Shown in pieces: positions 1 to 41,689 of a stretch of 41,689 bases of DNA (position 1 is its first letter; every line of letters begins with the position of its first letter). The stretch is from NCBI RefSeq assembly GCF_004799035.1, contig NZ_MWIO01000045.1:1-41689 (forward strand), read 5' to 3'. Made by a program: the position numbers and the translations under genes. The notes under the pieces were generated by a model that ran no database searches, was not told the origin of the DNA, and saw only the letters and a list, made by a program, of their open reading frames with translations. The stretch is from Rhodanobacter lindaniclasticus. Lineage in GTDB: Bacteria; Pseudomonadota; Gammaproteobacteria; Xanthomonadales; Rhodanobacteraceae.

Positions 1-537
1 AACGCCGGCAATCTTGCCCGAGAACAGTACATAGTCATCGCCCGAGATTGCACCGGACTTCTTGAATGCGGCCAGCTTCGCCTGCATCGCGTCCAGCCGT
101 TCATACCCCGCAATGGTCGGGTCGATCTGGCCCAGCAACTTTGCCAGCGCGCCGGTCTACTCCGCGACGCCCACCGTGGCAGCCTTGCGGGCACGATCCT
201 CGGCGGCAAGCAACGCGGAACCACGGGCGTTCATGTCTGCCTGCGTGTTGCTGGCCTTGTTGAGCTTTTCGACGGCCGCTCGCTGCGCATCGGTCATCTG
301 AACGGCGCGCTGGCCCGACGCGATGGACTCATTCTGCGCCCGCACCTTTTCCATCGACGCCTGCACCATCGCCTTGATGCGAGCCTTGGCCTGATCCTCC
401 GATTCGGCCAGCTTATCGACGGACCTGCTGGCGCCCTCGGCGGAAACGGTCAGCTTGTCGAGGGCCTCGCTGCCCTTGGTGATTTCCGTCGCGTCCGCCT
501 TCAGAACGAGCGATGCGGTTTCGGTGCTGGTGGCCAT
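1..537 (-). CDS. Tape measure protein, N-terminal part (cut by window edge; in-frame TAG)
   Basis: This is the start of the tail tape measure protein, which sets tail length and is usually the largest gene of a siphovirus. It begins with ATG at 537, preceded by a weak AGGA. The first 126 codons are rich in Ala, Lys, Glu and coiled-coil-like. TAG follows at 157-159 (codon 127), and the same frame continues to the window edge with text typical of tape measure proteins (GQIDPTIAGYERLDAMQ and later SGAISGDDY). Both sides look like one protein, so I read the TAG as sense. It directly follows the tail assembly chaperone gene, the normal order. The C-terminus lies outside the window. Confidence 0.9.
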
Positions 538-550
538 ATGTAATCCTGTT

Positions 551-1245
551 TTACCCGTGCTGCGCCAACCACAGCGCATCTGTCAGTTCGATAGCCTCAA
601 CCTGCCACGGCGCAAACTTCACGCCGTGCAATCGCTGAAACGCATCCATGTCCGCGTAACTGATCGGCTGCACGCCGAACCCACTCTGTCGCCGCCGTGA
701 GAGCTTCGAGAACGCCTCCCACACCGGCCCGAATCCATCCGGGCAGGTGCCGTGCGCGTCAAGCGGTGCGGGGCGCTTTCCCGTGGCCTGCGCTATCTTT
801 TCCAGATGCCAGCGAACCGACTTCCCATCCTTACGTGCGACTGACAGCTTTATTTCGCCTTCGGCCCAGGCGAGGAATCGGTCGAAGGCTTGCCGAAAAA
901 ACGTTCGTCCTGCGTTGCGGCGACGATGATGGCCTGCGATACCAGTTCAGCGGAAAGCAGCCATGCCGCGACGTTATCCGGCGTACAGGCATCCTCGAAT
1001 GACCACGCTTTGACCAGTGCCGCGCGGCCCTTGGCTTCCAATGCCTGACCTTCCTCGAACGTGATCCGGTCGCCCTTTTCCGCCCGCTGGCGTTCCACGT
1101 CGTAGCGGGCCTTCTAGGCCACGGGCGAACGGTACGAACGCACCTGCACCCATTCGCCGGACGCCGAGCCATCGGGCAGCAGCAGATCCAGCTTGACGCC
1201 TTCCTCGGCACGGTCGCGGGTGTTGAAATCGGCAAGTTTTGCCAT
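551..1245 (-). CDS. Tail assembly chaperone, long -1 frameshift product (GT-type; in-frame TAG)
   Basis: The long form of the tail chaperone arises if ribosomes slip -1 at TTTTTTC (895-901) in the upstream frame. The -1 frame is open from there to TAA at 551 and adds about 115 residues, including FDRFLAWAEGEIKLS and PISYADMDAFQRLHGVKF, which resemble the T extension of lambda-like GT chaperones. The extension has no start codon or SD of its own. It ends 14 bases before the tape measure start. Known role of the family: the short and long forms in a fixed ratio load the tape measure before tube polymerisation. The product also carries the in-frame TAG of the short form. Confidence 0.85.
850..1245 (-). 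CDS. Tail assembly chaperone, short form (G-type; in-frame TAG at codon 44)
   Basis: The protein starts MAKLADFNTRDRAEEG at ATG 1245, with AGGGAG about nine bases upstream, and ends at TAA 850. TAG at 1114-1116 (codon 44) interrupts the frame between SYRSPVA and KARYDVERQRAEKGD. Both halves are in the same frame, and their sum (about 131 residues) is the usual size for this family. The position between tail tube and tape measure genes, plus the downstream -1 slippery site, supports the call. Without UAG read-through only a 43-residue peptide would form and no chaperone. Confidence 0.88.
895..901 (-). other. Programmed -1 frameshift site TTTTTTC
   Basis: On the minus strand the codons CGT TTT TTC contain the heptamer T TTT TTC in the X XXY YYZ register of the short chaperone frame. 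The zero frame stops at 850; the -1 frame is open through the slip site to 551. This is the classic arrangement of the lambda G/GT genes. Confidence 0.85.
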
Positions 1246-1252
1246 GTTGCAT

Positions 1253-1285
1253 GACTCCCTGAGTCGATAGGCTGGCCCAGCCAGC
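1253..1285 (-). repeat. Leader with two hairpins, one holding the Shine-Dalgarno (copy 1)
   Basis: On the minus strand GCTGGC-TGG-GCCAGC (1271-1285) is followed by GACTC-AGG-GAGTC (1253-1265), which contains the AGGGAG ribosome site for the tail chaperone ATG at 1245. Nearly the same pair occurs at 7248-7284 before the scaffold gene, and the first hairpin alone recurs at 2284-2298 before the tail tube gene. The second hairpin could occlude the ribosome site, which is inference. Confidence 0.7.
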
Positions 1286-1310
1286 AAAGAAAGCCCCGGC
1301 GAACCGGGGC
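1286..1310 (-). terminator. Rho-independent terminator after tail tube gene
   Basis: On the minus strand GCCCCGG-TTCG-CCGGGGC (1293-1310) is followed by TTTCTTT (1286-1292). It lies eight bases after the tail tube stop codon. It probably lowers expression of tail chaperone and tape measure relative to the highly expressed tube protein. Confidence 0.85.
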
Positions 1311-1317
1311 GCGTGGA

Positions 1318-2244
1318 TTACGGCGCTGCGGTGCGCGTCAGCATCAGTTCGGTGGCGTCAGTCGAATCCAGCAGGCCGGTGAAATTGATCTGCTGAATAC
1401 CGTAGTCGTCGCCGCTGTAGCTGTCCGTTGCCGACGTAAAGCGCGAGCGCGGCAACGACAGGGTGTAGGTGTTCGGGTTCACGGTGCCGTCCACCATTTC
1501 CACGTCCAGCGCGGTATCCACTTCGTTGCGATACTTCGTCTTGAGCGCCGCATCCTCGATGTACGCCGACAGGCTGCCCGACACGCCGATCATGCCGATC
1601 TTGTTGGCATAGGCGGCACGGTTGAACAGGCTGTATTTCTGCGCCATCGCGTTGTCCAGCGTGATATCCAACTGCGTGGCTGCATTGAATCCCACGCTGT
1701 CGATATCGAGCGAACCCTCGAACGTGGTCATGTAGTCGGTCGTGGTCTTGGTGTCGAACGTCGCGCCCACGGGCACGACATACGCCTCCTCCGACTTGCC
1801 GATGACGCTGAAGGTCACGGCGACCTTTTCCTGCAACGGGCAGGACAGTTTGAGCTGATTCACTTCGCAGCCGCGATAGATCGTGTCCAGCCCGATATCG
1901 AGATTGCGCTTCAGGATGGCGAAGGTGCGGCGAGTCGTTCCGGTCTTGAGCACGTCCGATGCCCATGTGCCGCAGAACGCAGCTTCCAGCAGGTCGTCAT
2001 ACGTGCCGAACGACAGCTCGCCCACGATATCGCCGGCTACGGTCACGGCGCCGCGCCGCGAGGTAGCGACATGGCGGTCACTACGCAGCTCGTTGGTTTT
2101 CAGATCGTTGGCGGTTTCGGTGAGTCCGGCCTAGGTCAGCCGGATCGGCTTGAAGGCGGGGGTGGTGGCGGAGATGGAGCCTGCGGTTTCGAGCGCATAG
2201 AAATAGGCGACGCGGGAACCCGTCGCAGCCAAGCCAGCAGTCAT
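1318..2244 (-). CDS. Major tail (tube) protein (in-frame TAG at codon 38)
   Basis: The 308-residue protein starts at ATG 2244 behind GAGAGG. The opening (MTAGLAATGSRVAYFYALE, then FKPIRLT) and the stretch TANDLKTNELRSDRHVATS followed by GDIVGELSFGTYDDLLEAA are typical of lambda-like tail tube proteins (PIR.T / LRSDR / GDI..ELS..TFDDLL). TAG at 2131-2133 falls between FKPIRLT and AGLTETAND, inside the conserved N-terminal region. Without read-through the conserved protein would lose its first 38 residues, so a start at the internal GTG or ATG codons is unlikely. It lies between tail terminator and chaperone and is followed by a strong terminator. Confidence 0.92.
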
Positions 2245-2269
2245 GGTGATACCTCTCAGTGGTGGCGGG

Positions 2270-2683
2270 TCAAGCCCGGTGTTGCTGGCCCCGCCAGCGG
2301 ATGGTCAGTGAAACGGTGAGCCATGCGTCATCGCGGCGAATGCTGGATCGCTCGCAGCGTTCGATCATCAGGCGCATGGTGTTGTAGACGAATGTCGTGC
2401 CGGGGTCGAATGCGGCGGCCAGCGTATCGGCATCGCCAAGCAATCCAGCGGTGCCCGAATTGAGCGGATAGTTCACGTCCACTTGCAGCAGTCCGACGTG
2501 TTCGAGCGGTGCTCCCTACCCCAGCCCAGCGACCGTGGTAGATGCTGGCATGACAAAGAGCGCGCACCACGGGGCATCGGAGGGTGGCGCGAAGTCGCGG
2601 CCTTCCGTTGCGGTCGGGTAGCTCAGGCCATGATCGGCCCATGCTTGCATCAGGCAAGATTGGATGGTGGCAAAGGCACTCAT
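2270..2683 (-). CDS. Tail terminator-like protein (in-frame TAG at codon 56)
   Basis: The 137-residue protein begins MSAFATIQSCLMQAWADHGL at ATG 2683 and contains the family-typical sequence VGLLQVDVNYPLNSGT of phage tail terminators (gpU-like/DUF4128). TAG at 2516-2518 lies between TVAGLG and GAPLEHVGLLQVD. Related proteins often have a glutamine-containing turn here, which is recollection and not an alignment. The start overlaps the stop of the preceding gene as ATGA. Its role would be to cap the growing tail tube and join it to the head connector. Confidence 0.88.
2284..2298 (-). repeat. Hairpin GCTGGC-loop-GCCAGC before tail tube gene (copy 3)
   Basis: On the minus strand GCTGGC-GGG-GCCAGC repeats the first hairpin found at 1271-1285 and 7270-7284. 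Here it overlaps the end of the tail terminator gene and lies about 40 bases before the tail tube ATG. Confidence 0.55.
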
Positions 2684-3234
2684 TTCAGCTCCGCTATGTA
2701 GCTTCCGATACGGGCCATGGAAACGCGAACCATGCCTGCGGGAGCTTGTGAGCTGTGCGCGTGGTATTCCAGCATCTCACCGTACGGGAGGGCGTTACAG
2801 AGAAAACTTACGGAACCTGCTCCGCCCATCTTCGCCAGCACATTGGCGGTGGCTGTTGCGCCTGTCGGGTCAACCGCATCGGTTACGGTTTCGTCGGGAG
2901 TCGTGACCGAACAATTCCAGTTCGCACGAAACCTGCCGCCGACGTACCCCTTCGGCGCAACGATATCCATCCCGTCGTTGAGTTTCTTGCCGCGCTTGAG
3001 ATACCCGCGCTTATCGAGATTGGCAGGATCGTCACGCAACGCGGCGTTGTGATCCTTCACTTGCACGTTGTAGTTGTGCGCCACGCGATTGGCAGCCCAC
3101 AATTCCGGGTTGCCCACGGGTGACATCTTGATCACGTCGGAGAACAGCTCGAACGTGATTTCGCGTACCTGTCGATCCATGTTGGCTTTGGCCTTCACGG
3201 CGAACTCGGCGACGGTAGCGGCGAAGTCAGACAT
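2680..3234 (-). CDS. Head-tail connector / tail completion protein
   Basis: The 184-residue protein has no internal TAG. Its N-terminus (AKANMDRQVREITFELFSDV) and the later segment VGGRFRANWNCSV resemble HK97 gp10-like or neck proteins of siphoviruses that join head and tail. It sits between head closure and tail terminator genes, the expected position. It overlaps the next gene by ATGA and its start (3234) overlaps the TAA of the previous one. It is soluble with no signal peptide. Confidence 0.72.
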   Translation of the reverse strand: MSDFAATVAEFAVKAKANMDRQVREITFELFSDVIKMSPVGNPELWAANRVAHNYNVQVKDHNAALRDDPANLDKRGYLKRGKKLNDGMDIVAPKGYVGGRFRANWNCSVTTPDETVTDAVDPTGATATANVLAKMGGAGSVSFLCNALPYGEMLEYHAHSSQAPAGMVRVSMARIGSYIAELK

Positions 3235-3593
3235 TAGCGGCGCACCTGCACGCGATACGCAACGGGAACGCCAGCAGGATTCACCGGCTCGATCTTGACC
3301 GGCGTCCAGATGACCGCGCCGTCAATCAGCTTGTCTGTCATCTGCGGCACCTGCGACGCGTCGAGAATCGCCAGCTTGTCGCCACCCTAGACCTCGTTTG
3401 CCATTGCGTAGGACGTGCTGATATTCGTAAACAAACCGATGCACGCAAGGTTGGCCGTGGTCGCCCCTGTCTCCTTGCCTGTGACGGGATCGTAAGTGCC
3501 CGGCGTCGTGCGGCGCAGTTGTAGCGTCGTGCCGAAGCGCGTCAGCAGGCGCGTGGCTGTCGCGGCCATGTTGGTGTAATCGAAAGTGGTCAT
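3234..3593 (-). CDS. Head closure / head-tail joining protein (in-frame TAG at codon 69)
   Basis: The 119-residue protein starts MTTFDYTNMAATATRLLTRF and has an LQLRRTTPGTYDPVTGK segment typical of small head closure proteins. TAG at 3387-3389 separates TSYAMANEV from GGDKLAILDASQVPQM. In this family the motif (L/V)-Q-x-GDK is common at this point, so glutamine fits well. The C-terminus (IWTPVKIEPVNPAGVPV) completes the usual length; TAA at 3234. The start overlaps the upstream gene as ATGA. Confidence 0.88.
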
Positions 3594-4018
3594 GCCTTGG
3601 CTGTCCTGATCCGCACGAAGTCCACGCCGCCGCCCGTACCATTGTCGCGCGTCATGGCGTATTCAATGGCTTGTTTCGCGGTCTTGCCGAAGTCCATCGC
3701 AGCAATAGCAAACTGCCAGCCCGAACCGATAGCGAGAGGTTGCGCGGGACTCATATCGACGGGGAACGAGTCGCCGTAGAACATGACGCGCCCACCATCG
3801 ATGACGATGGCCTCGCAATTCTCCCAGTCCGGGCCGTCGCCTTCGCATCCGCCTTTAAGCCATGCGTTCAGCTTGGAAATCTAAGCGATGCTGCCGGTTG
3901 CGGCTACATGCATCTTTCCGACCTTGGCGATCTTCGTGACGTTAGCCCACACACTGCCGGCGCATGAAGTCTGGCGATCTGCGGCCAGCGTCTTGCCATC
4001 CCATGCAATCGTAGTCAT
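3590..4018 (-). CDS. Ntn-hydrolase (proteasome-subunit-like) phage protein (in-frame TAG at codon 46)
   Basis: The 142-residue protein begins MTTIAWDGKTLAADRQ, the N-terminal pattern of phage proteins related to proteasome beta/HslV subunits, in which a Thr exposed after Met removal could be the nucleophile. TAG at 3881-3883 lies between AATGSIA and ISKLNAWLKGG. The remaining part (DGGRVMFYGDSF, IGSGWQFAIAAMDFGKTAKQAI) fits the family, with a GSG plus Ala-rich helix. It sits among connector genes. Whether it is a protease, for example for capsid or connector maturation, or only shares the fold is not known. Confidence 0.8.
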
Positions 4019-4524
4019 GCGCGTACCGCAAACAGGCCGCGCTTGACGATGTAGTCAGCGAACAACACGGCGCTAGGCCGCTGCGCATTGACCGGTAGCA
4101 CCTTGCCCTTGTTCTCCGCGTAGGTGACCGTTACAGCGCCTTCTACGCGCTCGCTGGTCACTGCGCCTTGTGCCGTTTCCGGCGGATTCGCGTCGTCCGC
4201 CATGATCTCGGCCGCGAGCGCCATCTGCCCGTACACGATTTCACGCGGCACGGCATCGGACGGCAGCAGGCGACCACGCAGCCATACATCGGTGCGCGGC
4301 CATGCCAGATAGGCGTCGGGATAGGTCTTGTGTTCCAGCTCATCGCCCGGAAGCCACTTGATCGCGTTCATGGTGTCGGCGGCGCGAATCAGCAGCGCCT
4401 CGGCTTCGGTGTCGTCGGCGGGAATGGTCAGCTTGCGCAGATCCGCGTAGGCGCGGAAGTCGGCGAGGCTTGTGTATGAATTGGCGTCCGGCACTCCTTC
4501 GCCTGATTCCACGATAATTGTCAT
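4015..4524 (-). CDS. DnaT-like / head-tail adaptor protein
   Basis: The 169-residue protein begins MTIIVESGEGVPDANSYTSL at ATG 4524, which overlaps the previous stop as ATGA. This start and the following DFRAYADLRKLTIP plus EALLIRAADTMNAI match the phage protein often annotated DnaT-like ssDNA-binding protein, in structure a head-tail adaptor. It contains no internal TAG. Gene position, directly after the capsid block and before head closure, supports an adaptor role and not replication. Confidence 0.78.
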   Translation of the reverse strand: MTIIVESGEGVPDANSYTSLADFRAYADLRKLTIPADDTEAEALLIRAADTMNAIKWLPGDELEHKTYPDAYLAWPRTDVWLRGRLLPSDAVPREIVYGQMALAAEIMADDANPPETAQGAVTSERVEGAVTVTYAENKGKVLPVNAQRPSAVLFADYIVKRGLFAVRA

Positions 4525-4691
4525 CAGGCAATCCCGTTCCGAATTTTCCACAAGATGCCGCCCGGCTTGTACTCACGCATGATGACCTTCGTCGCAATGG
4601 TATGCATTTTCTCGGAAAGCTCGATGCTGACGCGATTCTGATAAGCCTGTGTGTTGAACATGCGGTGAAGCCAGTTAGTCAATGCTTTCAT
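4524..4691 (-). CDS. Small conserved-type phage protein, unknown function
   Basis: This 55-residue basic protein starts MKALTNWLHRMFNTQAYQNR at ATG 4691 and ends at TGA 4524. Both ends overlap neighbours by ATGA, which supports it as a real coupled gene in the head cassette. It has no recognisable domain, signal peptide or membrane segment. A longer reading from 4817 would overlap the upstream gene too far. Confidence 0.68.
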   Translation of the reverse strand: MKALTNWLHRMFNTQAYQNRVSIELSEKMHTIATKVIMREYKPGGILWKIRNGIA

Positions 4692-5524
4692 GCCTTCACC
4701 TTGCGCGGTCGCCCACGTCGTTTCGGTTCGTTGCCCAGTTCGGGCACGTCTGTGCCCACTTCGGGCATGTCCATCGGTACATTCGGCAGCAGGTGGTCGC
4801 GCACAAAGGCCGCACACTCACCGCTGCGCATTTCGTCCAGCGTCCACTGCCCGTAAGCCAACCGGCTGAATAGCCTGCGCCGGTCGGCCACGCTAGGCAA
4901 GTCCGGGCCGGACAGCTCGCCCCATGCCGCATTGTCGGGCATGTCGGCGATCGCGGGCACCCCAGCTAGCAGCGCATCAATACCGATCGTGCTGCACAAT
5001 GTATGTACAACCGCCGCACCTGCCAGCGCATCAGCCAGCGGCGGCACATCGGCATCCAGCGGGTGCGGGCGAATCACACCATCGCCTACCGATTGCGCCC
5101 ATACGCCCACCTGCATCGCAGACAGCCCGTGAGACGCATCGTCAGCGCGTTGGAGCGCGATCAACGCCGGACCCTTGCCATTGCCGCCCTTCGGGGTAAT
5201 CGCCAGCCCAAGCGCGTCAAAGCGGCCAGGCGGGCAATCGAATAATGGCGGACGATTAAGCCCGCCGAGTGACACTTGCCAGTAACCCGGCGCGTCGCGG
5301 AAATACGCGGCGTCCAATACCAGCACCGGCACATCACGGGCGGCGTAAGCCCGCGCGATGTCGGCATTCTTGCCATGCATCCCGGACAGGACGACAAGGC
5401 CGAATCCCTCCGCCTCGCCGTCCCGCCAGAAATGCGGGTGGCGCCACACGAAACGCCCCAGCCCTTCGCCAAAGGCAGCCAACTCAGGGTTGTCGCCGGG
5501 CGTCCCGTACAGCGCCGCTTGCAT
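4688..5524 (-). CDS. Unknown protein with glycosyltransferase-like C-terminal segment
   Basis: This 278-residue protein, without internal TAG, sits immediately after the capsid gene (ATGA overlap at 5524). The segment VVHTLCSTIGIDALLAGVP followed by AIADMPDNAAWG resembles the sugar-donor side of GT-B folds such as Kdo/capsular glycosyltransferases, where an H-x3-S-x2-G-x2-A pattern precedes a GVP turn. The tail ends in a basic RRGRPRK motif. It may modify capsid protein or be a structural protein with a borrowed fold; this is inference only. Confidence 0.6.
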   Translation of the reverse strand: MQAALYGTPGDNPELAAFGEGLGRFVWRHPHFWRDGEAEGFGLVVLSGMHGKNADIARAYAARDVPVLVLDAAYFRDAPGYWQVSLGGLNRPPLFDCPPGRFDALGLAITPKGGNGKGPALIALQRADDASHGLSAMQVGVWAQSVGDGVIRPHPLDADVPPLADALAGAAVVHTLCSTIGIDALLAGVPAIADMPDNAAWGELSGPDLPSVADRRRLFSRLAYGQWTLDEMRSGECAAFVRDHLLPNVPMDMPEVGTDVPELGNEPKRRGRPRKVKA

Positions 5525-6507
5525 CAGTCAGACACCACGATCACACCGGCGCGATCCTTTTCACTGGTGTAGGCAACATCCCAGTTGCCCGCCGTCGCCA
5601 GCGCCGCAGCAACCGGGTTCTTGCCGCCATTCGCCACGTCCCATGTGAAGCCCTTCAGGCCCAGGTTGTAGGCGTACTCGCCCTGCATCCGGCGCAGAAT
5701 CTGTTCAAGACCCAGCACTTCCTGAAACGAGACATACTCGCCTTCGGTGTCCTCGATCACGATGCCCGAGTTCGTCAGCCCCAGCGTCTGGTACTTGGTG
5801 ACGGCACTGGAGCCGCTACCCGTGGTGATGACCAGTGACGGGTCATCGGTGACCAGAACCGGGCGGTTCAGGGTAACCGGGGTGCCGGTCTGCACGTTGA
5901 AGTTCGCGATACCCTCGATCTTCGTGGTGAACGCCTGTTCCTTGACCAGCTCGTAATACTTCGCCGAGTGCATGACCCACACGCTGATACGGCTGGCTGC
6001 ATCGCCCAGCTTCGCCAGCGCGTTGACCAGCTCCACGGTCGCCATGCCGGCCGACGCGGTGACCTTGGACGCGGCCTGCCCGGACAGTGCGCCCACGGCA
6101 GCCGCAAGGCCGCTGGAGAGCATTTCCTGCGTCGCCGCATCGGCGGACTGATTGCCGGCCACAACGCGGAAGGCGTTGTCGTCAAGGCCGGCTTTCAGGA
6201 ACGCCGAACGCGCCCAATCGACCGGGCCGATCTTGCGATTCAGCTTGACGTTGGCGATCTCGCCCTGCTGGAGCTTGAGCGAGGTGGCGGCAGTGATGGC
6301 CGTCTGATCCTGCCGCGACACGATGCCGGCGGTGTTCTTGAAGTAGGCGGAGTAATCGAAGTCACCGGCCTTGCGGTCGGTGCGCATGATGATGCCGCCA
6401 GCGGACGCGGCGTTGAACGCGGCGATGTTCTAGGTGATGGTTTCCGCGTAGCCGCTCTGGAAGAACGGGTCGCGATACTTGACGTCAGTCGGGAGGGTGG
6501 TTGCCAT
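5524..6507 (-). CDS. Major capsid protein (in-frame TAG at codon 26)
   Basis: The 327-residue protein starts MATTLPTDVKYRDPFFQSGY at ATG 6507. TAG at 6430-6432 lies between YAETIT and NIAAFNAASAGGIIM; the frame then continues through YFKNTAGIVSRQD and VKLNRKIGPVDWARSAF, signatures of a major capsid family of siphoviruses (LNRKIGPV). Relatives commonly have Gln or Glu before the N-x-x-FN motif, compatible with UAG read as Gln. A start after the TAG (Met at 6387) would discard a conserved region and has no good SD. The gene follows the scaffold and needs high expression, so UAG decoding must be efficient. Confidence 0.95.
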
Positions 6508-6522
6508 TGCGCGTTACCTCTG

Positions 6523-7242
6523 TCAGTTGGGGAGATTGCCGTAGGCTTCGGCGCCATGTTTGGCGATGAAAGCCGCCTTGTCGGCAGGTGTCATTTTGGA
6601 GCGGTTGCCACTTGGTGCGGCCCCGCCGCCATTGCCTCCGCCAGCCCCGCTGCCAGATGCTTTCGAGCCTGCGATGATCGGGGCAAATGCCACGTTCGCC
6701 GCAAACTCTGCTTTCAGTTCGTCAATCGTTGCCGCGCTGGGCTTGCCGTCCGGGCCAAGCACGCGGGTCATGGGTACGCCGTCCACGTAGTCCACCGCGA
6801 GGCGGCTACGGACGTGCGGGAGTAGCACATTGGCACTGCCCTGCAATGCGAGTTCGTTGGCGAGCGTGGTTGCCACGTTGTCCACTAGGACGTTGGTCAG
6901 CGAGGCATTGAGCCGGGTGATCTCGGCATCTTTCTCGGCCTGCGTCTTGTCCAGCTTCTCGCGCCAGCTCTTTTCCAGCGATTCCACGTCGCCGTTCTTT
7001 CGGGCGAAGTCCTCGGCAGCCTTGCGGGCCGCTTCCTCCGCTTCCTTGCGCTTGTGGTCGCTGGCCTTCTTTTCCGCCAGGAGTTCGTCCACCTTCTTTT
7101 TCAGGCCGGATACGTCGTCGTTCTTCGGCTGCGGCAAGCCTTCCACGCCCAGCGTGTACTTGCCATCTTCGCCCTATACGTAGAGCGCCGCGACGCCTTC
7201 ATCCAAGCCTTCCAGTGAATCGACGGTGTAGTTCAGTGCCAT
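6523..7242 (-). CDS. Scaffolding protein (in-frame TAG at codon 23)
   Basis: The 239-residue protein starts MALNYTVDSLEGLDEGVAAL at ATG 7242. TAG at 7174-7176 falls between ALYV and GEDGKYTLGVEG; the pattern ALY-x-x-x-DGKY-L-V-x-G is typical of phage scaffold N-termini, so both sides belong together. The middle is a long Lys/Glu/Ala coiled coil (DDVSGLKKKVDELLAEKK onward), then a Gly/Ala-rich linker and a short C-terminal helix, the usual scaffold layout. It lies just before the capsid gene. The leader at 7248-7284 repeats that of the tail chaperone. Confidence 0.92.
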
Positions 7243-7247
7243 GTTGT

Positions 7248-7284
7248 GACTCCCTGAGTCGGGTTGGTTGCTGGCCCAGCCAGC
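7248..7284 (-). repeat. Leader with two hairpins, one holding the Shine-Dalgarno (copy 2)
   Basis: On the minus strand GCTGGC-TGG-GCCAGC (7270-7284) precedes GACTC-AGG-GAGTC (7248-7260), which carries the AGGGAG of the scaffold gene. It matches the leader at 1253-1285 in both hairpins and in the AACATGGC start context. Confidence 0.7.
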
Positions 7285-7298
7285 GGTAGTTGAAGCGG

Positions 7299-7487
7299 TT
7301 AATCGTGCAGCTTGATGATCGCCGGAACGTCGCTGCCAATGTAGTACAAGGGGAACTCCCACTCGTTCATTACTGGATCACATGACGTCATCGCCCCATG
7401 CTCGCCATAGATGACGCGGGCGCACTGGCGACGCTCTATTGCGCCGTCAATACACACGTCCATCGTGCCATCGCCGTGCAATGCCAT
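7299..7487 (-). CDS. Small hypothetical protein
   Basis: This 62-residue protein begins MALHGDGTMDVCIDGAIERR at ATG 7487 with GGAG eight bases upstream. It has no recognised domain or membrane segment. It lies between a hairpin terminator (7515-7537) and the scaffold leader. The reading frame is open a little further upstream but without a better start codon. Function unknown. Confidence 0.6.
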   Translation of the reverse strand: MALHGDGTMDVCIDGAIERRQCARVIYGEHGAMTSCDPVMNEWEFPLYYIGSDVPAIIKLHD

Positions 7488-7514
7488 GCGCAGGACTCCG
7501 TTGATGTAGATCTG

Positions 7515-7537
7515 AAAAAGCCCCGCATGTGCGAGGC
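7515..7537 (-). terminator. Rho-independent terminator of the structured RNA
   Basis: On the minus strand GCCTCGC-acat-GCGGGGC (one G-U pair) is followed by TTTTT (7515-7519). It stands 12-15 bases after the closing stem of the structured RNA and before the next gene. Unless antiterminated it would reduce transcription into scaffold and capsid genes. Confidence 0.75.
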
Positions 7538-7549
7538 TCGATTGTTGAA

Positions 7550-7766
7550 TCTGCGATGGCCGGACTCGACACCGGCTATATGGGAGATAGGCGCGTAGCG
7601 TCGCCTCGTTTTACGTCTCGGAAGGCGCAGTCCTCTGAGAACTCGGCATGACCCGTTAGTACACTCACCCGCCTTCCTGCTCGGCAGCACGTTTAGGGAA
7701 CCTGCCCTAGTACCTTCCGAGTCCTCTCGCCACTGATTAGCGTGTCCATCCACGCCGCATCGCAAA
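7550..7766 (-). ncRNA. Candidate structured RNA with tRNA-like ends (about 217 nt)
   Basis: No convincing protein is encoded here. On the minus strand the ends pair as TGCGATG (7758-7764) with CATCGCA (7552-7558), extendable to nine pairs. Next to the 5' arm is a D-arm-like hairpin GCGTG-GATGGA-CACGC; next to the 3' arm is a T-arm-like hairpin GCCGG-TGTCGAGT-CCGGC whose loop contains TCGAG. Between them CTCGGAAGG pairs with CCTTCCGAG (nine pairs) and encloses hairpins TAGGG/CCCTA and CTGC/GCAG; AGGCG/CGCCT forms another. A terminator follows directly. The layout resembles a tRNA whose anticodon arm is replaced by a large domain. It matches no RNA class I can name. Function unknown. Confidence 0.7.
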
Positions 7767-7771
7767 ACTTG

Positions 7772-7981
7772 TCAGTCCATCACCACGCGCTCACCCTTGG
7801 TCAGGCAGTTCACGCATAGCTTGCTTTTCACATTGCCGATTGTGGCGGTCACCCATTCCCTGCCGGCACATCGTGCGCATTGCGGATCGTTGCGCACCCG
7901 TAGCTTGCGCAGACGCTTGCGCACCTGTTCCTGCGGGGCGTCAGGGGCGGGAGTTCCCGATATCAGGTACAGTTTCCGCAT
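7772..7981 (-). CDS. Small zinc-ribbon protein of head cassette
   Basis: This 69-residue protein has CARC near residue 38 and CVNC near residue 60, a likely zinc ribbon, and ends GERVVMD. The pattern CxxC-GRE-(10-15)-IGN-x-KLCV-x-CL-KGER recurs in small phage proteins between minor head and scaffold genes. It starts MRKLYLISGTPAPDAPQEQ at 7981. Role unknown; it may bind nucleic acid or a structural partner. Confidence 0.75.
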   Translation of the reverse strand: MRKLYLISGTPAPDAPQEQVRKRLRKLRVRNDPQCARCAGREWVTATIGNVKSKLCVNCLTKGERVVMD

Positions 7982-7993
7982 CGCGCGAGCCTA

Positions 7994-9100
7994 TCACAGT
8001 CCGGCTAGCTTGAACGCCTCAGCGTCGCGTTGGCGCAGCTCGTCCAGACTGTACAAAAGGCCCTTGTTGTCGGTGAACCTGTCAACCGGCAGCTTGCCCT
8101 TGCGGTACAGCCTGCCACGAAGCACGCCGAGCACGTCATCCTGCACACTTGCCGGCTGATCCTTGAGCCAGTCGGCATAGGTCAGGTCTGCGGCCACTTG
8201 GCCATTCATGCTTGCCCTGGTGCCGGGACTCAACCCGTTCAGCCGCATCTGCTCGGCAGATTTCAGCGTGAACGTAGACGTACTGCGGCAACCCCAATGA
8301 ATCGCGCCCGGACCGCTAAGCCACGGGTAGTTGTGGCCGATGGGCTTGTGCTCCAGCGTGTATCGCTTGCCATCTCGCGGGACGCACCATTGCAACGTCG
8401 TGTGCGAGTCCAGCGTACTCAGCCAATCCACCGACGCGATAATGTCCGCGTTCGCCTGCGCCGTGGCATTGCGGGCATAGGCGGCCGTGTGGCTGATCGC
8501 ACTACGCACCACGGTTTCAAGGTCAGCCCTCGGCTTGTCTAGTAGACCATCGGCATAGCGCTTTGCCTTCGTCCCCTTGATGCGCCGGATGATTTGTTCC
8601 GTCGTCTGCGATTCCGTGAAACCAATCCGCACCGCGTCCCGTATCTTCTGCGCCCTGCCCGATTCCAGCCCCTGCATCCACTCCGACAGCAACCGGCCTT
8701 GGAAGGGTCGCGCCATCGCTGCGGCGTGCACCTGGGCGCCGGATACGCTCACCAGTGGCAGCTTAGCCAATACCTCGGCAGGAATCGCCTTGGTCAGCAT
8801 CAGGATTTGCTTGGCGGCTTCATACGCGCTGAACTGCACCAGCTCCGTCGTCAGTGCCTGCCCCGTGGCCGTGTAGGCTGCGGCGTTCAGGCTGCGCACC
8901 TGTGACAACAACGATTCGAGCCGATCCACCGACCAGTTACTGCCGGCGCGATCAATGGCAATCTGCAATTGTGCAATCAGATCCGCATCGGAGCGATTCA
9001 GCAGCGCCACCATTTTCTGAGCGGCGTGGTTGTTGTAGCGCTGCAATTCCAACTGGTGACGGATTGTCACCGATTGCAGGATTTCGTTAGCGGTCGCCAT
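7994..9100 (-). CDS. Minor head protein, phage Mu F / SPP1 gp7-like
   Basis: The 368-residue protein lies directly after the portal gene and shares the TAATG overlap at 9100. Near the C-terminal third it has the family signature: WLSTLDSHTTLQWCVPRDG, then GPGAIHWGCRSTST, the Mu F morphogenesis motif (D-x-x-T...C...H-x-x-CRS). The N-terminal half is helical. It contains no internal TAG although it is large. Known role: a minor head component bound to portal and DNA, needed for assembly or DNA injection. Confidence 0.92.
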   Translation of the reverse strand: MATANEILQSVTIRHQLELQRYNNHAAQKMVALLNRSDADLIAQLQIAIDRAGSNWSVDRLESLLSQVRSLNAAAYTATGQALTTELVQFSAYEAAKQILMLTKAIPAEVLAKLPLVSVSGAQVHAAAMARPFQGRLLSEWMQGLESGRAQKIRDAVRIGFTESQTTEQIIRRIKGTKAKRYADGLLDKPRADLETVVRSAISHTAAYARNATAQANADIIASVDWLSTLDSHTTLQWCVPRDGKRYTLEHKPIGHNYPWLSGPGAIHWGCRSTSTFTLKSAEQMRLNGLSPGTRASMNGQVAADLTYADWLKDQPASVQDDVLGVLRGRLYRKGKLPVDRFTDNKGLLYSLDELRQRDAEAFKLAGL

Positions 9101-10566
9101 TACGGCTCGCCTTGATTGCCCGCATCAGCGTTCGGATCGGGCGGGTTCGGCTCGGTAGGCGTCAACTCACCCAGCGCCGGCCCCTGCGACTCAAGCTCGG
9201 CGCGGATTTCGTCGTCATCCTTCTCAGGATCGATCAACCCCACCTCGCGCAGCTTCGCCCAGAAGTCGGACTCCGGCAGCTTGCCGGCCTGTACCGCCGC
9301 CAGCAACGCGCCAAGTTCGTTGGCATCCAACTGCGCCTGCACAAATTCGGTCGGGATCGACATCGATGCCACGCCAGACACGTTCATGAAGTCGCACGCC
9401 CATTGCAGGGCTTTCGTGTACGCCGCGCTGACGTTGTCACAGGCAAGGCTCAGCACGCTATGTGCCGTCACGTCCTCACTATCCTGCTGCGTCGCGGTCT
9501 TGATCGCGCTACCCGGCTGCACCATACGTGCGCCAAGCTGTGCCATTTGTTGTTCTTTCTGATCCATCGCCGACTTGGCGAGGGTGTTGGGCGCGGCCTG
9601 CATGATGCCGGCCTGACCGTTGACCGGCAGCAACCACGGCGCACGGGAGCCGAGATAGATGCCCGACTTTTCCATGTGGTCGCGCCACGTTTCGTCAAGA
9701 CCAGACATCCACGGCTGCGGCTGGCCGATGAAGTAGGCCGAATCTTCGTAGTCCGCACTGTTGCGGTAGTGCGCCAGGTTCAACGTGGCAAGGTCAAGCA
9801 TCGGCATCGGGCCAATGCCCGGCTCGTTGTCTTGCGCACCGCCAAAGGTGAATGGAATCTCGCGCCACGGCTGGCCGTTGCCACGCTTGGGGATGTAGGA
9901 CTCGACGACAACCCAATCCTTCTCGCCTTGCCGCCAAATCTCGACGGTGTAGACGCCCTCCTTGAGGCTCAGCACGCGGAATTGCGGCTCACTGACCAGC
10001 CCGAAGCCGTCATCCTGTTCGTGCGTTTCGGCCAGCACGACAAGGGATAGGATCGTCTTGCCGCCCACTTTGGCGGTGCGCCAGTTCGTGATGGACTTCG
10101 GCGGGTATAGGGCGATTGTCGCCTGCGCACCACCGCTGACCATCGCGGCCTTCGATGCCGGGGCTTCCAGCGGCGGATAGTCCACCAGCAAGCCATAGCG
10201 TCCCGGCCCGATCGCCTTGGACACCGCCTGCTGCGCCTGCTGAATCAGCGTCACACCAGAACCGGTCGCATCATCCTTGATGTAGTCCATCGCGGGCGGC
10301 AACTCGATTTCCGGCCACTGACGGAACGCGACCCCCAGCAAGCCGTTATGCGTGCGGCCGACGAAGTTGGTGTAGACCGCGCGGGACAGGTACTGGTCAT
10401 ACCGCGCGCGATTCTCCGGGGATTGATCCGTCGGGTTCGGGCGCGGCAGGTACGCATCGCCCTACGCCTTGACGGCATGCTCGCCCGCCATCGCGTCGTC
10501 GATCTGCGCCCACAGCGGCAGCGCGTCTTTATACTCGTCGCGCTGGAAGGTTACGTCTGCGGGCAT
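9100..10566 (-). CDS. Portal protein (in-frame TAG at codon 35)
   Basis: The 488-residue protein starts MPADVTFQRDEYKDALPLWA at ATG 10566, overlapping the terminase stop. TAG at 10462-10464 lies between GEHAVKA and GDAYLPRPNPTD; the text VKA-x-G-x-YLP-x is typical of DUF4055-type portals, so the gene is continuous. Later segments (AVYTNFVGRTHNGLLGVAFR, YPPLEAPASKA) fit the family. A start after the TAG has no SD and would lose the conserved YLP region. The portal forms the dodecameric DNA gate of the head. The Asp/Glu-rich C-terminus is usual. Confidence 0.94.
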
Positions 10567-12005
10567 TAGATGGCACGTCCCATGGTCATGGTCATGGCTT
10601 GCGGCTTTCCAGCCAGCACGCGGTAGCGAATGGCGTCATACATGTGATCCTCTGCTGACGTATCCACGTCATCGGGATTGCGCGTGTCACGCGGCAACAC
10701 CGGGAGTTGTGAGATCGCGGCGCGGCAGTGGTCCATGAAGTAAATGGCCGGGTTTTCCGGGTGATCCTTGCCGGCCTCACGCAAGCGCGAGCGCAGCAGT
10801 TCAAGGCCGATCTTGCGCGTGCCCGGCGCCTTGTCTGACGCCTGCCAGCGCACACCAGCAGCAGCCATTTCGTCGGCGATGGTCGGCGTGCCTGGTTGGC
10901 TCACGGCGCTGATTTGGTTGTCGGCGGGGCCGGGCTTGGCACTAGCGATCCACTTGCCGGCAATCAGCGATGCCTCCCGCTCCACAATGCCGGTGCCCAC
11001 ATCGCGCGGCGCCATCTTCAAGCCCACGTTTGCCCCGCTGGCGCCGTACCATTCGTGGCACATCACCAGCGAGCCACGCGGCGGGCACCACTTGCTCCCG
11101 TCGTCCAGCACCGCTTCCGTGCCATCTGACTCGGCAAACCACGCCACCGCGAACGGGTGCGTACTGCCCCAGTCAAAGGACCGATCCACGCGCCAGCTAT
11201 GCGGCACCTTGAATCGCGGGACGACGACTCGCGGCGTCCAGACGTCATCCAATGCACCGCCAGCGACAATGTTCCAATCGCCATCCAACATGGCCCGCAC
11301 CAATGCGGGAGAGCCTAGGCCGGACAGGCGGTCGGCGTAGTCGGGATCGTTCTCCGCAAGCGTCGGGTTGTCGGTGAGCTTCGCCGGGATGTACTGGCGC
11401 AGCATGCCGCCATCCTCTTTCGGCATCGGCACGATCGTCTGCGGCGGGGCAAGGTCGATAAACGTTGCCTTCACCCAGTTGTGACCAATGCCGCCCGGAT
11501 TCGACCCGCACACCACGCGCGGAAACTGGCCCTTCATGCCCTGCGGCACAATCAGCCCGCCAATGCGGCAGCGTGCGCGCAGATAGCGATAGATCGTCTC
11601 CGAGAAGTGCGTCAGCTCGTCGATCATCAGGACGTGGATTTCCGCGCCCTGGTACTTGCTTACGTCCTTTTCGTACTGACAGTGGCAAAGATGAATCTTC
11701 GCCCCGTTCCAGAATTCGATGAAGTTCCGTGACCAATTGATCTTGCAATAGCCGGCTTCCATCCACTCGGCCAGCAATGCCGGAAAGCCGCTCGGGCCTT
11801 CCATGTGATTCTTGAGCAAGTCATCCGACAGGCGCCGGAAGATGTAGACCTGCAAACCGGGGATCAGGGCGCACCACATGATCGCGGCCACGCGCATCAG
11901 GTGCGACTTGCCACCTCCCGCTGCCCCGCCGTACAGAATCTCGGTTGCCCGCGACTCATAGGCGAACGACTGCCGGATGTGCAGCGCTAGATCAAGACTC
12001 GCCAT
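10566..12005 (-). CDS. terL: Terminase large subunit
   Basis: The 479-residue packaging motor has a Walker A motif GGAAGGGKS at residues 26-34 and a Walker B VLMIDE at about 126-131, followed by an ATPase coupling segment (VVCGSNPGG). The nuclease half begins at FDWGSTHPF, with further acidic residues near EDHMYDAIRY. It has no in-frame TAG despite being the longest late gene here. It overlaps the small subunit gene by 14 bases and the portal start by one base. It cuts concatemeric DNA and pumps it through the portal. Confidence 0.97.
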   Translation of the reverse strand: MASLDLALHIRQSFAYESRATEILYGGAAGGGKSHLMRVAAIMWCALIPGLQVYIFRRLSDDLLKNHMEGPSGFPALLAEWMEAGYCKINWSRNFIEFWNGAKIHLCHCQYEKDVSKYQGAEIHVLMIDELTHFSETIYRYLRARCRIGGLIVPQGMKGQFPRVVCGSNPGGIGHNWVKATFIDLAPPQTIVPMPKEDGGMLRQYIPAKLTDNPTLAENDPDYADRLSGLGSPALVRAMLDGDWNIVAGGALDDVWTPRVVVPRFKVPHSWRVDRSFDWGSTHPFAVAWFAESDGTEAVLDDGSKWCPPRGSLVMCHEWYGASGANVGLKMAPRDVGTGIVEREASLIAGKWIASAKPGPADNQISAVSQPGTPTIADEMAAAGVRWQASDKAPGTRKIGLELLRSRLREAGKDHPENPAIYFMDHCRAAISQLPVLPRDTRNPDDVDTSAEDHMYDAIRYRVLAGKPQAMTMTMGRAI

Positions 12006-12291
12006 CAGGCCGCGCGATGGTCAGATTGATGACCGGCGCTGAATTCTTGACCTCGCCGCTAAGCTCCGTCTTGATTTCCTGCGGGACTAGCTTCGTCCAG
12101 AGCTTATAGAACTCGGTCTGATTGGCGAGCGCCCATGTCTACAGCGCGCCCACTCCGCCAATGCCCTGAAACGCCAATTGCAGCGCTTCCTTGCACGCCA
12201 CGGTCGTCTTGTTGAGCGAACCCTTCTTGCGGCCCTTCCCTGCGGCTGGCGGCTTCCTGCGTCCACTAGCGCTCACTTGTTTACTGTCCAT
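11992..12291 (-). CDS. Terminase small subunit-like protein (in-frame TAG at codon 51)
   Basis: The 99-residue protein starts MDSKQVSASGRRKPPAAGKG at ATG 12291. TAG at 12139-12141 separates FQGIGGVGAL from TWALANQTEFYKLWTKLVP. The joined text GGV-x-x-L-x-x-WA-x-x-N-x-TEFYKLW-x-x-L-P is a recognisable terminase small subunit/DUF signature found directly before terL in many siphoviruses. It ends at TGA 11992, inside the start of terL. The basic N-terminus probably binds DNA. A conventional stop at the TAG would remove the conserved half. Confidence 0.9.
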
Positions 12292-12324
12292 ACGTCACCT
12301 CGAACGGCCCTGCCGTCGATGCAC

Positions 12325-12339
12325 TGACCTCGGGTCAGC
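12325..12339. other. Short perfect hairpin before the terminase genes
   Basis: CTGACC-TCG-GGTCAG is a six-pair stem with a three-base loop in the 66-base gap between the terminase small subunit and the gene before it. The repeat GAACGGCCCT flanks it at about 12303 and 12349. It is not followed by a T run. It may be a packaging or regulatory site; the function is not shown. Confidence 0.35.
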
Positions 12340-12357
12340 GTGTTACTTGAACGGCCC

Positions 12358-12633
12358 TCATGCGAGCCTCATCGTCCCGCCGCATTCGGTGCATAGCACC
12401 GGCAGCGTATGCCCCATGTCGGTCTCGCCGCAGAATGTGAAGAACTGGCCGCCAGCGAGTGCCCTTCTGCAACCCTTTCGCGCGCGCGGCGGATCGGTCA
12501 GCTTGGACACCAGCTCACGTAGCCGTGCCTTGTCACCGCCGTATGTGATCCGGCCATCGTCGCCCATGCGGATCAGGGCCACGGTGTGCGATGTGGCGGG
12601 GGGCGTAGGCAACGATCCCGCACTGGAAGTCAC
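12358..12633 (-). CDS. Hypothetical cysteine-containing protein
   Basis: The frame ends at TGA 12358. The GTG at 12633 overlaps the stop of the HNH gene and gives 91 residues; an internal ATG at about 12567 would give a shorter form. The C-terminal FCGETDMGHTLPVLCTECGG contains C-x(n)-CxxC, perhaps a zinc site. A longer reading overlaps the HNH gene heavily and is unlikely. Function unknown. Confidence 0.5.
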   Translation of the reverse strand: MTSSAGSLPTPPATSHTVALIRMGDDGRITYGGDKARLRELVSKLTDPPRARKGCRRALAGGQFFTFCGETDMGHTLPVLCTECGGTMRLA

Positions 12634-12869
12634 GACGGCATCTTGTTGTTCTTGCGTCGATTGATGCTCGCCGGAATTACCCGAAGATTCCACGGGACGT
12701 GTAGGCCGCATACGGTCTCTCCAAGTAACGGGTATAGATGATCGACCTCGTGTTTTATGCCAGTGCAATCGGTAACCCGCTGCGCCATTCGATAGAAAGC
12801 TCTCATCGCATCACGATCCGCTCTGCTCACCCATGGTGGGCACGCGCCGATCTTCTGCGCTTTCCTCAT
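12630..12869 (-). CDS. HNH endonuclease domain protein
   Basis: From ATG 12869, which has a strong AGGAGG seven bases upstream, the frame encodes 79 residues with the HNH core KHEVDHLYPLLGETVCGLHV followed by PWNLRVIPASINRRKNNK, the beta-beta-alpha-metal motif (His-Asp, Asn, Asn-x-K) of phage HNH nucleases. HNH proteins near terminase genes are often required for packaging, so the position suits that role. The same frame upstream encodes a zinc ribbon (see next entry), so the full protein may be longer. Confidence 0.82.
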   Translation of the reverse strand: MRKAQKIGACPPWVSRADRDAMRAFYRMAQRVTDCTGIKHEVDHLYPLLGETVCGLHVPWNLRVIPASINRRKNNKMPS

Positions 12870-13226
12870 CGAGACGCCTCCTGCCCGCCCGGAGCGCCTA
12901 CGTTTGCCGGTTAGCGACCGCCACCATTCAGTTCTAGCTTTGCGGCGGCGGTCCGGATGTGCGAGGCTCCACGACTTCGCTTGCTTCCGGTGGCATGCCT
13001 TGCAATGTGGGTGCAGTCCATTGCTGCATTTGGCGTATTTATAGTAGTCGCTGAACGGCTTGACCTTGCCGCATTTCGTGCACCTCTAACAGTCGGCGGG
13101 GGTGGAGGGAATTGCACCCTCGTTACGGGTGTTAGAAGCCCGGCTAAGCACCTAAGCGCACCCCGTATCTTCCGACTGAAACAGCGGTAGCTAACAGGAT
13201 TGGTTGCTCACGTTTTGGTCATTCAT
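12870..13226 (-). other. In-frame upstream zinc-ribbon extension of the HNH gene, crossing three TAG codons and the tRNA
   Basis: Upstream of ATG 12869 the frame stays free of TAA and TGA to an ATG at 13226 that overlaps the stop of the preceding small gene (ATGAATGA). The part nearest the HNH core encodes RCTKCGKVKPFSDYYKYAKC and then HPHCKACHRKQAKSW, a four-cysteine zinc ribbon as found in the HNH protein at 19166-19747. TAG codons occur at 13086-13088, 13152-13154 and 13191-13193. The tRNA (13095-13165) lies inside this frame. Either the HNH protein is read through all three TAGs, or the tRNA replaced the original gene start. I cannot decide between them. Confidence 0.55.
13095..13165 (-). 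tRNA. Suppressor tRNA, anticodon CTA (reads UAG)
   Basis: On the minus strand a cloverleaf can be drawn. Acceptor: CGGGGTG (13159-13165) with CACCCCC (13098-13104), six G-C/A-T pairs and a C1-C72 mismatch. T arm: GAGGG-TGCAATT-CCCTC. Anticodon arm: CGGGC-TTCTAAC-ACCCG, four pairs plus a C-A mismatch next to the loop, anticodon CTA at 13133-13135 with the usual T33. D arm is weak (GCT/AGC or CTTA/TTAG) with GG in the loop. Discriminator G73; CCA is not encoded. G73, the unpaired 1-72 position, G2-C71, G3-C70 and U35 agree with glutaminyl-tRNA synthetase identity, so glutamine is favoured by inference. It lies in the late operon between lysis and terminase genes. Confidence 0.85.
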
Positions 13227-13293
13227 CGCCACTCCCCATCATCTTGCGCCCTAGCGCCGCGTGCAGTTCCTCGCGCTGGTCGAATTCAGTCAT
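13219..13293 (-). CDS. Very small protein (24 residues)
   Basis: The frame ATG 13293 to TGA 13219 encodes MTEFDQREELHAALGRKMMG plus four residues. Its start overlaps the end of the preceding gene by eight bases and its stop overlaps ATG 13226, the coupling pattern seen across this operon. Too short to assign. Confidence 0.45.
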   Translation of the reverse strand: MTEFDQREELHAALGRKMMGSGDE

Positions 13294-13501
13294 CATCCCT
13301 CCTCGCCCAAACCTGCCCGCGCCGATGGCTCACCATCAGATCGTCGTAAGCGTTCGGCGGGATGGCCCTGCGGTTGCGCGTCGGGATGCCCGTCTCGGCG
13401 ATCGCGTCGTCTGCCATTGCCAACTCCCGCTCGGCGCGCATGTGCTTGGGTCGGCGCATCCAACAACCGGACGATGGCTCAGTCCTTCGCGTCCGGCTCA
13501 T
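13286..13501 (-). CDS. Small hypothetical basic protein
   Basis: The frame encodes up to 71 residues ending NRRAIPPNAYDDLMVSHRRG then QVWARRDDD. The segment PP-x-AYDDL-x-V-S-x-R recurs in small phage proteins near lysis and packaging genes, in my recollection. The start is uncertain: ATG at 13501, 13459 or 13441, none with a clear SD. It overlaps the membrane protein gene upstream by 23 bases. Function unknown. Confidence 0.55.
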   Translation of the reverse strand: MSRTRRTEPSSGCWMRRPKHMRAERELAMADDAIAETGIPTRNRRAIPPNAYDDLMVSHRRGQVWARRDDD

Positions 13502-13610
13502 ACGGCTTCGGCACAGTCGGGACGATCTCGGGGGCTGTCGTCTTGATCCGGTACGCCAGCCAGCTATACCCGCAGACGATCGCCAGCAAGATCAGCAGGG
13601 CCAGGATCAC
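13479..13610 (-). CDS. Small single-pass membrane protein
   Basis: From GTG 13610, which overlaps the previous TGA, the frame gives 43 residues: a hydrophobic segment VILALLILLAIVCGYSWLAY at the start followed by a Pro-rich tail (EIVPTVPKPYEPDAKD). One N-terminal membrane helix is evident. It pairs with the membrane protein just upstream and may be part of lysis or membrane biology. Function unknown. Confidence 0.58.
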   Translation of the reverse strand: MILALLILLAIVCGYSWLAYRIKTTAPEIVPTVPKPYEPDAKD

Positions 13611-13723
13611 TTGCGCAGCCGTGCCCACGCATCGCGCAGCCATTCGCTGGGGTAGGACGCCAGCGCGGGGAAGAACGTGTAGAGAACGACGCAAGCGATG
13701 AAGCCGATGGCGAATGAAATCAT
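13607..13723 (-). CDS. Small membrane protein
   Basis: ATG 13723 to TGA 13607 encodes 38 residues, MISFAIGFIACVVLYTFFPA then a polar tail SYPSEWLRDAWARLRK. The N-terminal helix is a clear membrane segment. Its stop overlaps the GTG of the next membrane protein. It is the last gene before the plus-strand pair at 13834-14223. Too short to assign. Confidence 0.6.
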   Translation of the reverse strand: MISFAIGFIACVVLYTFFPALASYPSEWLRDAWARLRK

Positions 13724-13775
13724 GGACGCTCCGAATTACTGAACTCTATCGTTTCGGCTATTTTGCAGAAAGTGC

Positions 13776-13804
13776 TTGACGTGTGACTAGTCACGATGTA
13801 ACCT
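13776..13804 (+). promoter_or_regulatory. Plus-strand promoter with palindromic operator
   Basis: TTGACG (13776-13781), a 17-base spacer and TAACCT (13799-13804) form a good sigma-70 promoter for the plus-strand genes starting at 13834. The perfect palindrome GTGACTAGTCAC (13783-13794) fills the spacer and is a likely repressor site. This is the only plus-strand promoter seen inside the minus-strand late block. Confidence 0.7.
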
Positions 13805-13833
13805 AGCTACACAGTCAACAAACAGGAAACACC

Positions 13834-14028
13834 ATGAACATCGCCCACCGCCTTATGGACCACGCCCGAATCAACCCCATCAGCGAGCCGAACAAGGTCA
13901 AGCGGGTGTCTAAGGGCGTAGACGGCAGCCTGCGGGTCACGCTGAACTCGGGGCGGACTTACAAAATCAGCAAGGAAGACGAAATGTTCCAAGCCTTCGC
14001 CGTCTATACCGTGCTGGCGGACCTCTGA
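13834..14028 (+). CDS. Hypothetical protein of plus-strand islet
   Basis: The 64-residue protein starts MNIAHRLMDHARINPISEPN behind CAGGAAAC. It is basic in the middle with no recognised domain. It is transcribed against the surrounding late operon from the promoter at 13776, together with the ribbon-helix-helix-like gene four bases downstream. The opposite orientation and own promoter suggest a moron-like or regulatory unit, expressed in the lysogen perhaps. Confidence 0.68.
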   Translation: MNIAHRLMDHARINPISEPNKVKRVSKGVDGSLRVTLNSGRTYKISKEDEMFQAFAVYTVLADL

Positions 14029-14031
14029 TCC

Positions 14032-14223
14032 ATGCCCTCAACCACGTCCGAACGCCAAGCCCGCAGCCGCAAGGCGCGGGCCAAGGCAGGCGGCAAGTCC
14101 ATCGCCGTTACCCTGTCGCCGTCTGCCGCCGATGCGCTGGCGAAGCTGCTGGATAGCCGCTATGCAGACAGCCAGAAAGAGACCATAGAGCGCGCCCTTA
14201 TTGCGGCGGCTCGTTACGCCTAA
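14032..14223 (+). CDS. Small ribbon-helix-helix-like DNA-binding protein
   Basis: The 63-residue basic protein has a strand-like SIAVTLSPSAADALAKLLDS followed by a helix DSQKETIERALIAAARYA. This beta strand then two helices order suggests a MetJ/Arc-type fold as in CopG-like repressors. The two genes form one unit, so it may bind the palindrome at 13783-13794 and repress itself; this is inference. Stop is TAA. Confidence 0.6.
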   Translation: MPSTTSERQARSRKARAKAGGKSIAVTLSPSAADALAKLLDSRYADSQKETIERALIAAARYA

Positions 14224-14224
14224 A

Positions 14225-14428
14225 TCAGTTGACCCTCTTGCTATCCGGTTCGTCCAGCGACTTGGCCGCCGCCCGTAGCAGCGCAGCCATAAACATTTTG
14301 TCGCCGTTCGGGCAGATGATGCTTACCTCGGTGCCGCGCGTTCTGACCAGCATTGCCATCACGTCCTGCCGCACATAGCAGCGGATCAGGTCGGCGGCGG
14401 CTTGATCGGTCAGCTCGTCGTTAGTCAC
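14225..14428 (-). CDS. Hypothetical protein
   Basis: The 67-residue protein begins MTNDELTDQAAADLIRCYVR at 14428, overlapping the Rz1-like stop as ATGA, and ends two bases from the plus-strand gene stop. No membrane segment or known motif is visible. Its coupling to the spanin genes places it in the late lysis region. Function unknown. Confidence 0.6.
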   Translation of the reverse strand: MTNDELTDQAAADLIRCYVRQDVMAMLVRTRGTEVSIICPNGDKMFMAALLRAAAKSLDEPDSKRVN

Positions 14429-14697
14429 TTCGGCTGCAACCCCCGAATCCTGATTAACTTGTCGTTCGATTCTTCAAGGCAAGCTTTAATTTGGATGACG
14501 TAATCCAGCAGCGTGCCGTTCGTCCACGTTGCCGGCATGTCCACGGCACATGGACGCAGCAATTCAGTGGGCAGCGCGACATACACTGGAACCTTGACCG
14601 TTACCGTCTCAGTCCTGACCGGCGCTTGTGAGCACCCGCACAACGGAATCAGGCACGCGAGCGTCAGCCCAAGCCTTCGCATCCGGTTGGCGTTCAT
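14425..14697 (-). CDS. Outer-membrane spanin lipoprotein, Rz1-like
   Basis: The 90-residue protein starts at ATG 14697 inside the Rz-like gene in another frame. It has a lipoprotein signal, LTLACLIPLCGC with lipobox LCGC, then a periplasmic domain with VKVPVYVALPTELLRPC. The nested Rz/Rz1 arrangement is diagnostic of spanins of Gram-negative phages. It would pair with the inner spanin to fuse the two membranes at lysis. No TAG is present. Confidence 0.85.
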   Translation of the reverse strand: MNANRMRRLGLTLACLIPLCGCSQAPVRTETVTVKVPVYVALPTELLRPCAVDMPATWTNGTLLDYVIQIKACLEESNDKLIRIRGLQPK

Positions 14698-15007
14698 AGA
14701 TGGCCCTGAGTTTCGCTTTCGCCGCGTCCGCTTCGGCCTGTTGTTTCTTCGCGAAAGCCATCGCGGCATCGGTGTAGATTTTCGCGTTCGCCAGGTTCGC
14801 GGCGCTCTCGCGTGCCCACTTGTCGTTCGCGGCCTGTAACGCCTTGATCGTCGCCTGATTGGCAACGTTGGCTTCGTGCAGCGTGTTCGCTACGGATTGC
14901 AGCGATTCGACGCGGGCCTTGTAGTGGCTCACGCGCCATTGCTGGATGCCGATCGCGAGCAACGCGGCGAGAATGATGTATGCCCAGATCGGGATGATTC
15001 GCGCCAT
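14609..15007 (-). CDS. Inner-membrane spanin, Rz-like
   Basis: The 132-residue protein starts MARIIPIWAYIILAALLAIG at ATG 15007, one N-terminal membrane helix, followed by a long Ala/Glu/Lys coiled coil (ARVESLQSVANTLHEANVA onward). This topology, and the Rz1-like gene nested at its 3' end, identify an i-spanin. An upstream in-frame start at 15076 has no support. No TAG. Confidence 0.87.
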   Translation of the reverse strand: MARIIPIWAYIILAALLAIGIQQWRVSHYKARVESLQSVANTLHEANVANQATIKALQAANDKWARESAANLANAKIYTDAAMAFAKKQQAEADAAKAKLRAIYERQPDAKAWADARVPDSVVRVLTSAGQD

Positions 15008-15024
15008 AAATGGGCAGCTCGTAG

Positions 15025-15447
15025 TCAGATTAGGTTCAACGAACGCCACTCTGACAAAACTGACAAGTCGTGCCATTGCTGTTCGGCTTCTATTTTCTTC
15101 TGTTCGTTACGCTTCGCCGCCGCAACGTATTTCTTGTTAGCCAGCCCCGTCACAATGCAGGGGCGTTTCCCCATCTTGTCGCTAATCGTGTACATGGCCG
15201 ACTCAATAACCCACGGGTAGAACCATTCGCCTCTCATGCACTTGCTGGCTAGCTTGCGATGCATGTCGGACTCGACCGCAAACGCCTTAGCCCTTGAATT
15301 GGTGTGCCACGCCGCGATCAGTTTTATTTCAAGTATTTGCCCGGTCTGAAGTTGCGCAATGCGCTTGTTCAAATCGTTCGATACTCCGATTTTTACGGTT
15401 TTGACCTCGCCCTTAAGATTAAAGGCTCCCATCATGTAGACGTACAT
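15025..15447 (-). CDS. GIY-YIG family nuclease (T5orf172/MUG113-like)
   Basis: The 140-residue protein begins MYVYMMGAFNLKGEVKTVKI and contains VYMMG...KIGVSNDLNKRIAQLQTG and later HRKLASKCMRGEWFYP, which match the GIY-YIG fold as in T5orf172-like proteins (first strand Y-x-M, KIG-x-S, R-x-x-LQ, final GEWF with Glu as metal ligand). It sits between the spanins and the protease gene, so it is probably a free-standing homing-type nuclease inserted in the lysis region. SD GGAGG before ATG 15447. Confidence 0.75.
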   Translation of the reverse strand: MYVYMMGAFNLKGEVKTVKIGVSNDLNKRIAQLQTGQILEIKLIAAWHTNSRAKAFAVESDMHRKLASKCMRGEWFYPWVIESAMYTISDKMGKRPCIVTGLANKKYVAAAKRNEQKKIEAEQQWHDLSVLSEWRSLNLI

Positions 15448-15549
15448 TTACACCTCCGATAAGGTAATGGGTGCTGGTAGCCTGTATCGGCAGGCAAGGG
15501 AAGCGATCCCTATTCCCAGCATGTTTACTCCGCGACTGCCTACGCGCGG

Positions 15550-16128
15550 TTAATACGTTCTGGCCTCCCGCCACTGTTCAGCGGTGAATGCCAGCGGGTA
15601 GGCGCCGGCCATCGTCAGCTGACTACGCCCGTCGTCCAGCGTGTAGATCAGGCTGACAACGCCAACAAGCTGATTGCGGCGGTTGAAAATGCCGCTACCC
15701 GAGTCGCCGTAGTAGATCCGCAGATCAAACGTGGTCGCCAGCCCGCGACGTGTAGCGACTTCTCCCGCGACGTAGCCGTGCCGGAATTGCGCACTCATGT
15801 CGCCGGGGTTGCCCAGAACGGTCACGATCCCGCCCTAATCGGGCATCTCTGCCAGCAGCGGCCAGCGGTCGAACCGGCGCCCCACGATCAGGATGATGTG
15901 ATCGTTGCCGTCCAGCATGACCCGCTTGACGCTGACCGGCTGATAGCCGATGCGCAGCGTGTAGGGCCACTGGAAGCAGTGCGCGGCACTGAGTACGGCA
16001 TGCGGCCCGATGACGGTTCCGCTACAGCTCACGCCGTCAATTTGAAGGTGTAGCGCCGCATCCTTGACCGTGCCGAAGCCGGTACAGGACGCCAGCCCTA
16101 CACATAGCAGGGCGGCGAGGATGCGCAT
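15550..16128 (-). CDS. Trypsin-like serine protease lipoprotein (in-frame TAG at codon 98)
   Basis: The 192-residue protein starts MRILAALLCVGLASC, a lipoprotein signal with Cys15. Catalytic triad candidates are His50 (SAAHC), Asp76 (DGNDHI) and Ser143 (GDSGSGIF), in the chymotrypsin order. TAG at 15835-15837 (codon 98) lies between EMPD and GGIVTVLGNPGD, before the Ser. If UAG stops translation the product lacks the nucleophile and is inactive; if read, a complete protease forms. It is placed after the small holin-like gene. A periplasmic role in lysis or envelope change is inference. Confidence 0.85.
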
Positions 16129-16131
16129 GGG

Positions 16132-16266
16132 TTAGAGCATGTTGCCGACAAGCGACAACCATTGATCTGCCGTGAGGTAGCCCGTCACCAGCAGCACGAC
16201 GCCAACGCCGATAATCCATGCGGCAACGCGCAGGTATTTCGGATCAATCTGGCCTGTCGGGATCAT
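16132..16266 (-). CDS. Small membrane protein, holin-like
   Basis: The 44-residue protein MIPTGQIDPKYLRVAAWIIG... has one strong membrane helix (WIIGVGVVLLVTGYL) and short tails. Its ATG at 16266 overlaps the endolysin stop as ATGA. Size, topology and position suggest a second holin or an antiholin. No TAG. Confidence 0.65.
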   Translation of the reverse strand: MIPTGQIDPKYLRVAAWIIGVGVVLLVTGYLTADQWLSLVGNML

Positions 16267-16733
16267 GGCTTCACACACATCGCGTATTCGCCTTGTCGGC
16301 GGGTAACCAACCCCTTGAGCTGGCGCCCGCCGGAGTTCGTCCAGCGCAGCAGTTCCTTGCACCATGCGGCGGCGGGCTGGCCTTCGTTGAGCTTGCGGAT
16401 CAGCGTGGAGTTGCATGCGGCGGTAACGCCTACGTTCCACTCCCAACTCGCCAGCGCAGCAGCCTGGTGCATCGTGATCGGGCGCTTGATGCACGGCTCG
16501 AACTTGCCCCACTCGATCGCGAGACGCTTGTCCAGCCGCGTCAAACATTCCTGCATCGTGAGCTGCATGCCCCATGTCACATCGGGGCCGGTCTCGCCAG
16601 CGCATACCGTGGCAACACCGTTAACGTCAGCGTATGTATGCGGAACGTTGCCTTCGTAATGGACGATCAGCGGAGCCGCGATCATCAGCAGGGCACCCAG
16701 CGCTATGCCGGATTTCCCCTTAGGCCCCGGCAC
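16263..16733 (-). CDS. Endolysin, T4-type lysozyme (GH24) with N-terminal membrane anchor
   Basis: From GTG 16733 the frame encodes 156 residues. The catalytic set Glu27, Asp36, Thr42 (E-8-D-5-T) lies in HYEGNVPHTYADVNGVATVC. An N-terminal hydrophobic stretch (IALGALLMIAAPLIV) rich in Ala and Gly suggests a signal-arrest-release anchor. Conserved cysteines follow (VCAGET, EPCIKR, TAACNS). It cleaves peptidoglycan at lysis. It overlaps the holin gene by 14 bases. No TAG. Confidence 0.9.
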   Translation of the reverse strand: MPGPKGKSGIALGALLMIAAPLIVHYEGNVPHTYADVNGVATVCAGETGPDVTWGMQLTMQECLTRLDKRLAIEWGKFEPCIKRPITMHQAAALASWEWNVGVTAACNSTLIRKLNEGQPAAAWCKELLRWTNSGGRQLKGLVTRRQGEYAMCVKP

Positions 16734-16941
16734 GGTCGGCTTCCGCCTCGCGCCGCTTCCGTTCGACCCACCATCGGCGCAATCGGTAGCACTGCTACGC
16801 GATCAGCCCGAGCGTGTAGACCAGCGCGGCGAGCTGCACCACATCGGGGAGCGCAACACCAAAAATCGTCAGGGCGCCCACACTCACAGCGGGTGATGCT
16901 TTGACAAGCTCGGTTGCAACATCGTTTGGGATTTCCTGCAT
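16720..16941 (-). CDS. Holin-like membrane protein (in-frame TAG at about codon 49)
   Basis: From ATG 16941 (AAGGA eight bases upstream; a second ATG at 16947 is too close to the SD) the frame encodes 73 residues. The first 48 carry one or two hydrophobic stretches (PAVSVGALTIFGVALPDVVQ, LAALVYTLGLIA). TAG at 16795-16797 follows, then a very basic tail, QCYRLRRWWVERKRREAEAD. Termination at UAG yields a tail-less membrane peptide; read-through yields the complete holin-like protein. Two such forms could act as holin and antiholin, which is inference. TAA 16720 lies inside the endolysin start. Confidence 0.82.
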
Positions 16942-16981
16942 TGGCATTGTCCTTGCCGTTAGCCGCCAACGCGGTGAATGA

Positions 16982-17206
16982 TTATTTGATAGGACGTACC
17001 GCCGCCAGTCGCGGCTTGTCGTCCGGCTCAGAGGCGGCCAGCAGGTCGCGCACCAGATCGTCGCCACCCGCAACGCCAGCCCACAGCTCGCCTTCCTCGA
17101 AGTACAGGTACAGCGCGCCGATCTTTTCGCACAGCGCCTTACCGTCCGGTATCCACACTTCCCCGTCCCGGATGAACACTTCCGGGTTGTCGGGTTCGTC
17201 GGGCAT
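16982..17206 (-). CDS. Hypothetical acidic protein
   Basis: The 74-residue acidic protein begins MPDEPDNPEVFIRDGEVWIP. It contains no membrane segment and no known domain. It is the second gene of the late operon after the leader region, just ahead of the holin. Function unknown. Confidence 0.65.
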   Translation of the reverse strand: MPDEPDNPEVFIRDGEVWIPDGKALCEKIGALYLYFEEGELWAGVAGGDDLVRDLLAASEPDDKPRLAAVRPIK

Positions 17207-17327
17207 GGCGGCTCACATTTGCGCTATACGTTAGAAACGGCGCAGTTACGCGGTTTATTGAGGCATATATCAACTGCGGCTGATTCGCCACAGTTGGCAG
17301 TCAACCGACACGTTGAATTGCGCCGGA

Positions 17328-17546
17328 TCAACCCGGCAGTTGCGGGTACTGGATGCGCTCATCGCCAACAGGCCAGCCGAGACGCTCGTGCTCGGCGCGG
17401 CACAATGCATAGGCGACAGCGTGAGCTGTTTCGGCGTTGTCGAATTCGCCTTGCTGCCCGCACATGCCAAGTTTCCCGTTGCCCTCATACCGCGTCACAA
17501 CATACCGCGTCACAGGGCGAACTTTGTACTCGATCAGATCTGCCAT
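17328..17546 (-). CDS. Hypothetical protein, first gene after the late leader
   Basis: ATG 17546 has a strong CGGAGG five bases upstream and opens 72 residues, MADLIEYKVRPVTRYVVTRY followed by EGNGKLGMCGQQGEF. No known domain. It opens the late operon after the structured stretch 17587-17800. The longer start at 17585 lacks an SD. Between its stop and the next gene (17219-17327) I see no coding sequence. Confidence 0.68.
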   Translation of the reverse strand: MADLIEYKVRPVTRYVVTRYEGNGKLGMCGQQGEFDNAETAHAVAYALCRAEHERLGWPVGDERIQYPQLPG

Positions 17547-17586
17547 ACGTCCTCCGCAGGCCACGGCCTGTAAGTTGTGGCGCATA

Positions 17587-17800
17587 CGTGATCCGTTAAC
17601 CCACTAACGGCTCACGGGTGGTGTAATTCAGACCCGGATTACGCCCTCGGGCTGGCATTGGCCGTCTCGCGACGGTCGACTAGACGCCCTGTAAGGCGCC
17701 CGTTACCGTGCCTACACGTGGCAGGTCGGCGATTGATCGGGAAGGCAGCCGCGCGAGCTGCCGCTGCATCCGGGAATCAATCTCGCTCAGGTAACCGGAG
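17587..17800. other. Structured non-coding stretch before the lysis genes (candidate late leader)
   Basis: No supported protein is encoded between 17547 and 17786. Several strong inverted repeats occur: CGTGA-t-CCGTTA with TAACGG-c-TCACG (17587-17616, 11 pairs), GTAATT/GATTAC (17623-17642), CCGTC-TCGC-GACGG (about 17662-17675), CGCC/GGCG (about 17685-17698) and GATTGAT...ATCAATC (about 17730-17782) enclosing GGCAGC/GCTGCC. In lambda, the region after the Q gene holds the late promoter, a terminator and a leader RNA; this stretch holds the same position after the Q-like gene. I see no clear -35/-10 pair. Confidence 0.5.
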
Positions 17801-18035
17801 CTTTGTGAGATTGCACGCCAGCTAAGCGCGCCCGATCTTGATGCAGTCCCGAAAGTGAATCAGCGCCCCGTCGTGGCCACTGCGTCCAGTGTTCGCCTAG
17901 GTGCTGCGCTGGCTTGCGTGTCGGGTACGACTCCGAACGTTTCACATGGGCCAGTGCCGCTGAATGAATCGCCGCCCGTTCGAGCTTGCCGGCCTTGCGA
18001 GGCTTCGGGAGATTTCGGTAGAGGCTGGGCGGCAA
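17787..18035 (-). CDS. Hypothetical protein (doubtful)
   Basis: A frame from TTG 18035 to TGA 17787 gives 82 residues with a helical first half (KAGKLERAAIHSAALAHVKR). It has no SD, a rare start codon, and the second half looks random. It lies just after the Q-position gene. It may be a decayed gene or part of the leader region. Confidence 0.3.
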   Translation of the reverse strand: MPPSLYRNLPKPRKAGKLERAAIHSAALAHVKRSESYPTRKPAQHLGEHWTQWPRRGADSLSGLHQDRARLAGVQSHKAPVT

Positions 18036-18038
18036 AAG

Positions 18039-18680
18039 TTACAGAGTGTCAGAATCGGGTGATTGCTCGCGCTGGAAACAACCGTCTCCAAGCGCGGCCT
18101 CATCGCCAGAAAAACATGACCCCCTTACTTTCAGTGTCCCATACGAAATTGGCTCTATTCCGTTAGAGTCCAAATAATCGCGCTTGCGGGTGCGGAAGTA
18201 TTCACCGCGTAATTCCGTCGCGAACGTTTCCAGCCCGATCGACATGCACGCAGCCATCGGGTCGCGGATGCGCTGATACGTTTTCGGGGATACGCCGAAA
18301 GCATCGGCACGCTCGCCAAGCCCTGCCGCGTACCTGCCGCACACAACGTGATCCAGCGCGTCAAGTCCGGCTTGTGCCACCCAATCATGGCGCCGGCTCG
18401 ACGCCTTGACGTACTCCCGGCCCCTGACCTTGTGCGCCGTGGCGAGCATCCATGCCGTGCTGGCGGCCCATTCTTCAAGTTCGCGGTCAAACAGGTTCGT
18501 CCCAGCCACAACGCGCCGGTACAACTGCCAGCCGGGGAACGATGGATCAAAGCGGGCGGTAACACGGCAGGCGGCGGTCATGGCCGTGTCGCTCAGTTGC
18601 TGGCTGGCGAATACCTGGTCGGCATCGACGCCACGCAGCGACCAGTCGCCTACGGCTTGCGGGATGGCGATGGCGGTCAT
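18039..18680 (-). CDS. Unknown protein in the position of a Q-type late regulator
   Basis: The 213-residue protein starts MTAIAIPQAVGDWSLRGVDA. It contains FGVSPKTYQRIRDPMAACMS, which could be a helix-turn-helix, and several Arg-rich segments. It is the last early gene before the lysis cassette, where lambdoid phages keep the Q antiterminator. I recall similar proteins in Xanthomonas-group prophages but know no proven function. Assigning late activation is inference from position. It overlaps the upstream gene by ATGA. Confidence 0.65.
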   Translation of the reverse strand: MTAIAIPQAVGDWSLRGVDADQVFASQQLSDTAMTAACRVTARFDPSFPGWQLYRRVVAGTNLFDRELEEWAASTAWMLATAHKVRGREYVKASSRRHDWVAQAGLDALDHVVCGRYAAGLGERADAFGVSPKTYQRIRDPMAACMSIGLETFATELRGEYFRTRKRDYLDSNGIEPISYGTLKVRGSCFSGDEAALGDGCFQREQSPDSDTL

Positions 18681-18913
18681 GCGGACTTCCCCGGCTTCTT
18701 CGTCAGATGCTCGTAGGCTTCGTCGATGATTGATTTCACAACCTTCATTTTCCCGATTGCCCGCTTATCGCCCGGCTTGCCGAAGTACCACCAGATGCGC
18801 CGGTCGCAGTCGGAAAGTTTCAGGTCAAGCCCGCCCGTATCCTCGTCGATACAGACGCGGATGTAGGAATCGCTGTGCTTCATGGACTCAAGGAATACGC
18901 GCTTGTTTTTCAT
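18677..18913 (-). CDS. Hypothetical protein
   Basis: The 78-residue protein begins MKNKRVFLESMKHSDSYIRV, ends with a basic KKPGKSA tail, and overlaps both neighbours by ATGA. No domain recognised. It belongs to the run of short early genes (18.7-23.5 kb) that are translationally coupled. Confidence 0.65.
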   Translation of the reverse strand: MKNKRVFLESMKHSDSYIRVCIDEDTGGLDLKLSDCDRRIWWYFGKPGDKRAIGKMKVVKSIIDEAYEHLTKKPGKSA

Positions 18914-19113
18914 ACGGGAACGCCCTTGTCGCGCATAGCAAGGCTCTTTGCTGCGCGCTCATAGCTGCCTCGGCAGTCACGGAAATAGACGCTGTCCATT
19001 TCCCGCCAAAGCGCGCCACAGGTGAGGTCAAGAAACTCGAAGCCAACCCATAGCTTCCACCACACACGGCGGCGAACCCCATATTCACCATCGGAAAACT
19101 TGACGATCTTCAT
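18910..19113 (-). CDS. Hypothetical protein
   Basis: The 67-residue protein MKIVKFSDGEYGVRRRVWWK... is rich in Trp, Arg and Phe in its first half. It overlaps both neighbours as ATGA. No domain recognised. Confidence 0.62.
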   Translation of the reverse strand: MKIVKFSDGEYGVRRRVWWKLWVGFEFLDLTCGALWREMDSVYFRDCRGSYERAAKSLAMRDKGVPV

Positions 19114-19169
19114 GCGGCAGCCCTCGCCAAAGTGAATCGCTGCTCGGCGTTTTCGTAGTGCTCGTTCAT
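19110..19169 (-). CDS. Very small protein (19 residues)
   Basis: ATG 19169 to TGA 19110 encodes MNEHYENAEQRFTLARAAA. Both ends overlap neighbouring genes by ATGA, which argues it is translated as a coupled gene and not a chance frame. No function can be given. Confidence 0.45.
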   Translation of the reverse strand: MNEHYENAEQRFTLARAAA

Positions 19170-19747
19170 AACAGGGTCACTCGCTTATCGCGCTTTGCGA
19201 TATTGTCGGCAGCCCAGAGCGGGCGGAGATTCGGGAGCGCCCATGCGCGACGCAATTCGGGATCGTCGGGGCCGGTAATGGTGAAACTGGAAACCGGCAC
19301 GATATGATCCACATGCCACGCGCCCATGTTTCCCCAACTCATGCCCTTGAGGAATTGGCGCTCAAGGTGGCTGCGAAGTTCGTCCACCGAGTACCCGATA
19401 AGCTCGAACGTGCCGGCCGTTTTCTTCTGCCCACTCAAGGACGCGTAGATGCCGCAGCGAATGCGGTTTTCAAGACGGTACGATGGGTCTTTCCTGCGTC
19501 TTGCGGCCATGTCACGCCAGATGGCGCGTGCACGATCACGGTTTTTGGCCGCCCATTGCCGCTGAAACGCGAGATGTCTTTCGGGATGCTTCTCTGCCCA
19601 CTTGCGCGCCGCCATACAATCACGGCACTGACGGTAAAGCTGGCCGCGAGCGTGGCGTATGTTGTAGCAATCAAGCGTCTTTGCCACACCGCACTTCGTA
19701 CAGACTTGCGTTGCGGCCGCATGGGCGTTCACTTGATGTGCTCCCAT
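19166..19747 (-). CDS. HNH endonuclease with N-terminal zinc ribbon
   Basis: The 193-residue protein has a zinc ribbon, CTKC near residue 16 and CRDC near 38, then a basic helical linker, then the HNH core AWHVDHIVPVSSFTITG with LPNLRPLWAADNIAKRDKR (His-Asp-His, Asn, Asn-x-x-K). This is the layout of free-standing homing-type HNH proteins and resembles the partial zinc-ribbon/HNH frame at 12630-13226. Start ATG 19747 overlaps the phosphoesterase gene by 19 bases. Confidence 0.85.
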   Translation of the reverse strand: MGAHQVNAHAAATQVCTKCGVAKTLDCYNIRHARGQLYRQCRDCMAARKWAEKHPERHLAFQRQWAAKNRDRARAIWRDMAARRRKDPSYRLENRIRCGIYASLSGQKKTAGTFELIGYSVDELRSHLERQFLKGMSWGNMGAWHVDHIVPVSSFTITGPDDPELRRAWALPNLRPLWAADNIAKRDKRVTLL

Positions 19748-20682
19748 GACGATTTCGGATACTTGGATTCCAGGTACTTGCGAAGGCTCATGCCGACGTT
19801 CTGGCGGGCGAGATAATCAAGGCTCACGCGCATCAGGTCGTAATGCCCATCACGCACCTCGTTCTTCACGACGATGCCGCGAAAGTGTGAGTTGCCCTGA
19901 TAGCCAAGGTATGGCTCTGCATGGACGTAGCAGGCGCCAGCAATCAGGCCAATGATTTCGTGCCCGGTCACTTGGCTATTACGCGAGGCATACTCGAATA
20001 CCTGCCGATGCCCTTGTGTGAAGCTGTGCCCCAGCTTGCCGAGAATGGTTGACGCCATGCCGCCGTAAGCGCGCCCCGTCATTGGCGCGGCCCAATAGTG
20101 ACTGTATGCGATGCCGTCAATAATCACGGGGCAAAGGAAGTCATGCACCTTGATCCCGTGCTTCACAAATCCGAAGTCCTGGTATCCGATAGCCCCGTCC
20201 ATGACCGGGTTGGCCTCAAGCCACCGCCTGATTCGGTCACAATGGTTCCCGAGAGTGACGTGTATTTCAGGCTTCCATGCGCCCCCCGCCTTTGCCGCGT
20301 GAATTGGCTTCATGAAGGCGTCAAGCGCATCGTTACCAGCCTTGATGTCGTCCACGTACCTCGCGCCCTCTTTCGTGCGTGATCCGGGAGCATCATGGGT
20401 GGACATGCTTGGGCAGTCGTACCAGTCGCCAGCCAGCACGATCACGTCGGGCTTCATCTTGGCGATGTACTTGCCAACCCACGGCAAGTGGTCGGTAGGC
20501 ACGCCTTGCCGTACCTGTGTATCAGGCACGTAAATATGCCGTCGCGGCGCAGCATCCGGCTTCGGCAGATCCTCCGCCCAGCGATACAGCGTCTTGCGGG
20601 ATACGCCCGTGCGCCGGCTTACCTCGCGCTGGCTCAGGCCATCGGCAAGCATGGATAGAACAGCGGACTTGCTGGCACTCAT
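19729..20682 (-). CDS. Metallophosphoesterase with N-terminal helix-turn-helix
   Basis: The 317-residue protein begins MSASKSAVLSMLADGLSQRE. Residues about 15-35 (GLSQREVSRRTGVSRKTLYR) form a resolvase/Hin-type helix-turn-helix. The rest has metallophosphoesterase landmarks: PDTQ, GDWYD near residue 84, GNHCDR near 140 and SHYW. The first motif is D-x-Q in place of D-x-H. It may be a phage nuclease or nucleotide phosphatase; the HTH suggests DNA targeting. ATG 20682 overlaps the upstream stop as ATGA. Confidence 0.8.
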   Translation of the reverse strand: MSASKSAVLSMLADGLSQREVSRRTGVSRKTLYRWAEDLPKPDAAPRRHIYVPDTQVRQGVPTDHLPWVGKYIAKMKPDVIVLAGDWYDCPSMSTHDAPGSRTKEGARYVDDIKAGNDALDAFMKPIHAAKAGGAWKPEIHVTLGNHCDRIRRWLEANPVMDGAIGYQDFGFVKHGIKVHDFLCPVIIDGIAYSHYWAAPMTGRAYGGMASTILGKLGHSFTQGHRQVFEYASRNSQVTGHEIIGLIAGACYVHAEPYLGYQGNSHFRGIVVKNEVRDGHYDLMRVSLDYLARQNVGMSLRKYLESKYPKSSWEHIK

Positions 20683-20897
20683 TTCCGCACCGCCAAGACC
20701 AGCGCCGTAACGGCAAAGACAATCGCGCACGCCCACGGAAGCCAGATCGGCGCGAGGATGACCGCCCACGGCCAGGAAACAACGCCCGTCAACTTGAGGA
20801 TGCAAGCCGTGGCGAATGCTGCCGTGAACAGGATGGCAATCAGGTGGCCGGACGGTTGCGGCGGCGTCGGTGCACGCCGGGTTGCTTCGTAGGTCAC
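20679..20897 (-). CDS. Two-helix membrane protein
   Basis: From GTG 20897 the 72-residue protein has two hydrophobic segments (HLIAILFTAAFATACIL and WAVILAPIWLPWACAIVFAV). It overlaps the upstream stop as GTGA and the downstream ATG. An early membrane protein could act in superinfection exclusion, but nothing proves it. Confidence 0.65.
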   Translation of the reverse strand: MTYEATRRAPTPPQPSGHLIAILFTAAFATACILKLTGVVSWPWAVILAPIWLPWACAIVFAVTALVLAVRK

Positions 20898-21544
20898 AGC
20901 GAATCCTCCGGGCCGTTAAGCCGTTCGTCGTGTTGGCGCAGCGCTTCGGCGTGCATCGGATGGCGTGGCTCAACACATGGAACGCAGTCGAACCATCCGC
21001 GCGGATAAGGCGGGGTAACGCGGCGCGTGATCCGGCTGCCGTGCGAGTCGGTGAAGCTGTCCGGAATGCCACGCAACGTTGCCGGCTCAACATCGCCGAT
21101 GCCGTACTCGCGCAACTGTTCGGCGGTCAGGTGTTCGCGCAATGCGGCGACTTCATCGACACTTGCCACGCGTGTGTCGGCTTTCGGTGACTTCTTCGAC
21201 ATGTCGTCGTTCGGCCCGAAGCTCGCCAGATATGCCGATTCAACCGGCGCGCCACCACGGGCAAGCCAGCCAAGCGGCAAGTCGGGCGGGTCTTGCACGA
21301 TGGAGAAGTCAGGCGTAGCGGGCGGCGCGGCGAGCTTGGCCCGCTCCGTCCCGAACACCTCATCCATCAGCAGCTTGGCGTGATAGATGTAGTGCGCCAC
21401 GGTGCGCAGCTTGGCTTCGCGTTCCGCATCGGTCATGGCGTGGCGGGCGTCTTGTGCTGCCGCGATTGCGCTCGTTTCTTCGTACAGGCGGCGCGAATCG
21501 TAGGCGGCTTCGGGCTTGGTGAACGGGGGAGTGTGTGCGCGCAT
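20894..21544 (-). CDS. Hypothetical protein
   Basis: The 216-residue protein starts MRAHTPPFTKPEAAYDSRRL at ATG 21544. It has an N-terminal helical part, a Pro-rich middle (PPATPDFSIVQDPPDLPLG) and a C-terminal segment PPYPRGWFDCVPCVEPRHP with CxxC. No family recognised. Coupled to neighbours by overlaps at both ends. Confidence 0.65.
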   Translation of the reverse strand: MRAHTPPFTKPEAAYDSRRLYEETSAIAAAQDARHAMTDAEREAKLRTVAHYIYHAKLLMDEVFGTERAKLAAPPATPDFSIVQDPPDLPLGWLARGGAPVESAYLASFGPNDDMSKKSPKADTRVASVDEVAALREHLTAEQLREYGIGDVEPATLRGIPDSFTDSHGSRITRRVTPPYPRGWFDCVPCVEPRHPMHAEALRQHDERLNGPEDSL

Positions 21545-21711
21545 CACGCCACCCCGCGCAGTTGCTTGACGCGTGCGATATGGGCTGCCTTGACGAATGC
21601 CATCAACTCACCAGCCTTGTTGTGCTGTCCGGATCGCATCAGATCACCGGCTTTCGCGACAGTGCGTTGAAACCTCTTCGTCCAGCCGAAACATGCGGTG
21701 CGCTTTTTCAT
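21544..21711 (-). CDS. Small basic protein
   Basis: ATG 21711 has GGAGG six bases upstream and opens 55 residues, MKKRTACFGWTKRFQRTVAK..., basic throughout. Function unknown. A longer start at 21861 would run over the membrane protein gene and is rejected. Confidence 0.62.
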   Translation of the reverse strand: MKKRTACFGWTKRFQRTVAKAGDLMRSGQHNKAGELMAFVKAAHIARVKQLRGVA

Positions 21712-21839
21712 GCATCCCTCCGCAGTGCGTAGACGACAAGCGATGCCGCGAAGAAAGTTGCGGTCATCTCGGTGTGAGCAGTCGCAAAAGCGACGATGGA
21801 AAGAAGAGATAGTGCGGCAGTAACGATTCGCGCCTTCAT
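21708..21839 (-). CDS. Small membrane protein
   Basis: ATG 21839 to TGA 21708 encodes 43 residues, MKARIVTAALSLLSIVAFAT followed by EMTATFFAASLVVYALRRDA: two short hydrophobic stretches and a basic tail. ATGA overlaps at both ends. Function unknown. Confidence 0.55.
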   Translation of the reverse strand: MKARIVTAALSLLSIVAFATAHTEMTATFFAASLVVYALRRDA

Positions 21840-22051
21840 GCCCGCGCCCCTCGCCGCGCACGCGGACGTTTCGCAGCCGACGCAGCCTGCAATTTCTGGT
21901 AATGGTCGGGATCGCGCAGCACGTTCAATCGAACCTTGGTCGATTCGATATCCTTGAACGTCTCAGGCGCTTCGGCGAAGGTCTGTCCGGCTACGCAATG
22001 GCGCAGCGTGTCCAGCGTGTTTTGCAATTCGACTTCGGCTAGTTGGGTCAT
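21836..22051 (-). CDS. Hypothetical protein
   Basis: ATG 22051 opens 71 residues, MTQLAEVELQNTLDTLRHCV..., helical, with a very basic tail (KRPRARRGARA). The longer start at 22075 is inside the upstream gene. Overlaps at both ends. Unknown function; the tail suggests nucleic acid binding. Confidence 0.6.
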   Translation of the reverse strand: MTQLAEVELQNTLDTLRHCVAGQTFAEAPETFKDIESTKVRLNVLRDPDHYQKLQAASAAKRPRARRGARA

Positions 22052-22194
22052 GACATAAACCCGAACACTACGCAAAGCCGCGTCTTGAAATAGTCCAGCA
22101 GAGCTTCAGGCGTACGTTCGCCGTCAACGTTCAGCCATTCCTCGTACCATTGCTGAAACTCGGCTTGCTGTGCTGCAATCGTTTTTTCGGTCAT
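22048..22194 (-). CDS. Small hypothetical protein
   Basis: ATG 22194 to TGA 22048 encodes 48 residues beginning MTEKTIAAQQAEFQQWYEEW. It has an SD-like GAGG eight bases upstream and overlaps the next gene by ATGA. No domain recognised. Confidence 0.58.
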   Translation of the reverse strand: MTEKTIAAQQAEFQQWYEEWLNVDGERTPEALLDYFKTRLCVVFGFMS

Positions 22195-22240
22195 TGCCTC
22201 AACCCTCTTTTGATTGAGACATTTGAACCCGTGGCGTGCG

Positions 22241-22525
22241 TTATGCGGCGTCTACTGCCTGCGGAGAATTTGCGGCAACAGCCGCGTTATATCGGCGCGT
22301 TACAGTGTCGCGCGATACGCCCATGCGCTCGGCCAGAAGGCAAGGCCCAAGCTCGCGGTATTCGATGACCAACTGGTTTCGATCCTTCGTGTCCGTGTAG
22401 TCTTTGAACGCGTCCAGTTCAAGGCGTTGCGCGATCCGCCTTGCCCCGTCGCGCGATACGCTAAATTTATGAATCAGATCGTCCTCAACCTTGCGGACGT
22501 ACTCAGCGAAATGCGCGTAGTTCAT
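22241..22525 (-). CDS. Helix-turn-helix protein
   Basis: The 94-residue protein has a C-terminal helix-turn-helix, LGPCLLAERMGVSRDTVTRR, of the Mor/ParB type. The N-terminal half is charged and helical. It lies just after the VRR-NUC gene. It may regulate the middle part of the operon. Confidence 0.7.
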   Translation of the reverse strand: MNYAHFAEYVRKVEDDLIHKFSVSRDGARRIAQRLELDAFKDYTDTKDRNQLVIEYRELGPCLLAERMGVSRDTVTRRYNAAVAANSPQAVDAA

Positions 22526-22529
22526 AAGC

Positions 22530-22934
22530 TCACCCCTTCAGGTAATCCAAGATTTCAGCCTTCGCCGCTTCCCATCCCTTGCAAACGACGACGTGATAGC
22601 CCGCGTCGCGCAAATAGGCGTGGCAGGCGACTTGCTCAGGATCAACGCGACCACCCTTGATGCGCTTCATTTCGATGTACAGGGCGTGGTATCCCTTCCG
22701 CGCTGCCGGTAATTCCAGGTCGGGAATGCCTTTGCGCACCCCGGACTTTTTCAATTTCATCGCCGTGACGATGTGCGTATGCGCGCCGTTCGGGATGGAG
22801 TGCAGCCACTTCAACTCGGGATACTTGCGGCTCGCCAGATCGGCCCACTCGATCAGCGCCGCTTGCTCGTCGTATTCCGTCGGCACGGGTGGCTTGGGCG
22901 CGGTCAGCTTGAACGTGGTGGGGTGGCGCGTCAT
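22530..22934 (-). CDS. VRR-NUC domain nuclease
   Basis: The 134-residue protein carries HSIPNGAHTH, KKSGVRKGIPDLELPA and YIEMKRIKGGRVDPEQ, the VRR-NUC set (GxPDL, E-x-K, then EQ), with Asp and Glu-x-Lys as PD-(D/E)xK active-site residues. Phage stand-alone VRR-NUC proteins are thought to be Holliday-junction or replication-linked nucleases. ATG 22934 overlaps the upstream stop. Confidence 0.88.
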   Translation of the reverse strand: MTRHPTTFKLTAPKPPVPTEYDEQAALIEWADLASRKYPELKWLHSIPNGAHTHIVTAMKLKKSGVRKGIPDLELPAARKGYHALYIEMKRIKGGRVDPEQVACHAYLRDAGYHVVVCKGWEAAKAEILDYLKG

Positions 22935-23158
22935 GCAGCCTCCCGCACTTCCGCCGTCCTGCGCGCATAGCTGGCCGCCTTGCGCTCAGCCGTACACGCG
23001 AGACATTCATTGCGGAACTGCGCCACCCGCGAGCCAGCGTTGCGTCGCTGCCAGAAATCACCGTCATTCGCCGGCCACCAGCAATCCTCGCCGGTGAATC
23101 CTTTCGCTGCGCATCGCGGGCAGAACTGCCCCATGCCCCACCAGAACTGCCGGATCAT
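22931..23158 (-). CDS. Cysteine-rich small protein, putative zinc finger
   Basis: The 75-residue protein starts MIRQFWWGMGQFCPRCAAKG at ATG 23158; CPRC and CLAC are likely zinc ligands. The longer start at 23203 overlaps the upstream gene further. It lies between the VRR-NUC gene and an unknown gene. Probably nucleic-acid binding. Confidence 0.65.
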   Translation of the reverse strand: MIRQFWWGMGQFCPRCAAKGFTGEDCWWPANDGDFWQRRNAGSRVAQFRNECLACTAERKAASYARRTAEVREAA

Positions 23159-23490
23159 GCCGCCACCATCGCGCGACGCTGGCGCTTGTACGCGGCCTGC
23201 CACGCCTTACGCTCCGGCGTGTTTGCCGGCCCGTGTACCGCCGCGCTGGCCCGCGCTCGCTTGAGCTGCGCCGCAATAGCTCGCGGCGAATCGCGCAGGA
23301 ACGATCCGGCGATGATGCTCGGGTAGTAGCGCCGCACCGCCGATGCCTCGCGGCTGGACGCTGGCGCCATCATGTATCCCTCGTCATTCGCCGACCAGAC
23401 CAGCCACGGTGCGGAACTGTTGCGCAGGATGTTGGCGATCTGTGCCGCTGCGGGTTTCGCAGACAGGGTTTCGATGTGGATGGGCTGCAT
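23155..23490 (-). CDS. Hypothetical protein
   Basis: ATG 23490 with GGAG upstream opens 111 residues, MQPIHIETLSAKPAAAQIAN.... The C-terminal half is Arg/Ala-rich (RAIAAQLKRARASAAVHG, KRQRRAMVAA). No known domain. Coupled at both ends. Confidence 0.6.
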   Translation of the reverse strand: MQPIHIETLSAKPAAAQIANILRNSSAPWLVWSANDEGYMMAPASSREASAVRRYYPSIIAGSFLRDSPRAIAAQLKRARASAAVHGPANTPERKAWQAAYKRQRRAMVAA

Positions 23491-23903
23491 TACTTTTCTC
23501 CTTTCCAAATAGACACGCCAGCTTCGCGTTGCAGCCGCCCCGTTCGGATCAGCGCCCATGCGATGTGTTCAAAAAAGCTCACCTGTTCGCGCAGTTCCGG
23601 GATCAGATGCCGGCGTCCGTCGATAAGGTCGTGGCAGTGCGTACAACCGAATACCGCTTCGGCGTCGTGTGGCTTTAGGCCAGTGCCGCCGCCGCTGAAC
23701 ATGCGCAGATGGCACAGTTGGACTTGCTCGTTATCCGGGCCGGGATAGCAGCCGGGTAGTTGCAATGTGCACGGCTGGCCTTTCGCGTTCGCGCGTGCTG
23801 GCGTCATCTTCGGCCGCGATGCCTTCATTCGCTTACCGCTGGCGCGAATCGTGGTGGCGCGCTTGATCGGCGCGGATCGTGGTGGCATGGGGGAGCGGAT
23901 CAT
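23490..23903 (-). CDS. DUF1364-like nuclease-domain protein
   Basis: The 137-residue protein has GQPCTLQLPGCYPGPDNEQV, LCHLRMFSGGGTGLKPHD and CTHCHDLIDGRR, the Cys/His pattern of DUF1364 (C-x5-C ... H-LR ... C-x2-CHD-x-IDGR), an HNH-related fold found near ninB in lambdoid phages. NinB-like lies 0.8 kb upstream, which supports the nin-region analogy. The N-terminus is basic. Confidence 0.82.
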   Translation of the reverse strand: MIRSPMPPRSAPIKRATTIRASGKRMKASRPKMTPARANAKGQPCTLQLPGCYPGPDNEQVQLCHLRMFSGGGTGLKPHDAEAVFGCTHCHDLIDGRRHLIPELREQVSFFEHIAWALIRTGRLQREAGVSIWKGEK

Positions 23904-24673
23904 GCGGCCACCGCCATTTCACCGAAGATCAAGCCTCGGGCTTCGCAGTAGCTTTCGATGAAGGCTTGCGCGGCTTGCGCATTGATCGCGTTGCCGTAGG
24001 CCGCAATTGATGCCAAATCATCGGAAGCCCCATCAGGCAGCAGTAGAACGCTCCTGAAATCCTCCGCGTTTGCGGGCATTGGTAGGGAAGCCCAAGGGAA
24101 ACCATCAAAGCTCCGGGGAGCGCGAGATAAACGCGGCCGTTGCTCTTGTGGTATCCGCGCCCCGTTGAATCCGTCTTTGATGCAGTCGGCCACAAAGTAG
24201 AGGCGGTCGCGAAGGTCCTCGCCACCTGCGCTCGCGGCCTCGATAGGCATGCACCCCACGGCGTAATCCATTCCTTCCAGATCACTCGACACAACGCGGA
24301 GCCATTCAGCCGCTTTCGCAACCTGCTCTCCAAAGATGACTGAAGGGCGGCACTGGTTGATGAGGTGCTGCCAGGCGGGCCATAGATGCCGCTCGTCTGC
24401 AAACCCAGCGCCTTTACCTGCCGCGCTGAAAGGCTGGCAAGGGCATGAGCCAGTCCACACGGGTCGATCACGCGGCCATCCGGCAAGGTCCAGGGCGTAG
24501 GCCCAGCCGCCGAGCCCAGCGAAGAAATGACATTGCACGTATCCGGCAAGTTCGTCGGGTCGGACATCTTCAATGCTCCTTTCGTCCACGACGCCCAGAG
24601 CAATGTGCCCAGCGTCAATCAGGTTTCGCAGCCAATCGGCGGCGTAGGGGTCAATTTCGTTGTAGTAATTCAT
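23900..24673 (-). CDS. DNA cytosine-5 methyltransferase
   Basis: The 257-residue protein has FAGLGG (51-56, SAM binding), GSCPCQPFSAAGKGAG with catalytic Cys79, GEQV near 116, RDRLYFVAD and YGNAINAQAAQAF near the C-terminus, the ordered C5-methyltransferase motifs. The target recognition part is short. Phage C5 enzymes usually protect DNA from host restriction; no partner endonuclease is adjacent. Confidence 0.92.
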   Translation of the reverse strand: MNYYNEIDPYAADWLRNLIDAGHIALGVVDERSIEDVRPDELAGYVQCHFFAGLGGWAYALDLAGWPRDRPVWTGSCPCQPFSAAGKGAGFADERHLWPAWQHLINQCRPSVIFGEQVAKAAEWLRVVSSDLEGMDYAVGCMPIEAASAGGEDLRDRLYFVADCIKDGFNGARIPQEQRPRLSRAPRSFDGFPWASLPMPANAEDFRSVLLLPDGASDDLASIAAYGNAINAQAAQAFIESYCEARGLIFGEMAVAA

Positions 24674-25074
24674 GCCGCCTCCCTCATCGGAATAAACACC
24701 CCGGCCTGAGCCGCCACGCGGTCAACCATCTCGACAAACTTGGAGAACGTCGCCTTGTCGATCACGTTGCGCTTACCGTTTTCATCGCGTGTCGTGGATC
24801 GCATCGGGACGCTTGCCAGCCCTTCCGGGTTGCGTGGCGTTTTTGGAACCTTGATATCTTTCCAGCCCCAAAAGTGGCCGCACATCCATTCGTGCACGTC
24901 TTCCGCGTCATAGCCCATGTGTTCGGCCAGCGGCGCGTACATGGCCCACAACATCGCGTTCTGGTCATTGCTGCGCGACTTGCGCCACGGCTTGCAATCC
25001 ACGTCCAACGGCAAGGGCTGGCCCTGCACAAACGCGATGAATCGCGTGCGGTCTGATTCGGTGGCGAGCTTCAT
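24670..25074 (-). CDS. ninB: NinB-like recombination protein
   Basis: The 134-residue protein starts MKLATESDRTRFIAFVQGQP at ATG 25074 and has RKSRSNDQNAMLWAMYAPLA, characteristic of the NinB/Orf family (RS-x-xQN...LW). Lambda NinB (Orf) helps recombinases load at SSB-covered ssDNA, consistent with the Erf/SSB genes of the plus-strand operon. The longer start at 25089 lacks an SD. Confidence 0.88.
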   Translation of the reverse strand: MKLATESDRTRFIAFVQGQPLPLDVDCKPWRKSRSNDQNAMLWAMYAPLAEHMGYDAEDVHEWMCGHFWGWKDIKVPKTPRNPEGLASVPMRSTTRDENGKRNVIDKATFSKFVEMVDRVAAQAGVFIPMREAA

Positions 25075-25283
25075 TTCAGCCACCCACACGCCTGCATCAG
25101 CGTCCTGCCAATCCCTTGCGGCTCACTCGCCAGCACGGCCAGTGGCAAGGCACGCTTGCGCCAGTGCGCACGCTTCGTTCCCTTCGCGTCGTAGTGGCCG
25201 GCACCGTTGCGCGAGTCGCACATCTCGCGGGCCAGGCGTTCAAGTTCGGCGTGATTGATGGCGACGGATTCTTTTGGGGTCAT
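25071..25283 (-). CDS. Hypothetical protein
   Basis: The 70-residue protein, MTPKESVAINHAELERLARE..., has an N-terminal helix and a basic middle (AKGTKRAHWRKRA). It overlaps both the methyltransferase and ninB-like genes by ATGA. No domain recognised. Confidence 0.62.
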   Translation of the reverse strand: MTPKESVAINHAELERLAREMCDSRNGAGHYDAKGTKRAHWRKRALPLAVLASEPQGIGRTLMQACGWLK

Positions 25284-25948
25284 GCGAACATCCTCTGCTG
25301 GCGCTGCGCGTCCTCGATGCGGCGGCAGGCGATATCGAAATACTTGGGCTCGCGCTCGATGCCGATGAAGTTGCGGCCCAAGTTCATGCAGGCCACGCCG
25401 GTTGTGCCACTGCCCATAAATGGGTCAAGGATCGTTTGCGGGTTTCCGGCCTGAGCAATGCACCAATCCATAAGGCGCACCGGCTTCTGTGTTGGGTGGA
25501 AAGACGGGCCGCGCCAGTGGTCGGCGTCCTGACCAATCTCGCAGCGGTTGATGCGGATGATCCGCATGGCTCCGCCCACATTCGTCCACGCAAGCTCGCC
25601 GTCCGCTTGGTTGATGCTTTGGCCCTTGTCCCACACAAGCCACTTGGACTCAGCGGGGAGAAAATCGGCCAGGTAGTTTCCACCCCAAATCACAGCCACC
25701 TTGCCCGCGCTAACCATCATGTCAATTACGCCTTGCGTCGGGCGGTCGTGATCCCAGCCCAAGTCCTCATGCTCGGTGCGCGTGTTAATCCGTCCACGCT
25801 TGGCCCCACGCATTCCTGACTGCCCCGCGCGGCCAATCCCATAAGGCGGGTCAGTAATCACCGCGTCCACCTTCGGCAAGGTCGGCAGGATTTCGCGGCA
25901 GTCGCCGAGATGCAGCGTGGCGTTGCCGATGGTTACGGGAGTGGTCAT
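25280..25948 (-). CDS. DNA adenine-N6 or cytosine-N4 methyltransferase
   Basis: The 222-residue protein has TDPPYGIG (DPPY 33-36, catalytic), WGGNYLADFLP, HPTQKPVRLMDW and DPFMGSGTTGVAC near 178 (SAM binding). This order (catalytic motif first) is the beta class. It modifies DNA, probably to escape restriction. It lies next to the DUF4942/methyltransferase fusion. Confidence 0.93.
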   Translation of the reverse strand: MTTPVTIGNATLHLGDCREILPTLPKVDAVITDPPYGIGRAGQSGMRGAKRGRINTRTEHEDLGWDHDRPTQGVIDMMVSAGKVAVIWGGNYLADFLPAESKWLVWDKGQSINQADGELAWTNVGGAMRIIRINRCEIGQDADHWRGPSFHPTQKPVRLMDWCIAQAGNPQTILDPFMGSGTTGVACMNLGRNFIGIEREPKYFDIACRRIEDAQRQQRMFA

Positions 25949-27522
25949 GCCTTGCTCCCCGCATAGATGGCAACGTCAATGGACGTGCCGTCAAATTGGT
26001 TCGCGAACACCTCCGACCATTCGTAGGCCAGCCCCGGAATCAGATCCTTGCCGCGCTGCGATGCGGGGAGGATGCAGACGACGCGGCCACCGGGTGCGAG
26101 CAGTGACGCAGCGGCTTGCAGATGGGCGAGGTAGCGGCCTTCGCTGTAAGGCGGGTTCATGCAGACGCGATCGAACAGCCGCGACTCGCCGCGAGCCTTT
26201 TCGGCCCATTCAAGGAAGTCGCCCTGCGCGACCTTGTAACCCTTCGCTTCCAGAATCGTGCAGTGAAGGCCGCTAATTTCGACGCACTGCGTGAAGTCAG
26301 GCGGCAACAGCGATGCAATGGCGCCCTGCCCGGCGCTTGGCTCAAGGAACGTGCAATCGCCGAGCTCGCCAGCGTCCAGCATGTCAACTGCCGTCCGCGC
26401 CACATTCTCCGGTGTCGGGTAATACTGGTGACTGACCTTGTCCGGCACGCAACCCGACAACCGAATCTCGCGGATAACGTCGGTCGGGTCGTAATCGAAT
26501 GACCAGCCGTTGTCCGTGCGGACGCCGCCGATGCTTTGCAGGACGCGGGCGACTTCCTTGCCTGATGCCTGGTCGGTCTGGGCGTAGCCAAAGGTTGCGG
26601 CGCAGCCCTTGATCCGCATGTCGTCCAGAATCTTCAGCACCGCGAACGGCAGCGGGCGACCCATCATCGTGAAGGTCTTAGCCTTCTTTTTCGGCTGCGT
26701 GCGGAAACTGGACGGGATAGCTCGCGGGTACAGCGTGTGCAGGATGGCGTTCAAGCGCCACGCCATATCCTCGTGCACCTCAAGGTGCGCCGTGCCTTTC
26801 AGGTAGCAGCGAATGCGCAGCGCGCCACCGTCCAGCGAGTGCCATACACCGTGATCGGCCCGGCACGTTTCCAGCATGCGGCGACTGGCGTCCCGGCCCG
26901 GCTCATCGCGACCCATGAACTTCGCGATCACGCGGCGAAGATCGTTAATCAGCTCGGCCTTCGGTGTGCCGAACGATTGGTAGTAGCTGAACACGTAGTC
27001 GATAATCATCCGCTTGCTGAAACCGGCGGGCGAATTGGTGACGTGCGTTCGCGACAAGCCCTGAAAGATGCCGTCCACGCGCTCGGCCAGGAACTTGCCG
27101 CGTGCCGTCATCAGCGCTTCCATCGTCGCGGCCACGTTGTCCTCGGTGAACTCCGGCGTGGTCAGCTTGCGGATGGATTCGTTCCATTCCTCGCGGCGCT
27201 TCGCCGGCATGCAGTCGTAGACATCGGTCAAACTCAGCGTGCGCTGCCAGAAATCGGCATCCAGCGCCTTGAGTGCCGGGCCGACAAGGAACAGACGCGA
27301 CGCATCCGGGAAGCGGTGATCGTCGTTCGCGTTGCCGGTCTTGAAGTAGCCCAGCGCCATGCCGTTTTCGTCGTCCATCAGCGCGGACAGGTGCTCGACC
27401 CGTGCGCGCATCGCGTGGTACTGCCCAAACAAGCCGTCAATCAGGCCGTAGGGTGTTGGCGCGAAGAACTCATCGGCCTCGACCAACTCGCCCGCGTGCG
27501 ATTCTTTCAACATCGCGTTCAT
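25945..27522 (-). CDS. DUF4942 protein with C-terminal methyltransferase domain
   Basis: From ATG 27522 the protein has 525 residues. The N-terminal 350 residues, with LTDVYDCMPAKRREEWNESI and MIIDYVFSYYQSFGTPK, are typical of DUF4942. The C-terminal part is a class I SAM methyltransferase: LEPSAGQGA at about 393-401 and MNPPYSEGRY near 455. The N-P-P-Y motif indicates amino methylation of DNA or protein. It follows the replicative helicase gene. A longer start at 27783 would overlap the upstream gene. Confidence 0.88.
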   Translation of the reverse strand: MNAMLKESHAGELVEADEFFAPTPYGLIDGLFGQYHAMRARVEHLSALMDDENGMALGYFKTGNANDDHRFPDASRLFLVGPALKALDADFWQRTLSLTDVYDCMPAKRREEWNESIRKLTTPEFTEDNVAATMEALMTARGKFLAERVDGIFQGLSRTHVTNSPAGFSKRMIIDYVFSYYQSFGTPKAELINDLRRVIAKFMGRDEPGRDASRRMLETCRADHGVWHSLDGGALRIRCYLKGTAHLEVHEDMAWRLNAILHTLYPRAIPSSFRTQPKKKAKTFTMMGRPLPFAVLKILDDMRIKGCAATFGYAQTDQASGKEVARVLQSIGGVRTDNGWSFDYDPTDVIREIRLSGCVPDKVSHQYYPTPENVARTAVDMLDAGELGDCTFLEPSAGQGAIASLLPPDFTQCVEISGLHCTILEAKGYKVAQGDFLEWAEKARGESRLFDRVCMNPPYSEGRYLAHLQAAASLLAPGGRVVCILPASQRGKDLIPGLAYEWSEVFANQFDGTSIDVAIYAGSKA

Positions 27523-27725
27523 GCTGCTGCCCTCAATGCGCGGATTCGCGCGCGTGATGATTCGTCCAGGTGCTGCCATACGGCGGTCTGGTAGTCGCGG
27601 GGCATGCGTGACCACATACCGGCCAGCGTGGCGTCCGGCGTGTCGGTGAATATCTTCGCCATGCGCGGCGCCGCTTGATTGATCCATGCGGGGCGGTCGG
27701 TTTCGTACAGCTCGCGATCGTTCAT
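27519..27725 (-). CDS. Small hypothetical protein
   Basis: ATG 27725 overlaps the DnaB stop and opens 68 residues, MNDRELYETDRPAWINQAAP... ending in an Arg/Ala helix. It overlaps the next start as ATGA. No domain recognised; perhaps an accessory to the helicase by position. Confidence 0.62.
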   Translation of the reverse strand: MNDRELYETDRPAWINQAAPRMAKIFTDTPDATLAGMWSRMPRDYQTAVWQHLDESSRARIRALRAAA

Positions 27726-29140
27726 CAGCGCATCCCCCGCCCGCTCTTGTGTTCGCGCTCCGGCGCTTCGGGCCACTCGCCAACCCAATCCGCCATACGC
27801 ATTTCGCTGAACACGTTCTTCAGCAGGATGTTCTCGCCGGTCTTGATGTTTCGCCCCTTCGCCGGGATGACTTCGACCACGCCTTTCATGTGCGTGTTTT
27901 TGTCGTAGTAGTCCTCGCGATGCAGGAACAGGATCACGTCGGCTTTCTGTTCGATTTCGCCGGACTCGCGCAGATCGGTCATCGTCGGGCGTTTGTCGGT
28001 GCGGCTCGCCGCTTGCCGGTTGAGCTGCGCCAGGATGACCACCGGGCACTTGAACTCCTTCGCCAACACCTTGCCGCCCTGCACGATCAGTCCGTAATCG
28101 AAGCGCGCCTGTTTCGGATCAATCGCCATGTCGTGCATGTGATCCACCACGATTAGGCGCAACGCTTTCTGCATGTGCGCGCGGCGGGCGCGGGCCATCA
28201 ATTGCGCGATGGAAATGGACGGCGTTTCGTCGATCAGCAGCGGCGATTCGATGATGCGTTGCGTGGCGGTAGACAGGCGCGACCAGTAGAAATCCGCATC
28301 CATGTCCTTGTCGTTCGGGCTTTCTACCCATTCGTGCGGAATCTCGCCCACGCACGCCACGGCACGCGCCATGCATTCGTCGGCGCTCATTTCAACACTG
28401 AAAAACGCGGTGTTGTTGCCGTTCAATGCGTTGTTTATCGCAACCTGCAAACCCATAACCGACTTGCCCATGCTGGGGCGGGCCGCGACGATGTACACCA
28501 CCGAATCGCGCAGTCCTTTGGTGCAATGGTTAAGCTCCTGCCACGGCCACGGCTGGCCCAGCAGCAGCGGGCCGCGACGGTAGCGCTCCATCAGTTCCGA
28601 CTGCATCCGGATCATGCCGACCTTCGCCGGCTCCAATCCGCCCCGCAGCTTGCTGGCGTGCATCTGCGCCAGCTCATGGGTAGCGGCGCCGATGACTTGC
28701 TCAGCGTCCGCCCCGCGCTTCCACGCGGCTTCCGTCAGGTTCATGCCGGCGTTTATCGCGGCACGCAGGCGGGACTTTTGCGAAACGATCTCCGCATACG
28801 CCACGATGTTTGCGGCACTCGCCGTCGCTTCGTTCAGTTCGATCAGGTACGCCGCGCCGCCGATCATCCCGGCCATGTCGTTGTCGTCGAACCAATCCAT
28901 CATGGTCACGGTATCGACGGGCGAGCCGCGACCAATCAGCGCGGACACAGCGCGGTAAATGATCCGGTGGTCGGCGCGGTAGAAATCGTCCTCGCTCAGC
29001 CAGTCGGAAATCTTCGCCAGCGAGTCGGGGGCGAGCATTAGCGCGCCAAGCACGGCCTGTTCGGCGGTGACGTCGTGAGGCGGGACACGCAGCGTCGCAA
29101 TGTCGGCGGGGGTGCGCTCGAAGTCGGGCATGGCGCTCAT
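27725..29140 (-). CDS. Replicative DNA helicase, DnaB-like
   Basis: The 471-residue protein has the DnaB N-terminal domain (VPPHDVTAEQAVLGALM, GAAYLIELNEATASAANI) and a RecA-like motor with Walker A ARPSMGKS near 220-227, Walker B LIVVDHMH near 350, and VILAQLNRQ with DLRESGEIEQKADVILFL (sensor and Arg finger). It unwinds DNA at the phage fork. It overlaps the initiator gene by four bases, the usual O/P-type pair. Confidence 0.96.
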   Translation of the reverse strand: MSAMPDFERTPADIATLRVPPHDVTAEQAVLGALMLAPDSLAKISDWLSEDDFYRADHRIIYRAVSALIGRGSPVDTVTMMDWFDDNDMAGMIGGAAYLIELNEATASAANIVAYAEIVSQKSRLRAAINAGMNLTEAAWKRGADAEQVIGAATHELAQMHASKLRGGLEPAKVGMIRMQSELMERYRRGPLLLGQPWPWQELNHCTKGLRDSVVYIVAARPSMGKSVMGLQVAINNALNGNNTAFFSVEMSADECMARAVACVGEIPHEWVESPNDKDMDADFYWSRLSTATQRIIESPLLIDETPSISIAQLMARARRAHMQKALRLIVVDHMHDMAIDPKQARFDYGLIVQGGKVLAKEFKCPVVILAQLNRQAASRTDKRPTMTDLRESGEIEQKADVILFLHREDYYDKNTHMKGVVEVIPAKGRNIKTGENILLKNVFSEMRMADWVGEWPEAPEREHKSGRGMR

Positions 29141-30138
29141 GATTGGGCGTCCATTGCGCGCTTCGCCTGTTCGCCGGCGGGGCTCAGCCGCCAGCCGCCG
29201 TCATCGGTCGGCCACCAGTATTTCGGCCAGCCATTGCGGACGGCGTTGCGGAAGTGCGCGCGCCAGTCCTTCTTGCGCTTGCCGGCCATCGAAGTCTTGA
29301 ACCACGCCCAAGCCAGCGCGATGTAGTTGGCGGGAAGCCCGATGGAGTCGGCGTAGTCAAAAATCGGATCGTCGTCGGCGATCGCGTCCTGGTCAGCCGG
29401 GAGCGAGTCGATCCACGTTTGCAGTTCGATGCCGCTTGCGCCCTTCGGCTTGGAAGGCTTGATAGGGGCGTCCGCAGGAACTGCGGGCGGTATCTCTTGA
29501 AGGGAATCAGGAATCAGTAAGAGGGAATCAGTGGGACAAGAAGCGATTTGCTTAACGCTTGCTTTAGCCATGCATGAATCATCCATGATTGATGCATGAA
29601 ACTTGTTTCCTTTCCGGACGTTACAACCAAGACACAAGACTTGAAGGTTGTCGTCCGTGGAATTCCCTCCACGACTCACCGGCACGATGTGGTCGATTGA
29701 TAGTCCGTGGGTGGCGCCGCATTCTTTGCAAACGCGGCCATCTCGCGCATAGATCCTGTTGCGTATCGTGTTGCTCAGCGGGATGTACCCGGCGCAAACC
29801 GTGTCGATATGCCCAGGCGGTGCAGGAATCTCGCTTCCGACTTCTTTGTGGTGGGGGTTCTGGTGTTTCGCCCAATTCACAATTTGGATGTACTGAGCGC
29901 CAGCGGACTCATATAGCGAAAGGAAGCCGCGATCAGCCAACTCCGCTACCGCATCCTCAATGTCCACGTCGTCATACGGCAGGCAGGCCGGCTTGATCCT
30001 TTTGGGCCTGTACTCCAATCGGCCCTCCCGGTCGGCCTCACACCAGAGCGCTATAAACAGAAGGCGCGTCGTAGCGGAGCACTCAGCAAGAATGTCGTTC
30101 TTGAAGAATCCAGGCTTGATGTTGCGGGCGCGACTCAT
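29137..30138 (-). CDS. Phage replication initiator with an internal HNH nuclease domain
   Basis: The 333-residue protein begins MSRARNIKPGFFKNDILAEC and continues ADREGRLEYRPKRIK and YIQIVNWAKHQNPHHKEV, a winged-helix replisome organizer of phages. The C-terminal part (KKDWRAHFRNAVRNGWPKYW) also fits that family. Between them residues about 121-180 form an HNH domain: CKEC 137-140, LSIDHIVPVSRGG, NLQVLCLGCNVRKGNK. The flanks (EIPAPPG and CPTDSLLLIPDSL) would normally adjoin, so the HNH looks like an in-frame insertion. It binds the origin and recruits DnaB. Confidence 0.87.
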   Translation of the reverse strand: MSRARNIKPGFFKNDILAECSATTRLLFIALWCEADREGRLEYRPKRIKPACLPYDDVDIEDAVAELADRGFLSLYESAGAQYIQIVNWAKHQNPHHKEVGSEIPAPPGHIDTVCAGYIPLSNTIRNRIYARDGRVCKECGATHGLSIDHIVPVSRGGNSTDDNLQVLCLGCNVRKGNKFHASIMDDSCMAKASVKQIASCPTDSLLLIPDSLQEIPPAVPADAPIKPSKPKGASGIELQTWIDSLPADQDAIADDDPIFDYADSIGLPANYIALAWAWFKTSMAGKRKKDWRAHFRNAVRNGWPKYWWPTDDGGWRLSPAGEQAKRAMDAQS

Positions 30139-30314
30139 TACTCCCCCACCTCCACCGACCGAACCACCAACGCCTCGCTAACCACCCTCTTAGCGCCCTC
30201 AAGCTGCATCAGCGCATCCTGCAATTCCTGCCGCGTAGCCTCGCCACGGTCGAAGCGTGCAGCGACGTCCTGGAGCCTTCCGATCACCTCTGAGAAAGGG
30301 ATGGGCATGTTCAT
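30138..30314 (-). CDS. Small hypothetical protein
   Basis: The frame encodes 58 residues from ATG 30314 (ATGA overlap with the upstream stop) or 56 from ATG 30308 (better SD spacing to GAGG). It is helical, with LQDVAARFDRGEATRQELQD, and acidic at the end. Its TAA overlaps the initiator ATG. Function unknown. Confidence 0.6.
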   Translation of the reverse strand: MNMPIPFSEVIGRLQDVAARFDRGEATRQELQDALMQLEGAKRVVSEALVVRSVEVGE

Positions 30315-30508
30315 GCCTCGCCACCCCCTTTGCCGTCCATGTCGAACCGGCGCTGGGCCAATGCGAAGCGGATGCGATCAACTTCCTCGGCGCTGGGTTC
30401 GCGAAATTCCGATTCACGCTCACGGCGCATCGGCTTCACGACGATGCGGGCATGCTTACGCTGCGGGGAGGTACGTTCGCGGTTAGCGAATCGCGAAAAG
30501 AAGCTCAT
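30311..30508 (-). CDS. Small basic protein
   Basis: The 65-residue protein MSFFSRFANRERTSPQRKHA... is Arg-rich with a helical C-terminal half (SAEEVDRIRFALAQRRFD). Overlaps both neighbours by ATGA. Unknown function. Confidence 0.6.
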   Translation of the reverse strand: MSFFSRFANRERTSPQRKHARIVVKPMRRERESEFREPSAEEVDRIRFALAQRRFDMDGKGGGEA

Positions 30509-30891
30509 GCGGCCGCCCTCGCCTGTTCGATTTCGGCCAGCTCGCGGCGCAGCAACTGCTCGCGCGTCTCAACCTTCGGCACCAGTTCCATGCCAACCTG
30601 AGCGGCAAGCCACTGGATAACGCCGACGTTGCCCAACGCGTCACACAGCGCCGGGTAGCGATCTTCTGGCGTGTAGGCGGGCCGGTTCTTAGGCTTGTTT
30701 TGGATGCGCGACCAGACGCACGGCAGAACGCCCACGGCGTTGGCTAGCGCGGCGTCGTTAGGCTTGCGCCGTCCCATTGCACGGCTCACGGCGAGTGCCT
30801 GCTGGAAGCTTACGCAGCGCTCAATCAGCGCATCGTCGATGCGATCCAGCGCGGGCACAGAACTCAGGATTCGCAATTCGTGTTGGTGCAT
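30505..30891 (-). CDS. CII-like or Cro-family regulator (putative)
   Basis: The 128-residue protein lies second after the Cro-like gene, where lambda keeps cII. The middle (AVSRAMGRRKPNDAALANAV) looks like a DNA-binding helical domain related to YdaS/CII proteins, and the C-terminal part is a helix (TREQLLRRELAEIEQARAAA). Assignment rests on position and weak pattern. Start ATG 30891. Confidence 0.55.
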   Translation of the reverse strand: MHQHELRILSSVPALDRIDDALIERCVSFQQALAVSRAMGRRKPNDAALANAVGVLPCVWSRIQNKPKNRPAYTPEDRYPALCDALGNVGVIQWLAAQVGMELVPKVETREQLLRRELAEIEQARAAA

Positions 30892-30971
30892 GGTTGCTTG
30901 CCTTGGTTTGCGTTGGTTTATGGGTTGCGGGCAAAAATGTGGCCCACCCTTTCAGGCGAGCCGTCATGGAC

Positions 30972-31178
30972 TCAGGCAGCTTTTTCGACTTCATTTGCGC
31001 GTTGCAGGTACAACGTGTGCAGCCTCAGCGCGAGGTCGCCTCGCGGAGACTTCGCCGCGCCGCTGGCGATGCTGCCAATGGTTGACAGCTTCGACCCAGT
31101 GGCTCCCGCAATCTCGGCATACGTCATGCCGGACGCCCTGAGCACACCTACCTTTTCTGACCAAGACTTCGTTTCCAT
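30972..31178 (-). CDS. Cro-like repressor
   Basis: The 68-residue protein METKSWSEKVGVLRASGMTY... has a helix-turn-helix, GMTYAEIAGATGSKLSTIGS, and is divergent from the CI-like gene with operators between. It is the first gene of the minus-strand early operon, as cro is in lambda. The 80-base gap to the next gene (30892-30971) has no gene and no clear terminator. Confidence 0.75.
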   Translation of the reverse strand: METKSWSEKVGVLRASGMTYAEIAGATGSKLSTIGSIASGAAKSPRGDLALRLHTLYLQRANEVEKAA

Positions 31179-31183
31179 ACCTC

Positions 31184-31212
31184 ATCCTACGATTTATCGT
31201 AGTGTCTGTCAA
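31184..31212 (-). promoter_or_regulatory. Early minus-strand promoter (PR-like)
   Basis: On the minus strand TTGACA (31207-31212), a 17-base spacer and TAGGAT (31184-31189) form a near-consensus sigma-70 promoter about 10 bases before the Cro-like start region. An operator (31187-31202) covers the -10 side and a second (31210-31225) the -35 side. Confidence 0.82.
31187..31202. promoter_or_regulatory. Repressor operator OR1-like
   Basis: CTACGAT-TT-ATCGTAG is a dyad with seven-base arms. Its core ACGA-N4-TCGT recurs at 31212-31223, 31963-31974 and, as CCGA-N4-TCGT, at 31987-31998, all within the two early promoter regions flanking the CI-like gene. This is the likely CI/Cro binding site. Confidence 0.8.
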
Positions 31213-31225
31213 CGACCTTTCGTAA
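31210..31225. promoter_or_regulatory. Repressor operator OR2-like
   Basis: CAACGA-CCTT-TCGTAA shares the ACGA-N4-TCGT core with the site at 31187-31202. It overlaps the -35 box of the PR-like promoter and lies between that promoter and the CI-like gene. Confidence 0.65.
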
Positions 31226-31248
31226 CGGAATTTCGGCGCAATACCCGT

Positions 31249-31773
31249 ATGGAAACTATTGGCGATCGCGTCCTGCGGCTTCGCAAAGCCAAAGGCATCG
31301 AAAGAAAGGACCTGGCCCACGCGGTCGAGCTGTCCTATACGGGGCTGGCTGACCTTGAGTCGGGTAAGGCTAAGTCGTCCACGCGGTTGCACCGCATCGC
31401 TGACGCGCTGGACGTGACCCCGGCTTACCTGGAGACCGGCAAGGAGGATCACTACGTCTACCCGACGGCAGACAGCCATTCGCAACCCATGCGACTTGAC
31501 CCTGAGAGGATTGCGGAACTGGCAACAGTTCTTGCCGAACGCTGGAAAAACGTGCCGGGCGGGTTTGACTTACGGAATGAGGAGCACGCGGCACACTTCG
31601 TGCTTTGCTACGAGCTATACATCAACATGAAGGAGCGGCCAGTCCCCGAGAATACGGTGGCGTTCAGCGCGGCTCTTACATCGCCACAGGGGGCGACAGG
31701 GAATGAACGAGGGACGGATGTGCCAGTTGCGGGCACTGTTGGACGAAAAACTGGGAAAGGTGGAAAGCGCTAG
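31249..31773 (+). CDS. CI-like repressor (helix-turn-helix, no peptidase domain; ends in TAG)
   Basis: The 174-residue protein METIGDRVLRLRKAKGIERK... has an XRE-type helix-turn-helix over residues about 5-60 (DLAHAVELSYTGLADLESGK, ALDVTPAYL). It lacks an S24/LexA peptidase, so it is not cut by RecA in the lambda way. The start has almost no leader SD, so it may be leaderless. It is the only gene I found in this window that ends in TAG (31771-31773); without that stop the frame stays open for 67 more codons, past the terminator, to TGA 31975. It probably maintains lysogeny. Confidence 0.82.
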   Translation: METIGDRVLRLRKAKGIERKDLAHAVELSYTGLADLESGKAKSSTRLHRIADALDVTPAYLETGKEDHYVYPTADSHSQPMRLDPERIAELATVLAERWKNVPGGFDLRNEEHAAHFVLCYELYINMKERPVPENTVAFSAALTSPQGATGNERGTDVPVAGTVGRKTGKGGKR

Positions 31774-31885
31774 ACCGGCGCTGCACATTGTCAAGAAGTC
31801 GGCGCCTGCCGATCCGCCGCGAGAGCGTCCGCCCATATTCATGCTAGGCCCGATCGAGAACCGCCGCTGCACACTGCGCGGCTGA
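31703..31885 (+). CDS. Hypothetical protein overlapping the repressor end
   Basis: A 60-residue frame starts ATG 31703 (MNEGRMCQLRALLDEKLGKV), with GGGGGC about nine bases upstream, overlaps the repressor gene by 71 bases and ends at TGA just before the terminator. The Pro-rich middle (SAPADPPRERPPIF) is followed by MLGPIENRRC. Function unknown; it may be co-expressed with the repressor. Confidence 0.5.
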   Translation: MNEGRMCQLRALLDEKLGKVESARPALHIVKKSAPADPPRERPPIFMLGPIENRRCTLRG

Positions 31886-31896
31886 TTCGCCCGCCC

Positions 31897-31920
31897 AGCC
31901 CGCTTCGGCGGGCTTTTCTT
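31897..31920 (+). terminator. Rho-independent terminator after the repressor unit
   Basis: AGCCCGC-TTCG-GCGGGCT (31897-31914) followed by TTTCTTT is a textbook terminator with a UUCG tetraloop. It ends the repressor transcript ahead of the PL-like promoter. Confidence 0.93.
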
Positions 31921-31960
31921 TGCCTTGAGCTAATTACTAAACCACGTCGTTGCATATTTG

Positions 31961-31976
31961 TTACGATATTTCGTTG
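31961..31976. promoter_or_regulatory. Repressor operator OL-like 1
   Basis: TTACGA-TATT-TCGTTG shares ACGA-N4-TCGT with the other operators and lies upstream of, and touching, the -35 box of the plus-strand early promoter. Confidence 0.65.
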
Positions 31977-32003
31977 ACAACGTATTCCGATTTATCGTAG
32001 TCT
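31974..32003 (+). promoter_or_regulatory. Early plus-strand promoter (PL-like)
   Basis: TTGACA (31974-31979), an 18-base spacer and TAGTCT (31998-32003) precede the first plus-strand early gene at 32040. Two operators overlap it. Confidence 0.75.
31985..32000. promoter_or_regulatory. Repressor operator OL-like 2
   Basis: TTCCGATTTATCGTAG matches the OR1-like site in 14 of 16 positions and fills the spacer of the PL-like promoter. Confidence 0.75.
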
Positions 32004-32039
32004 ACTCCCACGCCGACAACCGGCACGGGAGAACGACAC

Positions 32040-32246
32040 ATGCAGACCTGGGCATCCGGCCCCATCCTGATTCGCGCTGACCTTCACGCCGACGTGAAAG
32101 CGTCCGCGAGCGGCGTGATCTTCGGCACGTACAACGACGCGGTGCAGGCATCCGACCTCGCGCTGACCCCGGAACAGGCGATGGAAATCGCCGACGCGCT
32201 GACTGCCGGCGCTGCCCACTGCCTCGCGGCGCGGGGTGAGGCATGA
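32040..32246 (+). CDS. Hypothetical early protein
   Basis: The 68-residue protein MQTWASGPILIRADLHADVK... ends with a helical ALTPEQAMEIADALTAGAAH segment. It is the first gene of the plus-strand early operon (GGGAGAA before the ATG) and overlaps the next by ATGA. No function known. Confidence 0.68.
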   Translation: MQTWASGPILIRADLHADVKASASGVIFGTYNDAVQASDLALTPEQAMEIADALTAGAAHCLAARGEA

Positions 32247-32656
32247 GCCGCACACACATCACCCTCACCGACCTCGTGGACAACCACGCGTGCCTGGACC
32301 AGCGCGACCTGTTCGTTGCGACGTTCGGCGACAAGGCCAAGATCGGGCCGCGCAACATGGCGAAGGCCATCAAAGCCGGACTGCATGTCTTCTGGCTTGA
32401 GCGGCTGATCCCGGCGCCCGCACGGGCCGAGTACAAGAATGCCACGGCGCCCGCATGGGCCGAGTACGAGAAGGCCATGGCGCCCGCACGGGCCGAGTAC
32501 AAGAATGCCACGGCGCCCGCATGGGCCGAGTACGAGAAGGCCATGGCGCCCGCACGGGCCGAGTACAAGAATGCCACGGCGCCCGCATGGGCCGAGTACG
32601 AGAAGGTCAGGGCGTCCGCACTGGTAAAAGCGCTGACGAAGCGGGGTGAGGCATGA
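32243..32656 (+). CDS. Early protein with six 11-residue tandem repeats
   Basis: The 137-residue protein has an N-terminal domain of about 55 residues (MSRTHITLTDLVDNHACLDQ...) and then six alternating 11-residue units, APARAEYKNAT and APAWAEYEKAM, before a short tail. Similar (P/A)-AEY-x-K repeats occur in many phage early proteins in my recollection. The repeat is charged and probably one long helix. Function unknown. Confidence 0.72.
   Translation: MSRTHITLTDLVDNHACLDQRDLFVATFGDKAKIGPRNMAKAIKAGLHVFWLERLIPAPARAEYKNATAPAWAEYEKAMAPARAEYKNATAPAWAEYEKAMAPARAEYKNATAPAWAEYEKVRASALVKALTKRGEA
32414..32611 (+). repeat. Tandem repeat, six units of 33 bases
   Basis: Six in-frame 33-base units within the previous gene, nearly identical within each of two alternating types (66-base period). 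The near identity at DNA level, including synonymous positions, points to recent expansion or slippage, so copy number probably varies between related phages. Confidence 0.85.
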
Positions 32657-32823
32657 ACCCCGCCGACACCATGCGCGTGCTGCAACCCATCTTTGACCTG
32701 TCCGCCGTCACCGGTTGGAACGGGCCGAGCCAGCGCGCCCTCGCCGAGCTGATCCTTCCGCGCACCGCTGCTGATTTGACGGTGCGCGAACTTATCGAAC
32801 TGATGAACGAGGTGGTGGGATGA
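32653..32823 (+). CDS. Small hypothetical protein
   Basis: The 56-residue protein MNPADTMRVLQPIFDLSAVT... is helical, ends RELIELMNEVVG, and overlaps both neighbours by ATGA. No domain recognised. Confidence 0.62.
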   Translation: MNPADTMRVLQPIFDLSAVTGWNGPSQRALAELILPRTAADLTVRELIELMNEVVG

Positions 32824-32957
32824 AACCCCGCGACTACCTTGCCGACCCCTATGCGCTGACCGACGCGGAGCTGCAAGCCCTGTTGTCACTTGCCATCGCT
32901 TTCCATCACGCCCAACGCGACTACAAAGCGCGCCAAGCAAAGGAGGAACAATCATGA
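32820..32957 (+). CDS. Small hypothetical protein
   Basis: The 45-residue protein MKPRDYLADPYALTDAELQA... is helical, with LLSLAIAFHHAQRDYKARQA. It overlaps both neighbours by ATGA. No domain recognised. Confidence 0.55.
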   Translation: MKPRDYLADPYALTDAELQALLSLAIAFHHAQRDYKARQAKEEQS

Positions 32958-33220
32958 ACGCCGCCCGCTATCAGGAAATCCAGGACATGCGCGAACCCCG
33001 CACGAAGCGCAGCGAGTTTCGCAGCGGCAAGCTGGAGTATCGCGCGCCGACGAAGATCAACGTGGCGCCGGAACCGAAATACGGCCGCAGGCATGACGAT
33101 CTGTCGCCGATGAAGTTGGCGATTGCCGGCGCGATCTTGGCCGGGGTGTTTGTCATCGGCCTGTGCTGGGATACGGCGCCCGTGCATGAGCTGGTCATGT
33201 TCTTGAGGACGCAGCCATGA
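32954..33220 (+). CDS. Single-pass membrane protein
   Basis: The 88-residue protein has a basic N-terminal half and a C-terminal membrane helix (MKLAIAGAILAGVFVIGLCW) with a short tail. SD AGGAGG precedes ATG 32954. An early membrane protein in the left operon could act in exclusion or host takeover; this is not shown. Confidence 0.65.
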   Translation: MNAARYQEIQDMREPRTKRSEFRSGKLEYRAPTKINVAPEPKYGRRHDDLSPMKLAIAGAILAGVFVIGLCWDTAPVHELVMFLRTQP

Positions 33221-33606
33221 GCGGGCATACGCCGGGCAAGTGGTTAATCCGGTTCGACAAAGGCCACACATTCAGCGATGGAACGGTAGATCACGGCGGC
33301 TATCGCATCGACGCTGACGGCGTTGAGCAGCTTGCATACGTCTGGAATTTTTCAGACCGCATTGACCCGGTAAGCGGCTCTCAGGATGGAACAAGGCCGT
33401 TCGGAGCGCACGAGGCCGAGGCCAACGCCCGACTGATCGCCGCCGCGCCAGTGCTGCTGGAAGAACTCCGAAACGCAACCGTGCAGATGGATATGGCTGC
33501 CGAGTGCATCGAAGCGGGGCGCTATGACGAAGCGCTGCTGCATGTGCGATCCATGGAGCGAAAGCGCACCGCCGCCATCGCCAAGGCCACGGGAGAAACG
33601 AAATGA
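33217..33606 (+). CDS. Conserved-type phage protein (HTPGKW / EANARLIAAAP)
   Basis: The 129-residue protein starts MSGHTPGKWLIRFDKGHTFS and contains EAEANARLIAAAPVLLEELR, a pairing I recognise from many phage early proteins of unknown function. No catalytic motif is evident. ATG 33217 overlaps the previous TGA. Confidence 0.72.
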   Translation: MSGHTPGKWLIRFDKGHTFSDGTVDHGGYRIDADGVEQLAYVWNFSDRIDPVSGSQDGTRPFGAHEAEANARLIAAAPVLLEELRNATVQMDMAAECIEAGRYDEALLHVRSMERKRTAAIAKATGETK

Positions 33607-33959
33607 ACGCCCTGCCCTGCATCAATTCCCGCGCCGCCGATTCCTACGCCGCCCGGATGGGCCGTGACGATGCGCGCGACCAGTACGCGCAAAAGCTGGC
33701 CGACGAGCTTGAAGTCAGCTACCAGTTCGACCCCGAAATCCTTTCCGACGCGTTCGCCGACGCCGCCGGAACCATCGGCGAATATGACAAGCGCTACAAG
33801 TGCGACCCGAAGGCCGCGCAGTTCCTGGTGGACGTGCGCAACGCGACGGATGACCTCGCGTGCATGCACCTGATCCGCAAGGCGATGCGGCATTACATCC
33901 GTGAGCGCGCCGTGCAGGACGCCGAGGCGCAGACCGAAAAAGCGTGGGGCGAAGTGTAA
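33603..33959 (+). CDS. Hypothetical protein
   Basis: The 118-residue acidic, helical protein (ELEVSYQFDPEILSDAFADA) has no recognised domain. It overlaps both neighbours; its TAA shares the A of the next ATG. Confidence 0.62.
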   Translation: MNALPCINSRAADSYAARMGRDDARDQYAQKLADELEVSYQFDPEILSDAFADAAGTIGEYDKRYKCDPKAAQFLVDVRNATDDLACMHLIRKAMRHYIRERAVQDAEAQTEKAWGEV

Positions 33960-34048
33960 TGGCACGCATGGCATTTCTTCCCATCGTTGCCGGCATCGCC
34001 GCGAACGATCCGGATTATTTCCCGCCATGTGTCGAGAGGTGCGCGTGA
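33959..34048 (+). CDS. Very small protein (29 residues)
   Basis: ATG 33959 to TGA 34048 encodes MARMAFLPIVAGIAANDPDY and nine more residues including two Cys. Start and stop overlap neighbours. No function can be given. Confidence 0.45.
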   Translation: MARMAFLPIVAGIAANDPDYFPPCVERCA

Positions 34049-34377
34049 TGAGTCGCCACATACATGGCTTCAATGAGTCGAAGGGCTATTGCAGCGAGAC
34101 GTGCCCTGACGTCGATTCAGCCTTCTCTGACGCATGGGAGGAAATAAAGGACATGGTTGCCCCGCGCTGTGAGGATGAGGCTGAAAGGGCCATAGACATG
34201 CTTTGCGAGAAAGTGAAAAAAGTCGGAACGGAAAAGCTCCGCGAGGCTTTGTGTTCGGCAATCAGCGACAAGATGGAAGCAGAGGGCGAGCGAGACGATT
34301 TGAAGCGTCAAGTGAGTGACCTTGAGTCGGAGATTGCCAGCCTTAAGGACGAGCTTAGCTTGGCCGAGTCGGCCTAA
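34048..34377 (+). CDS. Hypothetical coiled-coil protein
   Basis: The 109-residue protein MSRHIHGFNESKGYCSETCP... has an acidic helical middle and a C-terminal coiled coil (DDLKRQVSDLESEIASLKDE). It ends with GCC TAA C, which resembles the start of an attC core, but no matching right half follows. Function unknown. Confidence 0.62.
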   Translation: MSRHIHGFNESKGYCSETCPDVDSAFSDAWEEIKDMVAPRCEDEAERAIDMLCEKVKKVGTEKLREALCSAISDKMEAEGERDDLKRQVSDLESEIASLKDELSLAESA

Positions 34378-34440
34378 CACCACGCCAGCCACCCGGCAGG
34401 CACAGATTTTATTCAGTACGCGGTTATTGAGAGGTGCGTG

Positions 34441-34716
34441 ATGCAAGGTTTCTGGCTCAAGTTCACCGATGGAAGCGCCGGCTATTGCGAGGGATCAAAC
34501 GCGTATGACGCGAAGATCATCGCAGAAAAGCTGACTGGCAAAACGGTTGCCGGCGACAAGTACAAGCCCGATGCCGAGGTGCTGCCCTACCCCGCGAACC
34601 CGGTCATCTGGCAGTTCGACCATCCTGTGAACGGCAGATGTCCGGCATTTTGTTTCAAGCCAAACGAGTGCGCCGGAAGCTCGTGCTGCCCGCAGAGATA
34701 TTCATGCACCGAATAA
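34441..34716 (+). CDS. Hypothetical protein with C-terminal cysteines
   Basis: The 91-residue protein MQGFWLKFTDGSAGYCEGSN... has ECAGSSCCPQRYSC at its end, suggesting a metal site. GAGAGG precedes the ATG. It stands alone with gaps on both sides, unlike the coupled neighbours. Unknown function. Confidence 0.65.
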   Translation: MQGFWLKFTDGSAGYCEGSNAYDAKIIAEKLTGKTVAGDKYKPDAEVLPYPANPVIWQFDHPVNGRCPAFCFKPNECAGSSCCPQRYSCTE

Positions 34717-34724
34717 CCAAACAC

Positions 34725-34911
34725 AAGCCCAGCCGGCGGTGGCTTAACACCGGCACTGGATGATCGGGCCAGCTACCAAGCGTCTCCTACCCGATGCATT
34801 CAGCGCGTCCCGGTCTGCGCGATGACCGGAAACTAACAATCTACGGCAGTGATAGCGGGATGAGTCCCGCGCGGTAGCCAACCCGTCGCCTTGGCGCTCG
34901 CTATCACTGCC
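34725..34911 (+). other. Structured non-coding stretch in the early operon
   Basis: The gap 34717-34949 has no gene but strong dyads: CGGTG-GCTTAA-CACCG (about 34733-34748), CCGGTC-TGCGCGAT-GACCGG (34810-34829), and a long stem with 13 pairs, GGCAGTGATAGCG (34845-34857) with CGCTATCACTGCC (34899-34911), which can enclose GCGGGA-TGAG-TCCCGC. The long stem ends 25 bases before the SD of the next gene. It could be a leader element controlling 34950 or a stable small RNA. Confidence 0.5.
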
Positions 34912-34949
34912 ACCCATTCACAACGCCGGATAGCCGGTGAGGAATTGAG

Positions 34950-35348
34950 ATGAGCCCGGAACAGATGATTAAAAGCGCGATCCTCGCTCAGGCAATTGAG
35001 CAGGAGGCTGTGTCCATTGCCGAGCCAGTTACCAAAGAGAACATCGACGAACTGTACGAAGCAAGCAGCGGCGAATATCAACTTCAAGACTTCGAAATGG
35101 AGTTTCGCGAAGGTCAGGTCGAGACAAATATCGCGCCACCAAGTTCGCGGCATTACGAATCGAAGTCGGTAGCCACGCAGATGGCTGATGGATCGTGGAT
35201 CGGCTGGACTTACTGGTACGGCGGCGGCAAACACGCCGAGCCGGAGTCGATTGACTGGATGAGCGAGGCGTATGCGCTGGCGTGCGTCGAAGAGCAGAAA
35301 GTGATGACGGTGCGCACTTTCTCGAAGTCAGAAGCCCGGGCCGCCTAA
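34950..35348 (+). CDS. Hypothetical protein
   Basis: The 132-residue protein MSPEQMIKSAILAQAIEQEA... ends with a region rich in Trp and Tyr (GSWIGWTYWYGGGKHAEPES) common in small phage proteins of unknown role. GTGAGGAATT precedes the ATG. No domain assigned. Confidence 0.66.
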   Translation: MSPEQMIKSAILAQAIEQEAVSIAEPVTKENIDELYEASSGEYQLQDFEMEFREGQVETNIAPPSSRHYESKSVATQMADGSWIGWTYWYGGGKHAEPESIDWMSEAYALACVEEQKVMTVRTFSKSEARAA

Positions 35349-35382
35349 CCCATCCCAACGCGAGCCGGTCGCTATACCGGCA

Positions 35383-35472
35383 ATGACATTGATGGACGAG
35401 GCAGAGATTTACGCAAGCGAGCAAAACGAACCCGATCCGATTACCGATTACGCCGCACGGCGCGGAGAATGA
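35383..35472 (+). CDS. Very small acidic protein
   Basis: ATG 35383 to TGA 35472 encodes 29 residues, MTLMDEAEIYASEQNEPDPI..., just before the Erf-like gene. No SD is obvious. It may be a leader peptide for the recombination genes. Confidence 0.45.
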   Translation: MTLMDEAEIYASEQNEPDPITDYAARRGE

Positions 35473-35473
35473 C

Positions 35474-36076
35474 ATGGAATTGCAGAGTGAAAAGATCGAC
35501 CTGATTGTCCCGTCGCTGATCGCTGCGCGCGGGGTTTTCAAGGCCGCCGTGAAAGACGCCAAGAACGCGGCGTTCAAGCGCCCGGACGGCAAGGTCAGCA
35601 CCTACACCACACTGGACTCGGCAATCGAGGCGGTGAACGAAGCGCTGCTGACCAATGGCATCTACTACACGCAGCAAACCGATATTGGCGAGCGCGGCAT
35701 CGTGCTGCATACCCGGTTCCTGCACACCAGCGGACAGTGGATCGGCAGCACGTACCCCGTGCACCCGGTCAAGAACGACCCGCAGGGCGAAGGCTCCGCG
35801 CTGACGTATGCCAGGCGCTATGCGCTCATGGCGCTGGCGGGCATCGCGCCGGAGGATGACGACGGCAATGCAGCCACGAAAGCGGCAGAGCGCGACAACA
35901 CCGCTGACGACGCTGCTGCGCAGGAATGGGTTGACGCGCTGACTGGCGCGGATTCGCTGGCCGCGCTGGATTCGTTGGCGAAGGAGCTTGCCACGTCCGG
36001 ACTGTCTGCCGCTGGCAAGACGAAGGCGCGAGCCGCGTATTCCGCCGCCAAGCACAAGCTGGCGAAGGCCGCATGA
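35474..36076 (+). CDS. ssDNA-annealing recombinase, Erf family
   Basis: The 200-residue protein has STYTTLDSAIEAVNEALLTN near residue 40 and GSALTYARRYALMALAGIAPEDDD near 110, the Erf signature. The C-terminal part is an Ala/Lys-rich helix. It anneals complementary single strands and works with the YqaJ exonuclease and SSB encoded next, a complete Red-like set. GGAGAATGAC precedes the ATG. Confidence 0.94.
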   Translation: MELQSEKIDLIVPSLIAARGVFKAAVKDAKNAAFKRPDGKVSTYTTLDSAIEAVNEALLTNGIYYTQQTDIGERGIVLHTRFLHTSGQWIGSTYPVHPVKNDPQGEGSALTYARRYALMALAGIAPEDDDGNAATKAAERDNTADDAAAQEWVDALTGADSLAALDSLAKELATSGLSAAGKTKARAAYSAAKHKLAKAA

Positions 36077-36972
36077 ACGCGCTTTTGAAGATGGAGAATG
36101 GCCTGTCTCCATTGCGCGTTGCCCGCATCACTGGCTCGCGTGTTGCCGCCGTGCTGGGCGAAAACCCGTATAGCAAGCCCGGCGATGTGCTTCGCGAGAT
36201 GGTTAGGGAATATGTGCGCGAACATCATCCCGACTGGGGCGAGTGCGAGCGCGAGTTTGTCGGAAACGAGGCGACCGCCTACGGCCAGCAGCACGAACCG
36301 GATGCGTTGGCCGCGTATGAGAGCGAGCGAGGCGTGATGACCTACGGCGGCGGCGAGTGCGTGCTGCATCCGACGATTGACTGGCTGGCCGTGACGCCGG
36401 ATGGCCTGGTCGGCGACAACGGTATGTTGGAGTGCAAGGCGCCCTATCGCGGCAAGTACACGCACATTGACGACGTGGCGTACTACCGCCCGCAGGTTCT
36501 GTTGCAGCTTGCCGTGACCGGGCGCGATTGGTGTGACTTCGTGGTGTTGGATCGTGACGGGCGCATCCATATCAGCCGCGTGGAGCGTGACGACGAATGG
36601 CTGCCGTCCGTGCTACCGAAGCTGGATGCGTTCTATCGCCAGCTCATGGAAGCCGTAGCGTTCAAGGATGCGGCGCTACCGTTCCTTGGCGCGGTGGAAC
36701 GTGCTGACGCGGCGTGGCGCAAAGCCGCCGACACGTACCTGCGTGCAGCCGAGGCGGCAAAGGTTGCTGCGGACGCGGAAAAGGCCGCGCGCGAAGCCCT
36801 GCTGGCACTGGCCCCCACTGGCGGCAAGGGCTGCGGCGTCAACGTCATCAAGACCGAACGCGCCGGCTCCATCGCCTACGCGAAGGCCATCAAGGACCTG
36901 TTGCCCGACGCTGACTTGTCCGCGTATCAGGGCAAGCCCACCACCGTTTTTCAAGTGAGGATTTCCGCATGA
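36073..36972 (+). CDS. YqaJ / lambda-type exonuclease
   Basis: The 299-residue protein has ITGSRVAAVLGENPYSKP, YGQQHEPDALAAYE, TPDGLVGDNGMLECKAPYR (Asp110, Glu120, Lys122) and YYRPQVLLQLAVTG, the ordered active-site motifs of YqaJ nucleases. The C-terminal 100 residues form an extra helical domain. It resects 5' ends for the Erf annealase. Confidence 0.93.
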   Translation: MNALLKMENGLSPLRVARITGSRVAAVLGENPYSKPGDVLREMVREYVREHHPDWGECEREFVGNEATAYGQQHEPDALAAYESERGVMTYGGGECVLHPTIDWLAVTPDGLVGDNGMLECKAPYRGKYTHIDDVAYYRPQVLLQLAVTGRDWCDFVVLDRDGRIHISRVERDDEWLPSVLPKLDAFYRQLMEAVAFKDAALPFLGAVERADAAWRKAADTYLRAAEAAKVAADAEKAAREALLALAPTGGKGCGVNVIKTERAGSIAYAKAIKDLLPDADLSAYQGKPTTVFQVRISA

Positions 36973-37397
36973 GCATCAACTTCACCGATCTGGTCACCCT
37001 CGGCAAAGACGCCGAAGTACGCCACACTGCCGCAGGCAAAGCCGTTACCGGATTCAGCGCCGCGATTGACAGCGGCTTCGGCGACAACAAGAAAACCATC
37101 TGGCTGGATTGCTCCATTTGGGGCGACCGTGGCGAGAAGCTGGCTCCGTACCTCGTCAAGGGCAGCAAGCACATGGTGCAGGGTGAGCTTGGCACGCGTG
37201 AGTACGAGGGCAAGACGTACATCACCGTGGACGTCAAGGAAGTGAAGCTGGGCGCGAAGTCCGGCCAGTCCGAACGCCCGCGCCAGGAATCGAAGCCGGC
37301 ACAGCATGCCGACGCGAGCTATGGCGATGCGGCAACGGGCGGCTTCGACAGCGACGAGATTCCGTTTGCCCCGATCCCGCGCCGGCAGTTGTGGTGA
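36969..37397 (+). CDS. ssb: Single-stranded DNA-binding protein
   Basis: The 142-residue protein has an OB-fold (VTLGKDAEVRHTAAGKAVTG, KKTIWLDCSIWGDRGEKLAP, VQGELGTREYEGKTY), a disordered Gln/Ser linker and the acidic tail motif DSDEIPF. The tail lies 12 residues before the C-terminus, followed by a Pro/Arg extension, which is slightly unusual. It covers ssDNA for the Erf/YqaJ pair. Confidence 0.93.
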   Translation: MSINFTDLVTLGKDAEVRHTAAGKAVTGFSAAIDSGFGDNKKTIWLDCSIWGDRGEKLAPYLVKGSKHMVQGELGTREYEGKTYITVDVKEVKLGAKSGQSERPRQESKPAQHADASYGDAATGGFDSDEIPFAPIPRRQLW

Positions 37398-38008
37398 TGG
37401 CCATACAGGAGCAGGGTGACGCGGTGGCAGAGGTGTGGTCGCTTCGCTACCCATCGGATAGGCGCTTGAATCTAAGCACCGTATTCGACACAGAACATGA
37501 GGCCCGTGAGTACGCGGACAAGTGTTCTGACGGGACAGAGGTTGTGCCCCTCTACACCCGCCCTGCCACCGCAGCCTCGCCCGCCGGGGTGCCGGATGGT
37601 TACGTTCTGGTGCCGCGTGAGCCGACGCGCGTAATGCTTGAAGCGATGATGAACGAGCAAGACTCTGCGGATGGGGAAGGCCCGCGCGAAGTCGAAATGC
37701 TGGACATATACCGAGCCATGCTCGCCGCCGCCCCCTCTGCGGAGTCCGGGGAGGTGGAGATAGATCGCGCACGGTTTAAGAAAGCCCCTTGCTACCTGTG
37801 CGGATACAACGGTCACGGCTATTACCAAGCCGAAACGCATCCGTGCGCAGCCAAGTACCACGCCGCCTCCTCTGCGGAGTCCGGTGCGGACGGGGAGGTT
37901 TGTCAGCACACATGGGTGACGGACGGCATCAACCCGACACGCTGCTCCAAGTGCCGCCGTCCTGCCACCACCCTCTCTGCGGAGTCCGGGGAGGTGGATC
38001 GTGGCTGA
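37397..38008 (+). CDS. Modular early protein with SAESGE repeats and zinc-like segments
   Basis: From ATG 37397, which overlaps the SSB stop, the 203-residue protein is built from short modules joined by three near-identical SAESGE/SAESGA linkers (DNA repeats at about 37735, 37868 and 37975). Modules include VPDGYVLVPREPTRVMLEAM, common in phage proteins; CYLCGYNGHGYYQ; and CQHTWVTDGINPTRCSKC. The cysteine modules probably bind zinc. Repeated linkers suggest growth by module recombination. Confidence 0.72.
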   Translation: MAIQEQGDAVAEVWSLRYPSDRRLNLSTVFDTEHEAREYADKCSDGTEVVPLYTRPATAASPAGVPDGYVLVPREPTRVMLEAMMNEQDSADGEGPREVEMLDIYRAMLAAAPSAESGEVEIDRARFKKAPCYLCGYNGHGYYQAETHPCAAKYHAASSAESGADGEVCQHTWVTDGINPTRCSKCRRPATTLSAESGEVDRG

Positions 38009-38198
38009 TGCCCCGCTCAACTACGATCCGGCCGACCCGGACAAGATGCGTCTGCCGGCTGGCATGACGTGCGGCGACTGCGTGCACATCTACCGCTGCA
38101 AGGCGATGTTCGGTCACGTCGAAACCGACACGTATTGCGACTGGAGCCCGAGCCGGTTCCGTGCCGCCCAACAGCCCACCCAGCCCGAAGGAGAGTGA
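38001..38198 (+). CDS. Small cysteine-containing protein
   Basis: From GTG 38001 the 65-residue protein has MTCGDCVHIYRCKAMFGHV and then YCDWSPSRF, a four-Cys pattern common in small phage proteins, probably a zinc site. It overlaps the previous gene by eight bases. Confidence 0.68.
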   Translation: MADAPLNYDPADPDKMRLPAGMTCGDCVHIYRCKAMFGHVETDTYCDWSPSRFRAAQQPTQPEGE

Positions 38199-38200
38199 CC

Positions 38201-38719
38201 ATGCAACCCAAGCCATGCGCCCGGTGCGCGCAGATGCCCTACATCAGCCCCGGTTTCATCTGTCACACCGAGGGATGCCGATGGGCGATCACGGCGGAAA
38301 TGATCCGTCAGCCGAAGGAGAGTGACATGGCCGAGAAGATGACGCCGAGAGAGGCTGTGCAGTATCTGTCCGCGATGCGCGTATTCGTGACAACCCGCGA
38401 GCGTGTGAAGCAGCCGGAAGGCTCCGACCTGTTCGATGAGGCAATAGCTACGCTGGACGCCCATCTCGCCCAGCCAGCGCAGGCGGAGGGGTGGATGCCG
38501 ATTGCGACGGCGCCGAAAGGCAAGACGGAAATCCTTATCTGCGGCGGAACGTATGCCGTTGGCACGCACAGCGATCAGCCACTGACGCAACCCGTCATCG
38601 CCTTTTGGGACAGGGATCACTGGCACGGCCCCGAAGACAACGGACACGATCTGTGGTGGGAGTGTAAGCCCACGATCTGGCAACCACTCCCCGCCCCGCC
38701 CAGCCCGAGGAATGAATAA
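38201..38719 (+). CDS. DUF551-like early protein with N-terminal zinc ribbon
   Basis: The 172-residue protein starts MQPKPCARCAQMPYISPGFI at ATG 38201 (GGAGAG upstream). CARC and CHTEGC suggest a zinc ribbon. The C-terminal part, EGWMPIATAPKGKTEILICG ending in WQPLPAPP, is the DUF551 pattern seen in many phages. TAA 38719 is followed directly by the first attC-type half-site. Function unknown. Confidence 0.72.
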   Translation: MQPKPCARCAQMPYISPGFICHTEGCRWAITAEMIRQPKESDMAEKMTPREAVQYLSAMRVFVTTRERVKQPEGSDLFDEAIATLDAHLAQPAQAEGWMPIATAPKGKTEILICGGTYAVGTHSDQPLTQPVIAFWDRDHWHGPEDNGHDLWWECKPTIWQPLPAPPSPRNE

Positions 38720-38732
38720 CGCAGTGTTAGGC
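38714..38732 (+). other. attC-type right half-site (left border of cassette cluster)
   Basis: AATAACGCAGTGTTAGGC ends in the core GTTAGGC (GTTRRRY) and repeats the right half of the site at 39456-39513 (GCGCAGTGTTAGGC). The left arm and stem are missing, so it looks like a truncated attC at the cluster border. Confidence 0.6.
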
Positions 38733-38752
38733 GGCAACACGAGGAAACGAAA

Positions 38753-38947
38753 ATGAGCAAGGATCGAGCAACAACGGAACCCGGCGGCTGCGAGTGCCAT
38801 GACTGCGGCTGCATATTCATCGGCGGACCTGCGCATGACATTTGCGGCGACTGCGACGCAGCGCGCAAAGAGGCCATGCGCAGGACGAGCAAAGGGCCGA
38901 ATGGCGCGCTGAGATGCGACGCGATGCGTTTGACGCCTAACGCCTGA
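38753..38947 (+). CDS. Cassette gene 1: cysteine-rich small protein
   Basis: The 64-residue protein MSKDRATTEPGGCECHDCGC... has CxC, CxxC and CGDC, a probable zinc finger. Its stop codon lies inside the following attC core (GCCTAACGCCTGA), as is usual for integron cassette genes. GAGGAAACG precedes the ATG. Confidence 0.72.
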   Translation: MSKDRATTEPGGCECHDCGCIFIGGPAHDICGDCDAARKEAMRRTSKGPNGALRCDAMRLTPNA

Positions 38948-38998
38948 ATTCACAGGCGGGCGGCTTTATCGCCCGTCCGGTGGAATGACGGGTTAGGC
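38935..38998 (+). other. attC site 1 (64 bp)
   Basis: GCCTAAC (38935-38941) and GTTAGGC (38992-38998) are perfectly complementary R''/R' cores. Between them ATTCAC pairs with GTGGAAT leaving one extrahelical G, and GGCGGGCG pairs with CGCCCGTC around GCTTTAT. Core pair, unpaired spacer, stem with extrahelical base and loop are the complete attC layout. Confidence 0.85.
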
Positions 38999-39022
38999 AA
39001 GGAACTTAATAGGAGAACGGAA

Positions 39023-39193
39023 ATGGAACGTAGCCCAGCAGCACAAGCATTGATTGATTGCGCGAAACGCCTCGAAGCAGAACGCAACGCAATGAAAGCG
39101 GCATTAGAGAAGATTCGCGCACAGCCTAATTGCCGTCACGAAGTTGAAGCGCAGCTTGGCGAGGAAATTTGGGACGCGCTGCATAGTGCCTAA
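39023..39193 (+). CDS. Cassette gene 2: small helical protein
   Basis: ATG 39023 (AGGAGAACGG upstream) to TAA 39193 encodes 56 residues, MERSPAAQALIDCAKRLEAE..., helical. The stop codon forms part of the GCCTAAC core of the next attC. Function unknown, as for most cassette genes. Confidence 0.72.
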   Translation: MERSPAAQALIDCAKRLEAERNAMKAALEKIRAQPNCRHEVEAQLGEEIWDALHSA

Positions 39194-39245
39194 CGACCAA
39201 GTTGAGCGGTGAGCGTAGCGAATCCGCTCGAACGTAGTGTTATGC
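39188..39245 (+). other. attC site 2 (58 bp)
   Basis: GCCTAAC (39188-39194) and GTTATGC (39239-39245) bracket TTGAGCGG and CCGCTCGAA, which pair with one extrahelical G. The arms AAGTTGAGCGG and CCGCTCGAACG are shared with the next site. Typical attC. Confidence 0.87.
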
Positions 39246-39269
39246 GGCAACCCACCAACGGAGCGATAC

Positions 39270-39461
39270 ATGAGCAACAAAGACTTATTACCTTGCCCAT
39301 TTTGCGGAAGCACTCACGTCGAGCTAGTTTGCAGCGGATCTGCTTGGTTCGTGCGATGCAACGAGTGTGATGCCAATGGCAGCACAGTAACTGACGGGGA
39401 TGAAATGGACTCAGAAAAGGCCGTTGCGATCTGGAACAAGCCGGCGCGCGTTGCCGCATAA
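39270..39461 (+). CDS. Cassette gene 3: Lar-like zinc-ribbon protein
   Basis: The 63-residue protein MSNKDLLPCPFCGSTHVELV... has CPFCG and CNEC about 20 residues apart and then AVAIWNKPA, the pattern of Lar-type restriction alleviation proteins and related phage zinc ribbons (CPFCG...WN). Its TAA is just before/in the attC 3 core GCATAAC. If Lar-like, it would modulate host type I restriction; this is inference from pattern. Confidence 0.75.
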   Translation: MSNKDLLPCPFCGSTHVELVCSGSAWFVRCNECDANGSTVTDGDEMDSEKAVAIWNKPARVAA

Positions 39462-39513
39462 CGATTAAGTTGAGCGGCAACGGTACGTTGTCCGCTCGAG
39501 CGCAGTGTTAGGC
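39456..39513 (+). other. attC site 3 (58 bp)
   Basis: GCATAAC (39456-39462) and GTTAGGC (39507-39513) bracket TTGAGCGG and CCGCTCGAG with one extrahelical G, and an inner CAAC/GTTG pair. It is clearly related to site 2. Confidence 0.87.
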
Positions 39514-39537
39514 GAGTCGAAGCTAAGGAGAAACGAA

Positions 39538-39807
39538 ATGCCTGGGTTTTGGATGGAAAACGGGATGGCACAAAACCATGACCGGCACACTCTTGTTGAC
39601 CTTGGGCCAATGGCTGAAGCACAAACAAACTTTGAACGGCTCAAGCCGCACTTGTCGATCCGAAACTTCGAGCGTGTCGGCAATGATCGTCTTGTTGCGC
39701 GCATCCCACCTCGCAAGGTTGAGGCTGTACTGGCCGCGGTGCCCGAGATTACGGCAGGGACAGCCGGCTATTGCTGGTGCACGCATGGCATGCCGCCTAA
39801 CACCTGA
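39538..39807 (+). CDS. Cassette gene 4: hypothetical protein
   Basis: ATG 39538 (AAGGAGAAACGAA upstream) opens 89 residues, MPGFWMENGMAQNHDRHTLV..., with two Cys near the end (GYCWCTHGM). Its stop overlaps the GCCTAAC core at 39795 in the same way as cassette gene 1. No known domain. Confidence 0.7.
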   Translation: MPGFWMENGMAQNHDRHTLVDLGPMAEAQTNFERLKPHLSIRNFERVGNDRLVARIPPRKVEAVLAAVPEITAGTAGYCWCTHGMPPNT

Positions 39808-39852
39808 TATACGGCACATTTGCCTGATAACACATCTAAGCAACCGTTAAAT
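39795..39852 (+). other. Possible degenerate attC site 4 (right border)
   Basis: GCCTAAC (39795-39801) and GTTAAAT (39846-39852) fit the core consensus, 58 bp apart like sites 2 and 3, but the internal stem is weak (GGCA-CATT-TGCC only). It may be a decayed attC at the end of the cluster. Confidence 0.4.
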
Positions 39853-39910
39853 CGGCGCGGCATCAATCGGTTGCGCGGTAATGACGGTGGCAAACACGAT
39901 AGGAATGATT

Positions 39911-40216
39911 ATGGACAAGAACGTGAGTAAGGCGGTGGCGCGGGCAGACCAGTACTGCGGCACGTACGAGCGCGTGTTCGCGGTCAAGAACACATGGGAC
40001 GTTATCCGCGCCCGCCTTGTCGAGCTGGAGGCGGAGAACGAGAGATTGCAGGATAAGGCGGACAAGTTCATGTGGCAGGTTCGCGACACTTGCACTAGAG
40101 CCGAGAAGGCCGAGGCAATGCTTCGGGATATCGCGGGATGCGAGTGGTTCGGCCGCGAGGCACCAGCAACTGTGGAACTGATCACCGCCCACCTTTCGGA
40201 GAACGGGCATGTCTGA
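39911..40216 (+). CDS. Hypothetical coiled-coil protein
   Basis: ATG 39911 with TAGGA upstream opens 101 residues, MDKNVSKAVARADQYCGTYE..., with a coiled coil (ARLVELEAENERLQDKADKF). The longer start at 39881 lies close to the cassette border and lacks an SD. Function unknown. Confidence 0.62.
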   Translation: MDKNVSKAVARADQYCGTYERVFAVKNTWDVIRARLVELEAENERLQDKADKFMWQVRDTCTRAEKAEAMLRDIAGCEWFGREAPATVELITAHLSENGHV

Positions 40217-40499
40217 GCGAACCGTGTTCTTGGTGTACGGGTTTGACTGCTACGAATACCCATACGACCCGATCAAGGCGTTTGCTTCCGAAGCTGACGC
40301 GCAAGCGCTGCTGGCTGAAATTGCTGCCTATCAGACCATCAAACCGGCGTATCCGGGCGACAGCGCATCCGACGAGGAATTCGACGCGTGGGAAAAGGCA
40401 TACGACGAGTGGCGTAGCGCACACCCAGCCGGTGATGCGAACGGCCACGACGGTTTCAACGTCATGCCGCTGCAACTTGATGAGGGCGCCACGCCATGA
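40209..40499 (+). CDS. Hypothetical acidic protein
   Basis: The 96-residue acidic protein MSERTVFLVYGFDCYEYPYD... has alternating Tyr/Asp in the first part and a helix ASEADAQALLAEIAAYQ. It overlaps both neighbours. Unknown. Confidence 0.65.
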   Translation: MSERTVFLVYGFDCYEYPYDPIKAFASEADAQALLAEIAAYQTIKPAYPGDSASDEEFDAWEKAYDEWRSAHPAGDANGHDGFNVMPLQLDEGATP

Positions 40500-40861
40500 C
40501 TAACCTGCTCAAAGACCTGGAGGCGGTGGCGTTGCTGGCGGAGAAGGCGACGCCGGGGGATTGGGTCTGGCGCCGAGATGCTGGCAAACCGATGCTGATT
40601 AATGGCCTCATGTTCGGGGGCGACGGCCCTGACGGACAGCCTAACGACGCTGCATTCATCATCGCGCTAGTCAACCTATTCCGCACCCACCACGCCGAGA
40701 TTGCGGAGGCGGTGAAGGACAGTGCGCGAATGGATTGGCTGGAATGTAACGCCATCAACATCACGCTGGATGGTCGATTGCATCGCGTTATGCAGATCGG
40801 AACAGCACGCGATTCCATCGACACTGCCATGCACAACAGCGCGCGGGAGGATGGGGAATGA
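40496..40861 (+). CDS. Ead/Ea22-like early protein
   Basis: The 121-residue protein has LLAEKATPGDWVWRRDAGKP and NDAAFIIALVNLFRTHHAEI, the ATPG-W and D-AFI-A-N patterns of Ead/Ea22-like proteins in lambdoid left operons. Function of the family is unknown. It overlaps both neighbours by ATGA. Confidence 0.72.
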   Translation: MTNLLKDLEAVALLAEKATPGDWVWRRDAGKPMLINGLMFGGDGPDGQPNDAAFIIALVNLFRTHHAEIAEAVKDSARMDWLECNAINITLDGRLHRVMQIGTARDSIDTAMHNSAREDGE

Positions 40862-40908
40862 AACTGCTGACTGAAATGTGCCGTGACGATAACGGCGAGA
40901 TTGAGTGA
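40858..40908 (+). CDS. Very small protein (16 residues)
   Basis: ATG 40858 to TGA 40908 encodes MKLLTEMCRDDNGEIE, coupled at both ends by overlapping start and stop codons. Probably a translated link; no function. Confidence 0.4.
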   Translation: MKLLTEMCRDDNGEIE

Positions 40909-41132
40909 TGGACGTTTACGAGATCCGCAGCATCAAGGATTTCCTGTCCGTCCCGCCAGACAAGCGCGTCGCGGCACTATGCGACTTCGCCATGTGGCTC
41001 GCCATATGCGACATGATGGCGGATAAATTCACGCCGGAAGAAGTGACGGTCGGCGACGTGTTCAAGTGGAAGGACGACGGCATTTCCGGATGCAGTGAAA
41101 TCAACATACGCACACCGGAGCAGCCCGAATGA
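40908..41132 (+). CDS. Hypothetical protein
   Basis: The 74-residue acidic protein MDVYEIRSIKDFLSVPPDKR... ends near ATGA 41129. Trp and Met-rich middle (FAMWLAICDMMADKF), not long enough for a membrane helix. Unknown. Confidence 0.62.
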   Translation: MDVYEIRSIKDFLSVPPDKRVAALCDFAMWLAICDMMADKFTPEEVTVGDVFKWKDDGISGCSEINIRTPEQPE

Positions 41133-41317
41133 CCGTTGAAATCGACAAGTCCTTGCGCGACACGCCGAATCCGGGAAGCGACGCGGCCATAGCGATTGGC
41201 TGCACCTGTCCACGCATGGACAACGGGCGCGGGCGTGGCTACATGGGCGTGGCTGGACTGTTCGTGTACTCGGCGGATTGTCCGGTGCATGCGAACAGGG
41301 AGGCGGGCGAATCGTGA
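41129..41317 (+). CDS. Hypothetical protein with CxC
   Basis: The 62-residue protein has AAIAIGCTCPRMDNGRGRGY and then YSADCPVHA, three Cys and a His as possible metal ligands; this pattern recurs in small phage proteins. Overlaps the next gene. Unknown function. Confidence 0.65.
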   Translation: MTVEIDKSLRDTPNPGSDAAIAIGCTCPRMDNGRGRGYMGVAGLFVYSADCPVHANREAGES

Positions 41318-41532
41318 ACACGACGTTCCTGCTGATGGCTCAATTCAACAGCGTGACGTTGACTATGGGGCAGGTCTGCGCGCTGCTGGACAAGAGGCCG
41401 CAGACGATCCGCAACCGGATGGCGCTTGGCACGTTCCCGCGCGCAACCGATGACGGAATCTGGCGCGTCCAGGACATTGCGGACTATCTTGACCGTACCG
41501 CCAGCGTACCAATGGGCGCGAAAGCCGCATAA
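41314..41532 (+). CDS. Excisionase / AlpA-like DNA-binding protein
   Basis: From GTG 41314 (or ATG 41335) the frame encodes 72 (or 65) residues with a MerR/AlpA-type winged helix, TMGQVCALLDKRPQTIRNRM then PRATDDGIWRVQDIADYLD. It is the last gene before the dusA-like end, where excisionases sit beside attP. No integrase follows in the window. Confidence 0.75.
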   Translation: MNTTFLLMAQFNSVTLTMGQVCALLDKRPQTIRNRMALGTFPRATDDGIWRVQDIADYLDRTASVPMGAKAA

Positions 41533-41535
41533 GGC

Positions 41536-41607
41536 TTAGTTGTCGGTCCAGTCCATCATGGGCGCAACCGATACGTCCCACGGACTCAAGTTGTTGTTTT
41601 CGTGCAT
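41536..41607 (-). pseudogene. dusA: 5' end of tRNA-dihydrouridine synthase gene dusA (attachment site)
   Basis: On the minus strand ATG 41607 opens MHENNNLSPWDVSVAPMMDWTDN and stops at TAA 41536. SVAPMMDWTD is the conserved N-terminus of DusA. The frame departs from the family right after WTD, where phage sequence begins. dusA is a known integration locus of proteobacterial prophages with cores at this motif. The fragment is either the host gene start cut by integration or a phage-borne replacement; the bases to the right (41608-41689) look like its upstream region with no gene. Confidence 0.85.
41540..41575. other. Likely att core in dusA
   Basis: The minus-strand bases encoding VAPMMDWTD (about 41542-41571) are the conserved part where phage and host sequence would be identical. 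The exact crossover length cannot be set without the other prophage end. Confidence 0.6.
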
Positions 41608-41689
41608 ATCTGCCTTATTTCAGCCGTCGCCAGATCCCGTGGAATCCCGCGCAATCCTTGCCGATCCCGATGCCAGTGTGCCAAATTTG

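Follow-up and report, generated by a model that had tools for sequence, protein, structure and literature searches.

The prophage and its late genes

The DNA studied is a stretch of 41,689 nt from Rhodanobacter lindaniclasticus (assembly GCF_004799035.1, contig NZ_MWIO01000045.1), referred to here as the window. It holds the late genes of a prophage, a degenerate tRNA and an attachment core (Table 1). The prophage is lambda-like and temperate, has a length of at least 50 kb and a G+C content of 61%, and continues on a second contig of the same assembly, C82. An integrase gene adjoins the attachment core. Together with a tape measure gene and tail genes in the order M/L/K/I/J, this is the pattern that we take to assign a prophage to the lambda-like temperate siphophages. 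The attachment core is 144 bp long and 100% identical in the window, C82 and host contig C68, where the match extends 4 bases further left. The gene that it overlaps is presumably dusA, judging from the protein start.

Table 1. Features of the window, with in-frame TAG codons and the residues covered by PHROG profiles
Feature	Position	Strand	In-frame TAG	Remarks
Tape measure protein, N-terminal part	1..537	-	157-159 (codon 127)	PHROG tape measure 4-176; contig ends within gene
Tail assembly chaperone	850..1245	-	1114-1116 (codon 44)	PHROG profile 1-128
Tail tube	1318..2244	-	2131-2133 (codon 38)	PHROG tail tube/minor tail 6-304; same TAG in L303
Tail terminator	2270..2683	-	2516-2518 (codon 56)	PHROG profile 4-136
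Tail completion / Neck1	2680..3234	-	none	none either in 4/4 recoded phages tabulated
Head closure Hc1	3234..3593	-	3387-3389 (codon 69)	PHROG Hc1 4-119
HslV-like Ntn hydrolase	3590..4018	-	3881-3883 (codon 46)	PHROG HslV-like 1-139
Head-tail adaptor Ad1	4015..4524	-	none	none either in 5/5 recoded phages tabulated
Late protein of 278 aa	4688..5524	-	none	no PHROG family; relatives in L056, L060, L062
Major capsid protein	5524..6507	-	6430-6432 (codon 26)	PHROG major head protein 12-317
Scaffold	6523..7242	-	7174-7176 (codon 23)	PHROG profile 1-238
Head morphogenesis protein	7994..9100	-	none	PHROG profile
Portal	9100..10566	-	10462-10464 (codon 35)	PHROG portal 2-472
Terminase large subunit	10566..12005	-	none	L095 homologue 93% identical
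Terminase small subunit	11992..12291	-	12139-12141 (codon 51)	PHROG terS 11-85
Endonuclease VII-like HNH frame	12630..13232	-	3 at 5' end	PHROG endonuclease VII, residues 38-199; tRNA inside frame
Candidate suppressor tRNA, degenerate, anticodon CUA	13097..13165	-		loop UUCUAAC; Rfam tRNA 22.4 bits, gathering 29
Serine protease	15550..16128	-	15835-15837 (codon 98)	PHROG profile 22-165
Endolysin	16263..16733	-	none	L222 homologue has TAG at 26
Holin	16720..16941	-	16795-16797 (codon 49)	PHROG profile 6-64
Prophage attachment core	41542..41689	.		common to C82 (1-144) and host contig C68; overlaps 5' end of dusA-like gene

An earlier note on this DNA had claimed that twelve late genes carry an in-frame TAG and that both sides of each TAG form one family-typical protein. 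All 12 codons do read TAG on the minus strand at the positions given, and PHROG profiles cross the TAG in 12 of the 12 joined proteins. The note's further observation, that TAG ends none of the late genes it delineated, holds likewise for every late gene delineated in this analysis. Seven more TAGs are found in the tail genes on C82, three in J, two in tail I and one each in tail K and tail M. The recoding is sparse, with TAG making up about 7% of glutamine codons, and it is confined to the late genes; none of the early genes that were called has an in-frame TAG. The integrases on C82 and on C100, a further contig of the genome, were both found and both end in TAG, thus TAG probably remains a stop outside the late genes. 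In L222, a recoded relative, an early HTH gene likewise ends in TAG, as read by eye. A phage-wide code 15 is doubtful from such gene ends.

C100 carries another TAG-bearing element, whose tape measure TAG is the same as that of the window. Its terminase gene is broken by a frame shift and has TAGs besides, one of them in the ATP-binding motif (SR*AGKS) at a position where we would expect Gln. The host assembly has three RF-1 family genes, one with a PET motif and one with an SPF motif, which we take to mark RF1 and RF2, respectively. CUA tRNA is absent among the host's 46 tRNA genes, and tRNA-Gln(CUG) is present.

Recoded relatives

Outside the genome itself, 307 loci were fetched, some of them overlapping, and 304 have stretches similar to the late genes. 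At least two TAG-bearing stretches are found in 11 of these loci (10 contigs), one in 15 and none in 278. The late-gene stretches of the 11 recoded loci hold 0 TAA or TGA codons. Among the 304 loci the TAG-bearing relatives form a clean minority, and a pattern beyond chance is supported. A megablast search of phage records with the late region gave no match. Of 233 genomes of the host family, 3 matched the capsid and 22 matched tail I; an internal TAG occurs in the own genome only, with TAA in one relative and TGA in another. The portal profile matched in 10 of 398 genomes of the order. The own genome has 1 TAG in this gene, and among the other matches a weak one has TGA and TAG, one other has TGA and two have TAA.

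The amino acid encoded by UAG

The earlier note had proposed that UAG is a sense codon and that glutamine fits, and this proposal is supported by homologue columns, codon exchange, purifying selection, the CUA tRNA and the relatives. Homologues align across the TAG. At the TAG columns Gln occurs more often than any other residue and accounts for 95 of the 215 rows aligned over 17 columns, where 2 of the 95 are themselves TAG in L095 and the protease and holin have no aligned relative. Conserved Gln columns are tail I 175 (32/33), J 481 (12/14) and capsid 26 (9/11). The capsid of L056, 74% identical over residues 1-326, has Gln at the window's TAG position. No Gln is found in relatives at the columns of the portal (0/22), tail K (0/22), tail tube (0/6), tail terminator (0/5) and HslV-like protein (0/1). 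Of 77 mismatched pair comparisons between recoded relatives, 33 set TAG against CAG or CAA, which is the largest class, and 15 of 25 exchange columns have Gln in a relative. The terL genes of L223 and L224 differ at 76 bases, CAG versus TAG included, and encode identical proteins. Downstream of the TAG, pN/pS ranges from 0.06 to 0.46 in the 17 pairs tested, indicating purifying selection. Upstream it is sometimes high (0.69 for the scaffold, 0.81 for the portal), in few codons. UAG in the late genes is most likely read as glutamine, putatively by a suppressor tRNA of the late operon.

Candidate suppressor tRNA

The tRNA of the window lies on the late strand, with the lysis genes on one side and the terminase genes on the other, upstream of the latter. 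It is a single copy in the genome. ARAGORN found no CUA tRNA in the window, C82, C100 or the host tRNA loci; the one in the window surfaced in an Rfam e-value scan, with E = 3.9 when 61,784 b were scanned and 0.028 when 451 b were scanned, 4227 families being used both times. Its D stem is short, the T loop has G at position 55, the anticodon stem is closed by a C.A mismatch, and CCG stands in place of CCA. Given these defects and the score below the cut-off, the tRNA may be impaired. Its acceptor end has a C1.C72 mismatch, G2-C71, G3-C70 and G73, followed by CCG.

CUA tRNAs that score above the Rfam cut-off occupy the same slot in L125 (42.7 bits, E 1.7e-6), L222 (49.6 bits) and L323 (53.7 bits). 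All four tRNAs share the 1-72 mismatch, G2-C71, G3-C70 and G73, and these are glutamine-type acceptor ends, a weak 1-72 pair and the other three features being identity features of tRNA-Gln. The acceptor and T arm of the L125 tRNA match the host tRNA-Gln(UUG) except at base 72. ARAGORN reported CTA anticodons among the 307 loci only in L222/L322 and L323. Five TAG-bearing elements have sequence over the slot upstream of terS, and four of them (this phage, L125, L222 and L323) have a CUA tRNA there. The fifth is C100, where the region upstream of terS gave no tRNA match with Rfam. There was no tRNA match in the control contigs L124, L056, L133, L225 and L226, whose slot may lie outside their sequence, and a pattern scan of viral contigs for the window's anticodon and T arm gave no match.

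Number and position of TAGs in each gene

Many late genes have one TAG that lies early in the gene and shifts in site between relatives. The TAG is retained while its site moves in the portal (8/8 phages tabulated), scaffold (7/7), capsid (6/6) and Hc1 (5/5). The scaffold TAG column of the window is common to L095 and L324, and the TAG is instead at codon 39 in L222, L303, L321 and L323. In L303 the tail terminator has CAG at the window's TAG, and its own TAG falls on a CAA of the window. TerS of L095 is 96% identical and has TAG at 42 and 51. A strict rule of one TAG per gene is ruled out by J with 3, tail I with 2, the HNH frame with 3, terS with 1-3 and the L322 tape measure with 10.

A list of 28 genes, which omitted the HNH frame, the C-terminal tape measure piece and six small or uncertain frames, gave 7.7 genes expected to have exactly one TAG (P = 0.005). 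With all 36 genes the number is 14 versus 9.3 expected (P = 0.044), and the test for at least one TAG gives P = 0.058 in this prophage. Leaving out the HNH frame gives P = 0.016 for exactly one and P = 0.025 for at least one. In the L222 contig the test for at least one is not significant (P = 0.10). The early-position bias persists through these changes of the gene list (P = 0.001-0.002). Partial genes were excluded from the position test that went with the 28-gene list. A pooled position test kept 70 of 89 TAG sites, 65 of them in complete genes, and 0 of 5000 shuffles reached the observed bias; it is given little weight because duplicate TAG sites were weeded out only approximately.

Interpretation

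Very probably, the element is a temperate tailed phage of the lambda type, integrated in a Rhodanobacteraceae host, and decodes UAG as glutamine only in its late genes. Why would a temperate phage place UAG in genes that it needs to make particles? The sparse, early, often single and site-shifting TAGs suggest translational locks that have been selected. The onset of late transcription would give one transcript carrying the UAG-bearing messages together with the suppressor tRNA, which, from its position only, appears to be made from the late transcript. Host glutaminyl-tRNA synthetase is predicted to charge the CUA tRNA, and the charged tRNA would then rival RF1 for UAG codons. Late messages that leak through in the lysogen would yield short N-terminal fragments, and the UAGs would thereby add a second, translational lock to the transcriptional switch. 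With the key tRNA on the same late transcript, virion translation would be an AND gate, and virus particles could probably be made only once the late genes switch on. It is tentatively proposed, at slightly less than even confidence, that the UAGs are removable locks and not a reassigned codon: about one early UAG is selected in many late genes, the lock is kept while its site moves, and the CUA tRNA is its key, all in a temperate phage of a standard-code host. Confidence in this proposal was evenly balanced before the 36-gene list weakened the TAG-count tests, and was lowered a little for that reason.

The same pattern could arise if TAG were a neutral and seldom used alternative to CAG in the late genes, low in number and N-terminal since late or repeated TAGs carry a cost when suppression is incomplete, with no regulatory lock. 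This is a realistic possibility, although we consider it rather doubtful. Selection against wasteful truncation predicts both the underdispersion and the N-terminal bias, and the interchange of CAG and TAG in the identical terL proteins, the ten TAGs of the L322 tape measure and the non-significant tests for at least one TAG agree with it. However, a purely costly TAG should disappear, yet the same genes retain one at shifting sites, and a change from CAG to TAG opposes the G+C richness.

A decaying prophage, with the TAGs as nonsense mutations in dead genes, is very improbable. Decay is common among prophages, the terminase on C100 is broken and the tRNA of the window looks degenerate, but decay does not fit the restriction of the recoded loci to TAG, the profiles of near full length, the purifying selection past the TAG and a pattern common to ten contigs. 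It is also unlikely, if somewhat less so, that UAG is read by a host or near-cognate tRNA such as tRNA-Gln(CUG), the CUA tRNA-like sequence being a relic. The score of that sequence, the host tRNA-Gln(CUG) and the TAG genes on C100, which has no such tRNA, are in line with this; the recurrence of a CUA tRNA upstream of terS in four of the five covered elements speaks against it. ARAGORN labels the L222 and L323 tRNAs as tRNA-Pyl, which is an anticodon label only. The chance that UAG is pyrrolysine is negligible, with Gln exchange at the TAG columns and no PylS above the curated cut-off in the host assembly (27.4 versus 178 bits).

Comparison with known recoded phages

Stop-codon recoding has been put forward as a timer of lytic genes in phages, and most of the published cases considered here are large gut phages that have not been cultured. 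Borges et al. reportedly dealt with stop-codon-recoded (code 15) phages in 2022. A small prophage in an RF1 host, with sparse late-gene TAGs and a candidate key tRNA heading the late operon, would make the timing idea directly testable. The crAss-like, Lak and phAss-1 phages are described as reading TAG as Gln in structural and lysis genes, in standard-code hosts and with a phage-encoded CUA tRNA (PMC10607447, PMC9523058, PMC8346664). The prophage resembles them in all of these respects, as far as sequence can tell. Several of its structural genes contain a TAG flanked by homologous sequence to either side, and elsewhere in the phage TAG probably still serves as a stop. The genome of phAss-1 is given as 136 kb (PMC10607447), those of Lak as about 540 kb (PMC8346664), and zeta crAss-like phages have been listed with 28-38% G+C (PMC12386605). 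The present phage differs from these in size, G+C content, lambda-like temperate nature and low TAG share.

RSA-ATP1 is reported as a tailed phage of about 39 kb with a suppressor tRNA-Gly(UCA), related prophages and virion genes that are broken under code 11 (PMC13059738). Related prophages, a candidate suppressor tRNA of its own and virion genes broken under that code are found here as well; however, the host of RSA-ATP1 is described as using an altered code (PMC13059738), whereas here RF1 is present in the host and it is late genes that are recoded. For the theta-ribozyme associated suppressor tRNAs of gut phages, the published model is that tRNA release switches on late genes (PMC10879173), and a suppressor tRNA as a late-gene switch is proposed here too. 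No ribozyme beside the window tRNA was listed in the general Rfam scans (61,784 b; 451 b).

One survey required a 10% gain in coding density (PMC13037316). With a simple picker, ORF coverage rises from 0.764 under the standard code to 0.791 under code 15 in the window, from 0.759 to 0.829 in L222 and from 0.799 to 0.862 in C82, and in none of the three is the gain large. As this prophage suggests, coding-density surveys can miss sparse recoding.

TAG codons in the late genes of the prophage

The earlier note had proposed that UAG is read as sense in the late genes of the window, which is the entire contig C50 (genome 4.06 Mb, 109 contigs; G+C 60.9%). All 12 in-frame TAGs claimed were read where they had been placed, and PHROG profiles cover both flanks of the TAG in 12 of 12 joined proteins. 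The claim that no late gene ends in TAG also holds, as the delineated late genes all stop at TAA or TGA. In 16.9-41.7 kb, the genes called by a simple picker stop at TGA or TAA and are uninterrupted by TAG. A 278 aa late protein between capsid and adaptor has relatives in three fetched loci (L056, L060 and L062) and is without a PHROG match.

A second contig, C82 (8.9 kb), encodes tails M, L, K, I and J plus an integrase and has 7 further TAGs, three of them in J, two in tail I and one each in tail K and tail M. Its first 144 bases are the last 144 bases of the window, and host contig C68 has this 144-base core close to its end, overlapping the beginning of a gene that presumably encodes tRNA-dihydrouridine synthase A, which the protein start resembles. 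Because the core is shared by all three contigs and C82 carries an integrase, the window and C82 are one integrated temperate phage, and the assembly gap between them falls within the tape measure gene. The C82 integrase stops at TAG, as does the integrase of C100, another contig of this genome; suppression would extend both, which may be a further consequence of the code switch.

Coordinates of tRNAs and other features in the window and in fetched loci
Feature	Locus	Position	Strand	Remarks
tRNA-like element	window	13165-13097	-	Rfam scan, 22.4 bits, cut-off 29
CUA tRNA	L125	584-692		42.7 bits, E 1.7e-6, long variable arm
CUA tRNA	L222	7931-8002		49.6 bits, just upstream of terS
CUA tRNA	L323	954-1025		53.7 bits, just upstream of terS
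Endonuclease VII-like HNH frame	window	12630-13232	-	3 TAGs
Late protein, 278 aa	window	4688-5524	-	
Integrase	L068 (C82)	142-1182		
Integrase	L033 (C100)	9684-10799		
Proteo-phage-1 RNA motif	L033 (C100)	1645-1754	-	34.4 bits, gathering 42
Tape measure	L322	15958-18936		10 in-frame TAGs
DNA methylase-like (by eye)	L323	4439-5164		one TAG, codon 230/241

The residue at UAG

The earlier note had also held that glutamine fits most of the positions. Gln is the commonest residue at the TAG columns (95 of 215 aligned rows, which are related to one another and include 3 gaps; 2 of the 95 are TAG in the related locus L095), and it is frequent at tail I 175 (32/33), J 481 (12/14), J 149 (14/24), capsid 26 (9/11) and tail I 44 (15/31). 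It is never found at the portal (0/22), tail K (0/22), tube (0/6), tail terminator (0/5) or HslV-like (0/1) columns. Of 77 mismatched comparisons among recoded relatives with at least 65% identity, 33 place TAG opposite CAG or CAA. Lys or Glu accounts for 25 of the remaining 44, with 24 of the 25 located in two scaffold columns. The large terminase subunits of L223 and L224 are identical over 431 residues when TAG is read as Gln, despite 76 base differences, and at codon 214 have CAG against TAG. In the tail terminator, TAG at codon 56 of the window faces CAG in L303, and CAA at codon 67 of the window faces TAG in L303. In 17 pairs pN/pS is 0.06 to 0.46 3' of the TAG; ahead of it the range is 0 to 0.81, on few codons.

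Candidate suppressor tRNAs and host factors

The tRNA-like element of the window is present in a single copy in the genome, on the late strand ~0.8 kb upstream of terS, and its anticodon loop, UUCUAAC, gives the anticodon CUA. Its E value is 3.9 in 61,784 bases and 0.028 in 451 bases, each times 4227 families. It is weak taken alone, and the case is made by the tRNAs of relatives. The element sits in the 5' part of the HNH frame and has CTGTTAG on both sides, an arrangement that would fit an insertion at this place.

The L125 tRNA lies upstream of terS and is preceded by the same small reading frame that precedes the window element. All four CUA tRNAs (window, L125, L222 and L323) have a 1-72 mismatch, G2-C71, G3-C70 and G73, which are glutamine identity features. 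The acceptor and T arm of the L125 tRNA are those of this host's tRNA-Gln(UUG) except for base 72, and L125 may come from another host. Its variable region of ~40 bases is of odd length given the glutamine-type ends. No tRNA match was found in the non-recoded loci L124, L056, L133, L225 and L226, which may not span the slot upstream of terS. Among 307 non-own loci, ARAGORN reports a CTA anticodon for L222/L322 and L323 alone; it misses the L125 and window tRNAs, and its negatives are therefore weak. The host has 46 tRNA genes above the Rfam cut-off, with the CUA anticodon absent among the 46 as named by ARAGORN. Its RF-1 family comprises three genes: the first carries a PET motif, another SPF, and the third is short and ArfB-like, a naming that we take from the motif rule (PET, SPF).

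A mechanism can be proposed from the TAGs, tRNA genes, gene order and strand, and host factors observed here. The tRNA would be co-transcribed with the TAG-bearing late messages and charged by host GlnRS, and the charged tRNA would compete with RF1 at UAG; the late genes would be silent in the lysogen. Known recoded phages probably carry TAG more densely. The limited literature searched, within one library (including PMC11210395, PMC13059738, PMC10879173, PMC12386605, PMC13037316, PMC13092985 and PMC10607447), gave no description of a temperate phage that has a standard-code proteobacterial host and sparse amber recoding in its late genes, or of TAG spacing like that of this prophage.

Number and placement of the TAGs

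The 307 non-own loci, some overlapping, come from viral contigs and genomes, and 304 of them hold stretches similar to the late genes, 1641 in total. At least two TAG-bearing stretches with no TAA or TGA occur in 11 loci on 10 contigs (L222 and L322 lie on the same contig). A single TAG-bearing stretch is present in 15 loci and none in 278.

Counts and positions were compared with shuffles over Gln codons. The 28 late genes of the window and C82 have 19 TAGs and 256 other Gln codons. Exactly one TAG is found in 14 of these genes against 7.7 expected (P = 0.005), and the mean relative position of the TAGs is 0.32 against 0.50 (P = 0.002). Adding the HNH frame and seven other frames brings the set to 36 genes and the values to 14 against 9.3 (P = 0.044) and 0.30 against 0.47 (P = 0.001). 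The L222 contig has 26 TAGs in 23 genes. Its tape measure holds 10 of these TAGs, which sets this gene apart from most of those around it. Exactly one TAG is found in 12 genes against 6.7 expected (P = 0.012), 15 genes have one or more against 12.4 expected (P = 0.10), and the mean relative position is 0.33 against 0.48 (P = 0.002).

The portal has one TAG in 7 of 8 phages and two in the eighth, in five different columns. One TAG is also found in the capsid (6/6 phages, at codons 23, 26 and 37), the scaffold (7/7) and Hc1 (5/5); the capsids seem by eye to be of three types, two of them at most 24% identical. The window phage and L222 have no TAG column in common in seven homologous TAG-bearing genes, some of these pairs being less than 40% identical, nor in the unrelated capsids. 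Ad1 (5/5), Neck1 (4/4) and head morphogenesis (4/6) are TAG-free. This pattern looks like the upkeep of a gate, in which selection keeps UAGs as a translational block while their place turns over. The same pattern can also result from neutral recoding with leaky suppression, in which late or repeated TAGs are costly and are purged. These data, from small numbers of related phages, do not separate gate upkeep from purging. In L323, a methylase-like gene lies between portal and head morphogenesis.

Another TAG-bearing element of this genome

Contig C100 (L033 1-11162) holds a further phage element, partly broken and with its own integrase. Its tape measure gene begins like that of the window prophage and has the TAG of that part too, its tail I has 3 TAGs, and its terminase is frame-broken and has a TAG within the ATP-binding motif. 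A tRNA search of this TAG-bearing contig found none, and C100 might be a borrower of the other prophage's tRNA, or a remnant. At the end of its terminase gene there is a sub-threshold match to an RNA motif.
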